A DNA stretch of 64,000 nucleotides, from contig OX388311.1 in NCBI GenBank assembly GCA_947579605.1, positions 27,716,951-27,780,950 of the forward strand. The letters run 5' to 3'. The translations under genes were made by a program, and so were the position numbers. The DNA comes from Athripsodes cinereus. Taxonomy: Eukaryota > Arthropoda > Insecta > Trichoptera > Leptoceridae. The notes under the pieces were generated by a model that saw only the letters and a program-made list of their open reading frames with translations, did no database searches and had not been told where the DNA came from. Numbering within the stretch: the stretch's first letter is position 1; the number at the start of each line of letters is the position of its first letter. This document shows, one piece after another, positions 1-64,000 of the stretch.

Positions 1-167
1 TTGATAAAGTGGCAATGGGCTGGACATAATCAGAAGAAAGTAAGTATATAAGAAAGACACCGAAGATCCTTGAATGGAGATTGTTGGAGAAACAAGAAAA
101 GCATAAGAATATCCCAAAAGAAATGGGTTAATGATATTGTCCAAACGGTGGGAAAGAAGTAGGTTGA
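1..167. other. unassigned left edge
   Basis: AT-rich sequence with no recognisable coding or repeat signature. A short purine-rich stretch could be worn LINE sequence, but nothing supports a call. Confidence 0.3.
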
Positions 168-320
168 TGTTACTTTTAAAAGTTTACAACCTTATACACC
201 TTTCACAGTAAGCTACTAAAAGCTTGTGTCGTGAAAGGGGAGTTTGCCGGCACCTGGTATCGAACCACCGACCCCATGTTCACGAGGCCGAGACTCTACC
301 TCCAGGCTACCGACGAACTC
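168..320 (-). mobile_element. tRNA-derived SINE, copy 1 (family S)
   Basis: Read on the minus strand this is the same module as the copy at 46842-47020: a tRNA-like head with the A-box-like run TAGCCTGGAGGTAGAGT and a B-box-like GGTTCGATACC, then a body containing CCCCTTTCACGACACAAGC and a short hairpin-forming end (GTGAAAGGTGTATAAGG). SINEs of this kind are transcribed by RNA polymerase III and moved by a partner LINE. The 3' tail is short here. Changes in the B-box region suggest an old copy. Confidence 0.8.
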
Positions 321-329
321 TATATATTT

Positions 330-1510
330 GAAATATATTTGAAAATTTGTGAAATAAATGTGATTGAAATATTTTTATACCTAGCTCATTTTTTGTAACA
401 TACGATTTAATATTTAATACAGATTAAACGCACGTGTAATCCGAAGGTGTATATTCCTTCATATACCTACCTTTTAAGGCATATTATCTTAAAATAGTAC
501 AAAGTTTTTTTTTTACCATTTATGACGAGATACAGATTTCTTAGTAATAGAATTCGTTGCATAAATATATTATATCATTGACTAGAAACTTAAAAAAAAA
601 ATTATTGGGTCCAATCGAATTTTGTGTTCAAAATAATATATTCAAATCAATCTCAAATAAGCATTGGTCTAAAGTTGTGCAAAAGTTTATTGTTTTGAGC
701 GGGGGTATACAATACTTATGATAAAATGGAGTGAAACAAATGGTGAACAACATCATTGAGTGAAACAGCAGACGTCTTTTGAGTTGATATTAATAAATTT
801 TGGAACCTGAATTCTGAGAGAATTAGTATGTACTACGTCTAGTCTGTGTTTATATATCAATGCTCGCAAACTCGCGTTTGCGCGTGAGTGTCAATTTTTA
901 ATATATTTACATTTTTTTTTGTATTTTACACGCTTTGGAAATATTAAGGGTATAAATAAATAATATTTAAATATGTAAACAGGGTGTTAGGCAGAACGTT
1001 AGACAAACTGATAAGGTATATAGTGAAGACAATTTGGAACATTTTGTGAGTACTCAAAATGTATAAAGGTTATCACATTTTTGAAAATAATAAAAAATAA
1101 ATTGTTAAATCTCCAAAGTTTACTTGTTTACTATTATAACATATATATATAAAAAAAAATATATATATTTATCAACGTATCTAACGACGAGTGTAAAGTA
1201 TTCATGCTTCGACTTGTATCACGTATTCAAAGGCTTCATATTGTGCAAAAGCCTAGCAACACCTTAGATAAAAGGGGTGGAGTGTATAATAATTGCCTAT
1301 TTGTATGTTAATATCCAAATATGTAAAGTGAAATTTGTTATAAGATTGCCTCGTGTACTGTTTTCTCAGTCACGGCAATCATAATGTAATATTTATCGTA
1401 TGCGACGCGTCGTTTTACGATGAAACTTGAAAAAAATATTGATTCTTTTAAATTATGAAATCTTTGAAAGCTATTATCATCGGTTTTCGGTATAAAAATA
1501 GACAATACTT
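330..1510. other. AT-rich stretch without recognised features
   Basis: Contains a short (AT)n run near 1140-1170 and homopolymer runs. No open frame longer than about 66 codons and no repeat shared with the rest of the window was seen. Confidence 0.4.
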
Positions 1511-1511
1511 G

Positions 1512-2236
1512 TCTGGAGAGGACTTCTAATGTATGCATGCAACTTGAGGAGAATATTATGTTTGTGTAAATTTTGGTCTCGTCCCCTTTTTGCGAGTGCG
1601 AGCTCGATGTGGAATCTCTGGACCACGTCTTCCTCGGTTGCCCAATAAGAGACTCTTATAACTTGTATTATGAGATAACTGAAGTCCAGTATCCAATCAA
1701 TATGTCTTGCCTCTTACACACTGATGCCCTGTCTGTATATCTCAAGATTCTAAAATCCGCCAAAAGAAATTTTATTATCTTATAAATTAATGCCTTAATA
1801 TTGCGTGACATCTTCCTAAAATATTGTACTTGGCACAAATCGTCCCACAAGGGACGGGTTGCCGTAATCTTATGAATAATAATAATAAATTGGAATTAAG
1901 AATATTTCTAATGGATGCATGCAACTTGAGGAAAATAATATGCTCGTCTGAATTGGAATCAAGATGACTTCTAATAGTTGCATGCAACTTGAGAAAAATA
2001 TGCTCGTCTGCATTGAAATCAAGAAAATTTCTTATAGATGCATGCAACTTGAGGAAAATATGCTTGTTTGAATTGGATACAACAATACTTCTTATGGATG
2101 GATGTAACTTGAGGAAATATGCTTGTCTAGATTGGAATCAAGAAGACTTCTAATGGATGCATGCAACTTGAGAAAAATGTGCTTGTCGGAATCAAGAAGA
2201 TTTGTAATGAATGCGTTCAACTTGAGGAAAATATGA
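1512..2236 (+). repeat. degenerate 60-bp minisatellite, interrupted by a LINE end
   Basis: Units of about 58-63 bp carry the core GGATGCATGCAACTTGAGG followed by AAAATATGCTTGTCTG and TTGGAATCAAGAAGAC. About six units run from 1889 to 2236 and differ from each other by several substitutions and small indels. One further unit lies at 1512-1567, separated from the array by LINE sequence (1571-1888). The core holds the self-complementary TGCATGCA. The divergence shows that the array is old. Confidence 0.85.
1571..1888 (+). pseudogene. 3' end of a non-LTR retrotransposon (CCHC-like C-terminus)
   Basis: The frame from 1573 to 1785 reads a Cys/His knuckle of the kind found at the C-terminus of I/Jockey/R1-group LINE polyproteins: C-E-C followed by H-V-F-L-G-C. 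A stop follows, then a short UTR with GTCCCACAAGGGACGGG (a GTCCC/GGGAC stem) and an (AAT)n tail ending at about 1888. It is truncated at the 5' end, which is typical of LINE insertion. It splits the 60-bp minisatellite: AATT flanks both sides and may be the target duplication. The exact LINE clade cannot be fixed from about 70 residues. Confidence 0.7.
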
Positions 2237-2289
2237 CGTTTATCCGAAAATGATGTCCCTAATATTTTCGGTAGGATTAACTTTAGAAA

Positions 2290-2345
2290 ACCTAAATCAC
2301 TCGCAAACGAGTGGATGGCCTTGAGAAAAATAGAATAGAATAGAA
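2290..2345 (+). mobile_element. LINE 3' end with CACTCG/CGAGTG hairpin
   Basis: A perfect 6-bp hairpin (CACTCG, loop CAAA, CGAGTG at 2298-2313) is followed by GATGGCCTT and an (AATAG)n tail. The same module recurs at 36968-37000 and, inverted, at 52655-52705. A conserved hairpin before a simple-repeat tail fits a LINE 3' UTR read by its own reverse transcriptase. Confidence 0.6.
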
Positions 2346-2636
2346 CTTTAGAAAACTTGCACTGACAAAATCATGTTTTCCATTATACCTTAGCAAAACA
2401 AAATGATTCCAGATTCTAGAAATATAAAATGATAAAGAGAGTGTGATAGCTATAATAACGATTTTTCATTTTTTTCTAGTTCAACCCAATAAATAAGAGG
2501 CATGGAAGGGTTTGAAGAGGCCTATTTGTAGCGGCGAATTATAGGAGGCTTTCAAGTCATACAAAAAATATTCATTTGCATAATAATAATATATAAGTAG
2601 TGGCAGTGGTTTGAAATACCGGATGCAATAATAAGG

Positions 2637-2725
2637 CTAATCAGACTGGCCCAGGATCGTGAGGAGTTTCGAGAGATGGTCGCCAATCTCCGTTAGGAGC
2701 GGCACGAGAAGAAGTAGAAGAATAA
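2637..2725 (+). pseudogene. RTE-like LINE C-terminal fragment
   Basis: The frame 2637-2696 reads L-I-R-L-A-Q-D-R-E-E-F-R-E-M-V-A-N-L-R then TAG, the last residues of an RTE-type LINE polyprotein (compare AQDREAFARVIANV at 51471-51690). It is followed by GGCACGAGAAGAAG, the same 3' tail seen at 51455-51470. Only the last 20 or so codons remain. Confidence 0.75.
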
Positions 2726-2729
2726 TATA

Positions 2730-3400
2730 TATTTTTTTATAATCAATTATATTTAAAATAATATAATGTAGGTGATGGCTTTTATTGATTTATTCTAATA
2801 TATTGTGAATTCGTGATATAATAACGCAGACGTATAATAAGTATTTTGTTATGATATTCAAATATATGGTTATCATATTCTCAGTATTAAAACAAAATAT
2901 TATTATTACTTCGCTTATAATCAATAATAAGATACTGGAGCCAGTATACATACAATGGGACTTAAATAAATAATAAATGAAAATGTTCATTTGTACTTTT
3001 GTTCATCACTTATATCAAATGTACATATTTCATTAATTTCAATATTTAAGATTAATCTGGTTTCAAAATAAATACAGTTTTACCCAAAACACCTTTGCAG
3101 TATAATGGTAATAGACAGTAGGTTACTTGTGTCGTTAAAGTGGATAGGGTTGTCAGTGGGAAGAATTAAACTGAAAAGAGTCTTCTTAACATATCATAAA
3201 AAAGTGGCCTGTTTTTACTGTCTACGCAGGCTCAAAGTTATTTTTACAATCATTAATCGTTATACAAGGTTACATATTATATTATGTATGTTTATTTCAA
3301 TTTCTAATTATGATCCGTCTTGAGAACCAATAAATAAGGTGACGTTGTCTTTTCTTAGTCTTTGATGATAGTTTCATGTGATAACTTTACATTAGATTAT
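2730..3400. other. AT-rich stretch without recognised features
   Basis: Short open frames on both strands (66-72 codons) have hydrophobic low-complexity translations and no motif. No shared repeat was recognised. Confidence 0.4.
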
Positions 3401-3407
3401 TAACTTT

Positions 3408-3630
3408 ATGAAGATCGCTGTTCTTGCGATCGCGATATTGGAGGGCAAGATGGAAGGAAGACGGGGAGTTGGCAGAAAACAGATGTCCTGGCTGCGCAAT
3501 ATTAGAGAATGGACCGGAATGAAGACAGTGGATGACCTGTTCAGAGCAGAACAGGACAGGGAGGTTTTCGCCGGAGTGATCGCCAACGTCGGGGGGACCT
3601 GACACGGCCCAAAAAGAAGAAGAAGTCAAA
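3408..3630 (+). pseudogene. RTE-like LINE C-terminal fragment
   Basis: From about 3440 the frame reads the hallmark tail of an RTE-clade LINE: G-K-M-E-G-R-R-G-V-G-R-K-Q-M-S-W-L-R-N-I, then E-W-T-G-M, an L-F-R-A-E-Q-D-R segment and V-I-A-N-V, ending in TGA at 3600-3602. A GAAGAAGAAG tail follows. The reading frame is undamaged over about 55 codons, but RT and endonuclease domains are absent. The first residues before about 3440 may be flanking DNA. Confidence 0.85.
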
Positions 3631-3639
3631 AAATAGATA

Positions 3640-4165
3640 TGATGTTGAAAATACCACTTTCTTGGATATTTTGGGAGTAAGAGGACTCTTACACATCCGC
3701 TTTTATTTGCAAGGCAATTTTATCAGACAGGTTCAGGGCTCTCTAAGGTGTTCCGCTTGATTAACCACGTCCATATTTGAAGGATTTAGATCATCAAAGT
3801 TAAACAGACATACCTGCTAGATACGAATAAAGACAACATCTGCGTAGATCCACTGCATTATAAGCATGCAGAATAGAAGTGATTTTTATTCAATCATTTC
3901 TCGAGCGTCGCCAGGTTTTGGAACTACTTAGTATAATAATAACTCGAGTATTGGCAGCGCTTACAATATGTAAATTAATAAGAATGAGATTAATAATACT
4001 GAATTTCTTATTGAAATTACGATCGCTGGCGCTTCCCTTTTCACATCGCGTAACAACGCCAACATCTATATTATTATGCTTCGCTATCTTACTACTACTT
4101 TTGTATAATCATTTCCTGATAGATAATAAAAGTATGTTGCAAGCTTATTGCAATTACAAGTCTAT
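3640..4165. other. unassigned stretch with a short TACTTAG/CTCGAG repeat
   Basis: Contains an open frame of 124 codons (3879-4253, plus strand) with a leucine/isoleucine-rich translation and no recognisable domain. Its 3' part runs into the palindromic element at 4170-4375, so it is probably not a gene. A phrase near 3935-3960 recurs near 42370-42395. Confidence 0.35.
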
Positions 4166-4169
4166 TTGT

Positions 4170-4375
4170 AAAGAAACATGCTTAATTTATGTGAAAAACA
4201 AACTGTTTGAAGTTTTACTGTATTTGTTAAAAATAATTGTAACCTGGTTTTGACTTATTAAGAGTTTGACAATCACTTTGTAAGTCAAAACCAGGTAATT
4301 ATTATTATTAATAGGTAAATATAGTAAAACTTAAAACAGTTTGTATGTTTCTTTGAATAAATTAATATGGAGTTT
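4170..4375 (+). mobile_element. palindromic element with hammerhead-like centre (family P, copy A1)
   Basis: Arms of about 80-90 bp (4170-4255 and 4275-4370) are inverted copies. The innermost part is exact: ACCTGGTTTTGACTTA against its complement. The plus-strand centre 4262-4302 reads TTGACAAT, a stem-loop, then a palindrome-like ACCAGGT. This matches the ribozyme-like module described for the other P copies, although GAAA has decayed to AAAA and one stem base is lost. The right arm continues into TTAATATGGAGTTTTACAA, shared with the A-type copies near 27355 and 57870. Confidence 0.65.
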
Positions 4376-4442
4376 TACAAAATAAATTTCAACTCAATCA
4401 ATGAAACAAGCTTAATTTTTCCGATAACTACTTACGTAGCTT

Positions 4443-5141
4443 AAGCTTCATGCAGGTGATTGTGACCGGGATGATTGTAGATGCCATAATGTGAGAAAGA
4501 CTAGTTGTATTAAATATCTGGGTTTGGACATTGACCAACATCTTAGATGGGACCAATATTTAGAAAAGTTAACAAAAAGAATTAGGAAGCTTGTCTACTT
4601 TTTTTATAATCTGAAAGGTATTATTCGTGGAAGTAATATTAAGTCAGTGTACTATGCTATGTGTCATTCTCTGCTGGAATACGGAATCGAGGCATGGGGA
4701 AGTGCAGCAGAGGCTCATTTGCTAAGCGTCAGCATTGCTCAGAAAGCTGTATTAAGAGTGATGCATGGAGCTGGCTTCATGGAACCATCTGAGCCTATCT
4801 TCCGTTTTTATAGTATACTGGATGTGAGACAGCTTTATATTTCTTTTATAGTTTTGAGATGTCATTCTTCACTGTGTGAAAGTCCTGAAATAAACAGCCC
4901 AAGGATAACTAGATCTCGAGTGCGTGGTCTCAGAGTGGTACCGGCGATGCAGACTGCACTGGGGCAGAGAAGTGTAGCATTCCTTGGCCCTAGAATGTAC
5001 GTTTCACAAACAGTCTTGACTAATTCCATAGAAACCGATTTTCTCAATAAGCCAATGACACATCTCTACTGTCCTATAATCATTTCCAGATATATTATTT
5101 TATTTGCATTCATATCCTTTTATTATACCTATTTCATGTAA
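4443..5141 (+). pseudogene. 5'-truncated CR1/Jockey-like LINE reverse transcriptase C-terminus
   Basis: An open frame runs from about 4443 without needing the GTG at 4491. It shows a Cys-rich turn (C-D-R-D-D-C-R-C) and then the conserved thumb/C-terminal region of LINE reverse transcriptases: S-C-I-K-Y-L-G-L-D-I-D, L-R-W-D-Q-Y, and L-L-E-Y-G-I-E-A-W-G (compare the family's Y-G-x-x-x-W-G). About 230 codons stay open to TAA at 5141. Fingers, palm and the YADD box are absent, as expected for a 5'-truncated insertion. The clade call (CR1/L2/Jockey-like) is tentative. The last 30 residues are hydrophobic and may be read-through. Confidence 0.8.
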
Positions 5142-5144
5142 TAA

Positions 5145-6040
5145 CAGAGCTATATAGTTTAAGATTAGTCTTGGCAAGAAGCTGTTGGGTGATGGGAAAA
5201 CATTCTTTATGTTACACGTTGCTAAAGATCATTTTTCGTTTAAAAATCAATAATGTATAATAATGAATAAAATAACAAACATTTTTCTTTCATTGCATTT
5301 ATTCGTGCTTATGAATAATTATTATAAAAAGATATTTTGTAACACGTTTTTTCTTATGCAAAGATATGAAACAATTTGTACCTTCACTCTTTGTGAGAGA
5401 TTTTCAGTTTTCCCGTGATATTGTTTCACCTATCGTTAAAATGACTTGAGTTTCGTGACTGTATGGGTAGGAGTACACTTTATTTTATTTGTAGATCGCA
5501 ATGCACAATACATCCTGTATCGTAATATTTATCAAGGTCACACATTTTTCGAGGTTGGCAACACCAAATCAATCGGAAGTAGATTTTTTTGTTACAAAAA
5601 ATAGGATTGTTATAAAATGTCAAAAAAGTACTCAGAGGGTTGGATGACAGTTTTGTTTTGATTATTCGATTCAATTTGATTTTGTAATAGATAGAAGAAC
5701 AATAATCTTGCATTTTTTATTATATTTTAACTAGAGCTGGTTGTTTTAAGTAAAAACATGTATCTTACAAATCATTTTGTTGATAACTTCTTGTGGTAAA
5801 GACTAGCCGTTTTTAGTGAAAGAGACGTCGGAGTAATTGTAGATCGCGAATGGGAAATTCGAGGGACACTGTTTATCGTTTAACGTGTGGAACCGTATTT
5901 ATCCTGTTGCTGTCCAAGTTAGGAAACTGGACTAGGACTATTCTTCACGCGTGGTGTAAAAGGTACGTGGATCTTCCGTATCCAATAGTTTTTCCGAGGG
6001 ATTTATTCACATTATCAATTATCAAGCTCTCAAGGTATAA
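5145..6040. other. unassigned AT-rich stretch
   Basis: No coding or repeat feature recognised. Small open frames (64-77 codons) lack motifs. Confidence 0.35.
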
Positions 6041-6042
6041 TT

Positions 6043-6110
6043 GAAATAACTTTATTTGTCTGATATTTCAGGAGTCCAAGGACTCCTATTTATCCGTTTA
6101 GGTGACAATT
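6043..6110 (+). repeat. short dispersed repeat: TATTTCAGGAGTCCAAGG
   Basis: The phrase AACTTTATTTGTC, GATATTTCAGGAGTCCAAGG recurs at 13266-13304 (plus) and 28345-28385 (minus). In the 6.1-kb copy it is followed by GGACTCC, making a short GGAGTCC/GGACTCC dyad. Class unknown. Confidence 0.55.
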
Positions 6111-6114
6111 TATT

Positions 6115-7070
6115 TATATTTTTCAAGGTATAAAATGAAAAGCAATAAAACATAAAAAAATCTTTCCAGAACTTATACGGATTATTATAGGTACATACCT
6201 GTTCTACTGAAAGATTTTGCTTTACAGCCAACTTAAATTCCCGTAACTATTCTGATAACTTTAAACAACAGAGTTCCTAGTGTAACATAACTTATAACAT
6301 GCTCATAACACATAATTATTATTATTACAATAAAAGTTGTACGTAAGTTTTGTACATAAACTACAACTAGACCTTCTCAGAAAATGATATTCGCCTTTAG
6401 TCATGTACATCTAGTGATTGCCCGAATATTTGATTCCGATTCTATAAGTTTCGTTAAGAGATCAAATACGTCAATCGGTTTGGATGAGAAGTTAATATCA
6501 TCTATCTCTTAGAACAAACGGTCGTCAAATAGCATCCTTCGTTTTTTATTTGTGCGTCTAGCAAAACAATAAGCAAAACAATTACAACCAATCGCGTTAT
6601 ATCTTGATTATTTTGAATGTTCACACACATTCACTGTAAGCTAGGTCTGCGTTACTTGTGTATTAATATTTAGAGACGTCGCATTTTGAATTACAATTAC
6701 GTCATTTAGGCGACATATCTAAATGTAAACACTGTAACTACAAATATTAAATTCACAAGTACCCTTAATGATACCTTACATTGTCCTATGCGACCCTTGA
6801 TCAGAAAAGTGTGACGACCGCTGATTAACATCATTAGTCTGAAGTCTGAGCTAACATTTCCATTTCTCTGTTGAATTTGGATGACTTTGCTTTGGCTTAA
6901 ACCAAAATAAGCAACTTTATGCTTACTTTTCTAAGAGATTCATAGAATGCTACGATCTTGCCTAGGCTCATATTTCTGTGTATTTATTTATGATATTCCT
7001 GTGTATTTTTTTATGGTATTTATTGATGGTACTCGCCGGGTCATGTTTTCAATCCAATAATTGTTGGCCA
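6115..7070. other. unassigned stretch
   Basis: No open frame of note and no repeat match within the window was seen. Confidence 0.35.
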
Positions 7071-7074
7071 AAAA

Positions 7075-7168
7075 GGGACTGTTTGGTTTTTCATCCATAA
7101 GTTTTCAAAAAAAACCTTTTTTGAAAACTTATGGATGGATTAAAAAAAAGGTCCTTTTTTACAATACA
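7075..7168. repeat. small foldback repeat (family J, copy 1)
   Basis: Inverted arms CATCCATAAGTTTTCAAAA and its complement are separated by a few bases and followed by AAGGTCCTTTTTT. A related foldback with arms TCTATAAGTTTTTAAA and complement followed by GAGTCCTTTTTCATC lies at 11950-11995. Probably a small non-autonomous element. Confidence 0.55.
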
Positions 7169-7624
7169 TAATTTCTATATCAGCGAGATAACCGCTTTAG
7201 TCGGATATGAACAATGTCTAAATTACTTAGTACATACGTCATAAAGTCGATTGTTAAACAAATAATGTCAGTGTTGTTTTAGTGTTAAAGTTATGTAGTA
7301 CCTAAGTACACACTTACTTCATTTTCTCCTTGACGATACAATTATTACTAAGTAGAGATAAAACGAATACGGGTAACAGGATAACAGATATCCGGCGAAT
7401 GTGTAAATCAGGTGCTCTACTACCTTATGTTTTGATGGTTATTACCAGCTATAGCAATATCACACATCGGCTGTCAAAAGCCCGTCATTTATAAAAAGGT
7501 AAAGTGCGGCCGTATTAATTATCGGTATAATATTTTTTTTGTAGGTATTAATAGAAATTTACTATTGTATTAAATGATAACTAGTACGTAGTAAATACGT
7601 AACTGTAGGTTAATTTTAAGTTCT

Positions 7625-7820
7625 TTTGTAAACAATGGAGTCGGTGGACATTAACGGTTGTATTTAATTTTGGGGAGGATTTTATCGGGGATAGCCCTTC
7701 AGGCGAACCTTGAGCCCTTCCTTGAGAAGAATTTGCATGAAGAGTATGGATGACATGGGAATTGACATTCCTGAAACATCCATGGGTGAGGGAGGGTGCA
7801 ACCCTTAATGTGTGTGTATT
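7625..7820 (+). repeat. left arm of a large inverted pair
   Basis: About 190 bp, starting near TCTTTTGTAAACAATGGAGTCGG and passing through GGGGAGGATTTTATCGGGGAT and GAGTATGGATGACATGGGAA, recur in inverted orientation at 9210-9373 plus 9603-9650. The two arms enclose about 1.4 kb, including the 97-bp tandem array. Identity by eye is roughly 80-85%. The arms may be the ends of one foldback transposon or two independent copies; no clean coding signal was found. Confidence 0.7.
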
Positions 7821-8190
7821 AAATGATTAGGATAGAAATCCGTTTCTAACTGAGCGACGCAATATTCAGCCACTGTAATGATGTGTTAAATACAATAAGT
7901 TAAGATTTATAATGAAATCGATGATTTTTCGCAAACTAATTAACTAGCAAACTAAATAAAACAATTAGACCTCGTCTTTGAATTGCTGGATATAAGCCTC
8001 TTCTAAACTCTTGTAAGCTTCGTGATCTCAACCAAGAAAAATCCACTACTTTCCCATCACTTGGACATTGTTATAATTTTATCACTTTTAGGTCTTCTTT
8101 TATATTTTCCCGAATAAAATAACTATTTGGTCAGTTATTGAGGTACTGAAAAACACTGAGCCGCATAAACCGGATTGGTACCGGATGTCT

Positions 8191-8772
8191 GTTTCATGTT
8201 TAATTAATATTAGGTTGCTACATACCTACCCAAACTTAGACAAGTGTATAGTGTAGGTAATTGAAAGTCTAAACTACTATACAGAAAGTTTCATGTTTAA
8301 TTAATATTAGGTTGCTACATACCTACCCAAACTTAGACAAGTGTATAGTGTAGGTAATTGAAAGTCTAAACTACTATACAGAAAGTTTCATGTTTAATTA
8401 ATATTAGGTTGCTACATACCTACCCAAACTTAGACAAGTGTATAGTGTAGGTAATTGAAAGTCTAAACTACTATACAGAAAGTTTCATGTTTAATTAATA
8501 TTAGGTTGCTACATACCTACCCAAACTTAGACAAGTGTATAGTGTAGGTAATTGAAAGTCTAAACTACTATACAGAAAGTTTCATGTTTAATTAATATTA
8601 GGTTGCTACATACCTACCCAAACTTAGACAAGTGTATAGTGTAGGTAATTGAAAGTCTAAACTACTATACAGAAAGTTTCATGTTTAATTAATATTAGGT
8701 TGCTACATACCTACCCAAACTTAGACAAGTGTATAGTGTAGGTAATTGAAAGTCTAAACTACTATACAGAAA
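8191..8772 (+). repeat. six identical 97-bp tandem repeats
   Basis: The unit begins GTTTCATGTTTAATTAATAT and ends CTACTATACAGAAA. Copies start at 8191, 8288, 8385, 8482, 8579 and 8676, exactly 97 bp apart, and appear identical base for base. A seventh start (8773) diverges after four bases. The unit has no open frame, spacer structure or ribozyme core. The absence of differences implies very recent amplification or an assembly artefact. Confidence 0.97.
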
Positions 8773-9209
8773 GTTTAATTTATTGAATAGTTTGTAAGAA
8801 ACTATACGAGTATCTACTTAATCATTATACGAGCCACTCAAGACGTAAAGTTTCTTATTATTCGAAAGACTCACAAAATTCCTAGGAATCACTTCAGTTT
8901 GAGGCCAATGCAATCCCAGTAAAGTCAATTTAATTAATCAATTAATTTATTTCACCTTAAAGCTTTCTCTGGAGCACAGGAATGGAAAGCATTCAAAGAA
9001 AATAAATACTTCTTCAACACAAAAATTATATGCTTCACAGAACTCAGCCTCCTCGTATTTACTGTTAAAAAGACCTTTGTGCTCTTTGGCATTAACAGTA
9101 AATAGACTTACTGAGACTAAGAGAATCGGTAAGTCCAATTTTTATAACAAGTTTAGCTTTTGGTGTTTCGGGTCTGTCTTATGGAATCGCCAACTAGCGT
9201 CACTGAAGA

Positions 9210-9650
9210 TCACATTAAGGAATACACCCTTCTCCACCCATGGATGTTGTAGGAATGTCAGTTCCTATGTCATCCATACTCTTCAAGCAAATTCTTTCTA
9301 AGGAAGGGCTCAAGGTTCACCTGAAGGGTTATCCCCGACAAAATCCTCCCCAAAATTAAATATAACCTTTAATAATGCAATTTGAAACAAGTGTTCCTTT
9401 CTACTATTGTTTGTTAATTCGCAGAGAGACGTCTTTCGACTTATAAGGACATAATCAATCTGTATTACATATATCAATCTGATAATGACCTTATAAGTCG
9501 AAAGACGTCTCTCTGGGAATTAACAAACAATAGTAGAAAGGAACACTTGTTTCAAATCGCATTATTATGGAATTCTACTACGTGTGCACCGACACAATTA
9601 ACAACCTTTAATGTTCACCGACTCCTTTGTTTTACAAAGAAGATCAGCCG
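9210..9650 (-). repeat. right arm of the large inverted pair, interrupted
   Basis: Inverted counterpart of 7625-7820. It reads through CCACCCATGGATG, TGTCATCCATACTCTTCAAG and CCCCAAAATTAAATATAACC, then is broken by the insertion 9374-9602 and resumes at CCTTTAATGTTCACCGACTCC. The 10 bases AACCTTTAAT stand on both sides of the break (9364-9373 and 9603-9612) as a target duplication. A 74-codon frame across it (9077-9301) has no recognisable domain. Confidence 0.75.
9374..9602 (+). mobile_element. 229-bp palindromic element with hammerhead-like centre (family P, copy B)
   Basis: The element is bounded by an exact 10-bp target duplication (AACCTTTAAT). Two arms of about 85 bp are inverted copies, followed by a single-stranded tail containing TGGAATTCTACTACG and GTGCACCGACACAATTAAC. 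Both arms carry the ribozyme-like module. The plus copy at 9479-9511 reads CTGATAATGACC, loop, GTCGAAAGACGTCTC. The minus copy at 9422-9462 has TTGATTATG, GAAA, the palindrome AGACGTCT, H=C and a helix I of CAGA/TCTG. Tail and arms are shared with the copies at 29675-29735 and 48984-49140. It has no coding capacity, so it must be moved by another element. Confidence 0.85.
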
Positions 9651-9654
9651 ACCT

Positions 9655-10295
9655 GTCACCAGTTCGGTATCAAAATTAAAGACCATACTATTCACCAACA
9701 CTCTTATAGGTCTAAAGACTATTTAATGGCGCCTAAGCAATCATCATATGAAACAAACAAATCAGTTTAAATACTCTAACCATCCAGAAACATTTTCATG
9801 GTCGTATGAAAATTGTAAAAATCTTTTAATTAGATTAAAAATAGGAAACCATATAAAGATTAAAACTTAATCAATTCATATTTATTATAAAAACAGTTTT
9901 CCCTGATTATAATTATTATTTCATTTACAGAGACCATTTTGATGGTTCAGCGAACTCTATAGGGAAATTTAGAACTTAACGTGAATATATAAAAATAATA
10001 TAATAATATTAATAATATTTGGATCCGGTTGTGGGTATCAAAGGTTCATAATGTTATTATTATGGACGACATTTTATGTTGAATTAAAATTCACAAAATG
10101 GCGGTGATAATATTCTCTCGTACAAACAATACTAGTAGTATTATAATATTAACAATCCACTTACCGGACGTTGTGTTAATTTTTTATGATTACTTATAAA
10201 ATTATATTTGAAAAGCCAAACGGCTTAGGGCTAGGTACGTGTGTTTATTTTGTACCTTTATATTTCGATTATTAATTGCTATTTTGGGCTTTTCT
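9655..10295. other. unassigned AT-rich stretch
   Basis: Nothing recognised apart from short ATT/AAT-rich simple sequence near 10000. Confidence 0.35.
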
Positions 10296-10299
10296 ATGC

Positions 10300-10400
10300 A
10301 CAGTGGCGTATACTAATTAATTATTATTATTATAATTGGGACGGGGCTATGGTTTCAAACGAGCCCTTCCGATTCAACAGTTATCTCTTTCGTTTCGGTT
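10300..10400 (+). mobile_element. possible hAT-type terminus (CAGTGGCGTA)
   Basis: CAGTGGCGTATAC at about 10301 is the kind of terminus seen on many insect hAT elements. A possible opposite end (TACGCCACTG) lies at about 15942-15951, too far and too weakly linked to pair with confidence. Confidence 0.35.
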
Positions 10401-10734
10401 AAACATTACTTTATATTTACTGCGTATTATTACCACCTATTTTACGATCATCATTTTACGCACTAACTGGAACATATGCTCGTTCTGTCGATTTTTTATA
10501 CTCTTTATTTTCATTGCTTCGTTATTTTTTATTATCAGGGTCTTGTAATTAACAATCATACATAAAAAGAGATTTGTAAATATATCCCTATACAGCGATT
10601 CTTAAACGATGCGTTTTTTTGCACGTTTGACAACGAAGACTAAACGTTAAACACTCACACACTTGAGTATGATATGGTTTCATTCACAATATTACAATAT
10701 GTAATAGTATTTTTTCAAATTATCTTCCAGGGGC

Positions 10735-10890
10735 CGTAGACAAACCGTACTTAGCGATCGACTACTGGCGAACTTTTCGATAATCTACCTTCGTGTATCG
10801 TGTAATTATGCGTTATTGTTGCGGTTTTTGTCGAAAATTTGTCTGTAGTCTATCGCCAAGTGCGTGTTTATCTAGGGGGTCAGATCTTTA
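10735..10890 (+). mobile_element. MITE with GCGATCGACTAC inverted ends, copy 1
   Basis: Inner inverted repeat: GCGATCGACTACTGGCGAA with TTTTCGATAAT on the left, and GTCGAAAATTTG with TAGTCTATCGCC on the right. The flanks include ACAAACCGTACTTA and TAGGGGGTCAGATC. A second copy lies at 13085-13240 in opposite orientation, roughly 80% identical. No coding capacity. Confidence 0.75.
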
Positions 10891-11280
10891 AACAATTAAA
10901 TCATTCTTCATCTCTAAATACACGTTTTTTTATGATCTACTCTTGCTTACTTCCTACGTGTGACAGAGTTTATATCATTAACTCACCTTTTCTAAGATCA
11001 AATTTTTCCTCTTCGACATCTCTTGGTCTTCTACTAAAAACTCCAGGTTGCATTTATTGGTTCCTATCTAGCTGGTAAAATATGATCTGTTTATTGTTTA
11101 TTTTTAAATTTGTAATGTTGTTGAGGTCGATAACTTTCATTAATTTCAGATACCCTCATTCTTATAAGAACGTGGTATTTTTCAAAATGAACTAGGTATC
11201 TCTCATAAAATCAAGATAAACTGAAAAAAAACCAGTATTTAGTTAACACTCAAATGACTTTTGAAATGACCAAATGGGTA

Positions 11281-11345
11281 AGATCGAAAATATCGCGCTT
11301 CAGCGATAAACTCGCCCATGACACAAAATTATGTATTCAGTAGTA
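11281..11345 (+). mobile_element. LINE 3'-UTR hairpin ATCGC/GCGAT
   Basis: A stem of ATCGC (11292-11296) and GCGAT (11303-11307) is followed by AAACTCGCC, the same arrangement as at 22392-22407. This marks a 5'-truncated LINE 3' end. Confidence 0.65.
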
Positions 11346-11392
11346 ATGTTGTCATGTTTTTTTTCTTTGTATACTAATTTTGTACATTTTTT

Positions 11393-11500
11393 TTACGCAG
11401 CGGCAGAATTGTCATCCACACTTCTCAGCATTATAAAACCAGATAAGTCTCCATATGATCAGTCATGGTCATACAAAAACTTAACAGTCTAATTTTGTGC
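11393..11500 (-). mobile_element. LINE 3' UTR shared with the R2-endonuclease-like fragment
   Basis: On the minus strand this matches about 100 bp of the 3' UTR at 39590-39690, including GACTGATCATATGGAGACTTA-like sequence and GCTGAGAAGTGTGGATG followed by CAATTCTGCCGC. No coding part remains. Confidence 0.75.
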
Positions 11501-11534
11501 AATAAAGATTATTATTAAGTATTATAATTTTAAT

Positions 11535-11660
11535 TTAGTTCGCTAACTAGAATTCGGAGACTCTCGACTCCATAATCAGGCGATTAGAAAAAAGGACTTA
11601 ATTATAATCGCCTGATGATGGAGTCGAGAGTCTCCGAATACTAGTAAGCGAAGTTGATAA
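11535..11660 (+). mobile_element. palindromic element with hammerhead-like centre (family P, copy C)
   Basis: Arms of about 40 bp are inverted copies around a 15-20 base loop. Plus module 11608-11651: helix I TCGC, then CTGATGATG, stem GGAG/CTCC, GAA, palindrome TACTAGTA, H=A, helix I GCGA. Minus module 11540-11584: the same helix I (TCGC/GCGA) with CTGATTATG and the same stem. The plus copy has the canonical CTGATGA core, but the GAAA box reads GAAT. Confidence 0.75.
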
Positions 11661-11944
11661 AAGTCATTTGGAAGTTAACTCCATACTAACTATGTTTTTT
11701 CAATTTATCTTGAAATGGACTTCCAATAAGTACCTTCGGTCAATAATATCGAAACATTTTCATAGAATCTTCCACAAGTGGGTAGCTAGCAGATTAATAA
11801 CATACTCAAAAATATACATGTCACTTAATGCGTTCGCACAAAAAATAAGATATTTAGTGTTGGGGAATACATGATTGTTGAATTATTGCACATGTTTGAA
11901 TGTGTTATTAATTTGTGATATTTCACGAACAAAAATATTTTTCT

Positions 11945-11995
11945 ATAAGTTTTTAAAAGACATTTGAAAACTTATAGAAAGAGTCCTTTTTCATC
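11945..11995. repeat. small foldback repeat (family J, copy 2)
   Basis: Inverted arms TCTATAAGTTTTTAAA and TTTGAAAACTTATAGA followed by GAGTCCTTTTTCATC; see copy 1 at 7075. Confidence 0.55.
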
Positions 11996-12268
11996 AGCAT
12001 AGTTACGTCTCTGAGTAAAATTAACATTTAGCTTCTCTAGAAGTAGGTACTAGTATGTTTAATTACACATAGGTATTATTATAATATTGGCAATATCCAA
12101 TATTATAATATGTATGTATGTAGAGTGTGTGTATTTAAGTTAATGGTTTAATATTATATACCTGCATTGGTACGAACCTCTTACTTGTTTAGGATTATTC
12201 GTACAAAGTAGGCTATTTGAGTTTAGCATAAGTAATTTTGTACATATTATAGGTTCTATTAAGGTGCT

Positions 12269-12637
12269 GTACGTATTAGTGATGCAACGAATGTGTGATT
12301 TTGGATATTCGCGAATGCGAATATTGACTTGCTTAAATTTCTTTAATTGCTCAAACATTAAAATTTCTACCCCCCCATCGCCTAATTTCCAAAATGGTAC
12401 ATATAGGAGTTTAAAATATTTCAAAAGTTCTCGATTTTCTAAAAGAAATTTTCTTGCAGTACCTGTTTCTACAATGTACCGGGTAAGTATCCGGTACTTT
12501 TACCGAATATCCGATACTTTATTACCAAAATAATATTCGCAAAACATTCGCATATTTTTTTGCGAATACTTTGAAATATGCGAATATTCACGAATGCGAA
12601 AGCGAATACGAATATTCGTTACATCACTAGTACGTTT
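12269..12637. mobile_element. 353-bp hAT-like MITE with 8-bp target duplication
   Basis: The element 12277-12629 begins TAGTGATGCAACGAAT and ends ATTCGTTACATCACTA, a terminal inverted repeat of about 16 bp. Flanking octamers GTACGTAT (12269-12276) and GTACGTTT (12630-12637) differ at one base, which fits the 8-bp duplication of hAT transposons. Subterminal sequence is packed with GCGAATA/TATTCGC repeats, as expected for transposase binding. The interior has a poly-C run and short frames without domains. Part of the interior is shared, inverted, with 17705-17885. Confidence 0.85.
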
Positions 12638-12889
12638 AGTGTGATTAAGATATATGGGAATATAATACTATTTTAATATACAAATATTTGAAATTCCTCA
12701 ATAGATGTGTTTATAATACGAATAACCCATTTCTATGAATAATTTATTCATTAATATTCACCTTCATAGAATCATTTATTATGAAATATCTATGGATAGA
12801 ATTATAGTAAATCTGACTAGCAGAATAATTACATATAATAAACATGCAGGTCGAACTTTTCGTGTCTATAAAGTACAGAATTACATAAC

Positions 12890-12970
12890 GTATAAGATAA
12901 TTGACATCTTCAACTCTGCGATGAGGTAAGCAGCTACCCATCTGATTTTTTATTGGCGTAAAGAGGGAAA
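12890..12970 (+). repeat. W repeat fragment
   Basis: CTGCGATGAGGTAAGCAGCTACCC matches the middle of the W repeat (compare GCGATGAGGCTTGCCACCC at 44411), followed by TATTGGCG and AAGAGG. Both ends are missing. Confidence 0.55.
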
Positions 12971-13084
12971 AGTAACATATTTTTTTATAAATTTATTTAT
13001 TTTTTTACAGTCTTAACGGACACTTTAACACAATAAATGTTGACATTCAAATTTTCATCGAAAAATAAACCAATCCAGGTCCCG

Positions 13085-13240
13085 CGAATACCAGACCCCC
13101 TAGAGAAACACGAATTTGGCGATCGACTACAAACGAATTTTCGACAATAACTGCAACAAAAACGCATAATTATATGGTACATGTAGGTAGATTGTCGAAA
13201 AATTCGCCAGTAGTCGATTGCTAAGTACGGTTTGTCTTGC
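13085..13240 (-). mobile_element. MITE with GCGATCGACTAC inverted ends, copy 2
   Basis: Inverted relative of 10735-10890, better preserved. Its ends read TTTGGCGATCGACTAC and, on the other strand, AGCAATCGACTACTGGCG, with TTTTCGACAAT inside each. The 84-codon minus frame over it is not a gene. Confidence 0.75.
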
Positions 13241-13265
13241 GTTTGTAGCAAATATTAATATTTGC

Positions 13266-13304
13266 TAAAATAACTTTATTTGTCGGATATTTCAGGAGTC
13301 CAAG
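13266..13304 (+). repeat. short dispersed repeat, copy 2
   Basis: AACTTTATTTGTCGG and ATATTTCAGGAGTCCAAG; see 6043. Confidence 0.5.
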
Positions 13305-13555
13305 ATTAATAATAAATGTTAATGTATATTAACGTTATTTAAAAATAATTAAAAGCATGGAACAAGACTAAAACCATTAATATTAGTAATTAAAAATAAT
13401 ACGCCAATCATATCATTAAAATCAAATGTTAAGATTAAACTAATTAATTATTCATTAATTATTAATTATTCCGATGTGAAGCCTTTTCTTTTTTTTGATT
13501 ATGTCAATTTTTGTTATTTTTTATGGTATTCTTTTTTGTAATTGTTATAATAAAT

Positions 13556-13695
13556 ATTACCTCGATACGGGTGCAAATCCAGTGAGGTAATATTGAGTTC
13601 ATAAATGTGAATTTAAATAGTGAAAAAATGTTATACTCTGTTTTGTAAATATTTATTTTGGTAAATAAATTATTATTATTAAACAAAATACACAT
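13556..13695 (+). mobile_element. LINE 3' end with CCTC/GAGG two-tier hairpin
   Basis: CCTC, GATAC, GGGT, GCAA, ATCC, AGT, GAGG at 13560-13587 forms a two-tier hairpin with exactly the spacing of the copy at 25419-25446, but different stem bases. The sequence ends near 13680 in a TAAATAAATTATTATTATT tail. No coding sequence is left. Confidence 0.6.
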
Positions 13696-13699
13696 TAAA

Positions 13700-14550
13700 A
13701 GTAGCAAAATATCGAAACAATAAAATGAAATAAAGTTCTCTTCTTTTAAAATTACAAAATAATAATAAACAAGACAATTTATTTAGCGCTGTTGTGTGAT
13801 ATAAACCACCAAAAAGGCGCATTTTTAGTCATCGTTATTAACCTATTGCCAAAATTTCTACCGATTTTGAATATCAACATATTATTAATATTAATAAAAA
13901 TCTAAATGTGATTAAAATTATTCTTTGATTTTTATTTTTATTGGTTTTATTTGATTAATTGACAATTACAGTCATCAAATTTTAAACCATACGAATATGA
14001 AAAAAGCATTAAGGAAGATGCAATTATTCTACTGCTTACTATATGCTGTGATGGTAAAGTAGTAATAGATATTACTAAGTGTCAAGTAGGGTTACCGCAA
14101 TATTTCATTCTTCACGCATTTTGGTGTCTATAATATAGTATAGAAGATCTGAAGCATATTATTATTATTAGCCTTGAGGCGTAATATCTATATACCAACC
14201 TATAAGTATCTCTATCTTCCAATACGTTTTCAGATTACCCCACATCTTCTCTTCGAAACTTCCCAATATATATCTATATATTTTTTGTAATATTTCACTA
14301 ATTCAGACGAGAGAATTACGATCGTTTTTTTTTCATATTCCCAATCTCATTTTTTTCTCGAGCGACAAAATTTATGACGCGCAACGAAATTCGCACCCAA
14401 ATCGAATAACTTGCCAGTACCGAGAAAATATGATCAAATAAATATAATAATTCGTTCGTAAGTATGTATGTTTATCTATGTAGTTACATAATAATACATT
14501 TACCGATGTGTCCTTTATTCCCGGTCACACGGGTTGATTTTTAAATTATA
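13700..14550. other. unassigned AT-rich stretch
   Basis: No recognised coding or repeat feature. Confidence 0.35.
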
Positions 14551-14569
14551 TATTGAGTTTATTATCTTG

Positions 14570-14800
14570 ATCTAGAGTTTGTGTGTCCACATTGTGAAAA
14601 GACATTTTAAACATATTTGATATCAATAAAACACTGTTTTACTTTTCACTATTGATTTATCAAAACTCAAGCGCTTTCGTCAAGAAAAAAATTTCTTATA
14701 ATTAGTTCTCTTGAAAATGTCAAGCTAACTTGACGAAAGCGCTTGAGTATTAATAAATCAATAGTGAAAAGTAAAACAGTGTTTTATTGATATCAAATAT
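14570..14800 (+). mobile_element. 231-bp palindromic element with hammerhead-like centre (family P, copy D)
   Basis: Bounded by an exact 13-bp target duplication GTTTATTATCTTG (14557-14569 and 14801-14813). A tail (GTTTGTGTGTCCACATTGTG, shared with copy E) is followed by two arms of about 90 bp that are inverted copies through AAAACACTGTTTTACTTTTC and CTCAAGCGCTTTCGTCAAG. The plus module at 14708-14747 reads CTC, TTGAAAAT, stem GTCAAG/CTTGAC, GAAA, palindrome AGCGCT, H=T, GAG. The other arm keeps the GAAA and palindrome part but lacks the YTGA core. No coding capacity. Confidence 0.87.
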
Positions 14801-15007
14801 GTTTATTATCTTGGTTACTACTGTACTTACCTATTACTTTAGTACTTAAGAAAACACGGCATATCCCACAAATACGATAGTAAGCAGATCGGCCGCATAT
14901 AATAAAATACAAGCTGTTCTCAAAAACGAAAATGTCTGTGTTAACAAAAAATAGGTTTGGTAATCAATATTTAAAATTCAGCATTTTTGTTTCAATGTTA
15001 AATATAG

Positions 15008-15185
15008 AGTCCGTCGGTAGCTTGGAGGAAGAGTCTCGGTCTCATGCACAAGAGGTGCGCGGTTCGATCCTAGGTGCCGGCAAACTCCCCTTTCACGACA
15101 CAAGCTTTTTGCTTAGGTACTCTGAAAGATGTATAAGGTTGTATGTGGGTTAGTAACATAAACCCACATACATCTGTTTTTTTAA
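15008..15185 (+). mobile_element. tRNA-derived SINE, copy 2 (family S)
   Basis: The head GTCGGTAGCTTGGAGGAAG with B-box GGTTCGATCCTAG and acceptor-like TGCCGGC is followed by CTCCCCTTTCACGACACAAG and an end near TATAAGGTTGTATGTGGG. Several differences from the 46.8-kb copy, including a changed segment after the B box, indicate an older insertion. Confidence 0.85.
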
Positions 15186-15189
15186 AAGT

Positions 15190-15830
15190 ATATTTTATTT
15201 TACTATTTATATAGTAAAATAAGAGGAGATATTTTTATTCCATTGTCTTTATTCGAATTTCAAATTAATAATTCCAAATATCGCTAATTTGCAAATAGGT
15301 GCATACTGTAATGCAGGCTGATGAAAAAAAAACCTTATTGAACAAAAAAGATTATATTTTTCAATGACATTTCACTCCACCTCACTTCTTCATAAGCCCT
15401 TCAGTCCCTCACAAACACTGAGATCATTTCATTAAATGATAAGAAATGTTTTGTTCTTTTCTATAAGTGTTTCAAAAAATCATTAAAATCCTTAGTTTTG
15501 CCAAACGAAAAAAACTTAAAAAATACATAGCACATAAAAATTCGTTGTCTCATCGTCATTTACACATATTTTATTTAATTATTAATGTCTGTGTAGATCA
15601 TTTTACTATAGTTCAAACCTATTTTTTAAATTATCCTGTACTACTATTATTTACTAACGTATCGAATTGCTGAAAATATTTTAATAAAAGTTTTCATTAT
15701 GCCTCGAGCTTCACAGGGCGTAACACTAGTGTGTACCAACAACAACAACAACAATAATAATAATGTTTCATATTTTTGGTTTATTTGTAAGACGATTTCA
15801 ATATTATAACGGCACGTATACTCCATTATT
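15190..15830. other. unassigned stretch with (ACA)n
   Basis: A short ACAACAACAACAACA run near 15738-15752 and AAT repeats; otherwise nothing recognised. Confidence 0.35.
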
Positions 15831-15951
15831 TCGCATTAGGTGTATTTCGTATTATTTGCGGTGGTGGTTGCGAGAGAGTTCATTATTAGGTACTACCTAC
15901 TACTGCTACTTTTGGTGACGCCCGTGAAAATAATTTAAACTACGCCACTGA
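15830..15951 (-). mobile_element. possible hAT-like terminus
   Basis: The end reads TAAACTACGCCACTG, the complement of a CAGTGGCGTAG terminus, preceded by GGTGACGCCCGTG. No transposase or second end was identified nearby. Confidence 0.35.
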
Positions 15952-16284
15952 AAATTGGAAAATTATTTTTATTTGAATTGAGCTTGTTTTTATGAATATT
16001 CGTGCCTTGTTATTTGCGGTGCGTTTGAATGTTTATTTATGGGATTTTTTTTCGTTAATTTTTTTATCAAATGCTAGTACATAAGCTCTTTCCGGAGTAG
16101 AGTACGTATGTTTCACACCTTTTTCTGTACTATATCGAGTGTTCGGTTTTTAGAGAGTTCTGTAAAAGGTAGATAACATTTTTTTCCAATAACTCTCGTT
16201 CATAATATTTTTTTATAGTGACAATTATATTGGAATAAAGGTAAATAAACTGTTTTTTAAAGATGGATTTGATTTTTACAACAA

Positions 16285-16620
16285 GTTCAAAGTTTGACAA
16301 TGACCTCATAGGTCGAAACCTGGTAACTTATTTAACAAATAAATCAATTGTTGAAGGGTGTTTGTGTTCACACTGTGAAAATTCATATTCAATAATTTAT
16401 AAACAATCAAAACGCTGTCATATTTTCACCATATTTATTCAAACTCTAACGTTTTCGCCCACTTCAATGGGCATAAAGTACTCTTGAGAATGCCCATTGA
16501 ATTGGGCGAAAACGTTAGAGTTTGAATAAATATGGTGAAAATATAACAGTGTTTTGATTGTTTATAAATTATTCAACAAATAAATCATAGTAAAACCTAA
16601 AAACAATTATGTTTTCATTA
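16285..16620 (+). mobile_element. A-type P element (copy A2) disrupted by copy E
   Basis: Plus module 16290-16329: helix I AAGT, TTGACAAT, stem GACC/GGTC with loop TCATA, GAAA, near-palindrome ACCTGGT, H=A, helix I ACTT. Every paired segment is intact. The sequence continues TTATTTAACAAATAAATCA, is interrupted by copy E (16347-16574), and resumes TAGTAAAACCTAAAAACA, as in the copy at 4300-4340. Confidence 0.75.
16347..16574 (+). mobile_element. 228-bp palindromic element with hammerhead-like centre (family P, copy E)
   Basis: A 13-bp target duplication AACAAATAAATCA stands at 16334-16346 and 16575-16587. The tail (GTGTTTGTGTTCACACTGTG) matches copy D. Arms of about 90 bp are inverted copies through TTGATTGTTTATAAATTATT-like ends and ACTCTAACGTTTTCGCCCA. 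Plus module 16480-16521: ACTC, TTGAGAAT, stem GCCCA/TGGGC, GAAA, palindrome AACGTT, H=A, GAGT. The minus arm keeps stem, GAAA and palindrome but has lost core bases. Confidence 0.87.
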
Positions 16621-17095
16621 TATCAAGTTCAAATATCTAAGCCGATATCAATATTAATGAGGTATTATACTGTTTGGATGTAAGACTGTTGGAATGTTAT
16701 TTATTTATTTTATTCTCTTTGCACGTCATCATGATATAACAGTGTTAACAAATCAATTAAAATACTAAGACAAAATGCAGTGGCAACATTATCACTCTGA
16801 AGTGATTTCTTACATATTTGTGTTTTACATGTCTTTCATCTGTTGTGTGCCATATTAAGTTAAATAAATAAATATGATTGTTCACTAAAGGTGGAGTAGG
16901 TATGCATCGTTATTCAAACACAGGATCTCACTATTGTAAGTTTAATACACATAAGTCTACACCAGCAAAGAAAAATATAAGTACCTACCTACATATGTTA
17001 ATTTATATTTGGTTTTTGTGTTATTTTTATCTATACATTTTAATGTTTAAAATGTATTTTACTGTTTTTGCTAAACGGGGCCCTTAAAGTTGTCC
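16620..17095. other. unassigned stretch
   Basis: An AATAAATAA-rich segment near 16700-16725 may be the tail of a truncated LINE. No coding feature recognised. Confidence 0.35.
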
Positions 17096-17103
17096 TCCTG
17101 TGA

Positions 17104-17240
17104 TAAAAAAACATTCAGAATGGGAGAAATACCTACCTCATCGCTTCATTGAATATTTTCAATATGGTGCATGTGAGGTTTTACGAATACGTGCCTTTAA
17201 CAGGACACTTAGAAACTTACAGAAAAAAAGCGGACAGCTT
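17104..17240 (-). repeat. W repeat, partial
   Basis: Minus-strand match to the W middle and 5' half: ACATTCAGAATGGG, CCTCATCGCTTCATTG, CGTGCCTTTAACAGGACACT, CTTACAG. The 3' end with the CCCAC/GTGGG hairpin is missing. Confidence 0.65.
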
Positions 17241-17606
17241 TTCTTTTCAGGGAATTCCCCAGAACAATAATGAAAATCTATAAGCTTGTACCTAATAAAG
17301 CCTATACTTTATATCTAATCTTTACTTACATTTTTACTTTACTTTACATTGAATATAAACCTTTTTACACATCGCTTACTTCAATTGTAAAAAGTCCCAT
17401 TATTCTCCTACGGTTATCGTTTGTTACATATTATTATTATAGATATATCTCCTACATATTATTATTACGTCCTTCTCCGTTTTTTATTATGAAAAGTTTA
17501 CATTACCACAATAGTTTTGTAGTGTCGTAAAATATAAGGCGCGACACACACTCAATACGATTTTGTACGACATCGATATACGCATTTACGAACGGATACT
17601 TTAGAC

Positions 17607-17680
17607 CAGTGGTTTTTAACCTGTGAGGAATGGCAAAGTTGCCAGGTGAGGAATGTCAGTGGTCTCGATCCTACCAAAAT
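17607..17680 (+). mobile_element. possible hAT terminus (CAGTGGTTTTTAACCTG)
   Basis: CAGTGGTTTTTAACCTGTGA resembles the widespread CAGTGGTTCTCAACCT hAT end. No partner end was found. Confidence 0.4.
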
Positions 17681-17704
17681 GCTCGATTATACATCTGTCG
17701 GCAG

Positions 17705-17885
17705 GCAAGTGTAAAATCGGTAGATAAAATATCGGATATTCGGCAAAAATACCGGATACTTAATGATTCAATTATTCTTTAAGAAAACCGAGGAGTTTTT
17801 GAAATATTTAAAATTTCTTAGCCCTTTTGAAAATTCGGCGACGAAAGGGAGTAAGGGGGGGGGGGTAGAAATTTTAATATGAAAC
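17705..17885 (-). mobile_element. fragment related to the hAT-like MITE interior
   Basis: The inverse of 12330-12510: ATCGGATATTCGG, AATACCGGATACTT, AAAACCGAGGAGTTTTTGAAA, and a GGGGGGGGG run followed by TAGAAATTT. Ends not delimited; an old relative or a longer family member. Confidence 0.6.
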
Positions 17886-17899
17886 AGAATTATTAAAAG

Positions 17900-18002
17900 T
17901 TGTATTAAAAGCTTTTAGCTTACTGTGAAAGGTGTATAAGGTTGTATTTGGGTTTATAACAAAACCCAGATATATCTTTTTTAAAAAAAAAAAAAAAAAA
18001 GT
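17900..18002 (+). mobile_element. tRNA-derived SINE, copy 3 (family S, 5'-truncated)
   Basis: Starts within the body at AAGCTTTTAGCTTACTGTGAA, then GGTGTATAAGG, a short hairpin (TTGGGTTTATAACAAAACCCA) and a long poly-A tail. The head with the promoter boxes is missing, so it could not be transcribed from its own promoter. Confidence 0.8.
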
Positions 18003-18650
18003 ATATCATATCGGAGTGAATATTGTATTTTGTTTGACATACCGATTCTGGGTACAAATATACCGATTGTAGCGGGTAGCGCTACCGAATACATTCTACT
18101 TTTATATGTGTGTGTGTGTTAAAATTATTTAGAAAACTTATTGCACTCAAATTCTGGTACTAAGTCGTAAAAAAAACAATATAATAATTTGAGTTTAAAC
18201 TGGTGATTTTATGTCTTACGAGTAATATATCGTCCCTCGTCTGACTAACTGTCGTAACTGACTTTTTTGACAAAACTGAGTTATGACCGCCACCATGTAT
18301 TTTGATTTGATACGCATGTTCTCACCGAAGATCACAGCTGTAGCTGCTGCTGTTATCCTGGAACAGCTTTCTGATTTGTTGTCGTATCTACGAATTAATC
18401 AAAATAATATCTCACTAACGGACGTAAGTGCAGATACTACAGTTAGTGTGATTTTTTTATAAATGAAAAACATATCCGATGTAGGCCCTACCTTGAAATA
18501 CGACACTTAATATAGTCATTAACTGGGAATAACTTTTCATTTATTTTCACATAGGATAGCATTTTTCTCTGTTGGAATCATTTTAGTAGAGATTCTCAAT
18601 ATCCCGATCATAATTTAGTATAGCATAAAGTAGGTACTGAAAGAATTAAT

Positions 18651-20440
18651 ATGTCAAATATTTACGAAGTGCGGCCACATGATTTTGAAGTTGACGGCTC
18701 ATTGAGGGAAGTACTAAGGAAAAAATCTTCCAAGGTCAATAAAAATAAACAAAAATAAACAACCAAAAGATCACAGAAAGGAATACATGACCCAAGTATC
18801 CAAAAAAATTGTTGCAAAGTGGATGCTAAAACCTGCGTGAAACATTGAAATTTGTTAGGCAGCATCTCGTCAATGTTACCTTTTTAACCAATGTACTCCC
18901 GAAATGATTTGAGAAGATTTTTGGGGTCTTGGATCGATACAATTACAACGCGAGTACATCGTTATACACAACAAAAATTGGGACGAAAAAAAACTGCTGG
19001 TTTGAATTCTAGAAGAAATTTTACAATTTATTAGCATCTTCTGCTAGACGGACAGCAGATATGCCGAACATTTTTTTTAAATACACTGAGTGTTGGAAAA
19101 AAAACGGTTAAACCAGCAATCGATAAAATTACTCCGACGAGGATTTTAGGAAAAGAAAATCGTGGCGGGCGCAAAGCATTTTACATTGAAAGTGATCTGA
19201 GAATGAGACGCAATATTGAGGAACAAATTGAGAGATTTCCAAAAGTTGAGTCTCACTATTGTCGTAGACGACATGAAAATACTTGCATAGTGACTTGACA
19301 TTGAGAAATGCACGCTTTGTTTCTGGATACTTTGAAAAACAATCCTGAAAAACTAAGTTTTGTATCATACAGAAGAGTTTTAATATAAAAAAATCTGTCT
19401 TTCCATCTACCGAAAAAGGATCAGTGTAGCTTGTGTACGACATATTGCGAAGGCTCAGAAGATGTTAAAACTAAATTGAAAAATCAATAACTTAAGCATG
19501 AAAATAAAATAAAAAAATACTTGTTAGTCCTGCTAGAATGGTTGGCATAACAAAGGCTCAGCAAGATTCTGCAACACAGTGTGCTACGTTTGATATGTAG
19601 CAAGTTATCAACTTACCAATCAGCAATGAAAATGCAGTTTTCAATAAAAGACGTTTATTAGTATATAACTTTACAATATACGATATGTCGTCTGATGAGT
19701 GCTATCGTTTCACGTGGCATGAAGGTGCAAGCAAGAAGGGTTCCTCTGAAATTTAATCTACGTTTTTCTTTTCTGAATATGTATGATGAAAAATGTTATA
19801 AAAAAATATATTTATTTGCCGACGACTGTAGCGGTCAAAAAAAAATTCAATAATCGCTTCTACCCTAATTAACTTTATAAATAATTCAAGAAATAATAAT
19901 GAAATAAAATTACGTTTATCTGTTCCATGTCACGGACAAAGTGAAGGTGATTCGGTACACAGTGTCATTAACTATTCGCTTAAGAAAAGTGGTAACATTT
20001 TTGTCCCTAGTCAATTAGTTCCTATTTTCAAATTAGCAGGTAGAAACAAACCTTTCACCGTTACACCCCACAACTATTCAGATTTTTTGGATTTTAAGAA
20101 ATTATCAATTGAGCTACGTCTTCTCTCCCTTCGAATTGACGACACATGGCTAAATGTAAACTGGATAGAGATGACGTAATTTTCAGTAGAAAAACACAGT
20201 CTTACTAAGTTTTCTTTTAAAACTAGTGATGGTGAAACGAATTATCGTTCAATATCCTTGAACCGACAAGTATCTAAAATAATATTGCATAACGAGATTT
20301 CTCGACTCAAATCCACTCCATCTAAAATTTCCCAGGCAAAATATGCTGACTTGATGTCTTTGACTACTGGCGATACATCGATGATAACATTACTCAAGGA
20401 GGCTGAGTTTTATAAGTCCTTCCATCACTAAATTCGTTAT
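18651..20440 (+). pseudogene. decayed transposase-like gene
   Basis: Reading all three plus frames gives a broken protein starting near M-S-N-I-Y-E-V-R-P-H-D-F at 18651. A Cys/His motif (V-E-S-H-Y-C-R-R near 19245), a P-K-K-D-Q-C-x-L-C-like Cys pair near 19410-19440, and an acidic L-F-A-D-D-C-S-G-Q segment near 19820-19850 follow. H-Y-C-R, P-K-x-D-x-C-x-x-C and D-x-C-x-G-Q are the signatures I associate with a common but poorly named insect transposase-like family with a DDE-type core. At least ten stops and several frameshifts separate these islands, so it is dead. The terminal repeats at 18225 and 21102 confirm that it is the cargo of a class II element. Confidence 0.65.
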
Positions 20441-20485
20441 TTTGAAAATAATCACGAAATTTAATTTTAGAGTAAAAGAAACTGA

Positions 20486-20596
20486 CGTGCGTGCATGAGA
20501 AATTGTATGACTGTGGAGGAAGCGAAAGAAGTATGTAAGGACAGATCTAATTGGCGTTCCGTTCTCTCTGCCTACCCCAATTGGGATACGGCGTGA
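20486..20596 (+). pseudogene. LINE C-terminal scrap (AYPNWD type)
   Basis: The frame reads V-E-E-A-K-E-V-C-K-D-R-S-N-W-R-S, then A-Y-P-N-W-D and TGA at 20594-20596. The pattern K-D-R-x-x-W-R is the usual end of an RTE-like LINE protein. A similar end in reverse sits at 40578-40640. Confidence 0.6.
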
Positions 20597-21109
20597 CGGA
20601 AAAGATAGAATTTAATTTAATTTATTAATATCTGATGATGAGGATGAGAACTCTCGAACACCATAATCTGTATACTAATTTATTTTCTAGTGATTTACTA
20701 TCATTTTATTTTCCATAAAACTGCTGTTATTACATTGTAAACACTCTTGTTAATTAATATACTTTCTCATATTATAAAATCGTTTTGTTTTAACCTTTGA
20801 CTCTTAAAATAGTTAAGTCCTATCTGAGCACAACTAAATATGGCCATGAAAAAAAAATCTCACAAAGAGTCCTATCTACTTTGACGGCGCATAAAAAAAA
20901 ATCCAATATACTTATGGAAATTAATTTATCATAAAAATGATTCAAAGATACATAAAAATACAAATAAAATAATAAAATACATTTAGAGTCTTTCGTATTG
21001 CTGGGAGAGACGAAACTATGCACGCCAAAACACTAAAAATGCTCTCCTGAACAATTTACATTTCACCAGTTACGACAGTTAGTCAGATGAGGGACGATAT
21101 ATGTGTTTT

Positions 21110-21715
21110 TGAAAATACGTGACGATTAAGGAACATTTACTTTTCTTCAGATTAAGATTTAAATCTACTTGGATTACATAAAATCTTGTCACTGTACATA
21201 AAGAACATAGACTTTATTTTTCTTTAATGTTTAAAGTGCTCAATTAATGGTCCTAAGTGTTCATCAATTCGTACGATACGTAACTAAATACGCACAGTAC
21301 AATTCGTACTCGATATAGACTTGGCTATACGCTGTGATATAGTTCCAAAAATTATAAACTTGTATTCAAAATAAATCCCGTTTATGTATTATGTGTGGGT
21401 ATGTTTTAAATTGTTATCAAATTTCGTATGTAATGTAGTTTTATATTTAGATTTAAAAGTTTTATCCGATATTTGTCCATCTGAATATACAGTACGAGAA
21501 AGTTGTTTAGTCATGGGAATGCTTTTGTGTAAATTTATTCAAATATTATGTACAGCGTCCAGATCCATTAAACTTGAATACTTAACTATACAAAAATATC
21601 TGAAATGAAACAAGAATAGTTTGGTATTATTTTTTAATTCTTCTTTCGGTAGCATTGTCGCGTTCGAGAAAACGTCACGAAGTTCACGAAAGCAATCCTA
21701 AAAAGACTGACTCAA
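21110..21715. other. unassigned stretch
   Basis: One open frame of 74 codons (21384-21608, plus) without motif; no repeat match seen. Confidence 0.35.
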
Positions 21716-21717
21716 GT

Positions 21718-21960
21718 TTATTTATTTATTTATTTAAACACAATATACAGCAAGTGCCTTTACAAGTATACAGATAAACTATATAATATCACACAATCAT
21801 TCAATACATGTACAAAAATGTAAAAACAAACAAAACATAGCCATACTCCAGTTCAAGTCAAAAAATAAAAATGAAAATTTAAATACAAATACAATAAATT
21901 CATTAAAAGACAAATTTTAGTCACTAGTCAAGATATTAAAAAACAAAAAATAATAATAAT
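21718..21960 (-). mobile_element. LINE 3' end with (TTTA)n tail
   Basis: TTTATTTATTTATTTATTTAAACA followed by CAATATACAGCAAGTGCC reads, on the minus strand, as a LINE 3' UTR ending in (AAAT)n, a form common in Lepidoptera. No coding part was recognised. Confidence 0.5.
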
Positions 21961-22016
21961 AATTTTAAAACTGCACAAAAATACATGAACATGGGAAAAT
22001 CATGAACAAAAACATG

Positions 22017-22512
22017 AACATTTCAAAATCTTTTGCAGTTCAGGGTGCTCGTTGCTGGAATAATCTCCCTTCAAAATTTAGGCTGACTCAAAGTCTGACG
22101 TCTTTCAAGCGAGCCGTTAAGGAGAAAATGATTTCCGCAAACACAAACACAGCCTCTGAAACCTGAAACCCATCACTCCTAACCCCCCCCCTTTGTCCCC
22201 TTTTCCGTTCCCTTTATGCATGTATGTTTGTATCCTTTTTTTGCAGTTTCTCCCTTTTTATATATATGTATGTATGTTTGTATATATGTTCACTTTGTGA
22301 ATATTTTTTTTTTCTAAAATCCTTTAGATTATTGTTTTTATTTCTATCATATGTTTTTTTTAAGTTAATACTTTTGGGTTAGTTGGTAGAGATCGCGCCT
22401 TTGCGATAAACTCGCCCTCTGTATATTGATTGTATTTAATTTGAATGTATACCTTTTATGTAATTGTTTTTTTATCAATGTACAGTAAAGAATGATTAAA
22501 TAAATAAATAAA
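22017..22512 (+). pseudogene. CR1/L2-like LINE C-terminus with hairpin 3' UTR
   Basis: The frame 22017-22166 reads S-F-A-V-Q-G-A-R-C-W-N-N-L-P-S and S-L-T-S-F-K-R-A-V-K, the typical end of CR1/L2/Jockey-group polyproteins (G-A-R-x-W-N-x-L-P, then S-x-x-x-F-K), and stops with TGA. The 3' UTR has pyrimidine runs, the hairpin ATCGC/GCGAT at 22392-22407 followed by AAACTCGCC, TGTACAGTAAAGAATG, and an (AAATA)n tail ending near 22512. A relative lies inverted at 46655-46790. The same hairpin without coding sequence lies at 11281, 30075, 39730 and 42955. Confidence 0.8.
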
Positions 22513-22587
22513 ATAAAATCCACTAGGTCTGATCTGATCTGGAAGAAGTTCATTAATACATCTGTATTTTGCCATTTTTATTCTGTT

Positions 22588-22716
22588 AGTGCCATGTAAG
22601 GTCCCGCCTAACGTCGTCTGTTACTTTAACATAGGCCTCTCTGTCCTGTGCCAGCTGGAACAACTCCTCCACTTCCCGGATTCCATTACATTCTCTAATA
22701 TTTCCTAACTAGGGAA
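22588..22716 (-). pseudogene. RTE-like LINE C-terminal fragment
   Basis: The minus strand reads N-I-R-E-C-N-G-I-R-E-V-E-E-L-F-Q-L-A-Q-D-R then E-A-Y-V-K-V, the RTE tail motif with W-T-G changed to C-N-G. No stop lies within about 40 codons. Confidence 0.75.
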
Positions 22717-22958
22717 TTCGCTTTTTTTCCACACAACACTTGCCTTCTATTTTCGGTGGAGCCCTTAAAGCAAGTCGTGAGCTCTCCCTTTGATTTTTTT
22801 TGTTTCGTTGAATGATACAAGAACTCAGCTCTTAAAAAGTGCAGGGGGAAATGGTGGGAAACCCTTATTGCTTTCTTTTTTGCCTTTTATAACCAGATTC
22901 AGCAGATTGTGTTTGTCACCACGCAAAATATATACTTAAATTAATCCAAATTATACAC

Positions 22959-23165
22959 AAGCGGCATAACCAGTGAACCAACTGCATGTAATAAAAAAAG
23001 TAAATTGCTCTCTACGTACCATTAAAAAGAACAAAGACATTCAGGATAGGTGACGTACCTCATTGCTGAATGGCAGATGTTGAATGTCTCATTCGTGATG
23101 TTTTAACGAATATCTGCCTTTTACAGAACGCTCTAAAACTTACAGGCTATAGTAGGACTCATATT
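22959..23165 (-). repeat. W repeat
   Basis: The minus-strand copy keeps most blocks: AACCAGTGAACCAACTGCATG, ACATTCAGGATAGGTGAC, CCTCATTGCTGAAT, ATCTGCCTTTTACAG, CTAAAACTTACAG. The hairpin CCCAC/GTGGG end is damaged. Confidence 0.75.
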
Positions 23166-23679
23166 TATCTGTCAGGGACTCCAATCTTTAAAGTATGAAA
23201 AAAATAGATTTGATTAGGTATTTCCAAAAGTCAAACCATTATCTCTCGTCTCTTTGGTATTTTGAGGGAGTATCAATTAATATACATAGAAATATAGTAC
23301 ATCAGAAGAAATACACCACCACGAGAGTTGTGTAGAATGTTGGTTGGTAGAACGAAGTGCTGAAGGAATTTCTTTTATTATTATTATTTGCTTCCTTCCT
23401 TCCGTCCTTAAATAAAACACGCAATGAATTTTAAATTAGTAAAGACCCACAACAACACAAAGTAGATACCTATACAGTAAAATTCAATAGAATCGACTAT
23501 GCAATATAAGGTGAAGATATTTTAACCGGATAACCGAATCGTGAACCTGCGGAATGCTGCAGATGCCATAGGTGTTTAAATTTTTATTTACTGTCTAAAC
23601 TATCACGATATCTTCCAGTATCAGTCAGTAGAACGACTGCTCGTAATAAACATTGTCGTCGTTCTCTCATTTAAATGAA

Positions 23680-23825
23680 TGACATACAGAGATCCCTCAT
23701 CGCTGAACAGAACATGTTAAAATATGTCTCATTCGAGATATTATACGAATACCTGTCTTTTACAGGATAGTACACTTTAAAATGTACAAAGAAGAGTGGG
23801 TGACCTATCTTTGCCAACGACTTCA
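23680..23825 (-). repeat. W repeat, partial
   Basis: CCCTCATCGCTGAACAG, ATACCTGTCTTTTACAGGA and AAGAAGAGTGGGTGACC match the W 5' half on the minus strand. Confidence 0.65.
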
Positions 23826-23829
23826 AGTT

Positions 23830-24485
23830 CAGATCTGATAAGGAATTATAAGGAATTCTAATATCTGATAAGGATCACTTTGATAAGGAACTTAGCATAC
23901 TTTGATGAATAACTACCTCTTGTTCACTGATAATTAATGGACGTTATTTTTTAATGTTAACTTAGTTTTTAATATTAAATATTTATGATACATACCTAGT
24001 ACTGGTACAATATACAAAGAGAAAAATTGGTTAAGGAAAAATAGCAAAATATAATCCAAATTCGAAATGAAACATGGAAGTGTTTGGAAAATATAATGCA
24101 GATAAGTTCTTAGAAAATAATAATATTGTTTTTACATGCACTAGTTTCAACCACACTTGTTAAATAAAATAAAATAAACTTGTTAAATAAGTTTTTGAAG
24201 GTTGCCCGCTGAAGAAAGAGAGAAATAAAAAACGCGGTTAAATGTGAAAAAAAAAATACTATTTGGTTAAGCGATGATGCAGCATTCTTTAAAATTATGA
24301 AAGTGAACAGTAAAGGTAATCTAAATTAAAATAATTTTGCATTCATTAATGTTATATTCTGTAATAATAATAATACTATGGTTAAAATATCAAAGAAAAA
24401 TTAACTTTTGATCTAGCTACGTAAACAGAACTATGGATAAATATTTTATATAATATATTATCAGATAAAAGAAAATATTTCACAT
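23830..24485. other. unassigned AT-rich stretch
   Basis: No coding or repeat signal apart from AAAT-rich sequence near 24165. Confidence 0.35.
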
Positions 24486-24492
24486 TTTTTTG

Positions 24493-24697
24493 TTAGTTTT
24501 TAAGTGCCCTGTAGAAAGCAGTTATTCGTAAAATTGAAGACATTCAAGATCTTCTGGCCAGCGACGAGTTATGCAATCCATTTTGAATGTTCAATTTTAC
24601 ATTGGCTGGACCAGGACGACTTGCATGTTTCTTACATGTAGTTAGTCTTCTGGCTGCCCTATTTGTGGTAGATGCCATGGTGGTAAAGATAGATAAA
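24493..24697 (+). repeat. W repeat
   Basis: TTTTTAAGTGCCCTGTAGAAAG, GACTTGCATGTTTCTTACATG (a GCATGT/ACATGT-type hairpin), CTTCTGGCTGCCC and GATGCCATGGTGGTAAAGAT identify a nearly full-length but diverged copy. A short TAGATA tail follows. Confidence 0.75.
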
Positions 24698-24744
24698 CTT
24701 GTATAAATAATTTAAATTTTAAATATATTTTGATTTTAATAAAA

Positions 24745-24935
24745 TATTAATAAAAACACTGTTTACTTTCACATAATGAATAAGTATATTTTTATAAATT
24801 AGAAGCTTTTCGGACAAACTTCTATCATAGTTATTGAAGATAGATTATATTAACCAAGTGAAAGAAAGCAGTCTTTTTATATATAGTGTTTTATAATCTA
24901 AATTAAAATGAACTTTCACAGTGTTTTCTCTTTGA
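24745..24935. mobile_element. possible decayed P element
   Basis: AAAACACTGTTTACTTTCACA and, inverted, GAACTTTCACAGTGTTTT are the outer-arm phrases seen in copies D and H. The centre is too decayed to show a module. Confidence 0.35.
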
Positions 24936-25054
24936 AAATCAAAAAGTTAAAAATATAATTATATTATTATTGTTGAAACTGTATCATTAAATTCAAGACT
25001 AAGCTAAAATACAACTATTTGAGTCATGTTGGTTTCAGTGGCTATTGTATATTG

Positions 25055-25145
25055 CGTTTTTATGTTGCTCCGTGGAGCCCTCGGTAATTCTCTCTTTGCA
25101 GAACACTCGGTTTTCGCGTGTTTTGCAAAAAGCAGGTGTTACTAT
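25055..25145 (+). repeat. W repeat, 5' part
   Basis: GCTCCGTGGAGCCCTCGGTAAT (a GCTCC/GGAGC dyad) and AAAAAGCAGGTGTT match the W start at 44300-44375. Confidence 0.6.
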
Positions 25146-25399
25146 TAACAGATTAACCACGCAGCAGAGATTTATGTAGTATTTTCATTGTGTATGTATT
25201 ACATTCTTCACCGTTTAAAAATTGCATATTTGTAAATTTCTTTTTTCTTTCATTATAAGTCATTACAATGTAATTAATTGAAGAAGAAGTAGGTATTCAA
25301 ATTAACCCGGTATATTAAGTATATTCAAAAGCAAAACTAATAAACTTCAAATAAAAAATCATAAAACCTAACAATATGTACTTATAATATGTATAACTT

Positions 25400-25680
25400 G
25401 ATGTTTTGTAGCGGCTTGCCTCGATACAGGCATTCGCCTAGTGAGGTTGCTGCAGGTTATGACTGCATAGTCCTGATTGACTTGCTTGTTCCGGCGAGCA
25501 CGCTCAGTCACATATCTGTTTTGGCTGCCTGTTATGCATGTTGGATTGGTGTCTCGTTGTTTTATCTTTTTTAAATTTTTTGTGTAACTTTTGTAATAAA
25601 TGACAAACTTGTGGGCTTGGTATTATATAGCAAGGGGTTGGATGATGAGTGCGGGTTGAGTAGGATAAAAAAAAATAAAT
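25400..25680 (+). mobile_element. LINE 3' end with CCTC/GAGG two-tier hairpin
   Basis: CCTC, GATAC, AGGC, ATTC, GCCT, AGT, GAGG at 25419-25446 folds as a two-tier hairpin. It lies about 200 bp upstream of GATGATGAGTGCGGGTTGAG (25642), a phrase repeated at 26187. The 61-codon frame here (25389-25574) has no recognisable domain. Related copies are at 13556 and 59467. Confidence 0.6.
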
Positions 25681-25860
25681 TAAAATTTAATTTAAGATAT
25701 TAACGATTAATGGATTAACAAGTTAATGAATGTCTGTAAAAATTGTGATGAGTAACTTTTACCTAAAAATTGTCTTATTTTTTAACTTGATCAATGAGGA
25801 CAGTTCCGATGGTGAATTAACAACGAATTGAGTAATGTTTTTGTTATTTCTACTACTATT

Positions 25861-25990
25861 ATGCCATCACGACATTACCCACACGTGGAGTAGCCAGCAG
25901 ACCAACTGATTGTTATGAACATGCAAGCTGTCCTCTCTGTGCCGTATAAAATTAAGACATTCAGCATGTGTGACATCCTGTATCGTCGAA
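25861..25990 (-). repeat. W repeat, 3' half
   Basis: Minus strand: TGCCATCACGACATTACCC, GTAGCCAGCAGACCAACTG, ACATGCAAGCTGTCCTCTC, AAGACATTCAGCATG. Confidence 0.75.
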
Positions 25991-26110
25991 CGAAAGATTA
26001 CAAAAGTAAACAAATTTAAAAAAGTTTCCGTTAAATTAAGTCCGATTCTTTTTTCTACAGGAGACCCCCCCCAACTAATTAATTTTTAACAGAATTGGTA
26101 CTCATCCCTG

Positions 26111-26111
<1 letters not shown>

Positions 26112-26142
<31 letters not shown>
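26112..26142. repeat. (TA)n microsatellite
   Basis: About 15 TA units. Confidence 0.95.
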
Positions 26143-26146
<4 letters not shown>

Positions 26147-26186
26147 TTTTTTTGAAAAAAGCACGGAAAGATCTTTATTTTTATAT

Positions 26187-26310
26187 GATGAGTGCGGGTT
26201 GAGTAGGATAATGCATTGTCTTTGATTTGTGATTGTGTGTATTATTTCTGTCCATGTGTGTTTTCTAACGTTTTGTAATAGTGATAAATAAATTTAAAAA
26301 AATAAAAAAT
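26187..26310 (+). mobile_element. LINE 3' end (GATGAGTGCGGGTTGAG type)
   Basis: GATGAGTGCGGGTTGAGTAG followed by about 100 bp of T/G-rich sequence and a GATAAATAAATTTAAAAAAAT tail. Shares its start with 25642. Confidence 0.5.
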
Positions 26311-26669
26311 ATTGCAATATCAAGATTCCTATGAAATTTTCAATTTATGTAAGATAATAAACGTAGAAATATTCGATTCTTGAGAGCTTAATAATAATAT
26401 TATGTTGAACTTGCGTGTTGTAGGCACTCGAGTATCTACGCTGTAGATTGAGTATTAAGATTTTTCTTTGAAAACCTTTCAGGAGCTGTTTATTTTGGCA
26501 AGCATGAAAGTCCATTTTAATGAGCGAATAGAGGAAAATTGTAGATACTAAATGATAATACAAAGTAATTAAAAATATACCCGTCTCGTAAAATTAATAA
26601 AAAAAAGTTCAAAACATTCCTTAATGTGTCGGAAGGAAATAACAATATGTAAAATTATAGCCAAAGTGA

Positions 26670-26945
26670 TATCTGAATTTGTTCCGTGCAGTCCCCGGCA
26701 AAAAATATAACTATCACTATTTTCTACAAGGTTTTGAGCGTAAAAAGCAGGTGTTCGTTTAAACATCATACATAAGAGATTTAGCATATTGAAGATGAAA
26801 TCATCATCAAATTCAGCAATGAGGGATATGATACTCCACCTGAAAGTCTTAGGTATTTTTCATCGCACAAAGAGGACGAACTGTATGTTCATTGAATTCA
26901 ATTCGCTGGCTACTCCACTTGAAGATATGCCATGATTGTATAAAT
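26670..26945 (+). repeat. W repeat, diverged full-length
   Basis: Blocks in order: AGTCCCCGGCAAA, AAAAAGCAGGTGTTCG, TTCAGCAATGAGG, CACAAAGAGGACGAACTGTATG, GGCTACTCCACTTG and ATATGCCATGATTGTATA. Heavily mutated. Confidence 0.6.
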
Positions 26946-27011
26946 AAATAGAAAGACTTATAAAACATAATTTTGCAGTCTTTGTTATGGTTTTGCTATG
27001 TTTAATGCTAC

Positions 27012-27302
27012 GAAGAAGTATTAACCAGGGTAGGCGAAAAAAGGCAACTCCTTAAGAGAATCAGCCAACAACGAGCTAACTGGATTGGCCACAACATCAG
27101 GCACCCAGGACTACTCATAGCCATCGCGGAGGGTAAGACCGAGGGGACAAATGGCAGAGGCCGACCAAGAGACGCATATATGGACCAACTGAAGAGTGAT
27201 ATGAACTGTGGCTCATACGTAGAGCTGAAAACACTGGCGGAGAATAGATACGAATGGAGAAGAAAAACCAAACTCGTTGCAGACCAATCCAATGGATTGT
27301 AA
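27012..27302 (+). pseudogene. RTE-like LINE C-terminal fragment
   Basis: An open frame of 96 codons ends in TAA at 27300-27302. It reads L-K-R-I-S-Q-Q-R-A-N-W-I-G-H-N-I-R, G-R-G-R-P-R-D-A-Y-M-D-Q-L-K and L-A-E-N-R-Y-E-W-R, the usual end of RTE-type polyproteins (W-x-G-H-x-x-R, G-R-x-R-P, and R-x-x-W-R). Upstream RT sequence is absent. The frame lacks an ATG at its start, so ordinary ORF calling may instead report the antisense frame 27008-27307. Confidence 0.85.
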
Positions 27303-27349
27303 CTCATTATATTATAATATATAATGCTATATTCATCTATGGTATTTTA

Positions 27350-27470
27350 TTGTTATTTATTTTGTAAAACTCCATATTAATCAAGAAATAAAATATGGTT
27401 ATTTAGTTTTACAACTATGTTTAGAGAGTGATTCGAGTTTCGACTTGTAATGTCTATTTCAAAGTGAAAA
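27350..27470 (-). mobile_element. A-type P element, single arm
   Basis: On the minus strand a decayed module (GACATTACAAGTCGAAACTCG) is followed by GTTGTAAAACTAAATAACCA and TTAATATGGAGTTTTACAA, the same order as at 4281-4380 and 57794-57890. Confidence 0.5.
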
Positions 27471-27579
27471 ATTATTTTTTGTTTGATATTTATTCAAATA
27501 TTCATTCTTTAGTGTATATTAATCACAATATATGCAATTTTATAGTAAAATGCATTGAAATTCGATGTAATCAATATAA

Positions 27580-27635
27580 ATAGGGTGAGTTTATCGCAGA
27601 GGCGAAATCACTTCCAACTAATCTAGAAATACAAG
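27580..27635 (-). mobile_element. LINE 3'-UTR hairpin, inverted copy
   Basis: Minus strand: TTAGTTGGAAGTGATTTCGC, CTCTGCGATAAACTCACCC, a variant of the hairpin-plus-CTCGCC module. Confidence 0.5.
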
Positions 27636-28063
27636 CAGAAAAAAGTCACCTATCATGTATTGTAAAAGGCAAACGTCATAATATATTGTACAAATATATA
27701 AAAAATATCAATTTATTGTTCATGAAAACAGCGTCAATATTTTTTATCACAAATGCCAACAATCATCATTGATTGTTATTTTGTGATAACAAACACGCGA
27801 GAAACAAACGTAATTACATAATTACACTGAAAAAATTGTACTGCAATGCTGAAGAAAAAATACGTTTCATGACATATTGCACTTTTGCTCTAACACATCT
27901 ACTGTTTCGCTTTTGCTGCCTAATTATTTTCCGATTTTCTTAAATTCACTGCCTAAAAATATATTTAATATATTTTTTGAAGTCTTATTTTATTATTCTT
28001 ATTTTTTCAGGGGTAGTACATAATTGTTCTTGTTATATAAGAAGGTATATCGTGTGGAGAAAG

Positions 28064-28122
28064 CTTACCACTCTTTTCTGTAAGTTTTCGAGTGTCCAGC
28101 AGAAAAAGAGAGGTATTTGTAA
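28064..28122 (+). repeat. W repeat, short fragment
   Basis: CTTTTCTGTAAGTTTTCGAGTG followed by TCCAGCAGAAAAAG matches the W 5' region. Confidence 0.5.
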
Positions 28123-28344
28123 AAAATCACGTTTTAGGACTTTAACATCTTCAGAATTTAGATAATCCTCGACCCATCTGGTTTGGGGAAGTGTTTTTAA
28201 ATGCCACGAACGCTGCACACTTTTTAAGGTATTCGTGAAGTGAGGGCTCAAGGTAAGATATGTTACGTCAGCCGGGTCCACTGAGATGCGAATACTGACT
28301 TAGTTTTACTGATGGACTTTGTTACTTGTCATTAGCTGAAATGG

Positions 28345-28385
28345 ATAAATAGGTTTCCTTGGACTCCTGAAATATCCGGGATAAG
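28345..28385 (-). repeat. short dispersed repeat, copy 3
   Basis: CCTTGGACTCCTGAAATATCC; see 6043. Confidence 0.5.
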
Positions 28386-28710
28386 AGATTTTTTCAACAA
28401 TAATGTAGTTATTTAACATTTACTTGAAACAAACCTATCTATCGTTTATTGAAGATAAGTTACATGTTTACTTACGGATTATATATTATTCGAACTCTAT
28501 TATTCCCTCTCGTAATAATATTATGTAATACCTACTTACGAGTAGTACAACAAATATGCACGTGTTCGAATAACAATAATACATGAATAATTCATACGAA
28601 TAACTTTACTTACTTACCTTATATCAGCCATTGTACTATGTTGTATCCGCCTTAGATATTCTCAGTGTAAGAATTATATTTTCATTTCATGTTATACCTA
28701 CATTCATCCG

Positions 28711-28757
28711 TACCATCGGGGCATTTTCCACGAAAGGGGTAGCCAGCAGACCAATTT
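28711..28757 (-). repeat. W repeat, 3' end only
   Basis: TACCATCGGGGCATTTTCCAC and GGGGTAGCCAGCAGACCAA. Confidence 0.6.
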
Positions 28758-28877
28758 TCATATCAAATATTTTTTTATCTATTTAATATTTTGTATTTTA
28801 TTTTATTTTTTGATATTATTAATCAATTATTGATTTAAATAATAATTTTCAAATACCTTCTTTGTATAATAAACTAT

Positions 28878-29205
28878 ATATACTGACCCGGCAAACGTTG
28901 TTTTGCCAAATACATTAATTGATCAGTTATAGACCGAAGTTGAAAATGATTGAATTACTGATATCGCTATTAAAAAATATGAATTGATGGTAGAAGGGTG
29001 AAAATTTAGGGTTGTATGTGTTTTTCAATTTCCACCATAAAAAAATAAAAATATTTTTTTTTGTCGAAAAAAAAAAAATCGGGATGGACCACTCTTAACT
29101 TTAAGGGGTATCAAAAATAGATGTAGGCTGATTTTCAGATCTACCCGATAAGCCCACAAAATTTCATCGAAATCGGTCCAGCCGTTTCGGAGGAGTACCT
29201 ACTGT
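28878..29205 (+). mobile_element. widespread insect repeat with CCCGGCAAACGTTGTTTTGCC start
   Basis: The phrase ACCCGGCAAACGTTGTTTTG, and about 250 bp later ATTTCATCGAAATCGGTCC with AGCCGTTTCGGAGGAGT, are modules I recognise as recurring together in many insect genomes. The class (Helitron-like or a LINE-derived module) is not settled from this copy. No coding frame. Confidence 0.5.
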
Positions 29206-29674
29206 ATTTTTAATTCAGTTAGAATTTAGAAAGCTTCTCTGTTCACAGATGTTGTAGCTACAGCATCTATAAGAAAGAAGTAGATTATGGGTTGGGTGAA
29301 TAACTTACTACCCCCTTGTGAACTTACCCCTATTGTTTTGACATAATAATAAGTAATAGCAATTACAAATTTGTGTTGCAATAATTTATTGCACTAAACA
29401 AGAACTTGAACAATTTCGGAATAGTATTATACTACCTAAAACAGATAGAACACCACCCAAGAGATTTAAAGGAGTTAACGTAGTACTAACATTTTGTAGT
29501 TGTTCCAACGAGCTCCTGAAATTCTAAAGTGTTATGTTGAAAATCATATTATATGTTTTAAAAGAAAACCAATGTGATATTTAGAATTTAAAAATTCACA
29601 CATTATTTCGAGTCTAACGTTTTACAAAAGTCTTATTTGAAAATAAAAAAAGATTTTTTATAGTATTGACATAC

Positions 29675-29740
29675 AAGTAGTAGAATTCCATTATTCGATA
29701 AATTGAAACAAGTGTTTCGTTCTACTATATACTCGTAAAC
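29675..29740 (+). mobile_element. B-type P element, truncated
   Basis: GTAGTAGAATTCCATTATTCG and TTGAAACAAGTGTTTCGTTC with TACTAT match the tail and first arm of copy B (9530-9600, inverted). The module and second arm are absent. Confidence 0.65.
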
Positions 29741-29744
29741 AACA

Positions 29745-30070
29745 GAACTTAACATATGTATCAATTTATCCAAAAAATTGTTTTTTTTAGATTTTACAGA
29801 ACTCTTTAATTTCTCAAGACAGAGAAAATCTCATTTGTTTAAATTATGACAAGTGGAATAATTGTGAACAACCAACTACTTTACTAAACAAAATATCACT
29901 TCATGTACTCGTATATGGATATTATAGAAAATATGAATCTGGCTTTCAAAGATATCGGAATACAACCCCAAACACAGCAGCGGCTGAAGGAACCGAACTC
30001 ACAATTTCTCGGTTGAAATTCCAAGATTCTACTATCAGGCTCACGACTAACTGAAAATATTTATTAGATA
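29745..30070. other. unassigned stretch
   Basis: Nothing recognised. Confidence 0.35.
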
Positions 30071-30074
30071 TATA

Positions 30075-30212
30075 TTTTCAGTTAGTTAGTAGAATCGCGC
30101 CCTTGCAATAAACTCGCCCTCTCTATATTGACTTTATTGAATACGAATATATTTTTGTGTGAAATCATTTGTCAGCAATGCAGAATGAAGAATAAATAAA
30201 TAAAATTTCTTC
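30075..30212 (+). mobile_element. LINE 3' end with ATCGC/GCAAT hairpin
   Basis: AGTTAGTTAGTAGAATCGCGC, CCTTGCAATAAACTCGCCC and a GAATAAATAAATAAA tail correspond to the 22.4-kb element's UTR; one stem pair is mutated (G to A). Confidence 0.65.
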
Positions 30213-30479
30213 ATAAATTGCGCTTATAGGGAAGGGAAAGAAGTTGTATTGTTTAAATGAAATGTATTTTCGTATATTTCTAGGAAAAATGAATTAAATG
30301 AAACTCATTCCACTTGCCCATGAGATATAAATAAACCTAATTTATTTTAAACTTTTCGAGTTGGGTCACTTTGTTTTCAAACGAGTGGTTTTGGGTATTG
30401 TTTGTTATTTGGGAATTCTGTTTCAATGGTTGTCTAAACGTTTTGTATACTCGTATATACTAAGTATCTGAGTATTCGA

Positions 30480-30660
30480 TAATACTAGATCTGACATGGT
30501 AACAACAACAGCAGCAGGTGATGGCAGCGAACAGCGACAGTGGTATGACGTCAGTACTGAGTGACAGTATGGCAATGGTGGTATGACGATATTATGACGA
30601 TCATGTCAGATGTCGTGACTACGAAGGTCCGCAGCGCGTCATTCACGTCACTGAATAATA
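30480..30660. promoter_or_regulatory. TGACG-rich, less AT-rich segment (speculative)
   Basis: A perfect CRE palindrome TGACGTCA at 30546-30553 is accompanied by TGACG at 30584 and 30595 and CACGTCA at 30644. Base composition is clearly less AT-rich than the surroundings. CREB/ATF-type factors bind such sites. No downstream coding exon was recognised, so a regulatory role is only a possibility. Confidence 0.25.
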
Positions 30661-30736
30661 ATATTGTATGTATACGCCCGTATACGGGGTGTCCACTCAA
30701 AAATATTTCACATTTATTTTAAAATATATTACTTAC

Positions 30737-30800
30737 TTACTGCTTCTTCCTCCACTGTTGGATATAGGCCTCCACACTTTTCTATCTCAAGCAATACGAT
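30737..30800 (-). pseudogene. LINE C-terminal scrap (VEAYIQQW) with (GTAA)n tail
   Basis: The minus strand reads V-E-A-Y-I-Q-Q-W-R-K-K-Q and stops at 30737-30739, followed by GTAAGTAAGTAA. V-E-A-Y-x-Q-Q-W is the familiar last line of insect RTE-like LINE proteins. Confidence 0.7.
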
Positions 30801-31317
30801 ACCACTGTAAAAATATATCAAATTTGGTCTGCGGCACTTTGTTTCTGAGATATAAACGTGTTGAATATTTATTTAAACTTTAAGTACAAAAAAACACTGA
30901 CTTAATATTATTGGAACTATTTTGATGAACCAAAGTTTTTCTAAACTTAATATTGTACCACGTGTCAAAGGAACGATGAATCTTTTAATAAATGCAGAGG
31001 AAACCTTTGAAAGTAGACACACTGTATAACGGTGTTTGTTATTGGGGTCATGAAATTAAACTGATGAAATTTGTAACAAGTAGCGATATTGGTAGTTTTA
31101 TCTGAAAATTTAACGCCTTTTTTGAGTGACATATAGATTATACAGTAATCGAAAGTATTTAAGGCTCGCATTAAACAAAAATTTTTGAGTACGTATGTAT
31201 TAACAAAAATGACAAATTGAAAATTAAAATTTGATATAAACAGTAATGTTACTAATTGTGTCAAATCCCGAAACATAAATAATGACTTTTGTGTAACCAT
31301 AAACTTTCCTATTAATC

Positions 31318-31512
31318 TATACCATCACAGTATCTGTCACAAGTAGGGTAACCACAAAACTAACTGCATGTCATGACAATATAGATCGTCCTCTCCGTGC
31401 CAATAGAAAACAATACATCTAGGATTTGACAAACCTTATTTCTGAATTGACCGTCTCAAATGTCTCATTTGAGACATTTTACAAATACCCGATTTTTACG
31501 GAATACTCAAAA
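31318..31512 (-). repeat. W repeat
   Basis: Minus-strand copy: TACCATCACAGTATCTGTCAC, AAGTAGGGTAACCAC, CGTCCTCTCCGTGCCAATAG. Contains an internal AAATGTCTCATTTGAGACATTT dyad not seen in other copies. Confidence 0.65.
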
Positions 31513-31955
31513 TTTGTGGGCCACCTTTTTTTTCCGCAAAATTTTCGGAAAACATTAAGGTAAATATTGTTAAAGATTCAATGATTGTTTGTGAATGTGT
31601 GATTATATTATGTAGAGTTTTATATTGCTTTTCATTAAACCGCACACGCGGGAGCGACTTGCATTCTGCTGCAACAATTATTGCTATTATTTCATCACTC
31701 ACATGGGATTCATCAAATAAAACACGATGCAACGAATGCTGCACGAACAGTCGCCAAGTTTGAAAACTTTGCCATGATATGATCAAACTATTTCTGTATG
31801 CTAGAGCAAAACTACATAATGTAATGAGACTACATATTTCAGTACAGAAAAAATCATCATTTTGCATCATCGTTGATTTTTTACTTGAGCCAATACGAAA
31901 GATCAAAAATGGTGATAATACAAGATCACGATTATTAGTAGCATTTTCTTCTTCT
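31513..31955 (-). CDS. unrecognised open frame, doubtful gene
   Basis: A minus-strand frame of 156 codons (31496-31966) is open between a W repeat and an RTE scrap, both of which it overlaps at its ends. The non-repeat part (31540-31950) starts with an acidic run (H-E-E-E-E-N-A) and has a moderately hydrophobic stretch and ordinary composition. I see no domain, signal peptide or catalytic motif. It could be a worn exon or transposase fragment, or simply a chance open frame. Confidence 0.2.
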
Positions 31956-32051
31956 TCATGTATCATGTCGGGTCATTCCGACGTTGACGATCATTAACGA
32001 AAATGTGTCCCTATCCTGGGCAGTCCGAAACAGCTCTTCAACACTCCGTTC
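31956..32051 (-). pseudogene. RTE-like LINE C-terminal fragment
   Basis: The minus strand reads V-E-E-L-F-R-T-A-Q-D-R-D-T-F and M-I-V-N-V-G-M-T-R-H-D-T then stop (31956-31958), followed by a GAAGAAGAAG tail. Same family as 3408 and 51471. Confidence 0.75.
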
Positions 32052-32054
32052 AAG

Positions 32055-32815
32055 GAGTATAGTAGTCTAATATAAATCGAAAAATTTTCCATTGTGTTCA
32101 TATGAAAATATTTATAATAACTAATCTTTTCACTGGGGTTCAATGGTTAACCTTTTTTAAGCATTTATAATGCAGTGGTGTATACAGAAAGATTTTCCTG
32201 TTTCTCGAGTCTAGGCCAAAATGTGTCATAATTTTTATACCATAAGACGTCATCCACTCGGGAAACTGCATAAGATAGAGATGGAGATACAGTAAAGAAT
32301 CTATATCGTAAGAAGGCTTTTCGTCAAATACAGACCCTGGGGTATTACCTCACCTTACCTTCAGTTTTCTTCTTGTGTGCAGTTTTGGACAGAGGTCCTC
32401 CTCTTGGACTTCCACAGTTCTCATTTGGACGCGACTCTCTTCCAGTGCCTGGGGTTTAAAAGAGGAAAAATAAGGTTTACTTGGATCCAAAAGAGGAAGA
32501 ATTGTTGTCATGTCCACGTGTTTGGTATGTTATTGCTGAAGTCGTTGATTACTCGTAATGTGTTCATGATCTTGATGAATGAAATGACTTGTTTCATTAG
32601 ACAATTAGACAAGCTACAGTTCATTCATTATACAGTTCATTATCAGTACTGACTCCCCCACTTGTGATGTGGACTAATTTACTGAAATTTTGATAATAAA
32701 AACTCACCGATAGTAAAATGGTGTCTACTTGAAAAGTTATTGAGTCTATTTGTATTCATTGATAAAGTTAACAACATTTTCTCCATAACAACTTGTATTA
32801 CAGTGTATTTTCTTC
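32055..32815. other. unassigned stretch
   Basis: A 91-codon plus frame (32377-32652) has no recognised domain. Some of its sequence is less AT-rich and could be worn LINE coding DNA. Confidence 0.3.
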
Positions 32816-32825
32816 ACGTACCGTA

Positions 32826-33217
32826 AGCCTGGTGATGAGAGTGGAAACTTATATTTAAATACTTTGATATCTTATTTAAGCGGAAGCTCTTGAAAGCCGG
32901 ATCGTGATCAATACCTAAAGTCACAGAGAAAGTACTGAATGTAAAGTTTAATTTATCCACCGACGGTTCTTGGTGGAAGTTCATATTAATAATTTTTAAA
33001 ATGAAACACAATATAATTATAGTTATTCCACTATTGACTTTATTTATTTTTGCGAGCCGGCTTTCAAGAGCTTCCGCTCTCATCGTTAGGCAAAAGTAAA
33101 GTCTTTTGCCTGACAATGAGAGCGGAAGCTCTTGAAAACCGGCTCGCAAAATAAATAAAGTCAATAGTGGAATAACTATATATTGTGTTTCGTTTTAAAA
33201 ACTGCTACTGAATATAA
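32826..33217 (+). mobile_element. P element array with three hammerhead-like modules (copy F)
   Basis: A perfect-looking long palindrome (arms of about 95 bp, 33000-33200) carries a module on each strand. Plus 33104-33151: helix I TTTTGC, CTGACAAT, stem GAGAGC/GCTCTT, GAA, palindrome AACCGGCT, H=C, helix I GCAAAA. Minus 33048-33095: the same helix I, palindrome AGCCGGCT, with CTAACGAT as core. A third, plus-oriented module at 32826-32903 has about 35 bp inserted inside helix II. TACTGAATGTAA (32933-32944) and TACTGAATATAA (33206-33217) may be the target duplication. The mix of direct and inverted copies recalls the terminal repeats of Penelope-like elements. Confidence 0.8.
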
Positions 33218-33259
33218 GTGTTTTATTTTTAATAATCAACATAATCTCTGTATAAATTG

Positions 33260-33480
33260 ATCTAATTGTTTTATTCTGTTACTATTGTTGTTTTGTTCAA
33301 ATTACTACTATTTTTGTTGCATCTTAATGTTTATTTTTATAAATTTGTACCAATTAATTTTTTATCATTTTTATTATTAGATATTGTCTGTCAAATTGTT
33401 TTTTTTTTTTTTAAATTTGTTATATGTTTAACGTGTAAAAGGCTCACGCCGTGTACAAGTGACAAATAAATAAATAAACA
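33260..33480 (+). mobile_element. LINE 3' end (CTCACGCCGT type) with (AAATA)n tail
   Basis: T-rich sequence ending AAAAGGCTCACGCCGTGTACAA and GACAAATAAATAAATAAA. A relative ends near 40088 with GGCTCTCACGCCGTATAAC. No coding part remains. Confidence 0.55.
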
Positions 33481-33484
33481 TAAT

Positions 33485-34280
33485 AGGCTATCTAAATATT
33501 TTTTTAAGTTTTAAAAAGAGTTACACCACTGCTTAAACCTCTAACTGTAGGCGAGGGATTTGATTTATCATAATATTCGAAGAAAATTTCATGTTAAACG
33601 GTTTTTAAATTTATATAAGTCCCAGGTTTTGGATATAATAAAAGTGAATATAAAAAAAATATATTTTGGAAAATGTGAGTTAATAATACAATTTCTTGTA
33701 GGTAGATCGTTATTTTTTCAGTATAAAGAAACTCTTGAAAAATATTTATCTAAGTGCTCTTATTGAGTAAAAAATTACGTCTTGAAATTTGATATCATTT
33801 TTTTCTTCGGTAATGAGCTTTTTAATCGGGGTCGGTTACCCTTTGCATGAGTTTATTATGATCCTTATACATTTTTTTGGTTTGTTTGTGACTAAGGAGA
33901 AATAAAATAATATTTTCCTAATGTTAAATTCTGAAAATGTTAAATTTTTACGTAAAAAATTGTAAAAACAAATGAACGATTCGATTTAATATTTATCATA
34001 AATAAGGCCAAACCTTGTCATCTGCACTTAAATCCAGTTAATCAATTAAAAAATTAGTAAATATTCTAAACATTAATTTTTTTTACTTATTTTGAAAGAA
34101 TTAAATACGTAATATTGAAGAGAGATCCACTTCATACCCCGGGTATCTACAAAGTCATAGACTCCTATTTATTCGCACATTCATACCAAAATTGTCCTCA
34201 CGGGCGGGACCATAGGCCGAACCCTCAGCAGCAGCTCGTTCGACTATAGACGACTTTATATTAGTATCGGAAACATTTCA
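33485..34280. other. unassigned AT-rich stretch
   Basis: No recognised feature; open frames of under 70 codons only. Confidence 0.35.
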
Positions 34281-34286
34281 AGTGTA

Positions 34287-34536
34287 CCATCACGACATAT
34301 TCCACAAGTGGGGTAGCCAGCAGACCAGCTACATATAATAAACATGCAAGTTGTTCTCTCCGTGTCAATATAAATCAAAACATTCAGGATGGGTGACAAA
34401 CCTCTTCGCTGAACTTAAGATGTAAAATATTTTAATCTTTTCGAAAACCTGCCTTTTACAGGACACTCGAAAACTTACGGAGAAGAGTGGGAGACCAATT
34501 CTTTACCGGGTGCTCCACGGGATTGTTTTTTGAAAG
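34287..34536 (-). repeat. W repeat, near full-length
   Basis: The minus strand gives the complete block order: GTACCATCACGACATATTCC, ACAAGTGGGGTAGCCAGCAG, AACATGCAAGTTGTTCTCTC, ACATTCAGGATGGGTGAC, CCTGCCTTTTACAGGACACT, GAGAAGAGTGGGAGACC, TTACCGGGTGCTCCACGG. Closest to the copy at 44292. Confidence 0.85.
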
Positions 34537-34539
34537 TTT

Positions 34540-36080
34540 ACACGTTTCTAGCAGATAAAGAAACATGCTGTTTTTTTCACTTTTAACGTTCTGAAATCGA
34601 TGTGTCTTTGCATATGAACCCCTCTAATATCGTCCAATAATACCAAGAAAAAGAATACGAACCTAAATATTATAATACGTAGTAGATATAAAAATAAAAC
34701 TATTAAAACCTACACACCCATATATAATAAATTTTCCAAGGAAACGTTATATTTCAGCTTCAATAATGATAACATATTCGTATCTGGGTTACCATATTTC
34801 TAAATCATCTATATTTCTCTCGAATAAGTATAATAATATATCGACAGTGTCATATGATATTCCAATATAAATTTATTTCACTCGTACTGGTACTGGCAAC
34901 ACACATTATTAGATACTTTAATACGTTGCTGCAATGGCGTATCCGAGAGAGTGGGAAAGCTTAGTGGGGTAGCTGCCTTGTCTTAGATTTTCGCAATAAG
35001 TATGAAAGTAGGCAAAATAGGACCAAAGTAAAGAAAGATTAATCGGATATCCCAAGTATAAGTATGGTTATAAAGGAATAAGAATACAGAGCTCGTGTTT
35101 TAAGGGAAAATTTCATAATTACATACACAATATTATATTACATCTATATATTCAGATCTCCCGTCTAAATGGCGCTGGAACAGTAAAATTAATGCTTTAT
35201 CAGCTGCTAGAACGACAAGTCAACAAAAACAAAATGAAATCTGAAAAAATGATTGCTTCTATGGTTTGCATAAAATCTTTCTCGATTGGAGGACCTTACA
35301 TTGTGTCATTAAGAATGGCAGAACTCGTTTACGTAGTTTATAGACACCGGAAGTGATTACTTAAACCAGCCTAGAGTCAATTCGTAAGTGTTAGGACATA
35401 CATTATGTAAACATGGTTCCCCAATCGAGATGTCTGACTGGTTTTGTCATCTGCACGTTGTGGCCAAATCCAGTATAAAAATAATAAAAAGTTGTAAAAA
35501 ATGCATCGAGGCGGGTGGCTCCCTCCAAGAGAAGCCAGACCAAACAAATTTTTAATTGCAGTCTGAAAAGGTGGATAATTTTTCCAATTCTTCACCACAT
35601 TGTAAAAGCAAAGATTCCAGAGTATAAAAGTTCTAATTTTAGTTAAATACCCGTAATGGCAACAATTTTTGTTTTCTTAACCTGCTGACTTCTCTTTGAA
35701 AATTTTTGGGTACACCATTGCGTTGTAGAATAGTGATATCGGGTTATATGATGTGAATATAACAACGTTTTAGCCCCCAGGGTAGTGACTTGGATTAGGG
35801 ACCATTCGGCCTTATGCAATGTCCCGTAGCGATAAGGATATATCGGCAGACGAAGGGTTAAGTGTTTGGAAAAATACCAAGTATGTAGGTAGGTACTATT
35901 TGGCTTTTACTTGATAACTGGTTACCTTCTCTTGTATTATTCCTAATTTTGAAAATAGGTACCTCACCAAACCTTTCATGATAACATTTTCTTTCTTATT
36001 TTAAAAATGTCACCATGCACTGAGAGAATAACAGCTTTTGCCAAGACAATCTTACCAGAAAAAAAAACAAAACATTATCC
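34540..36080. other. unassigned stretch
   Basis: No repeat or coding match recognised. A 73-codon minus frame (35377-35598) contains a less AT-rich segment near 35440-35540 that could be LINE coding debris. Confidence 0.3.
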
Positions 36081-36086
36081 AAAAAA

Positions 36087-36175
36087 GTACATGCAAACTG
36101 TCCTCACCGTGTCAACAAAAATTAAGACATTTAGGACGGGTGGCTATTCTCATCGCTGAATTTAAGATGTAAAAT
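36087..36175 (-). repeat. W repeat, middle part
   Basis: ACATGCAAACTGTCCTCACC, AAGACATTTAGGACGGGTGGC, CATCGCTGAATTTAAGATG. Confidence 0.65.
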
Positions 36176-36655
36176 GTTTTTATCATAGAAATTATGTATT
36201 ATCTCAAATTTCTGAAATATTTTGATAACGGTTGTATAAAATCTGGGTTAGTTGGATGAGATCTTAATATTTGTCCACCACGATGAGATATGTCACCTAT
36301 TCTGAATGTTTTTTTTTTATTAGCAAGGAGGGGATAACATATATATTTATTAGACGCAGTCGATCTCACTTGCGAGAGATGTGATGGTATTAAAATACAT
36401 TGTGCCTAATGTACGTGGAAAATCATATTAGATATGTGCAAACAATAAAACACTTGTCATACATATTTCTACATATGTACATACCTACATTATGTATTTT
36501 CTAATGTGACTTTACTATACGTATTGACCGCGATAAGAAAATTGATATAACTGTTTATTAATAGCTCATTTTAATTAATACCTAATACTGACGTACCTAC
36601 TTATCGATTATTTCTGCTACTTTATATTCGAAAATATCTGCGCCGGGCGTCGTCT

Positions 36656-36675
36656 GCCTCCGTGGCGCAATTGGC

Positions 36676-36712
<37 letters not shown>

Positions 36713-36729
36713 GAGCCCACCCGGGGGCG
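36656..36729 (+). tRNA. tRNA-Asn: tRNA-Asn (anticodon GTT)
   Basis: A complete 74-nt cloverleaf decodes Asn codons in cytosolic translation. The acceptor stem GCCTCCG pairs with CGGGGGC (one T-G pair) and the discriminator is G. The internal promoter A box is TGGCGCAATTGGC and the B box GGTTCGAGCCC. The anticodon arm TTCGG, CTGTTAA, CCGAA gives GTT at 36690-36692. A run of seven T (36734-36740) supplies the pol III terminator. No intron or encoded CCA. Unlike the SINE heads elsewhere in the window, all stems are intact and no repeat body follows, so it is a real gene. Confidence 0.97.
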
Positions 36730-36733
36730 GTAT

Positions 36734-36740
36734 TTTTTTA
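36734..36740 (+). terminator. RNA polymerase III terminator of tRNA-Asn
   Basis: A T7 run five bases after the tRNA 3' end. Confidence 0.8.
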
Positions 36741-36967
36741 TTTTCCTAAATAAGAACTTTATGTAATATTGTATTTATTAGACCATTTCAGCAATTTATT
36801 GAATAAACATAATCAGTTTATGTTCATTCAATAAATGTTAAAAACATAAACGTTCTCTCTAAACGATTAAGTAGTTAAGGCAAAGTACATAGGTCGATTC
36901 AGGAGTCGAAACTCGTGTCTCTCAATTAAAAACCTCATATGAATTTTACATAAGCTGTAAATATAGT

Positions 36968-37000
36968 GCTCCTGATCACTTGCAAACGAGTGGATGACCT
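36968..37000 (+). mobile_element. LINE 3' hairpin CACTTG/CGAGTG
   Basis: CACTTG, CAAA, CGAGTG (36977-36992) followed by GATGACC; see 2290 and 52655. Confidence 0.5.
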
Positions 37001-37013
37001 ATAATTACATAAT

Positions 37014-37135
37014 AAAATCATCATCATATTCTCACCCTTTAACGTTCCTCTCGGGAGCACAGGGCAGAAACCAGCTTTCAGAGCTCTTTGCGCACCTTTT
37101 CCTACAAAATTCCTAGCGCTCGAATGTCTGACATA
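37014..37135 (-). pseudogene. old copy of the RTE family at 37539
   Basis: The minus strand matches the last 120 bp of the element at 37539-38620 (GCTCCCGAGAGGAACG, CTGCCCTGTGCTC, AAGCTGGTTTC) and ends in GATGATGATTTT. Many substitutions and small gaps. Confidence 0.75.
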
Positions 37136-37538
37136 GAATAGAATAATCTCTTTTATGTCTTTTTCGCAAGCTATGTTACTGGTGATTTTCATTTCAGGCT
37201 CTATACCAATTTATTCGTATCAATTTAATTATGTTATAATCCATTAAGTTATGAAACGGCCTAGTCTTTGCTACAGGGTTTTAATTGTCATGTTTAAGGC
37301 AGGTGTTCATAATAAAGCTATCACGTATAATTAAAAAAAAAATTAATTCAGTGTTCAAGTATGCCACCCTCCAGAATATCGTACTTTTTATTGGCAAGGA
37401 AAGAATACATAGAGTCAGTCCATCGCTTACTTACCTCACATGGAGAAGATACTGAAACGGTACAGATAGGTAGCTTTTATGTTCTAAAAAATATACTCTT
37501 TTGATTTCACTGGTTACCACATAAGGTATATTGTGTCA

Positions 37539-38620
37539 TCATCATCATCATCATCGCCCTCAACGCTCCTCTCGGGAGCACAGGGCAGAAACCAGCCTCC
37601 TCCATTCAGAGCGTCTCTGTGCCAATTGCGTCACCTCTTTCCACGACATTCCTTGCGCTCTGATATCGTTGTCATAGGAACGGTGTATTGTGAAAGAGGG
37701 ACGCCCGGGCCGACGGAACCCCTGCGGACGGAAAAACAGTGCTCTTTTTGGCCAACTATCATTAGGCATTCTCAAAACATGTCCCAGCCAGGACCATCGT
37801 CTCTCCTGTATTACGGAGATTACAGGTCTCTGCTGGGTGCGCCGGCGCACAGAATCATTTGTAACATGTTCATACCATTTGACATCCAAAATCCTTCTAA
37901 GACACCTGTTTTCAAAGCTTAGTATCTTCCGCTCTTGAGCCTTGGTTAAGTGCCAAGACTCACAGCCATATAGAAGGATTGGGATGATGCACGCATTGAA
38001 CAAGCGACATTTTGTCCTGATGCTGAGTCCAGACGCCTTCCAAACTTTGTTCATGTTATTGAAAGCCCCACTAGCTGCCCCTATGCGGATTGGTAATTCC
38101 GATCGGAGATCACCCTCTGGCGTTATGGTTGCTCCCAGGTACCTGAATTTGCTAACCTGAGATATTTGGGAATTACCAACTATTAGTGCTGTGTGAGTAC
38201 TCGTGCATGTACTATTACATATGTACTCCGTTTTACCAGCGTTGATACGAAGGCCAAGGCGCAAGGAATTTTCATAAAGAGCATTAGCGTTGCACTGTAA
38301 TCCATCCACAGATGTATCAAAAAGGGCTAGATCATCCGCATATTCAAGATCGTGCAGCACTCCCACAGACGTCTCACTGTTTTCACGCTGTGATAAAGAC
38401 ACACCGCCAGGGCCCAGAATAGATTTTCTGAGCAGGTAGTCCATAATTATGGCAAAGATAAAAGGTGCCAATACACAGCCCTGCCGGACTCCAGTGGTGA
38501 TCCTGAAGGTGTCAGTTGGACCACTTGATGTTCTGACAGAACATTCAGAGTCCATATGCAGGGCTTTGATCATGGTTACCACCTTGGGCGGGATGCCATA
38601 CGCGGCCAGTAAGGTAGAGT
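37539..38620 (-). pseudogene. RTE-like LINE reverse transcriptase, 5'-truncated but still open
   Basis: About 350 codons without a stop lie on the minus strand, within a 384-codon frame (37560-38714) whose first 31 residues are flanking DNA. In order: A-Y-G-I-P-P-K at residues 38-44, R-Q-G-C-V-L-A-P-F-I-F (77-87), the catalytic Y-A-D-D (125-128), L-G-L-R-I-N-A-G-K-T (153-162), F-R-Y-L-G (190-194), L-L-Y-G-C-E-S-W (247-254), R-W-S-W-L-G-H-V-L-R (306-315) and W-R-R-L-V-S (371-376). These are the palm, thumb and C-terminal signatures of RTE-type reverse transcriptases. The endonuclease and fingers are missing. The 63.7-kb copy reads L-G-R before its stop; here TTA is TGA, ending the protein three codons early. 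The 3' end is a (GATGAT)n tail. Confidence 0.93.
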
Positions 38621-38719
38621 AACACAAGAAAATACGTTTTAAGTTTCTTGTTGTACGGTCACACAATTCCATAGTACTTCTAGGTATGTGTTGCATTAGG
38701 ACAGTTCTAGTCAAACAAT

Positions 38720-39145
38720 TTAAGTGGCCAGATAAATTAATTTATATTTATTCTCGTTTATTTATTTTTTAGCTCAATTTCACTAAGAAAATATGCTATA
38801 AGAAAATCCGCATTTATTTAATGAAATAAAAAATGCATATTTTGTCAAAACTTGAGAATGAGATGATCTTATTAGGATGAATAATGAGCCACCGACTTCG
38901 TAAAAAAACCAACTTCACATTCTTTCTTATCATCCGTAGGTCATTGATTGGCACTTGGAATCGTCAGGCAATAATATACATTTTTTTTAAAAATAATAAA
39001 TCACTAGGTATGTGAACAAAGAAATAAATAAAGAAATTTCATTGAATCGAAGTTTTTTCGAGTGTAAAAAGCCCAAAATAACTTCTCGTCCAGTGTATGT
39101 AAAAAATAAATAATAATAATTAAAAATAATAATAATTAAATATAA
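38720..39145. other. unassigned AT-rich stretch
   Basis: ATAATAAT-rich; no feature recognised before the LINE frame at 39150. Confidence 0.35.
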
Positions 39146-39149
39146 AACC

Positions 39150-39718
39150 ATAATAACAGATAGACAAATACATCATAATAGACCCGATTTAGTATTACAT
39201 GATAAACGTAATAAAATAACGTACCTAATCGACATCGCTGTCCCAAATACACATAATATACAAACAACCGTCGCAGAAAAAATACGTAAATATACAGAAC
39301 TAGCAGGAGAAATAAAAAATATTTGGCATTCTAGGTCCGTTTATATAATACCTTTAGTCATGTCAGCTACAGGGGTAACTCCGAAATCTTTAATAAATAA
39401 TTTACAAAAATTAGATTTACCGGTTAATTTGTACATTAAAATTCAAAAATCTATTATAATAAACACTTGTAATATTGTAAAAAAGTTTCTGAACACAGAT
39501 ATTTCAGGCACAATGCTGGTATTTTGATCCCGCGTTTTGAGCCTAATCCTTTGATATCCTGTATATCTGGATAGGTGAATTTTTCCCGGCATTAGACTGT
39601 TAAGTTTTTGTGTGATCATGACTGATCATATGGAGACTTATCTGGTTGTACAATGCTGAGAAGTGTGGATGGCAATTCTGCCGCCGCGTTAAAAAATAAA
39701 AGTAAATAATAATAATTA
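39150..39718 (+). pseudogene. LINE C-terminal R2-like endonuclease domain and 3' UTR
   Basis: The open frame 39153-39527 (125 codons, no ATG near its start) reads N-R-P-D-L-V-L-H-D-K, Y-L-I-D-I-A-V-P-N, K-I-R-K-Y-T-E-L-A, I-I-P-L-V-M-S-A-T-G and I-V-K-K-F-L. P-D, then I-D-I-A-x-P, then K-x-x-K-Y, is the pattern of the restriction-like endonuclease domain that ends R2-group non-LTR polyproteins; the spaced acidic residues and the lysine are the presumed catalytic set. The 3' UTR runs to about 39718, ending in AATAATAATAATTAAA. Its last 100 bp recur inverted at 11393-11500. The upstream RT is gone. Confidence 0.75.
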
Positions 39719-39719
39719 A

Positions 39720-39865
39720 AACGTGGTTAGATGGAAGAAATCACTTTATAGTGATAATCTCGCCACTGCACATCGTCCTAGTTTCTAAAATTTTATATTA
39801 TTTTGTTAACACTGTTATGTAATGATGATGTGCAAAAAGAATAAATAAATAAATAAATAAAATAA
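39720..39865 (+). mobile_element. LINE 3' end with ATCAC/GTGAT hairpin
   Basis: TGGTTAGATGGAAGAAATCAC, loop TTTATA, GTGATAATCTCGCCACTGCA at 39725-39775, then an (AATA)n tail. Immediately abuts the R2-like element's tail, so one inserted into the other's tail. Confidence 0.75.
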
Positions 39866-39949
39866 AAATAAATCTTCGTTGGTCTGTTTTGTTTGGCTAT
39901 AAATTGCGAGAAATTAATGTGATATTGTATTGCTTGGTTTCTAATTTGT

Positions 39950-40092
39950 GTTTGTATTTTAAAGGTTGTTTTTATATATGATTGTTTTTTTGTACCTATT
40001 TTCGTATTATTTTGCATATTTTCTGTCAACTTTATTATTGTACAATAGGCTCTCACGCCGTATAACGTATCAGTAAATAAATATCTTTATTA
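39950..40092 (+). mobile_element. LINE 3' end (CTCACGCCGT type)
   Basis: TTATTGTACAATAGGCTC, TCACGCCGTATAAC and a GTAAATAAATATC end. Compare 33260-33480. Confidence 0.5.
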
Positions 40093-40094
40093 CA

Positions 40095-40570
40095 AGTAGG
40101 ATCTCAAGTAGGTAAGTCATAAGTGTGAATAATAATATCTTAATATAGAGTCGGTTTTAATATTATCTACTTTCCTTTTATATCTCTGGTTTGACGTACA
40201 TTGTACAATATGCACACTTTTAATAATACGAGGATAGAACAGTATTGTGATGTGATAAGGTATGATATGCACGTACAATTTTAATGCATTCTCACTGGGA
40301 GATGAATTCGAATAATACCTATACATTCCCACTACACAAATATTCGTACGTAGGTAGGTGTACTATGTATATTTTCTAAGTATATAGATACCTACAACTT
40401 TAGTTGCAAATAACTGTACTGTAAAATATTCTATATTTTTTAGTGTAACATTGTGGGAATGCATTATAAAAGATTATTGTAAAATTAGGAACACTATTTT
40501 ATTCCACTGTGAGAGCTGTACCTACCTGCTGTGTTTTAAGATTGAACTCACAAATTTAATATTGAAAAAA
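40095..40570. other. unassigned stretch
   Basis: TACC/GGTA-rich simple sequence near 40350; nothing else. Confidence 0.35.
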
Positions 40571-40577
40571 TGTATCT

Positions 40578-40640
40578 ATCTACCTTGGGGTAGGCAGAGA
40601 AGACGTACCTCATGCCAATTCGATATAACGAAATTAAAAA
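40578..40640 (-). pseudogene. LINE C-terminal scrap (SAYPK type)
   Basis: Minus strand: CTTCTCTGCCTACCCCAAGG, matching the end of the scrap at 20486-20596 (CTCTCTGCCTACCCCAATTG). Confidence 0.45.
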
Positions 40641-40787
40641 AAACAAATGTTTGCTTCTACTAAGTATATGTTATAATATATTGTCTTTTATCTTGCAAGG
40701 ACCATGTCAATCATTTTCAGGCATTGTCAATCAGAATCAATGTTTTCATATTTCCTCATTCCTCTATCTTTCAATTTATATTTAGCG

Positions 40788-40915
40788 TGAGGTATGCCTA
40801 CCTTCCTAAATATCTTAGCTTTTTCTGTCACAGAGAGGATGATTTACATGTTTATTATATGTAGTTGCTCTGCTGGCTACCCCTTTGTGGGAAATGTCAT
40901 GATGGTATGAATAGA
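40788..40915 (+). repeat. W repeat, 3' half
   Basis: GTGAGGTATGCCTACC, AGAGAGGATGATTTACATG, CTCTGCTGGCTACCCC, TTTGTGGGAAATGTCATGATG, then a TAGATGA tail. Confidence 0.75.
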
Positions 40916-40919
40916 TGAT

Positions 40920-42055
40920 CATTCAAAATTAAAATTTAATTGTATTTATAAAATAAGAGTTAGGCTTTATGCATGTTAAACCTTCAGTATGACACCCAGT
41001 ACTTCTGAAGTAAAAATGTATGTACGTATGCATAATATTATGTTTGCAGTAATACCTAAATGTGAAGCATGAATACTAGTGTATATGTATGCATGTATCT
41101 AATACCTAATCGCAATGTGCTCTGCTTACGTTATCAGTTTGTCTGTCTGTTTGTATGTTGTTTATTCCACCAACGTATATTTTGCCATTTCTTAAGATTT
41201 ATATTTGATATGCATGACCCACATTCACCTCTGTCCAACGGAATATAATATATGAAGATAGAATTGGACTTCTCCCATTTTCTTTTATTATAATAATATT
41301 ACTAGTTTTACATTCTACTCCACTCAGGGAATAATCACCAAATCAACAAAATAATATGGTAGATATTAACTATTTGCATGGATGTTTACACCAGTATTAT
41401 TATTTCAGTTTATTATATTTTAATATTTCTTTATGTAGTATTTTAGACAGTAAGTATTTATTACCCATTAAATACCTATAAAAGCTAGATGTTTATTTAT
41501 TTATTCTTTCTTTACTGTAGATTGATCACAATAGTCTCATCTTCAGTAGTCTTTCCATTTCTCATCCAAATACCCAACATTCTCATCTCCATGCCATTTT
41601 TAATAAGTTGTATTATACCTTAATATTTTAAAATTAAATGTCCTTACGTAACGTAATTTTTACGGATTTTTTTGACAGTTTTTTGACAGTACGTGGGTGT
41701 AACAAAATACTCGTGAAATTTAGTTTGGTGACAATAAGTATCACTCTCACACAATCTTTAGGGAATCAAGTTGAGATTGTGAAATTAGTTTAATCTGAAA
41801 AGTGTTTTTCACATTTTCAAACCAGCAGCGATGCGTTGGATACTCAAATTGAATTCGCTTTCACACTATTTTACAATTGAATCAATTTATTTTATGAACA
41901 TAAATTTCTATTAAAAAATTACCGTTCATTATCAATAGAATCAATTTACGATAAGCATACCTTTAATGTTTTAATTTTAGGTCGTTTATTTAAAAAAAAC
42001 GTCAAATTGAAAAAACGTATGCGATTTAACAATACACACAGCTATTTTAAGGTCC
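40920..42055. other. unassigned stretch
   Basis: GTATGTATGC-type simple sequence near 41020-41100; nothing else recognised. Confidence 0.35.
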
Positions 42056-42062
42056 TCAATGT

Positions 42063-42170
42063 CTCTCCAAAATAGAAAATAGTCTCTTCAAAACAAATGT
42101 CTCATGCTTGCATTTCAACGAACACTTTCCGTTTACAGGATACTCAAAAACTTACAAAAAAGTGAGGCGT
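42063..42170 (-). repeat. W repeat, 5' fragment
   Basis: ATGTCTCATGCTTG, TTTCCGTTTACAGGATACTC and AAAAACTTACAAAAAAGTGAG match W blocks in order on the minus strand. Confidence 0.5.
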
Positions 42171-42174
42171 CATA

Positions 42175-42945
42175 TTTAGACTGGAGACTTCACGAAGAAA
42201 ATGTACATAAAACCTATGGTCATCACAGTAATACAAATTGTAGTGGCGATATAATGTCTTACGGAGTTTTGAGTAGCGTTAAATATGTTCTGCTGCTGCT
42301 GCCTTTAAAAAAGTATTGAGTGTCTGACTGGTATTCGATCCAAATCTCACCGTGTGGAAAGAGTCTTTGTAGTAATAATTCGAGTAGTGGCAGTCTTATT
42401 ATTTCACAGCTAGCTGCAACGTTGTGGCAAATTGAATGATATTCTATCCGACATGTTCTTATTTAGCAAATGTCACAAAATGAGAATGCTACCAGCCAGC
42501 GTCACCGACGACCAACGTCGAGGAAGCATCCATCTTATGTCGTGGAATGTGTTCTGTTTTTAAATAAATTTATATTTATGCGGAAAGCGACCAAATCGTC
42601 AAATGATAGTATACAGAGATATATATTCAGATATTTTACAAGAACCAACGAAAAGTTGTGCCTGGAATATTTGTTAATTAAATTAATTTCAAATATAAGG
42701 GTGGGTGAAACAAGAGTTCATTTAAAAAAATAATCTTCTGTGAAAAGTGTGCTTGTATGATGAATAAGAGGGCGAGCAAGACTGTGTTTATTCAGGTATG
42801 TTCGAATGACTGGAAATTGCTTATATTATTGTTTAATTAACTGTGACGCATAGTGTAAGATGAAAGCTTGCTATTCAAAGCTTTTATCTGTCATTTTATG
42901 ATTAATTTTAGTGTTTAAATAAACAAATTTAGAGGATGTATCTGT
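42175..42945. other. unassigned stretch with an unrecognised 87-codon frame
   Basis: The plus frame 42470-42733 begins MSQNENATSQRHRR and is basic and hydrophilic at first, then mixed; no domain. No splice or promoter context supports a gene. Confidence 0.3.
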
Positions 42946-42951
42946 CGTTGG

Positions 42952-43088
42952 TTAGATGGAAGAAATCACAATTGTAGTGATAATCTCGCCACTGCATATC
43001 ACCACATTTTTTTCTTATGTAAACTGATTTGTTGATTTTGCTATGTGAATGATGATGTTCAGGAAGAATAAAATAAATAAATAAAAGA
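42952..43088 (+). mobile_element. LINE 3' end with ATCAC/GTGAT hairpin
   Basis: TTGGTTAGATGGAAGAAATCAC, loop AATTGTA, GTGATAATCTCGCCACTGCA, then GAATAAAATAAATAAATAAA. Same family as 39720 and, inverted, 56800-56905. Confidence 0.75.
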
Positions 43089-43089
43089 G

Positions 43090-44285
43090 AGGATATGAGA
43101 AAGCGCGAATGTTCGAGAACTACGTGGCTTGATCACGTGAATCAAATTCTCAAGGGCGGCTGCGAGTTCAGTTAGAGAAATCGGCGTGCGTATAGGTCTA
43201 TATGGCGTTCCATCATTTCTGACAATCCCGCTTCGGATATGACGACAATAGGAGCTTTTGCTTAACGTGAGTGGTTTGGGTTTATCATAAATCCAAACTT
43301 ATATGAAAAAAAGCAATACACACCCGAGGTAACCACTGAAAAACAATAAAAAAGAAAAAAACGCTGCCATTAACGGGAGGAAGATGAACCTCTGCTTATA
43401 GTTGGGTACATAATATATTTCTTGTTATTTGGTTACATTCTGCACAAAGTATTTGTCGTAGTTGTCGTAACATTTATTTGCTTTTTCTGCCGTGAGATGG
43501 CGTTAATGGTGGCTGACAAGGGAAACGCATTAGTCAAATCTTCAGAGGAATGGAAAACTATTACTTCAAAATAACGTTGTAAAGAATATTGTTATAACGA
43601 CATTATCAATTAGACGAATATTTTTTACCAACTTAAACTACACCCATTCTTTAAACAACACTTAAAATGTATATTTGTTTATTGCAACTATCCATAATAT
43701 TAAATACTATTTGTGACAGCATGCGGAATGAATGTCAATAAATACCTATCTGTATTCATTGACATTCGTAAAAGATGGAGCTACGTGAGAGATGCAGTCG
43801 GTCAAAAACCCTGTTACTTCTGCAGTGAAACAATTTACATTAAACCATTCCTAATGATTATTTATTTCTTATTAATTTATTTACGCAACTATGTGTTGCC
43901 AATGAAGTTTTAAAGTAAGGTCGAGTTCGAGAGACATTTAGTGCAATAATGTGTACTAAATTGACTACATGTAGGTACACGAGACGTTGTAATAATTACA
44001 CTTATTTCGTAATAACGAGATATTTCGTTATGAGAAAACTTAAATAATCCATTTTGCCGCTATTATATGAAAGTTTTTATAATGTCAAGTTATGCACAAA
44101 CACACACTATTTGCCATGTATATGTGTATACTACCTATGTCATAAAAAGTTTAAAAAAAGTTCAAGTCGGAGTAAGTATACTAGTGCTATAGTACGTCCA
44201 TTATAAGCTTTCACATAGATTGTCATATTATCTTTGTTATAATAGGACTGGGTATGCACACTATAGACCGATGATAATAGTTAGA
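43090..44285. other. unassigned stretch
   Basis: No coding or repeat signal recognised. An inverted GTCAATAAATACC/TTCATTGAC pairing near 43733-43770 is short and isolated. Confidence 0.35.
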
Positions 44286-44291
44286 AATATG

Positions 44292-44553
44292 TTAAACTCC
44301 GTGGAGCACCCGGTAAAGAATTGGTCTCCCACTCTTCTGTGTAAGTTTTCGAGTGCCCTGTAAAAGGCAGGTGTTCGAAAAAATTAAGACATTTTACATC
44401 TTAAATTCAGCGATGAGGCTTGCCACCCATCCTGAATGTCTTGATTTTATATTGGCACGAAGAGGACAGTTTGCATGTTTCTTACATGCAGCTGATCTGC
44501 TGGCTACCCCACTTGTGGGATATGCCGTGATGGTATAGTAGTAGTAGTAGTAT
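44292..44553 (+). repeat. W repeat, full-length reference copy with (TAG)n tail
   Basis: The best preserved copy of the window's commonest repeat (about 250 bp). Blocks: CTCCGTGGAGCACCCGG, CCCACTCTTCTGTGTAAG, GTGCCCTGTAAAAGGCAGG, TTCAGCGATGAGGCTTGCC, ACCCATCCTGAATGTC, GGCACGAAGAGGACAG, the hairpin GCATGT, TTCT, ACATGC, CTGCTGGCTACCC, the hairpin CCCAC, TT, GTGGG, and GATGCCGTGATGG-like GATATGCCGTGATGG, ending TATAGTAGTAGTAGTAG. There is no terminal inverted repeat, and 5' truncation is common among copies. It behaves like a SINE or LINE-end family with a microsatellite tail. No tRNA-like boxes are evident. Confidence 0.9.
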
Positions 44554-44987
44554 GTTTAATTTAATAATTGCGAAGCGCCTACATCGAGTTTATTATAAAT
44601 CTCCAAGAATTAGTTTAAAGTTCAAAGGTACCTACCTGCTTTTTGAAATCAAACACCCAATTTAATTTTTTACAATAATTATTAAGTTGGAATTAAGGAT
44701 TGAACATAAAAAGGTAAAAATTTTTTTTTATTATGTTAATCCTTGCATTAAATAAGTCTTTTTTTTATTTTTTTTTATTTTATTAATTATCCAAGCAAAA
44801 CATACAGTCATTCAGTACATATTACAAATAAATTTATTAAATCTATAATTGACCAGTGAAGTAATGTTATGTTATGTTTGTATATTTTTTAAGAGTTATA
44901 AAGAGCTTCATCAATCTTCAATCAATTTATGAGGTTCTTATGAAAGATCAGTTTTTTGCACTGTTATCGTCTCCAACTTTTTTCCCA

Positions 44988-45150
44988 ATAAGTTTTCGAG
45001 TGTCCTGCAAAAGGCAAGTATTCGTCAAAAATTACGAATTCGTTAAAAACCATTATTATCTTTAATTCATCGATGAGGTATGCCACCCATACTGAATGTC
45101 CTAATATTATATAGACACAAAGCAGTTATTCTGCTGGCTACCATTGTTAT
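44988..45150 (+). repeat. W repeat
   Basis: AAGTTTTCGAGTGTCCTGC, AAAAGGCAAGTATTCG, GATGAGGTATGCCACCC, ATACTGAATGTCC and TTCTGCTGGCTACCA; the hairpin region is partly deleted. Confidence 0.75.
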
Positions 45151-45154
45151 TATT

Positions 45155-45780
45155 AGAGAGTTTTATCTGCTTCGAGTACAACACTATTTTCAATCGAAAC
45201 CAAATTGATGGATATATTTCGTCAATTATTCAAATATATCGCTTGTTTGCGTTTAAAACACGACTTTGAGGGAATTTGACGACGATGTTCCATGATATGT
45301 AAATTTAAAGTGAGTCTTCTATAAGCTACAACACTCAACTCTTATGAATGAGCAAGCTTTTTATGCTGCCTTAGTGTTGTATACTTTGTTAAAATTTTAT
45401 TCAAAGGCGACTGGGGTGTTAGAAGCATGCTTTGCTTTGGTGTTAATGCATTGGAAAACTTATTATTTGTCAGATGTACGTAACGTAGAAGATATATGTA
45501 CAATATAACACCTGTGATAAAATTATTTACAATTTGTACTCATCATACGACGATGAGATGTATATAATTATGGTTGCATTAAGCAGAAGCTTCTTCATAA
45601 AACATTTGAATAATATTGGTCAATTCTTTCTTGTCTCTTGATATCATTTTCTATAAATTGTAAAATGGGCATAAAACTCTAAGCACTATGAATATAAAAA
45701 CAAAAATCACCTCTTTCTTTGACGTAACATAAAAGTCGAATTACACACTATGTTGAGAGATATCTGAAAAAAAAAATACG
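45155..45780. other. unassigned stretch
   Basis: Nothing recognised. Confidence 0.35.
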
Positions 45781-45785
45781 CCACC

Positions 45786-45860
45786 TATGATCTATCCTTT
45801 TCATGAGCTGTCTTCTGCCGACCCCTTTGCGGCCCTCGATCTTCCCCTTCACGACGAGCT
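45786..45860 (-). pseudogene. RTE-like LINE fragment (KIEGRKGVGRRQ)
   Basis: The minus strand reads Q-L-V-V-K-G-K-I-E-G-R-K-G-V-G-R-R-Q-L, matching the K-I-E-G-R-R-G-V segment of 47610-47936. Only about 25 codons. Confidence 0.65.
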
Positions 45861-46654
45861 GAAATTAAAATATCGTTCTTTTACTTGAAATAAATAAAAA
45901 TGATACATTTTTGTTATTTATATCTAAAACGACAATGTTCTCGCTATACTTAAAAGATTTTACTAGTTCAATCTGAGACGAAGAAACAATAAATGGAAGA
46001 ATAGATATATTTTTACAAAACTGTTTCTGGAAAAGTTGTAGATTAAAGATTCTATTTGTGGAAGCAAATATACAATTATTATACGGGCTTAAAAACTATT
46101 CACAATCTCATACATACATACATACCCAGTAGATTCACGTTCTTATTTCTTATTCAAAACGTTATTTTCGTTCTAAAATGCGGATAAGATCGGCCAAACT
46201 GAAAATGCGGAAATAAAGGGAAAACAAAAACAGAGAAAACAGTGGAAAATTGCGTGAATTTGAGAGTGAAAATAAAATGTTAAGATGTTCAGGTATTCAT
46301 GTCAAGTGTGATAGCGCGAGTGTTGCTCCTCGTGCTATTGTGTGTGTGTAGTACAGGACATGGAGACAATGTTATCTTGGCTGGGAAATAATAGGTGCAT
46401 TGGACAATTTTTCGATGTTTGGGGAGTAATTGTTATCAACATTGATGACCGACAGTACTTATTTGGTATACATATAAAAATTGTTTGGTACTATGCGTAT
46501 GTCTTACTCGCATCAAAATGCATTTTGCTCTTTTTTTTCAAATTGAAGGGAGATTTTTAAATTGAAAGGAGAAGAGAAATAATTTAAATAAAAAGGACGG
46601 AAATTGAATTAATTGGGATACAGGTTTTCGAGACTGCGATTGAAGAACTCTTTT

Positions 46655-46790
46655 GGATTTTTTAAATTTTAGTCAGTGTAAGGTTTGGTGGAAGATTATT
46701 CCAGCAATGAGTGTCCTGAACTATAAAATATTTCTCGACGAAAGTTAGCTGTGAGGCGGAATTGAGATAGAGAGCAGATGTTGTCTAATT
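46655..46790 (-). pseudogene. CR1/L2-like LINE C-terminus, inverted copy
   Basis: The minus strand reads F-V-E-K-Y-F-I-V-Q-D-T-H-C-W-N-N-L-P-P, then L-T-L-T-K-I and stop, aligning with 22017-22166. The F-K helix after it is lost. Confidence 0.65.
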
Positions 46791-46841
46791 GGATATTAAA
46801 TTCGTAAGAAGTGATATGATTGGACTGAATAAACTAAGAGT

Positions 46842-47020
46842 TCGTCGGTAGCCTGGAGGTAGAGTCTCGGTCTCGTGAACGGGGGGTCCGTGGTTCGATC
46901 CCAGGTGCCGACGAATTCCCCTTTCACGACACAAGCTTTTAGCTTACTGTGAAAGGTGTATAAGGTTGTATTTGGGTTTATAACAAAAAACCCAGATATA
47001 TCTTTAAAAAAAAAAAAATT
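46842..47020 (+). mobile_element. tRNA-derived SINE, full-length copy (family S)
   Basis: The head 46844-46912 still has a tRNA-like acceptor stem: GTCGGTA pairs with TGCCGAC (one T-G pair). It also has an A-box-like TAGCCTGGAGG and a B box GGTTCGATCCC at 46892-46902, the internal pol III promoter. The body contains CCCCTTTCACGACACAAGC, CTTACTGTGAAAGGTG, and a 3' hairpin TTGGGTTT, ATAACAAA, AAACCCA-type before a poly-A tail. About 175 bp. This is the best copy of the four to five in the window. Confidence 0.9.
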
Positions 47021-47024
47021 CAAT

Positions 47025-47600
47025 ATCTAATAAAAAAATTTAAGATACATTTTAATTATCTACATAGGTATTTATACATTTTTATGATTTTAATTACAGT
47101 AATACGTTGTTTGCAATTAAGTTAAATATACCTGAGTAAGGACCTCAATTTATTTCAAAGGTTTCTTCTTCTTTGTAAATAAGTTTACAAGATGAATGTT
47201 TGATGTAAGAAAAAAATTGAAAACCAAGTTATATTTGAGTTATTGTGTTTTCTCTACCGCAGCTACTTTAGGTCTACTGAGGTAGTCGCGTAAGTCAGCG
47301 TTTTACGGATGAATAGATACCGTAAGAGGTGACTGAGTGGAGAAACGTAGTAGTAGTAGTAGTAGTAGAGAATAGATGAGTAGAGAAAGTGGAGGAGGAA
47401 GAAAGAAATTGCCTGGAGATGAATCTACACCAGGGGACGTCACACAAATGGGGATATGTGCTGAATGATCATCCTATTATTATATTAGTCAAATTGAGGT
47501 GGAGAAGGACACACACACGCACCAGTGACGTTTTTATTCATGTATTATTTTCTTTCACAATTTATTTAGAACTTGGATAGTTACAACAACACATGAATGA
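47025..47600. other. unassigned stretch with (GTA)n
   Basis: A GTAGTAGTAGTAGTAGTAG microsatellite lies at about 47347-47368. No other feature. Confidence 0.5.
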
Positions 47601-47609
47601 CTATGTACT

Positions 47610-47936
47610 ACTTCTTCTTTACGTGTCTTGTTGACGATCACCTGGGAGAAATTTTGTCTGTTCTGGGCAACACGAAACAGCTCCACCACATCTCTCATCC
47701 CGGTCCACTCTCGAATGTTCTGGATGCTAGGAAAGCCGCTTTCTTCTAACCCCTCTACGCCCCTCAATCTTGCCTTCTAAGCCCAGTTGCATGGTTGTAT
47801 ATTTTTCTCCTCTTATTATGTGACCATCATATGAAATTTTACGGAGCTTGATTGTTGGGAACAATTCTCTATGAGCATTTGCTCTACGCAATACTTCATC
47901 GTTGCTTGTCATGTCAGTACAGGATATTTTCAACAT
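47610..47936 (-). pseudogene. RTE-like LINE C-terminal region with frameshift
   Basis: The first part (47936 down to about 47760) reads N-D-E-V-L-R-R-A-N, I-K-L-R-K-I-S-Y-D-G-H-I-I-R-G-E-K-Y and G-K-I-E-G-R-R-G-V-R-R-K. After a frameshift near 47735-47765 it continues N-I-R-E-W-T-G-M-R-D-V-V-E-L-F-R-V-A-Q-N. This is the best-preserved example of the RTE tail in the right half, but it is broken. Confidence 0.85.
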
Positions 47937-47989
47937 CCTTCGGTGGATTCACATTTCAAACGCCTCTAAACGGTTAATGGTACTACTTC

Positions 47990-48150
47990 TACTATTATAT
48001 CATCACGCATCTCCCACAAACGGGGTAGCCAGCGGACCAATCACAAGTAATAAACAAACAGGTCATTCTCTCAATGCCACGAAAAATAAGATGTTCAGAA
48101 TGAGTGGCATAACTCATCGCTGAATTTAAGTTACTAATTGTCTGAACTGT
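47990..48150 (-). repeat. W repeat
   Basis: ATCATCACGCATCTCCCACAA, CGGGGTAGCCAGCGGACCAA, AAACAGGTCATTCTCTC, TGTTCAGAATGAGTGGC, CATCGCTGAATTTAAG on the minus strand. Confidence 0.75.
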
Positions 48151-48199
48151 AAATGTGATGTTTTATGAATACAAATACTATTAATATAAATCATTGCGT

Positions 48200-48345
48200 A
48201 AACCAATTAAATAAATAAATAAATCATTATTGGCCAAATTCAAAATAAATGTACAAGAAATACACAACATGATAATTAAAAAAATCTAGACCAATGGGCG
48301 GACTTGTTGCTGAGCAACGTCTCCCAGTCAACCCTAATTAAGGTC
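48200..48345 (-). mobile_element. LINE 3' end (GTTGCTCAGCAAC hairpin type)
   Basis: The minus strand reads GACGTTGCTCAGCAACAAG, TCCGCCCATTGGTCTAG and then AATGATTTATTTATTTATTT. GTTGCT/AGCAAC makes a small hairpin. I recognise this as the style of lepidopteran LINE 3' UTRs. Confidence 0.6.
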
Positions 48346-48639
48346 TCAGAAGAATTTATTCTACTACCAATGGCATGAAAAACACAATTGTATGTAGAAT
48401 TTATAGGTAAGTAAGATAAAACAAGAAATAATTTGTTATTCACGAAAGCTCAATAGTTAAGCATTACCTGAGGTTTAAAATCTCAAATACTGGGATTCAA
48501 CACATACCTTTAATGGATTAGCTGGAATATATCGCATTTGTCAAACAAACCTCTCTTCTGACAAAACATTTGCCAGAAGTAATGTTGAAATGAGGTAATC
48601 TGATGATTATCAAGAATAAAAAAAAGAATCGAGTTAGTT

Positions 48640-48760
48640 GAAAGATATCGCAATCTAGCCACAAACTCGTCTGTGGGTTGAATTGTACTTATTTATTGAT
48701 ACTTGTGTAATGACTAGTATTTTAACCAGTGTACAGTAAAGAATATATAAACAAAAAGCG
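48640..48760 (+). mobile_element. degenerate LINE 3' UTR
   Basis: GAGTTAGTTGAAAGATATCGC, ACAAACTCGTCTGTGG and GTGTACAGTAAAGAATATA follow the order of the 22.4-kb UTR, but the hairpin's second strand is lost. Confidence 0.45.
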
Positions 48761-48971
48761 TGATGTACAGAAAGAAGGTATGTAGGTACAAACGTTCTAT
48801 CATTTTTGCAATAGTATGGACCAAAACGTTCAGTATATAGTATTTTCCAACGGTCAGAGCATATTGAAGTCGCGAATTCTCGTTCAATAATCGTGCAATA
48901 AAGTAATATTTAAAATTAGTATTTGCAAACGTTCGTTACTTCGAACGTTTGAAAATTTTACAAAATATTAC

Positions 48972-49518
48972 TTTTGTTTTCATTTTATTCACTGTGTCGG
49001 TGTTTGGGTAGTAGAATTCCATAGCAAAATAAATAAAAAAAATGTTTTATTCTACTACTTATTTGTTTATTTGACGAGATAGACGTCTTTCGTCTTGTTA
49101 GGACATTGTCGTCAAATAAACAAATAGTAGAATAAAACATTAGCTGGATACACACGTAAAGATAAATCTCACCGATAAATCGGCAGATAAATTGGTTTAA
49201 AATATCGTTAAGATAAATCGGTCTTTTGACACTAACAAGCAAATTTATCTAAGCGATTTTGTGTCACCAATTTGTCGGTCAGTAAATTTGGTACATGATT
49301 GTATGCTGAACAGTATTGCATCACAGATAAATTGTACCAATTTATCTGTCACCATTCATGACCAATTTATCGTTGATCTTTCAGTTTTTATAGACAACAC
49401 TAACCTGCAGATTTATCTCTAAGATTTGACAAATCAAAGATATATTGTTCGAATTGTACAGAGAAATCTTTCCGTGTGTATCCAGCTATTAGTTTTATTT
49501 ATTTCGTTTTGTTTTCAT
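48972..49518 (-). mobile_element. B-type P element (copy G), carrying a nested MITE
   Basis: TTTTGTTTTCAT occurs exactly at 48972-48983 and 49507-49518 and may be the 12-bp target duplication. The tail GTGTCGGTG, TAGTAGAATTCCATAG matches copy B. Arms 49041-49075 and 49105-49140 are inverted copies. The minus module at 49073-49113 reads GACAATG, stem, GAAA, palindrome AGACGTCT, H=A. One core base is missing. A 348-bp MITE (49141-49488) sits just after the second arm. Confidence 0.65.
49141..49488. mobile_element. MITE with TIR TAGCTGGATACACACG
   Basis: TAGCTGGATACACACG at 49141 and CGTGTGTATCCAGCTA ending at 49488 are perfect terminal inverted repeats, extended with one mismatch by TAAAGAT. 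The terminal TA may be the target duplication, suggesting a Tc1/mariner-like partner, but ATT is an alternative reading. The interior is rich in GATAAAT/ATTTATC direct and inverted repeats. No coding frame. Confidence 0.88.
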
Positions 49519-50004
49519 CTTTAGTATGTATCTACCTTATAATTTATTTTGGAGGTGGTACTTAGTATAAAAACATTGACGCACCACTGACATACACATA
49601 TTTTGAAGAGATATGTCAGATAAGTAGGTATATATTATATTATGATATTCTTATTTGTTCCCTTTAGGCGAAAAATAAGGCTCAATATTTATTTCATAAT
49701 ATTCTTAAAACATTTTACACAGAATGGTATCAACATTGGTAGGTAGGTACTATCATGCTGAGACTCTTTGAGAACTTGACCGAGTAAGATTAATACTCAT
49801 TTTATTTGTTGTTTTGTTGGACTTAATTATTTAGAATATCAGTGTAATATGTTGTTGATGTTCTTGAACATGAGCTGTTTAGCTACAAGTGAATCAAATA
49901 TCATAAAATTGCGTAGTTTATGAATTTTGAAGATCTTCAGCTATGTATCACACTTGTGAAAGTATTGATGTTTCTGTTGCTGCCAAATGGTTGAATTATC
50001 CAGT

Positions 50005-50160
50005 TCAATTTCAATTCGATTTATTAAAGATTTTTTTTAACAATACACATTAACAAATTCAAAATATAACTATTAATTTTTCCCGTGAATAGATTTTCGT
50101 CCCCAGTCAGCCTAATTATGCTGGTATAAGGGGAGCAACTCGTTAAAACTATATATTATA
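50005..50160 (-). mobile_element. LINE 3' end, inverted
   Basis: The minus strand reads GAGTTGCTCCCCTTATACC, AATTAGGCTGACTGGGGACG and then an A-rich end. Inferred from style; no coding part. Confidence 0.4.
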
Positions 50161-50199
50161 TTCACTTTTTTATTACAGTTTCATTACAGTCTTAAGCCC

Positions 50200-50345
50200 A
50201 CTCTCACTCACGTCCATCGAACAAATAGTTAACAAAGTCATTCAGTTAATGGCTAGGCGGTTAGTTAAACGATGGCATTCAACTGAATGACTCACAGAGG
50301 GCTAGCTGAATGTTTAACGCGGCGTTATAAACCCTAGCGCCACAG
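50200..50345. repeat. unclassified dyad-rich segment
   Basis: TCATTCAGTTAATGGC and CATTCAACTGAATGACTCA form overlapping dyads, and TTCGGTTAGTT-like phrases repeat. No second copy in the window. Confidence 0.3.
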
Positions 50346-50361
50346 TGACAAGCAATAAGTT

Positions 50362-50460
50362 CAGTGATGAGGTTTGCCACCTATTCTGAATGCCTTAATT
50401 TTCTGATGGCATGGAGAGGACACCCCTACTGTGGGATATGCTCTGATGGTATAATCATAT
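50362..50460 (+). repeat. W repeat, internally deleted
   Basis: TTCAGTGATGAGGTTTGCC, ACCTATTCTGAATGCC, GGCATGGAGAGGACA, then a jump to CCCCTACTGTGGGATATGC and TCTGATGGTATAAT. Confidence 0.7.
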
Positions 50461-50751
50461 TATTAGTAGTCTACTTTTTACCGGGGACTTCCCGAAGTTG
50501 CCACGGAAAGTCTTAGTGCAAATAAAATATTTTATATTTTTGAGTAAGGTAATTTTTTGGACCTTCTACAAAATAACCGAAATGTATTACATGCAAATAT
50601 GGATGTTGTCTGTGACGGTATTAGATTTTATATATTGGCCATGCTTCCCCACTCCAAAAATTACTTGATTTTAGTTTTCAAAATGCAAACTTCCCTCGTA
50701 GCCAAAATTTTGGATGTGGTAGAGAACTTGTAAATATTACCACTTAGATCT

Positions 50752-50935
50752 TTGGAGGCTGTGGCAGAGGGCAGAAGACTGGTGGGCCGTCCTAGAAGAA
50801 GCTGGCAAGGGCAGGTGTAGAACGGCTTGGTTTGGAGTGGTCAAAGGTCCAGGAGGCAGCGGTGCATAGGGATCTCTGGAGGAGGTACCTAGGCGCAATG
50901 GGCCCCAGACCCAACTAGGACAGGGGGAAGAAGAT
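50752..50935 (+). pseudogene. RTE-like LINE C-terminal fragment with frameshift
   Basis: The frame first reads V-A-E-G-R-R-L-V-G-R-P-R-R-S-W-Q-G and shifts near 50817 to E-R-L-G-L-E-W-S-K-V-Q-E-A-A-V-H-R-D-L-W, ending TAG at 50916-50918. G-R-P-R-x-S-W then E-A-A-x-x-R-x-x-W is the usual end of a second RTE subfamily. A GAAGAAGATGGATGGATGG tail follows. Confidence 0.85.
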
Positions 50936-50939
50936 GGAT

Positions 50940-51450
50940 GGATGGGCTTGTAAATATTTCACGGTTTTATCATTATGTATTTCAATTTTGAAGCCAGGTC
51001 TCATCGTAAGTTTAATGATTTTGGAGGGCATGCAGTGCTTTTTTGCATGTATGGAAAGCACATCACTAGTTGTTGTAGGTATATTTACTTTCATCGAAAT
51101 ATGACAAAATTGAAAAATAATCATATTTCTGACGTCGCATATCGTGATCCGAGAATTCAAGGTACAATATTAGAAATCAAATCAATAACAAATTTAAATC
51201 TAAATAGTATGCTTCGATATATACCTATCAAATATTTCATCCGTGAAATGTGAAAATTTGGGAGAAGATAGATAGATCGACATTACCAATAATTTTTCAT
51301 ATCTAAAGCGTGTATTCCATCATAGTACATTGAATTTTGTCACATTCAAATAGGTTTAAAGGTGTCTTTACTCTTTAATGTTTTCTAACATATATTTTTG
51401 CTTTATTTTAAGTTATCGTCTCTTTAAATATAACAAAGAAATAGGTATAA
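50940..51450. other. unassigned stretch
   Basis: A 92-codon plus frame (50975-51253) has no recognised domain. Confidence 0.3.
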
Positions 51451-51454
51451 CTTC

Positions 51455-51690
51455 TTCTTCTCGTGCCGTATCAGGTCTTCCCGACGTTGGCAATCACTCT
51501 GGCGAAGGCTTCTCTATCTTGCGCGATCCGGAACAGCTCCCCCACATGTCTCATCCCGGTCCAGTCTCTTATGCTGCGCAGCCAAGATGTTTGCCTTCTA
51601 CCAGGACCATGCTGCCCCTCAATCTTCCCCATCAGTATCAGTTCGACCAAACTTTACTTATCGCCCCGCAGAACGTGACCCCGTATAACC
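51455..51690 (-). pseudogene. RTE-like LINE C-terminal fragment
   Basis: The minus frame reads G-H-V-L-R-G-D-K, stop, S-L-V-E-L-I-L-M-G-K-I-E-G, then G-R-R-Q-T-S-W-L-R-S-I-R-D-W-T-G-M and A-Q-D-R-E-A-F-A-R-V-I-A-N-V, with TGA at 51471-51473. The tail is GGCACGAGAAGAAGAAG, as at 2697-2712. One internal stop; otherwise well kept. The 112-codon plus frame over it is only its antisense. Confidence 0.87.
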
Positions 51691-51729
51691 AGATAAACCA
51701 AATCATTCAAAATTAATTTAATTGTATAA

Positions 51730-51790
51730 AGATATCAAGTTGGCTGGAAGAAATTGCGTATGTGATAAGCCCATCTTTAAGCATTTCTGT
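51730..51790 (+). mobile_element. LINE 3' UTR scrap (TTGGCTGGAAGAAATTGCG)
   Basis: AGTTGGCTGGAAGAAATTGC, GTATGTGATAAGCCC is a worn version of the hairpin UTR whose common lepidopteran form starts TTGGCTGGAAGAGATCGC. Confidence 0.5.
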
Positions 51791-52654
51791 TTTAGTGATA
51801 AAGTTTGTATAGTTTGATATGCAAACAAGGATTTTAGAAGGAAGGAGAACTCAAGGAATTATTTATTTATTCAATCAAAGGGCTGGCGACTATGCTTTAT
51901 ACACATGACCGTTAATTTTATCGGTTGAAACTATAAACATGGGGAAAGATTTACGTAACTGACGATGTAAAAAAATAAATAAATAAATAAAGATATTGAA
52001 GGAAGAAGTAGGCAACATTTATATTCAAGCAGAAAATAATATTTTTAAGGTGAAATTGTGTATATGGCAGATTTTGAATTGAGATAGAGATAAGAGGAAC
52101 AATTTTCATTCTTTCGGTCCGACACATTTCAATTGTTTTATGACGACAATTCCTTTCTTTCTCTACTTGCTGTTTAAAAACAAAACCACCTATCTACTAT
52201 AACAAATGGTTACAGCAGGCGACATCACGTTGTTTCTATTATTGCTTCTGTGACTATACAACACTAACTCGTTAAAGTTGTCGAGAAGGAAAAAATAAAT
52301 AACAATATTATTATTTTTGTTGTCTTGAAAAAAAAAGATAAAAACGAAGGAAATTTCATTTAAATGTTACCGCTGTATATACCTAGGTACAAAAGCGTAA
52401 ATAATACTTTGTCTCAAATTGTAAATAATTGTAATGACATTATTATTTTACTAGTATTTAAACCTGTACTGAAGATACTAGTTATTACATGTCACAAATG
52501 TTTGTAACAAATTTTAAAACAGTTAGTTGTAAAGCCACATTTCCACTGGCTTAGAAGATAGTGCTGCGATAAGAGTTTAACCACGTAACGATGCCCTATG
52601 CGGGATCAATCGTAAGGTGAATGCTATACATTTATACAATTGACAGCTATCTAT

Positions 52655-52705
52655 TTTAGTCTATTCTTTTTAAGACCATCCACTCGTTTCCGAGTGATTT
52701 AGGAA
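52655..52705 (-). mobile_element. LINE 3' hairpin CACTCG/CGAGTG, inverted
   Basis: CACTCG, TTTC, CGAGTG at 52681-52696; on the minus strand GATGGTCTT and an AATAG-rich tail follow, as at 2290. Confidence 0.6.
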
Positions 52706-52709
52706 TAGT

Positions 52710-54125
52710 TTACATTTCCCTCTTTTATTTATTAACACATTAATCTATCAAAAAAACATTCCTTTTTACATATCAATATATTTTTTAGTATTTTTCTAAT
52801 AAATCTCAATATTTTTCTGTTCCACCTCCTTACTATATTATAATTTTTTTGACACACTACTAATCATAAAATGAAAGTGGAAAGGCAAAGGGTGTGAAAG
52901 AAGAATAAATATTATTCAACAGATACTTCATTTGCACAAACAGCCTTGTGCAAACTGCCTTTAGTAGGAAACATGATAATATACAGGAAAGCATCTGTTG
53001 AGAATATTCTTAAGAACTTCATATAATATGCAAGTGTGAAAAAATGTGGTAAAATGTGAAAAAAAAACGTATCAATTTCAAGATTTAGAGGAAATATACA
53101 TGACAAAGATATTACCTTAATTTTCAAGGATTTCATTATAAATATTATTAATTTTTTGCTATAGCATGAAATTTTAAAGTAAAATTCATCATATTTTTTT
53201 TAAATCTGGTAAAATTTGTTGTCCTCAATTATTAAAATATTTTGTCATAAAAAAAATAGATAAAAAAAAATATAGTAACATTTTGGGTAATCACAGGTCT
53301 TAGTCTATAGTTAATAAAACTTATATTTATTATGCTTTGATTCTTTTTGTGGGCCAAAGAAAATATTTTTCAAATACCTAGGTTTATTTTAAAAACATAT
53401 TAAATTGTATTATTTAGATTATTGTATTATTGTACACTTGTTATTGAAAATATTGTAAAAAATCTAATTGTTAGAGGTAAAATTCATGCATTTTGACAGT
53501 TAAACAGAGATGAAATTTTATGGTTAAGAAGAAGAATGCAAGTTGTAATACTTGAAGTTTTTCTCAACATAGTCTTTTCATATTTCTTTTTAGAAGAAAC
53601 TCGAGCGTTTAAATAATTTGCAAAAACGCATGGAATTCGCGTAGTAAATCAAGGGATACAGGAAAAGAGTCTGTATACAGGTTTTTTTTTCTTACCATGC
53701 CAACAACAGGTGAGTTCTATTAAAAAAAAAATCATGAACCTTTAATTCGTATAATGTATAGGTAATCATCTATGTACATACAAACCTACTAAAATATTTT
53801 TAAACTTTCATTTTTCTTTGCCTACTTTCTTAAATAACACAAAAATAAATTCAAGTTTTCTTCGGTATATTTATTTTGCAAAATTTCTCAACATTACAAA
53901 TTCAAGACTTCAAAGAAACGCTTTTTATTTTTATTTTTTGTAAAATCTAACGAAACGTTTTTAATTATTCACTTGTTTAAATATCATGTGATTGTTCCTC
54001 GTTTAATACAATTCTTTTTTGTTTGAAAATTGATCATAATGAAAGTTCATATTTTTTTTATGTGAAAGTGTTTTCTTTATTCAGAGCGTTTGAAATGTCG
54101 TGAATCTGTCGCATGGAATCTAGGA
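52710..54125. other. unassigned AT-rich stretch
   Basis: Long A/T runs; no recognised coding or repeat feature. Confidence 0.35.
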
Positions 54126-54130
54126 AGTGA

Positions 54131-54163
54131 GTTTTTTTTTACCCAAATACAACCTTATTAACA
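54131..54163 (-). mobile_element. tRNA-derived SINE, 3' scrap
   Basis: TTTTTTTTTACCCAAATACA followed by ACCTTATTAACAGTAAG is the inverse of the SINE end (CTTACTGTGAAAGGTGTATAAG with GGTTGTATTTGGG). Confidence 0.65.
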
Positions 54164-54169
54164 GTAAGT

Positions 54170-55840
54170 ACACCGTCCTTACGACAACAACATCGGAGCG
54201 TCAAGAAGTAGTGACTCAATCGGCGCAAAGGCATTCTGAATAAAGAAACCTCAATCCTGACAGTATTTATTTGAAAACGGACAAACTAAAATAATACGCA
54301 TTAAATACATAAAAAAAAACTCAAAAGAGGATGAGGAAATATTAAAATCCAAACCTATATATAAAAATAAGTTTAACATTTTCCCTTTCAATTTGCTATA
54401 CTTATTATGATAAAATTCGTCCTTACATATTATATTGAATGTCTCTGAAAAATTTGTCAACGCAGCAGTAAGTATTTTGGAGAAATATTTTTGTATAAAA
54501 TACGAGGAAAGCGCAAAGTGAGGATTCCCCACGACGCTTTATTATAATATTATCATATCATATTATATTCGTGACTTATTTTGGTAACATATTACCCAAA
54601 ATATTTATTTTAATAAAACAAATCAATAAAAAAGACACGGGGAAATGATGAAACTGGACAGAGCGACAAAAAATACCTACATGGTTGTTTCGAGACGTTG
54701 CCGTCTGAAAATTTAATGGTTTGACTGTGTAGATCAGATCCTAAAGTACAAACATTTCAGAATCCGCTCTACATGGTCAATTAAGTAAAATAAACAGGAG
54801 AGAATGAATGAATCAACCTTTCAGTTAATGTACTAAAAATTTAAGCTTTGACAATTAAATACCTATGAATGGTTTGAGATCGAAGATGGATGAATTCATT
54901 TTTAGTAAAATGTCAAAAGATACTAAAAACTTATTGAATTTTGACTGCTTACAATACTTACTTCGAATTATTTAAATACCTTTTGCGTAAACTTCATAAG
55001 ATTCGTATTAATTTCATTTCATTATGATTTTCGTATTGAATGATTTACAGTTCTTATTTCAATTGATCGTATTGTGATGTTGCTAATTTTATAATATTGT
55101 TGTTTTTTCAATCTTCTTTTTATGTTTTAATTTATATGTATGATAATGTTTCTTTATATGTAATTTTTTTTAATGTTCTTGTATGTAAACACGTAAAAGT
55201 CTTATTGCCCTATATAGTAAAAAAAAGATACGACTACATTGGAAAAAACAGTTTTATAGAACTTAACACAAATAATAACTGCATAGGTACCTACCTATTA
55301 AGTTAAAAAAATAAAATATTTGGTTTCTTCCGATTTCAATACTTATACTTTGTTTATGTTAGAAAATGAATTTAAATCACATTTTTCACGCAAAAAAATT
55401 TGGCGTGTATTTTGAATAAAACATTGATAAAAATAGTGTTAATAGTTTTCCATATTTGGCCATAGTTACTTTGTTCTATGTATGCGGTTGTAATAATAAG
55501 ATTATCATTGAAGATCGCTGACTGGACAATGAAAAAGACATTTTGTCCAACACGTCCCAACCACAGGCACTATATAAAAGAAACCAACTCTATATATCTA
55601 CAATCGACCAATATACATACATATATCATTACCATTTTGCAAACATGGGAAGTTTTCTGTGTCCACATAAAAATAATATTATCTAGGCACCTACAATTTA
55701 TCGTTAAGTTGTCAATAAAAATAGTAAGAAGAATAAATATCTTGCGAACTGAAAATAATAGATCATTTATTTCATTTTTTATGTTCTTGATTATTCACTG
55801 CTCATTTTTTCCCAATAATTTACTAAAACGAAAGCCCATC
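54170..55840. other. unassigned AT-rich stretch
   Basis: Open frames up to 131 codons (55478-55873, plus) show no domain; the last part of that frame runs into a W scrap, so a gene is unlikely. Confidence 0.3.
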
Positions 55841-55844
55841 CATA

Positions 55845-55895
55845 CAATCAGTTTGCTGGCTTGTGGAATATAGCGAGATGGTATGATTAAATAAA
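55845..55895 (+). repeat. W repeat, 3' scrap
   Basis: TTTGCTGGCTTGTGGAATATAG, CGAGATGGTATGATTAAAT. Confidence 0.5.
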
Positions 55896-55899
55896 AGAA

Positions 55900-56795
55900 C
55901 ATACAGTTATGTTAATAATTATTTATACTGGGAATGTTAGCAGTTAGCAGAGGCGGCTGGTCTGCTGGACTAGTGGGGGTGCGATGGAATTATAAAAAAA
56001 TAACTTCGTTTAAAAAATGTCGATTCCCTTTTTTATTTCCATTAATCAAAAGAAATAAGCACGCATTGTATTTCATAAAGAATCAAGCATATATTATTGA
56101 AGCATTTTTTGTTGGAATATGATAATTTTTTTTATTACAGTTATAAGTTAAGTAACAGATTATACTCAGTATAAACACTTTACGTTACAAAAAAAACATG
56201 CTACAACTCATAGTTTGAGAAATAAAATAAAAAAATACCAAGAAGATAAAATAAAATGTTCTACTCTATAGTATCTCCCTATAGAATCTTCTTTTTCTTT
56301 AATGTTCATAAAAATTCACGAATCAATATTGACTTTGTTAAAGGGGATGGCTACCGTAAACTATGTCAAAGATATTTCCCTTGCTTCATTTGAATATTAA
56401 TGGTCCAATTAATTAAAGAACAAAATAACTTAGTGGCGTCGTCGGCGCGCGTCGAGATGCTTCGAAAAATTCCAAATTAAAGTCGATTTTATAATAGTGC
56501 GTGTAAATCAAACGAGAGAGAAATAACCATTAATTTTTTATAATATTGTGATGAAATAAAAATATAAAGTATTTTCAAATTAGTATACTTTTAATAATTA
56601 ATGTTTCGGTTTTATATTTTCATGGTACAATTAATGTAATTAAAAAATAATAAAAATCAGCCATTGTATAAAATGTTAACTGTTTATGTAATAAAAAATG
56701 GAAAATTTATTCTTACAATATTTACCATTGTCTTAGGTGTTAAACCTTTATTTATCCATTTGTTTTATTATCCTTGCACATTATCATTCACATAA
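55900..56795. other. unassigned stretch
   Basis: Nothing recognised apart from AT-rich sequence; a small GC-richer patch (GTCGTCGGCGCGCGTCG) lies near 56438. Confidence 0.35.
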
Positions 56796-56799
56796 CAAA

Positions 56800-56905
56800 A
56801 TCAACAAATCATTTTAGGCACATAAGAAAAAATATGATGATATATTATGCAGTGGCGAGATTGTCACTATATAGTGATTTTTTTCTATCTAACCACGAAA
56901 ACGAT
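56800..56905 (-). mobile_element. LINE 3' end with TCAC/GTGA hairpin, inverted
   Basis: Minus strand: TGGTTAGATAGAAAAAAATC, ACTATATAGTGACAATCTCGCC and ACTGCATAATATATC, as at 39720 and 42952. Confidence 0.7.
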
Positions 56906-57124
56906 ATATAAAAACGTAACACACGAAAGTATCATAAAAGGTTTAAAAATGACAACGGCGCCTTATTTGGTTAAAGTACCTTTTAACTCACAGTTACCGA
57001 TCTTTCCGTGAGGCATGCTTTGTCTAATTACGCTACCGAGCAACGTATCGAAAGCTCATTAATTAATAATTATTATCTTTCCAAATAAGTGTATTCCCGT
57101 ATACCACATTAAATATTTTCCATT

Positions 57125-57262
57125 TATTGACAAGGTGGACTGACGCCCACCCTGATTGTCATATTTTTGTGGTAGAGAGGACGATTAGCATGTTTATTAC
57201 ACGCATCTAGACCACAGTTTATCCCACTTGTGGGAGATGCCGTGATGGTATAGATAGATAGA
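57125..57262 (+). repeat. W repeat, 3' half with (TAGA)n tail
   Basis: GGACTGACGCCCACCCTGAT, AGAGAGGACGATTAGCATG, TCCCACTTGTGGGAGATGCC, GTGATGGTATAGATAGATAG. The tail is TAGA rather than TAG. Confidence 0.8.
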
Positions 57263-57264
57263 TT

Positions 57265-57770
57265 ATCTGATACAGTTTCTCAATCGTGCTTACTTTATTC
57301 TAATTTTTCAAAGTTTGGGACCATTTTATATGTATAGGTATATCATTAACCGATGACTTTAAAAGTACATTGGTAATAATGTTATACTAATAATTTATTA
57401 TGTAGGTATTAAGAATGATATGAAGAGTTTTATTAAGGAAATTAATGATCTCTGAACATTTTCTCAAATTGTAATAAAGCCATCCATCAAAAAACCATTC
57501 ATGAAAAATGATTCCGTGAATCCCTTTTGATTTACCCCTCTGTCACTCCAAGTACTACTAAGATCAGGTTACATTCTCAAAAATATTTATTAAACGATTT
57601 TTCTATAAAATCGCCTTTAGATGCCTCTCTTGAGAACAAAGAGCGAAAAAAAGTGTTTTACAAAACAAACATTTTATTTTATTTGTTCTTAAAAATTATA
57701 TAAAATCATATTTTTAAGAACATATTGTTGATGTAAAGACATAGTATTTAAGCAACAACACGGCATGTTT
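57265..57770. other. unassigned stretch
   Basis: Nothing recognised. Confidence 0.35.
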
Positions 57771-57776
57771 AAACAT

Positions 57777-57890
57777 CAGTTTGAAAATAACTTTATTAGT
57801 CGAAACCATGTCACTGCTCATTAAAATCTTTTTAGTAAAACTAAATCCATTTTTTTCCATATATTATAAACATGAAGTTTTACAAAATTA
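57777..57890 (+). mobile_element. A-type P element, single arm (copy A3)
   Basis: Module 57777-57816: helix I CAGT, TTGAAAAT, stem ACT/AGT, GAAA, ACCATGT, H=C, helix I ACTG. Then TTAGTAAAACTAAATCCA and a TATATTATAAACATGAAGTT end with TTACAAAA. No inverted partner arm is present. Confidence 0.65.
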
Positions 57891-57938
57891 ACGTCGTAAA
57901 TAATATCTATTTATTTATAACATAACGGCATACGAGTA

Positions 57939-58160
57939 TATCACAATGAGGGTAGTTAGTAAACTAACGCATGCAATAAACATATAAGTTGTCCATTTCG
58001 TGCCAACAAAATTTAAGTCCTTCAGGATTGGTGGTGACTTCATTGCTGAATTTAAGACGTCAATAATGTCCTATTCGTAATGTCTTACGAATACTTGACT
58101 TTTACCAGAGACCTGAAAACGAAGTAAGGAATGGAAGTCTTATTCCTTGCCGGAAATACC
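57939..58160 (-). repeat. W repeat, diverged
   Basis: Minus strand: TATATCACAATGAGGGTAG, TGTCCATTTCGTGCCAAC, CCTTCAGGATTGGTGGTGAC, CATTGCTGAATTTAAGACG, CTTGACTTTTACCAG. Confidence 0.7.
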
Positions 58161-58164
58161 ATGG

Positions 58165-59460
58165 AGTTAAGAATAATACTTCTAAAACAAATAGAGGGTT
58201 GGTACTTTCTGTCCGACAAAAGAAAATTCGATTCAGCGATGATTTTGCATTCAACATGACAAACGTTTAAAGTGCTACAAGAATGTTATGAAGTTGGGGT
58301 AAATTTTGCCCAGGAACTGTGTGAAAATGAGAAAAAACTTCTTAACGATAAAAAATATAAATAAAAAATAATTAAAGGCATGACATGAAATATTTTGCGT
58401 TGTATAATTTTTCGAAATAGTGTCAGTAAAGTACGAATAAGTAAAAACTTTGTCATAATTTTATCTTTGTTATTATAAATTAGTATTGTTCAAAATACGA
58501 CATCAGAATTTTATTACAAATAAAGTTTTGTAATTTGCTTGACAAATTATTCTAGAAATTATTGTGATAATCAAGGAATATGTATTTATAAATATGTATG
58601 TTTATATATTTATATTTATTTATGTCCTGACGAATTATACCTTTGTAGTATTCGCCGTTTATCGAGTGTTAGATACAATAATTTTGGTTAATTTGTATTT
58701 AAGAATAAGATTGTATTGAATCAAACCAAGATTGAAGATACCAATGTTACATTGTTATCCCAATTAATTTCTATTCAAAATATTTATATGTTCCCTAAAT
58801 TCTTTTTATTGTAGGTATTTAGAGTTTTAATTTTCTCAAAAAATATTTCTAATACAAGTTATAATCATAATAAAAAAGACGGTCTACAATGTATAATAAT
58901 TTTTAATATTGCAAAGTTCTAACAAACATTTGTCATGAAAATTGTCATTTTTTAAATATTTGAGTTAATATTTTAAGATATTTGCCTACGCAATCTATGT
59001 AAAGGTTTTTCTTGACGATTTGATGATTATTACTTGAGTTTTTCGAGGCATTAATGCTAGTAACAAAATAAAATGATACATTCTTGCGATTAGAGACATT
59101 GTTTTACGTCTGGACGGTACTTTAGATAAATTTTGTAATAGTGGATCCATTTTGAAGATAACATTATTCCTTGCATGAACAGTAGTAGTATAGTAGTGAA
59201 CATTGCCCCTACTTGTGAACAGTAATTTATTATTCTCGCTATTCAAAAAGATTCCGATAAAAACTTAGCGTGATCTATAATATGGAAAATGCACAAGATA
59301 GGTACCATAGAGCTTTGTGTTCTAGAGTTAGCATTATTTTTTATATCTTCACTATCTAATTTTTAGTTTCTCAGCATGGGCAGAGAAGAAAAAGAAGCAA
59401 AAAGGAAGCTTTTTTTATAATGTTCTATGATTCCATGCATTGTAGGATTGCGTGTCCCTT
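58165..59460. other. unassigned AT-rich stretch
   Basis: One 83-codon minus frame (58995-59246) without domain; nothing else recognised. Confidence 0.35.
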
Positions 59461-59466
59461 TTGTGT

Positions 59467-59530
59467 TGTAGCGGTTCGCCTCGATACAGGCATTTGTTTA
59501 GTAGGGCTACTGCGGGTGTCGATTGCATAA
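59467..59530 (+). mobile_element. LINE hairpin CCTC/GAGG type, worn copy
   Basis: GTAGCGGTTCGCCTCGATAC, AGGCATTTGTTTAGTAGGGC (59471-59508) corresponds to 25411-25448; several stem pairs are now G-T or broken. Confidence 0.55.
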
Positions 59531-59534
59531 TACC

Positions 59535-60340
59535 TATTTTCCTCCGAAAGGATACTCGAAATGTAATTTGCGGTAGAAAAGCGCGATAGGTACATTCTAT
59601 GTTGGTTATCAGAATGTTTTTGTATAATTATTTTTATCAGTTCCATTTTCAAAAATCTTACTTCTGAGACATTATTATATCTATGGTTATGATAATATGT
59701 CTCGTCTCACTCCCTCCCATTAGGAGTCATTATAATGATAATAACATGTCTCGCTCCCGCCCGTGTGTATTATTATTATACGGGTATAGTATTGTTCTCA
59801 ATGGAATACCGGAATCACATCGCCTTTGTATTCTAATGCTTTGATACTTGGTTCACTCCGTTGTTTGCAACACTGAAACATCGCGAAGATCTCAACTCAA
59901 GTGTACGAGTATGTTGTAAGGATAAAAATAATGTCGCCGTTGTAAATTTAATACGAGTCGCGTAACTGTAAAAAAACTGTTAATCGCTTGAAAAATTATC
60001 AATATTTTGAAATAAATAATGTATTGAAAAGAGTTATCTGTTTCATGTTTATTGATTCTGTCAAACGCTGTTTTCTGTAACAGGGGTATATTGTTAGGAT
60101 GCATTATGCATGTTTTAAAAAGTACCCAATTCATTCATTTACATATTATGCTAACGATACCAACACGTGGGACTCATGTACCGGTAATCTTAATGCATCG
60201 GTTGAATTGCTAGATACCTTACAACTGGTGTACAAAAAAAATATGATTCGAGAACCTACTATAGTAGGTAGGTACTATTTTAGAAAATGTAAGGCATATA
60301 CTTAGGAATTCAAACTTTTTTAATACGCTCCCATTATCAA
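59535..60340. other. unassigned stretch
   Basis: A repeated phrase CTCGTCTCACTCCC / CTCGCTCCCGCCC near 59700-59765; otherwise no feature. Confidence 0.35.
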
Positions 60341-60344
60341 CTAT

Positions 60345-60535
60345 ATTATCACGGCATATCCCACGAGTGTAGAAGCTAGCGGACTATGCGGATTGTCTTC
60401 TCCATGCCAATAAAAATGAAACATTTTGTATTGATGGCAGCCCTTCTCACATCGCATATAACCTGAACTTTACAGGTTATATGCGATGTTTTACGAACTC
60501 CTGTGTTTTATATGGCACTCTAAAACTAACTCAAA
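60345..60535 (-). repeat. W repeat with an inserted dyad
   Basis: TTATCACGGCATATCCCACGA, GAAGCTAGCGGACTA, TTCTCCATGCCAATAAAAATG on the minus strand. Its centre holds a dyad: ACATCGCATATAACCTG, AACTTTA, CAGGTTATATGCGATGT. Confidence 0.7.
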
Positions 60536-60539
60536 AAAC

Positions 60540-61825
60540 TAACAAAAGGTTCAAATCGAATATTCTATAAACTTATTCATGTGACATAAAATTGATTATT
60601 GTGTTCTTATATTATCTTAATATGCTGATAATATTGACGACAAAAAGAAGGCTTTGGATGAGTTATGGAAGTTAATTTATCACTATGGAATGAGGCTTTA
60701 TTTAGGCTTTAGTAGTAGTATGATAATAATAATATTGTTATATACTGTTATTAATGATTCATTTAATGCTCTTTTTGTTAGGATGTCTTCAAGCAAAGAC
60801 ATCGAGCTGTGCGAATGTTAAGAGAGTTGTAATGATCCTCATTATGTAGGCTGAAAGGAGAAAATATATTATTAGTTTCCAGATACGTTACTATGTACAG
60901 TAATCTGCGTGGTGTGATGGTTAGACATATTTTGGATTTACATGCATGAGTAATATTATAGTAAACCAATCACAGTTGGTTCATGAAATTTTGTATATTA
61001 TGATGTTTGCCAAAAAATTAGATTAATAAATTATTTAATACAGTTATATTAGTGTTGAATGTGATTCTTATAACATTTTATTTTATGTTGCTTGTTGGAT
61101 GTAATGTGATGTCAAATTGTTATTTTTTGCCATTATCTTTTATAAATTGGTCATTTTTTTCAAAAAGATCTAATGAAAATTCAAAGCCGGTCGGTGAGTG
61201 GAAGTCGGTCGGTGGATGGCGCTGGTAGTAGCTGCCTGAAACCTCTGACGTCTCGTTTTTCAAAATTAAATATAATTATATATACTTATAATATTGTTCA
61301 AATTAACAAAATTTTAATACAAATTTTTTAGTTTCAATAGTTTTATAAAGTAAAATTTTTGGGTGTTATTATTTTTAAAATAGTTAAAAATTTCAAATTT
61401 AAAAATGTGAATTAGTGAATAATATTTGTGACAATTAATAATACCTTCAATTGGAACTCGCATAAAATTCTCGCATTTTAATCAAATTTGTGACAATCAC
61501 AAAATTTTATAATAGTTAAATTAAAGTAATACGCGCCCTTGAGACGGTCTAGGGACTGTTAAACGGCGTAAAACAAAATCATCCATAATCATCATCATCA
61601 AAGCACCAGCTATGCTCAATTTTGAGGTTACGAAAAATGAGTATGCGTATTTAAATTGAATAAATATGTACATATTTTTAAATCATTAAATGTTTTCAAA
61701 AATAAACAACATATTTGAATTTGAACCAATTTATACAAAGATAAATGTAAAGTTTCGTTTGTGATATTCTCTTCTGAATCTCTTAATTTTTTGTGGTTAA
61801 GTGAAGCCATTCGTGTCCATTACAA
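60540..61825. other. unassigned AT-rich stretch
   Basis: GGTCGGTGAGTGGAAGTCGG near 61189 is a short direct repeat (GTCGGT). No other feature recognised. Confidence 0.35.
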
Positions 61826-61827
61826 CA

Positions 61828-61922
61828 GTGAGGACAGTCTGCATGTTTATTTCAAGCAGTTGGTCTTCTAGGTATCCCTCTTGTGGGTAATACCGTGATG
61901 GTATAGTAGTAGCAGTGGTAGA
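61828..61922 (+). repeat. W repeat, 3' half
   Basis: GAGGACAGTCTGCATGTTTA, TTGGTCTTCTAGGTATCCC, CTTGTGGGTAATACCGTGATG, then TATAGTAGTAGCAGTGG. Confidence 0.75.
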
Positions 61923-61939
61923 CAAATAAGAGTATTTCT

Positions 61940-62510
61940 GCTACTACTGTGACATCACGACATTTCACACAAGTGGGGTAGCCAGCGGAATAACTGCAAG
62001 TATAATATTGTCCTCTCATGCCTCATCTCTGAATTTAGGATATGAACTATTGTTTTTTACGTGAAATTTTACGAGCACCTACCTTTTAGAGAATTATAGA
62101 AAGTTTACAGACAAGAGTTAAAGACCTATTCTGTCCTGCTAAGTAAAAACACAGTAATCACCAAAACACAAATATGTATATCAGATTCGCAGTACAAGTT
62201 TGAAATTATGTAGGTACCTTTTTGTGTGTATTTTTTCAAGTATTAAAAAAACAAACATGCCACAGTCGTCACAAATATTTCAAGTAGGTATTCAAAAATT
62301 TTCGTAATATTTTACCAATTAATAAACTAATTTGGATATTTGTGAAGACTGTGGCATACTGCATTTTAATACTTGAAAAAATACATACAAAAAGGTAGTT
62401 TCAAACTTGTACTGAAATTCTGACACATTTGTGTGTTGGTAATTACCTACTGTGTTTTTACTTAGCGGGGCAGTATTCTTTACCAAGGATTCCACGAGGT
62501 ACGCCTTGCT
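61940..62510 (-). repeat. W repeat split by a foldback insertion
   Basis: The first part, 61940-62131, reads on the minus strand through CTACTACTGTGACATCACGAC, AAGTGGGGTAGCCAGCGG and GACAAGAGTTAAAGACC. It resumes at 62474-62510 with TATTCTTTACCAAGGATTCCA. It lies head to head with the W copy at 61828, sharing the TAG-tail region. Confidence 0.75.
62132..62473. mobile_element. foldback element of about 342 bp nested in W
   Basis: Arms of about 140 bp are inverted copies. The left end is CTGTCCTGCTAAGTAAAAAC and the right end, complemented, CTGCCCCGCTAAGTAAAAAC. Inner arm phrases TTTTTCAAGTATTAAAA and ATGCCACAGTC recur inverted. TATT (or TATTCT, depending on the boundary) flanks both sides as the target duplication. 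A W repeat is restored when the element is removed, which proves insertion. No coding frame. Confidence 0.85.
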
Positions 62511-62514
62511 TGTA

Positions 62515-62875
62515 AGTGGGTATAGGTATAGGTACATCCGAAACCTTTTATAAAGTACATTATCAATTCCATAAATATCAAATGACTCAAGTTTTCATTT
62601 TCCGGCTGGTTTTGATTATCTTGACATTGATTTGTTTGTTTTATTATTATTATAATAATATTTACTGAAGCTGGGATGAATTCATCACAATATCGAGGTG
62701 TCAAAAGCCTATCATTCATAATTTGTTTGTCATTACACTCTGTCAATTAACTTAGAAAGTAATATTGAAAGGAAATTGAATTTATTTTCAGATTAATAAG
62801 AAGATTAGATTGAAAAGCTTGTAGCTTTTTTAAAATTATGTATTTACTTATTTACATAGTTTTTATTTATTTATT
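62515..62875. other. unassigned stretch
   Basis: ATTATTATTATAATAATA near 62642; otherwise nothing. Confidence 0.35.
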
Positions 62876-62879
62876 TATT

Positions 62880-62992
62880 TGATTTTATATTGGCACGAAG
62901 AGGACAGTTTGCATGTTTCTTACATGCAGCTGATCTGCTGGCTACCCCACTTGTGGGATATGCCGTGATGGTATAGTAGTAGTAGTAGTAGT
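62880..62992 (+). repeat. W repeat, 3' half, nearly identical to the 44.4-kb copy
   Basis: From GATTTTATATTGGCACGAAG to TATAGTAGTAGTAGTAG this copy matches 44444-44553 at essentially every base. It is 5'-truncated and follows a TTATTTATTTATTT run. The identity implies recent mobility. Confidence 0.9.
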
Positions 62993-63144
62993 TATTTACA
63001 TCTTTGACAGGGATACCAACAGTCATATCACAAATAATGTTGAAATAATTAAACAAATCCTAAAGTGGATGAGCAAAGATCACTATTAATACCAGTATGT
63101 TAATTATCATGTCTAATATCAGTGATAATATGTGTAATTTTCGG

Positions 63145-63212
63145 TATAGATTAGGTATCTCACTCTATTTTGTAAGTTGTGGAATGTTCTGTAATAAGCA
63201 GGGTTAATACAT
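63145..63212 (+). repeat. W repeat, 5' scrap
   Basis: ATCTCACTCTATTTTGTAAG, GTTCTGTAATAAGCAGGG. Confidence 0.4.
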
Positions 63213-63299
63213 TTATCATAGGTATTCAATGTTATGTATTCTATTTTTTCGGTGGTAACCTTATGAAAGTTCATTTTTATTAATATTAAAATGATTAAG

Positions 63300-63400
63300 T
63301 TAAAACACTGTAACTTTCACTGTATAAACTTTTATTTTGGCAGAGGCCTTTCGGTCTTAGTCCATCTTCAGTGCCGTCAACTTAGAAACTCGCTCATTTT
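63300..63400 (-). mobile_element. P element, single arm (copy H)
   Basis: The minus module 63339-63375 reads helix I GGCA, CTGAAGAT, stem GG/CC with one extra pair, GAAA, palindrome AGGCCT, H=C, helix I TGCC. This is one of the copies with G at core position 8. It is followed on the minus strand by AAAATAAAAGTTTATACAG and AGTTACAGTGTTTT, the outer-arm phrase of D and E. No second arm. Confidence 0.7.
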
Positions 63401-63584
63401 CGCTCACAAAATTTATTCCAAATATTTCTTTTTTATAATCGAACGAAATTGAATTATAATGATTTTATTATTATTTGTTTATTGTTGTGCATTTTGTAGA
63501 GTATTTGTGAATGACTTATTTGGCTAAAATTACTCAATTTTGTGTAGACTTCTTACAAAAAATATAAATTTAATTTAGCAATGA

Positions 63585-63715
63585 CGTGGGTATCCATCCA
63601 TTTGTTTAATTTTCTTTGTTGACACTGAAAAGACAACATATATGGTTATTCCATACGGTTTATTCACTGGCTACCCCCTTTATGAGAGATACCAATGATG
63701 TAATGGTATAAATAG
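63585..63715 (+). repeat. W repeat, diverged 3' half
   Basis: ATGACGTGGGTATCCATCC, GTTGACACTGAAAAGACAAC, CACTGGCTACCCCC, GAGAGATACCAATGATGTAATGG. Confidence 0.55.
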
Positions 63716-63746
63716 AATAATATTTTTTTTTCTTTATATCGATGGT

Positions 63747-64000
63747 TCATCATCATCATCATCATCATCATCGCCCTAAACGCTCCTCTCGGGAGCACAG
63801 GGCAGAAACCAGCCTCCTCCATTCAGAGCGTCTCTGTGCCAATTGCGTCACCTCTTCCCACGACATTCCTTGCGCTCTGATATCGTTGTCATAGGAACGG
63901 TGTATTGTGAAAGAGGGACGCCCGGGCCTACGGGACCCCTGCGGACGGAAGAACAGTGCTCTTTTTGGCCAACTATCATTGGGCGTTCTCAAAACATGTC
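63747..64000 (-). pseudogene. second copy of the 37.5-kb RTE LINE, cut by the window edge
   Basis: The minus strand reads from R-M/T-P-N-D-S-W-P-K-R-A-L-F-F-R-P-Q-G to W-R-R-L-V-S-A-L and ends L-G-R before TGA at about 63768-63770, with a (GATGAT)n tail to 63747. It differs from the 37.5-kb copy at only a handful of bases over 230 bp. The element continues beyond 64000, so its true length is unknown. Confidence 0.92.

Follow-up and report, generated by a model that had tools for sequence, protein, structure and literature searches.

Hammerhead-like modules and palindromes in the window

The window, i.e. the whole analysed stretch of 64,000 nucleotides from Athripsodes cinereus (contig OX388311.1), carries short modules resembling hammerhead ribozymes, some of them single and others placed within palindromic elements. 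Their features are listed below; PLE denotes a Penelope-like element, S an end at the start codon of its open reading frame (ORF), and L an end about 40 nt inside this ORF.

9364-9373 and 9603-9612: target duplication of the D element, AACCTTTAAT
9374..9602: D element (L003), probable leader-only PLE insertion with head-to-head arms, the inverted S arm on the left and the L arm on the right
9422..9462, minus: hammerhead module, D element S arm; closing helix CAGA/TCTG; T at position 8
9479..9517, plus: hammerhead module in the L arm of the D element; without closing helix, which was lost at the central junction
9564..9602, plus: D element tail, the stretch from S to L; from 9567 it reads MEFYYVCTDTIN, by eye a PLE ORF start
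11540..11584, minus: hammerhead module E, second arm
11608..11651, plus: hammerhead module E; TCGC/GCGA, GGAG/CTCC, TACTAGTA, C3-G8
14558 and 14802: target duplication of the A element, TTTATTATCTTG
14570..14801: A element; left L arm, right S arm; tail MSFHNVDTQT
14707..14748, plus: hammerhead module A; CTC/GAG, GTCAAG/CTTGAC, AGCGCT, U3-A8
16290..16329, plus: hammerhead module F, single; AAGT/ACTT, GACC/GGTC, U3-A8
16334 and 16575: target duplication of the B element, AACAAATAAATCA
16347..16574: B element; left L arm, right S arm; tail MNFHSVNTNTLQQ
16480..16521, plus: hammerhead module B; ACTC/GAGT, GCCCA/TGGGC, AACGTT, U3-A8
32933 and 33206: target duplication of the C element, TACTGAATGTAA and TACTGAATATAA, respectively
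32945..33205: C element; left L arm, right S arm; tail MNFHQEPSVDKLN
33048..33095, minus: hammerhead module C, second arm
33104..33151, plus: hammerhead module C, first arm; TTTTGC/GCAAAA
48988..49160 (approximate borders): G element, decayed D relative; left-hand tail reads MEFYYPNTDTVN (minus strand)
49073-49113, minus: G module, broken core
57777..57816, plus: hammerhead module H, single; ORF start (MKFYKINVVNN) at 57872
63339..63375, minus: hammerhead module I, single; core textbook except for the extra U; ORF start (MNFHKVTTE) near 63274, minus

All 12 modules for which the first-pass annotation gave coordinates were read directly in the sequence. The module order that it had described was found in ten of them, which combine the core block, a stem-loop, GAA, an exact or near palindrome and a closing helix that pairs, with some departures in detail: modules 9422, 11540 and 33048 are one base off YTGANRAT, 11608 and 11540 have GAAT, and 16290 and 57777 have near-palindromes of 7 bases. 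The order fails in 9479(+), which is without a closing helix and whose upstream bases are a junction, and in 49073(-), whose core is decayed. Position 8, described earlier as A in most copies, is A in seven modules, G in three and T in two. The B element is inserted directly downstream of module F, for which no ORF start was seen, and module E yielded neither a clear ORF start nor a target duplication. The arms of the five palindromes A-E are 83-97% complementary. A strict pattern scan of the window recovered just 3 modules, the pattern being too narrow. Rfam searches gave no hammerhead match in the window, either at the gathering threshold or at E up to 5, and no hammerhead family match in L042, L043, L030 and L095 at E up to 10; presumably, these models are built for a looped helix III.

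Covariation of the helices

Several measurements confirm the modules and the covariation of their helices. In 27 distinct rows fitted to a covariance model, 91.8% of the cells pair against 65.2% after shuffling, the covariation score is 0.684 against 0.222, and for five measures the observed value was reached by 0 or 1 of 500 shuffles. In 16 hand-joined rows, pairing reached 90.9% against 55.6% and the covariation score 0.896 against 0.220 (both 0/500), while two of the five measures were reached by 59 and 50 of the 500 shuffles. When one copy per family was taken (11 families), 43 of the 44 helix I cells paired, the shuffle mean being 19.9 with none of 20000 shuffles as high; the copies were chosen by hand (L053 for C, L004 for J and, for D, a copy whose helix I is intact), which biases this set toward intact copies. 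Because family rows share descent, independence is overstated by the shuffles. Chance hairpins were considered against these tests and rejected.

The covariance model R1 was trained on 7 sequences, one PLE leader plus 6 modules of the window that represent 4 families. It detected a leader from another PLE family, absent from the training set, at 27.4 bits (E 1.5e-5, 252 kb searched), and gave module 16290 a score of 19.7 bits (E 0.0014). Modules 9422, 63339, 9475 and 57777 reached E values of 0.2-4 only, which is noise level, and their support is their location in PLE leaders, not the R1 score. MAFFT alignments of all or mixed modules were discarded, as they misplaced the GAAA block in some rows due to the varying lengths of helices II and III; a family subset was used for the covariance model and hand-joined 32-mers for the pairing counts, the decayed module 49073 being omitted from the hand alignment. 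Single-strand folding of 6 sequences gave mixed z-scores (-3.45 to +0.95), a measure to which short modules are poorly suited. The covarying arrangement of three helices around a conserved core agrees with the type I hammerhead connectivity proposed in the first-pass annotation, with a predicted palindromic helix III of the dimer type; a loopless palindrome cannot form helix III within one molecule.

The same module in leaders of Penelope-like elements

The first-pass annotation had hinted at Penelope-like elements, and the module was indeed found directly upstream of their ORFs. The same 716-Mb genome contains PLEs with reverse transcriptase (RT) and GIY-YIG ORFs of 830 and 817 aa, and 60-80 nt ahead of the ORF their leaders carry the same module, including its additional U and palindromic helix III. 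Both PLE proteins scanned against Pfam, PLE1 (L042) and PLE2 (L043), matched RVT_1 (37.4 and 59.9 bits) and GIY-YIG (25.3 and 25.6 bits) above the cut-off. Matches to GIY-YIG were obtained in 86 of the 150 scored out of 1102 candidates; L039 consists of tandem PLE units with a period of 2657 bp and a module upstream of the ORF, and in L030 a GIY-YIG match has an I-type module next to it. A PLE-type ORF start follows the module in nine of the 11 module families (none was seen for E and F), and the window copies hold at most the first codons of the PLE ORF. The AUG formed by A9-U-G in PLE1 and PLE2 opens a short frame only (by eye), the PLE ORF starting about 80-105 nt beyond it.

The core differs from a type I hammerhead in one inserted U, present in 16/16 rows of the hand-joined alignment, and in a U3-A8 pair in five of the 11 families. 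Since the extra U also occurs in leaders of PLEs with open RT/GIY-YIG frames, it is a lineage trait and not decay. Positions 3 and 8 change together by family, the other six families having C3-G8. The pair is absent in 5 of 16 single copies (33104, 9479, 9422, 11540 and J of L049), each of which has a sister copy with one. For the most part, A at position 8 thus appears to be no defect but the partner of U3, and the earlier choice between a divergent and an inactivated lineage mostly dissolves.

Ends, duplications and centres of the insertions

Leader ends fall into two narrow groups, at -9..+1 and +36..+43 relative to the ORF, in 16 of 24 cases for PLE1 and 39 of 44 for PLE2; the 13 ends elsewhere include several that are a run-on of one group. 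Head-to-head pairs bearing inverted leaders were found 20 times among PLEs, 18 of them unique, and PLE copies that include a body bear the same inverted leader. One S and one L end were scored directly in 15 pairs. In L040 and L046 the script scored both ends alike, and the outermost ends are S and L with 12-bp duplications, so that the count is 17 of 18, two of them after re-reading of composites; L032 did not fit. The window elements share both end points, S or L, with the PLEs of the genome, which identifies the palindromes as probable leader-only PLE insertions and refines the earlier description of them as small palindromic elements.

The D family gave 1348 first-look candidates, of which 40 L arms were scored; without the window copy, 39 copies remain, with an L-arm identity of 97-98%. 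A second arm is present in 34 of the 39 and absent in 5, and it ends at S in all 34 and at L in none, although S+S insertions could not show in this set, whose copies were picked by likeness to the L arm. Eight D loci were collected with a core pattern blind to the ends; seven are S+L and the eighth, L006, carries an arm of another family, so the end-blind sample consists of seven D loci and the PLE pairs. No autonomous D element was found, with 0/39 copies running on into an ORF, and the machinery of D is therefore presumed from PLE1 and PLE2.

Target duplications of at least 9 bp flank 26 of 33 scored D insertions, against a mean of 0.155 for mispaired flanks, a control confined to the D insertions. 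Duplications of at least 7 bp are missing in 6 of the 33; the scores range from 5 to 17, and none was found in four insertions. For L013 and L032 the script returned no duplication. The centres are individual (22 distinct among 23 readable, the one equal pair having common flanks), and they can also alter after insertion. In the D family the cleavage site is crossed by 39/39 L arms and at least 28/33 S arms, which shows that the templates were mostly uncleaved at the hammerhead site when copied. Two adjacent bases account for the end of 27 of 39 L arms. S arms are truncated at differing positions and L arms mostly not, in a count that underrates gapped S arms such as that of L076. In L082 the S side turns SINE-like after a few bases (by eye). 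Variants occurring in at least two arms, which bear on one RNA versus two per insertion, lie in four columns only: four loci are discordant at columns 48 and 51, at column 5 L071 is concordant and L062 and L088 are ambiguous, and at column 40 L060 is discordant and L094 one-sided.

Discussion

The modules are very probably hammerhead motifs of PLE leaders (pseudo-LTRs), and the palindromes leader-only PLE insertions produced by two-ended copying and head-to-head joining. This interpretation is based on features legible in the DNA itself, namely the PLE leaders, the two preferred ends, the combination of one S with one L, the duplications, the individual centres and the covarying helices. The PLE protein would make staggered cuts in both DNA strands, about 9-17 bp apart, and each 3' end would prime reverse transcription inside a leader RNA, one at S, beside the start codon of the ORF, and the other at L, some 40 nt inside the ORF. 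Both cDNAs would usually pass through the uncleaved hammerhead to the RNA 5' end, and their head-to-head joining would leave filler bases or microhomology at the centre. We infer the order of these events, that priming took place twice, that copying stopped at the RNA 5' end, and any ribozyme activity. By analogy with the published PLE system, in which two adjacent start sites inside the RNA are used, the end points may be RT start sites (PMC11167929).

Alternatively, the palindrome may be a small non-autonomous element, i.e. one hairpin RNA copied whole by PLE enzymes, with S as the RNA 5' end and L as the start site; the many, closely similar and consistently S+L D insertions would suit it, as would leader arms that mostly halt at one point. 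Against it are the different centres in 22 of 23 insertions, S arms variably cut back beside mostly intact L arms, arms of mixed families (L006), a SINE-like S side (L082) and the same inverted leader on PLE copies with a body, and we consider it unlikely. Decidedly unlikely is a single cDNA that folds back and primes itself, as proposed for rotifer Penelope from antisense templates (PMC3846280): a snap-back should yield L+L rather than a stop at S, and it predicts neither two-family arms nor the S-plus-L rule, even if the high complementarity of the arms in palindromes A-E and the many self-complementary centres are in its favour. Retrozymes, i.e. tandem hammerhead repeats moving as circular RNA, are known to include type I hammerheads of invertebrates, insects among them (PMC7229834), but no tandem array in the window overlaps a module, the order is head to head and not head to tail, and the copies cross the cleavage site and begin PLE ORFs, which makes this origin very improbable. 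Finally, foldback or MITE-like DNA transposons with terminal inverted repeats, whose hairpins have no RNA function, would share the long inverted repeats and short duplications and are nevertheless hardly credible in view of ends unequal by a fixed ~40 bp (one short and one long in 34/34 two-armed D copies), duplications of varying length (scores 5 to 17), hammerhead covariation and tails that are the start of a PLE ORF.

The proposed two-ended copying by a PLE protein has a close counterpart in Poseidon PLE of Anolis carolinensis (PAc), according to the available parts of its description (Frangieh et al., 2024; PMC11167929). There, the hammerhead also lies at the leader/ORF border, the protein cuts and extends both strands, the interval between the two adjacent internal RT start sites corresponds to the 30-40 bp tail, and an RNA with a dead ribozyme is inserted as well. 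In PAc, however, the start codon of the ORF is located at stem II and the commonest start 111-118 bp into the ORF, whereas here the PLE ORF begins well beyond the A9-U-G AUG and the end points are at the start codon and about codon 13; leader-only palindromes were not found in the consulted parts of that account. Rotifer Penelope likewise has an inverted 5' leader, palindromes at the junction of the inversion, an optional 31-bp tail on one inverted leader and target duplications of 8-10 bp, but several of its solo leaders are without duplication, the available main text does not mention a hammerhead, and self-priming was proposed there, in contrast to two-ended priming here (2013; PMC3846280). 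PLE hammerheads have been reported as minimal, usually without helix III, and located in PLE repeats (Cervera and de la Pena, 2014, via PMC6155905 and PMC6431247). Dimeric hammerheads of newt satellite and viroids, with a very short, often palindromic helix III, work better as dimers, but belong to tandem satellite or viroid RNA and not to PLE leaders (PMC6155905; PMC3088659).

PLE hammerheads, inverted leaders and tails are thus already known, and what appears new is the paired-end rule together with the leader-only mini-insertions. No description of S-plus-L leader-only palindromes was found in the PLE and hammerhead literature, covered in part and including PMC7229834, PMC3088659, PMC3846280, PMC6155905, PMC6431247, PMC12910113 and PMC11167929; no claim that they are unpublished is made. 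The many completed insertions, whose ends, duplications and junctions can be read, form a genomic record that bears on PLE integration, a poorly understood process. The rule of one S and one L per insertion can be tested, agrees with the two start sites and the cutting of both strands that have been reported, and would account for inverted leaders and one-sided tails, and the mostly uncleaved templates bear on the role of the hammerhead for PLEs. We give an even chance to a joint reading in which PLE integration is obligatorily two-ended, a dimeric protein on leader RNA assigning one start site to each DNA end so that every complete insertion has exactly one S and one L, the palindromes are its abortive body-less outcome, and the catalytic 3-8 pair was switched between C-G and U-A, with compensation, in actively spreading families. 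The natural C3-G8 and U3-A8 cores offer material for testing this pair. By eye, U-A families have tails close to those of different C-G families (PLE1 for D, PLE2 for B), a likeness that hints at more than one switch.

Hammerhead-like modules and helix covariation

The first-pass annotation had claimed that at least thirteen modules share one order of core, stem-loop, GAAA, palindrome and closing helix. When the twelve with coordinates were read directly, this order, with a paired closing helix, was found in ten, some of which depart singly in the core, GAAA or palindrome. It did not hold for 9479(+), where the closing helix is gone at a junction, or for 49073(-), which is decayed. In five elements (A to E) the two arms are 83-97% complementary and form long inverted repeats, and three modules (16290, 57777 and 63339) are solitary. 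A covariance model trained on six window modules and the leader of one Penelope-like element (PLE) matched a leader outside its training set, that of another PLE family (27.4 bits; E 1.5e-5 within 252 kb), and also recovered module 16290; 9422, 9475, 57777 and 63339 were not raised above noise, and Rfam recognized none of the modules tested. The proposed covariation of the helices proved strong in both the model-fitted and the hand-joined alignment. All four columns of helix I vary on both strands, with 96.2% and 95.3% of cells paired, respectively. When each family is represented by a single chosen copy, 43 of 44 cells pair and ten different 5' strands occur among 11 families.

Six of the 11 families have C-G as the 3-8 pair of the core and the other five have U-A, a result as high as this arising in 43 of 20000 shuffles of families that are not independent; in single copies, it is unpaired in 5/16. 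The core of D, a leader-only insertion family, is U3-A8, and the scored D copies are 97-98% alike, so that D appears, to judge from this likeness, recently active. A partial rescue by the C3G/G8C exchange is reported in PMC11167929, and no test of U3-A8 was found in the literature searched. The extra U is invariant across 16 rows and creates an AUG in 15 of them, but in PLE1 and PLE2 the frame that follows this AUG is short (by eye). The modules are predicted hammerhead ribozymes that may cleave.

PLE families that own the modules

In the 716-Mb genome assembly around the window, 86 of the 150 candidates scored for GIY-YIG, out of 1102 in all, were matches, and 18 stretches around such matches were fetched. 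Two families are here named PLE1 and PLE2; their ORFs, 830 and 817 aa long, encode RT and GIY-YIG domains, and their upstream modules have the extra U, C3 and G8 in common. At another locus (L030), an I-type module adjoins a GIY-YIG match.

Modules upstream of the PLE ORFs and ORF starts by family
PLE1 module: GCAC-CTGATGAT-GCG..CGC-GAA-ACCGGT-C-GTGC
PLE2 module: ACTA-CTGAAGAT-GGG..CCC-GAA-AACGTT-T-TAGT
PLE1 protein N-terminus: MKCYKVNADTINE
PLE2 protein N-terminus: MNFHSVTHIKLES
ORF start after module A: MSFHNVDTQT
ORF start after module B: MNFHSVNTNTLQQ
ORF start after module C: MNFHQEPSVDKLN
ORF start for D, read from the window sequence: MEFYYVCTDTIN
ORF start after module G: MEFYYPNTDTVN
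ORF start after module H: MKFYKINVVNN
ORF start after module I: MNFHKVTTE
ORF start for family J, by eye from flanks of fetched loci: MNFKIF

With the same kind of ORF start downstream of several window modules, the modules are PLE leaders; families E and F, in which no ORF start was seen, are so classed by likeness only.

Most leader ends fall into two narrow groups (16/24 in PLE1, 39/44 in PLE2), one at -9 to +1 of the ORF (S) and the other at +36 to +43 (L). The remaining 13 include some truncations and several ends that seem to be run-on from one of the groups. The D leader ends at corresponding points, S four bases 5' of the ATG and L 38 bases inside the ORF. The S-to-L interval is the tail already described for PLEs; in Anolis this tail matches the distance between two internal start sites of the RT (PMC11167929).

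One S and one L end per insertion

A scripted scan of the PLE loci yielded 20 pairs in head-to-head order, of which 18 are unique, since L021 and L033 repeat L015 and L012. Fifteen of the 18 were scored directly as S plus L. L040 (scored L+L) and L046 (scored S+S) are composites, each with S plus L at its outermost ends and a 12-bp duplication, and L032 was not assigned to S plus L. Elements A, B, C and D of the window are each S plus L, with target duplications of 12, 13, 12 (one mismatch) and 10 bp, respectively.

Scoring in the D family covered 40 L arms out of 1348 first-look candidates, one being the window copy and the other 39 fetched. A second D arm is present in 34/39 fetched copies and ends at S in all 34; the motif finds 33 of these and misses L066, which end scoring adds, placing L094 one base beyond the S range. 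The copies without a second D arm are L068, L082, L084, L092 and L093. None of the 39 has two L ends, in a sample chosen by the L arm, in which S+S could not appear. Of the eight D loci picked by core pattern only, blind to the ends, seven are S plus L (L001-L005, L007 and L008, the L arm of L005 carrying a deletion) and L006 is mixed.

Under one scripted rule, D target duplications score at least 9 in 26/33 insertions, against a mean of 0.155 and a maximum of 1 for mispaired flanks. Scripted duplications of 8-13 bp were obtained for most PLE pairs, with no mispairing control; for L013 and L032 the script reports none.

Template RNA and a proposed insertion mechanism

The simplest account of the palindromic insertions would be two-ended target-primed reverse transcription. 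The target DNA would be cut with a stagger, each DNA end would prime one cDNA, one from S and the other from L, and both would extend to the RNA 5' end before being joined; the template could be a single RNA used at both start sites, or two separate RNAs. The same inverted leader is seen where a PLE copy retains its body, and the palindromes would therefore be the short outcome of the ordinary reaction.

The L arms stop at AGATTG or GATTGA in 27/39 copies, three or two bases 5' of the core. The stop lies at the A of TTCAGATT, which resembles an insect initiator, and on this ground the D leader RNA may begin there, at the A of TTCAGATTGA. The cleavage site is crossed by 39/39 L arms and at least 28/33 S arms. 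No scored D arm starts exactly at this site and two S arms start within two bases of it, as placed by a script that underrates gapped arms (e.g., L076). Arms that mostly run across the cleavage site to the presumed RNA 5' end are, for the most part, copies of uncleaved leader RNA.

Self-priming of cDNA has been put forward for rotifer Penelope elements (PMC3846280), but it predicts neither the S-plus-L rule nor mixed arms. Such arms occur in L006, where an arm of the C family (by eye) faces one of the D family, and in L082, whose S side begins D-like and, a few bases on, gives way to a T run and a SINE sequence of tRNA-like type (by eye). Both are consistent with a different template at each DNA end or with template jumps. 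Had the palindrome spread as a unit, neither the cut-back S arms nor individual centres would be predicted; of 23 readable centres 22 are distinct, and L060 and L065, with equal centres and common flanks, are a single event or a duplicate.

Hammerheads, inverted leaders and tails have been described for PLEs before. The present analysis adds the measured paired-end rule (one S plus one L), leader-only palindromes with readable junctions, uncleaved RNA as the template, and U3-A8 families.

Other observations around the elements

Window 1888-2235: 60-bp tandem array, decayed
Window 8191-8776: six copies in a perfect tandem array of period 97 (100% matches)
Window 4491-5141 (+) and 37560-38714 (-): reverse-transcriptase-like open frames, non-LTR type by eye
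Window 14999-15115 and 46830-46946: two copies, 85% alike, of a tRNA-like and SINE-like repeat; in L082 the first bases of the S side are followed by a similar sequence in inverted orientation with a T run (by eye)
Window 24588, 40811, 44438, 57153, 61806, 62876 and further sites on both strands: family of dispersed repeats with GGTAGCCAGCAGACC, some copies ending in TAG or TAC runs; perhaps a SINE or LINE end

The E element (window 11208-11760) showed no target duplication; by eye, an insertion bearing the repeat at 11275-11317 interrupts its left arm. At window 16290-16587, the B element sits just 3' of an older F module, and its duplicated target is part of the F flank. The first 48 bases of L080 are a piece of, or a second, separate D copy in the flank of the D insertion, and in L008 (about 1271-1583) the inner part of an arm of the D insertion is repeated several times near the centre.
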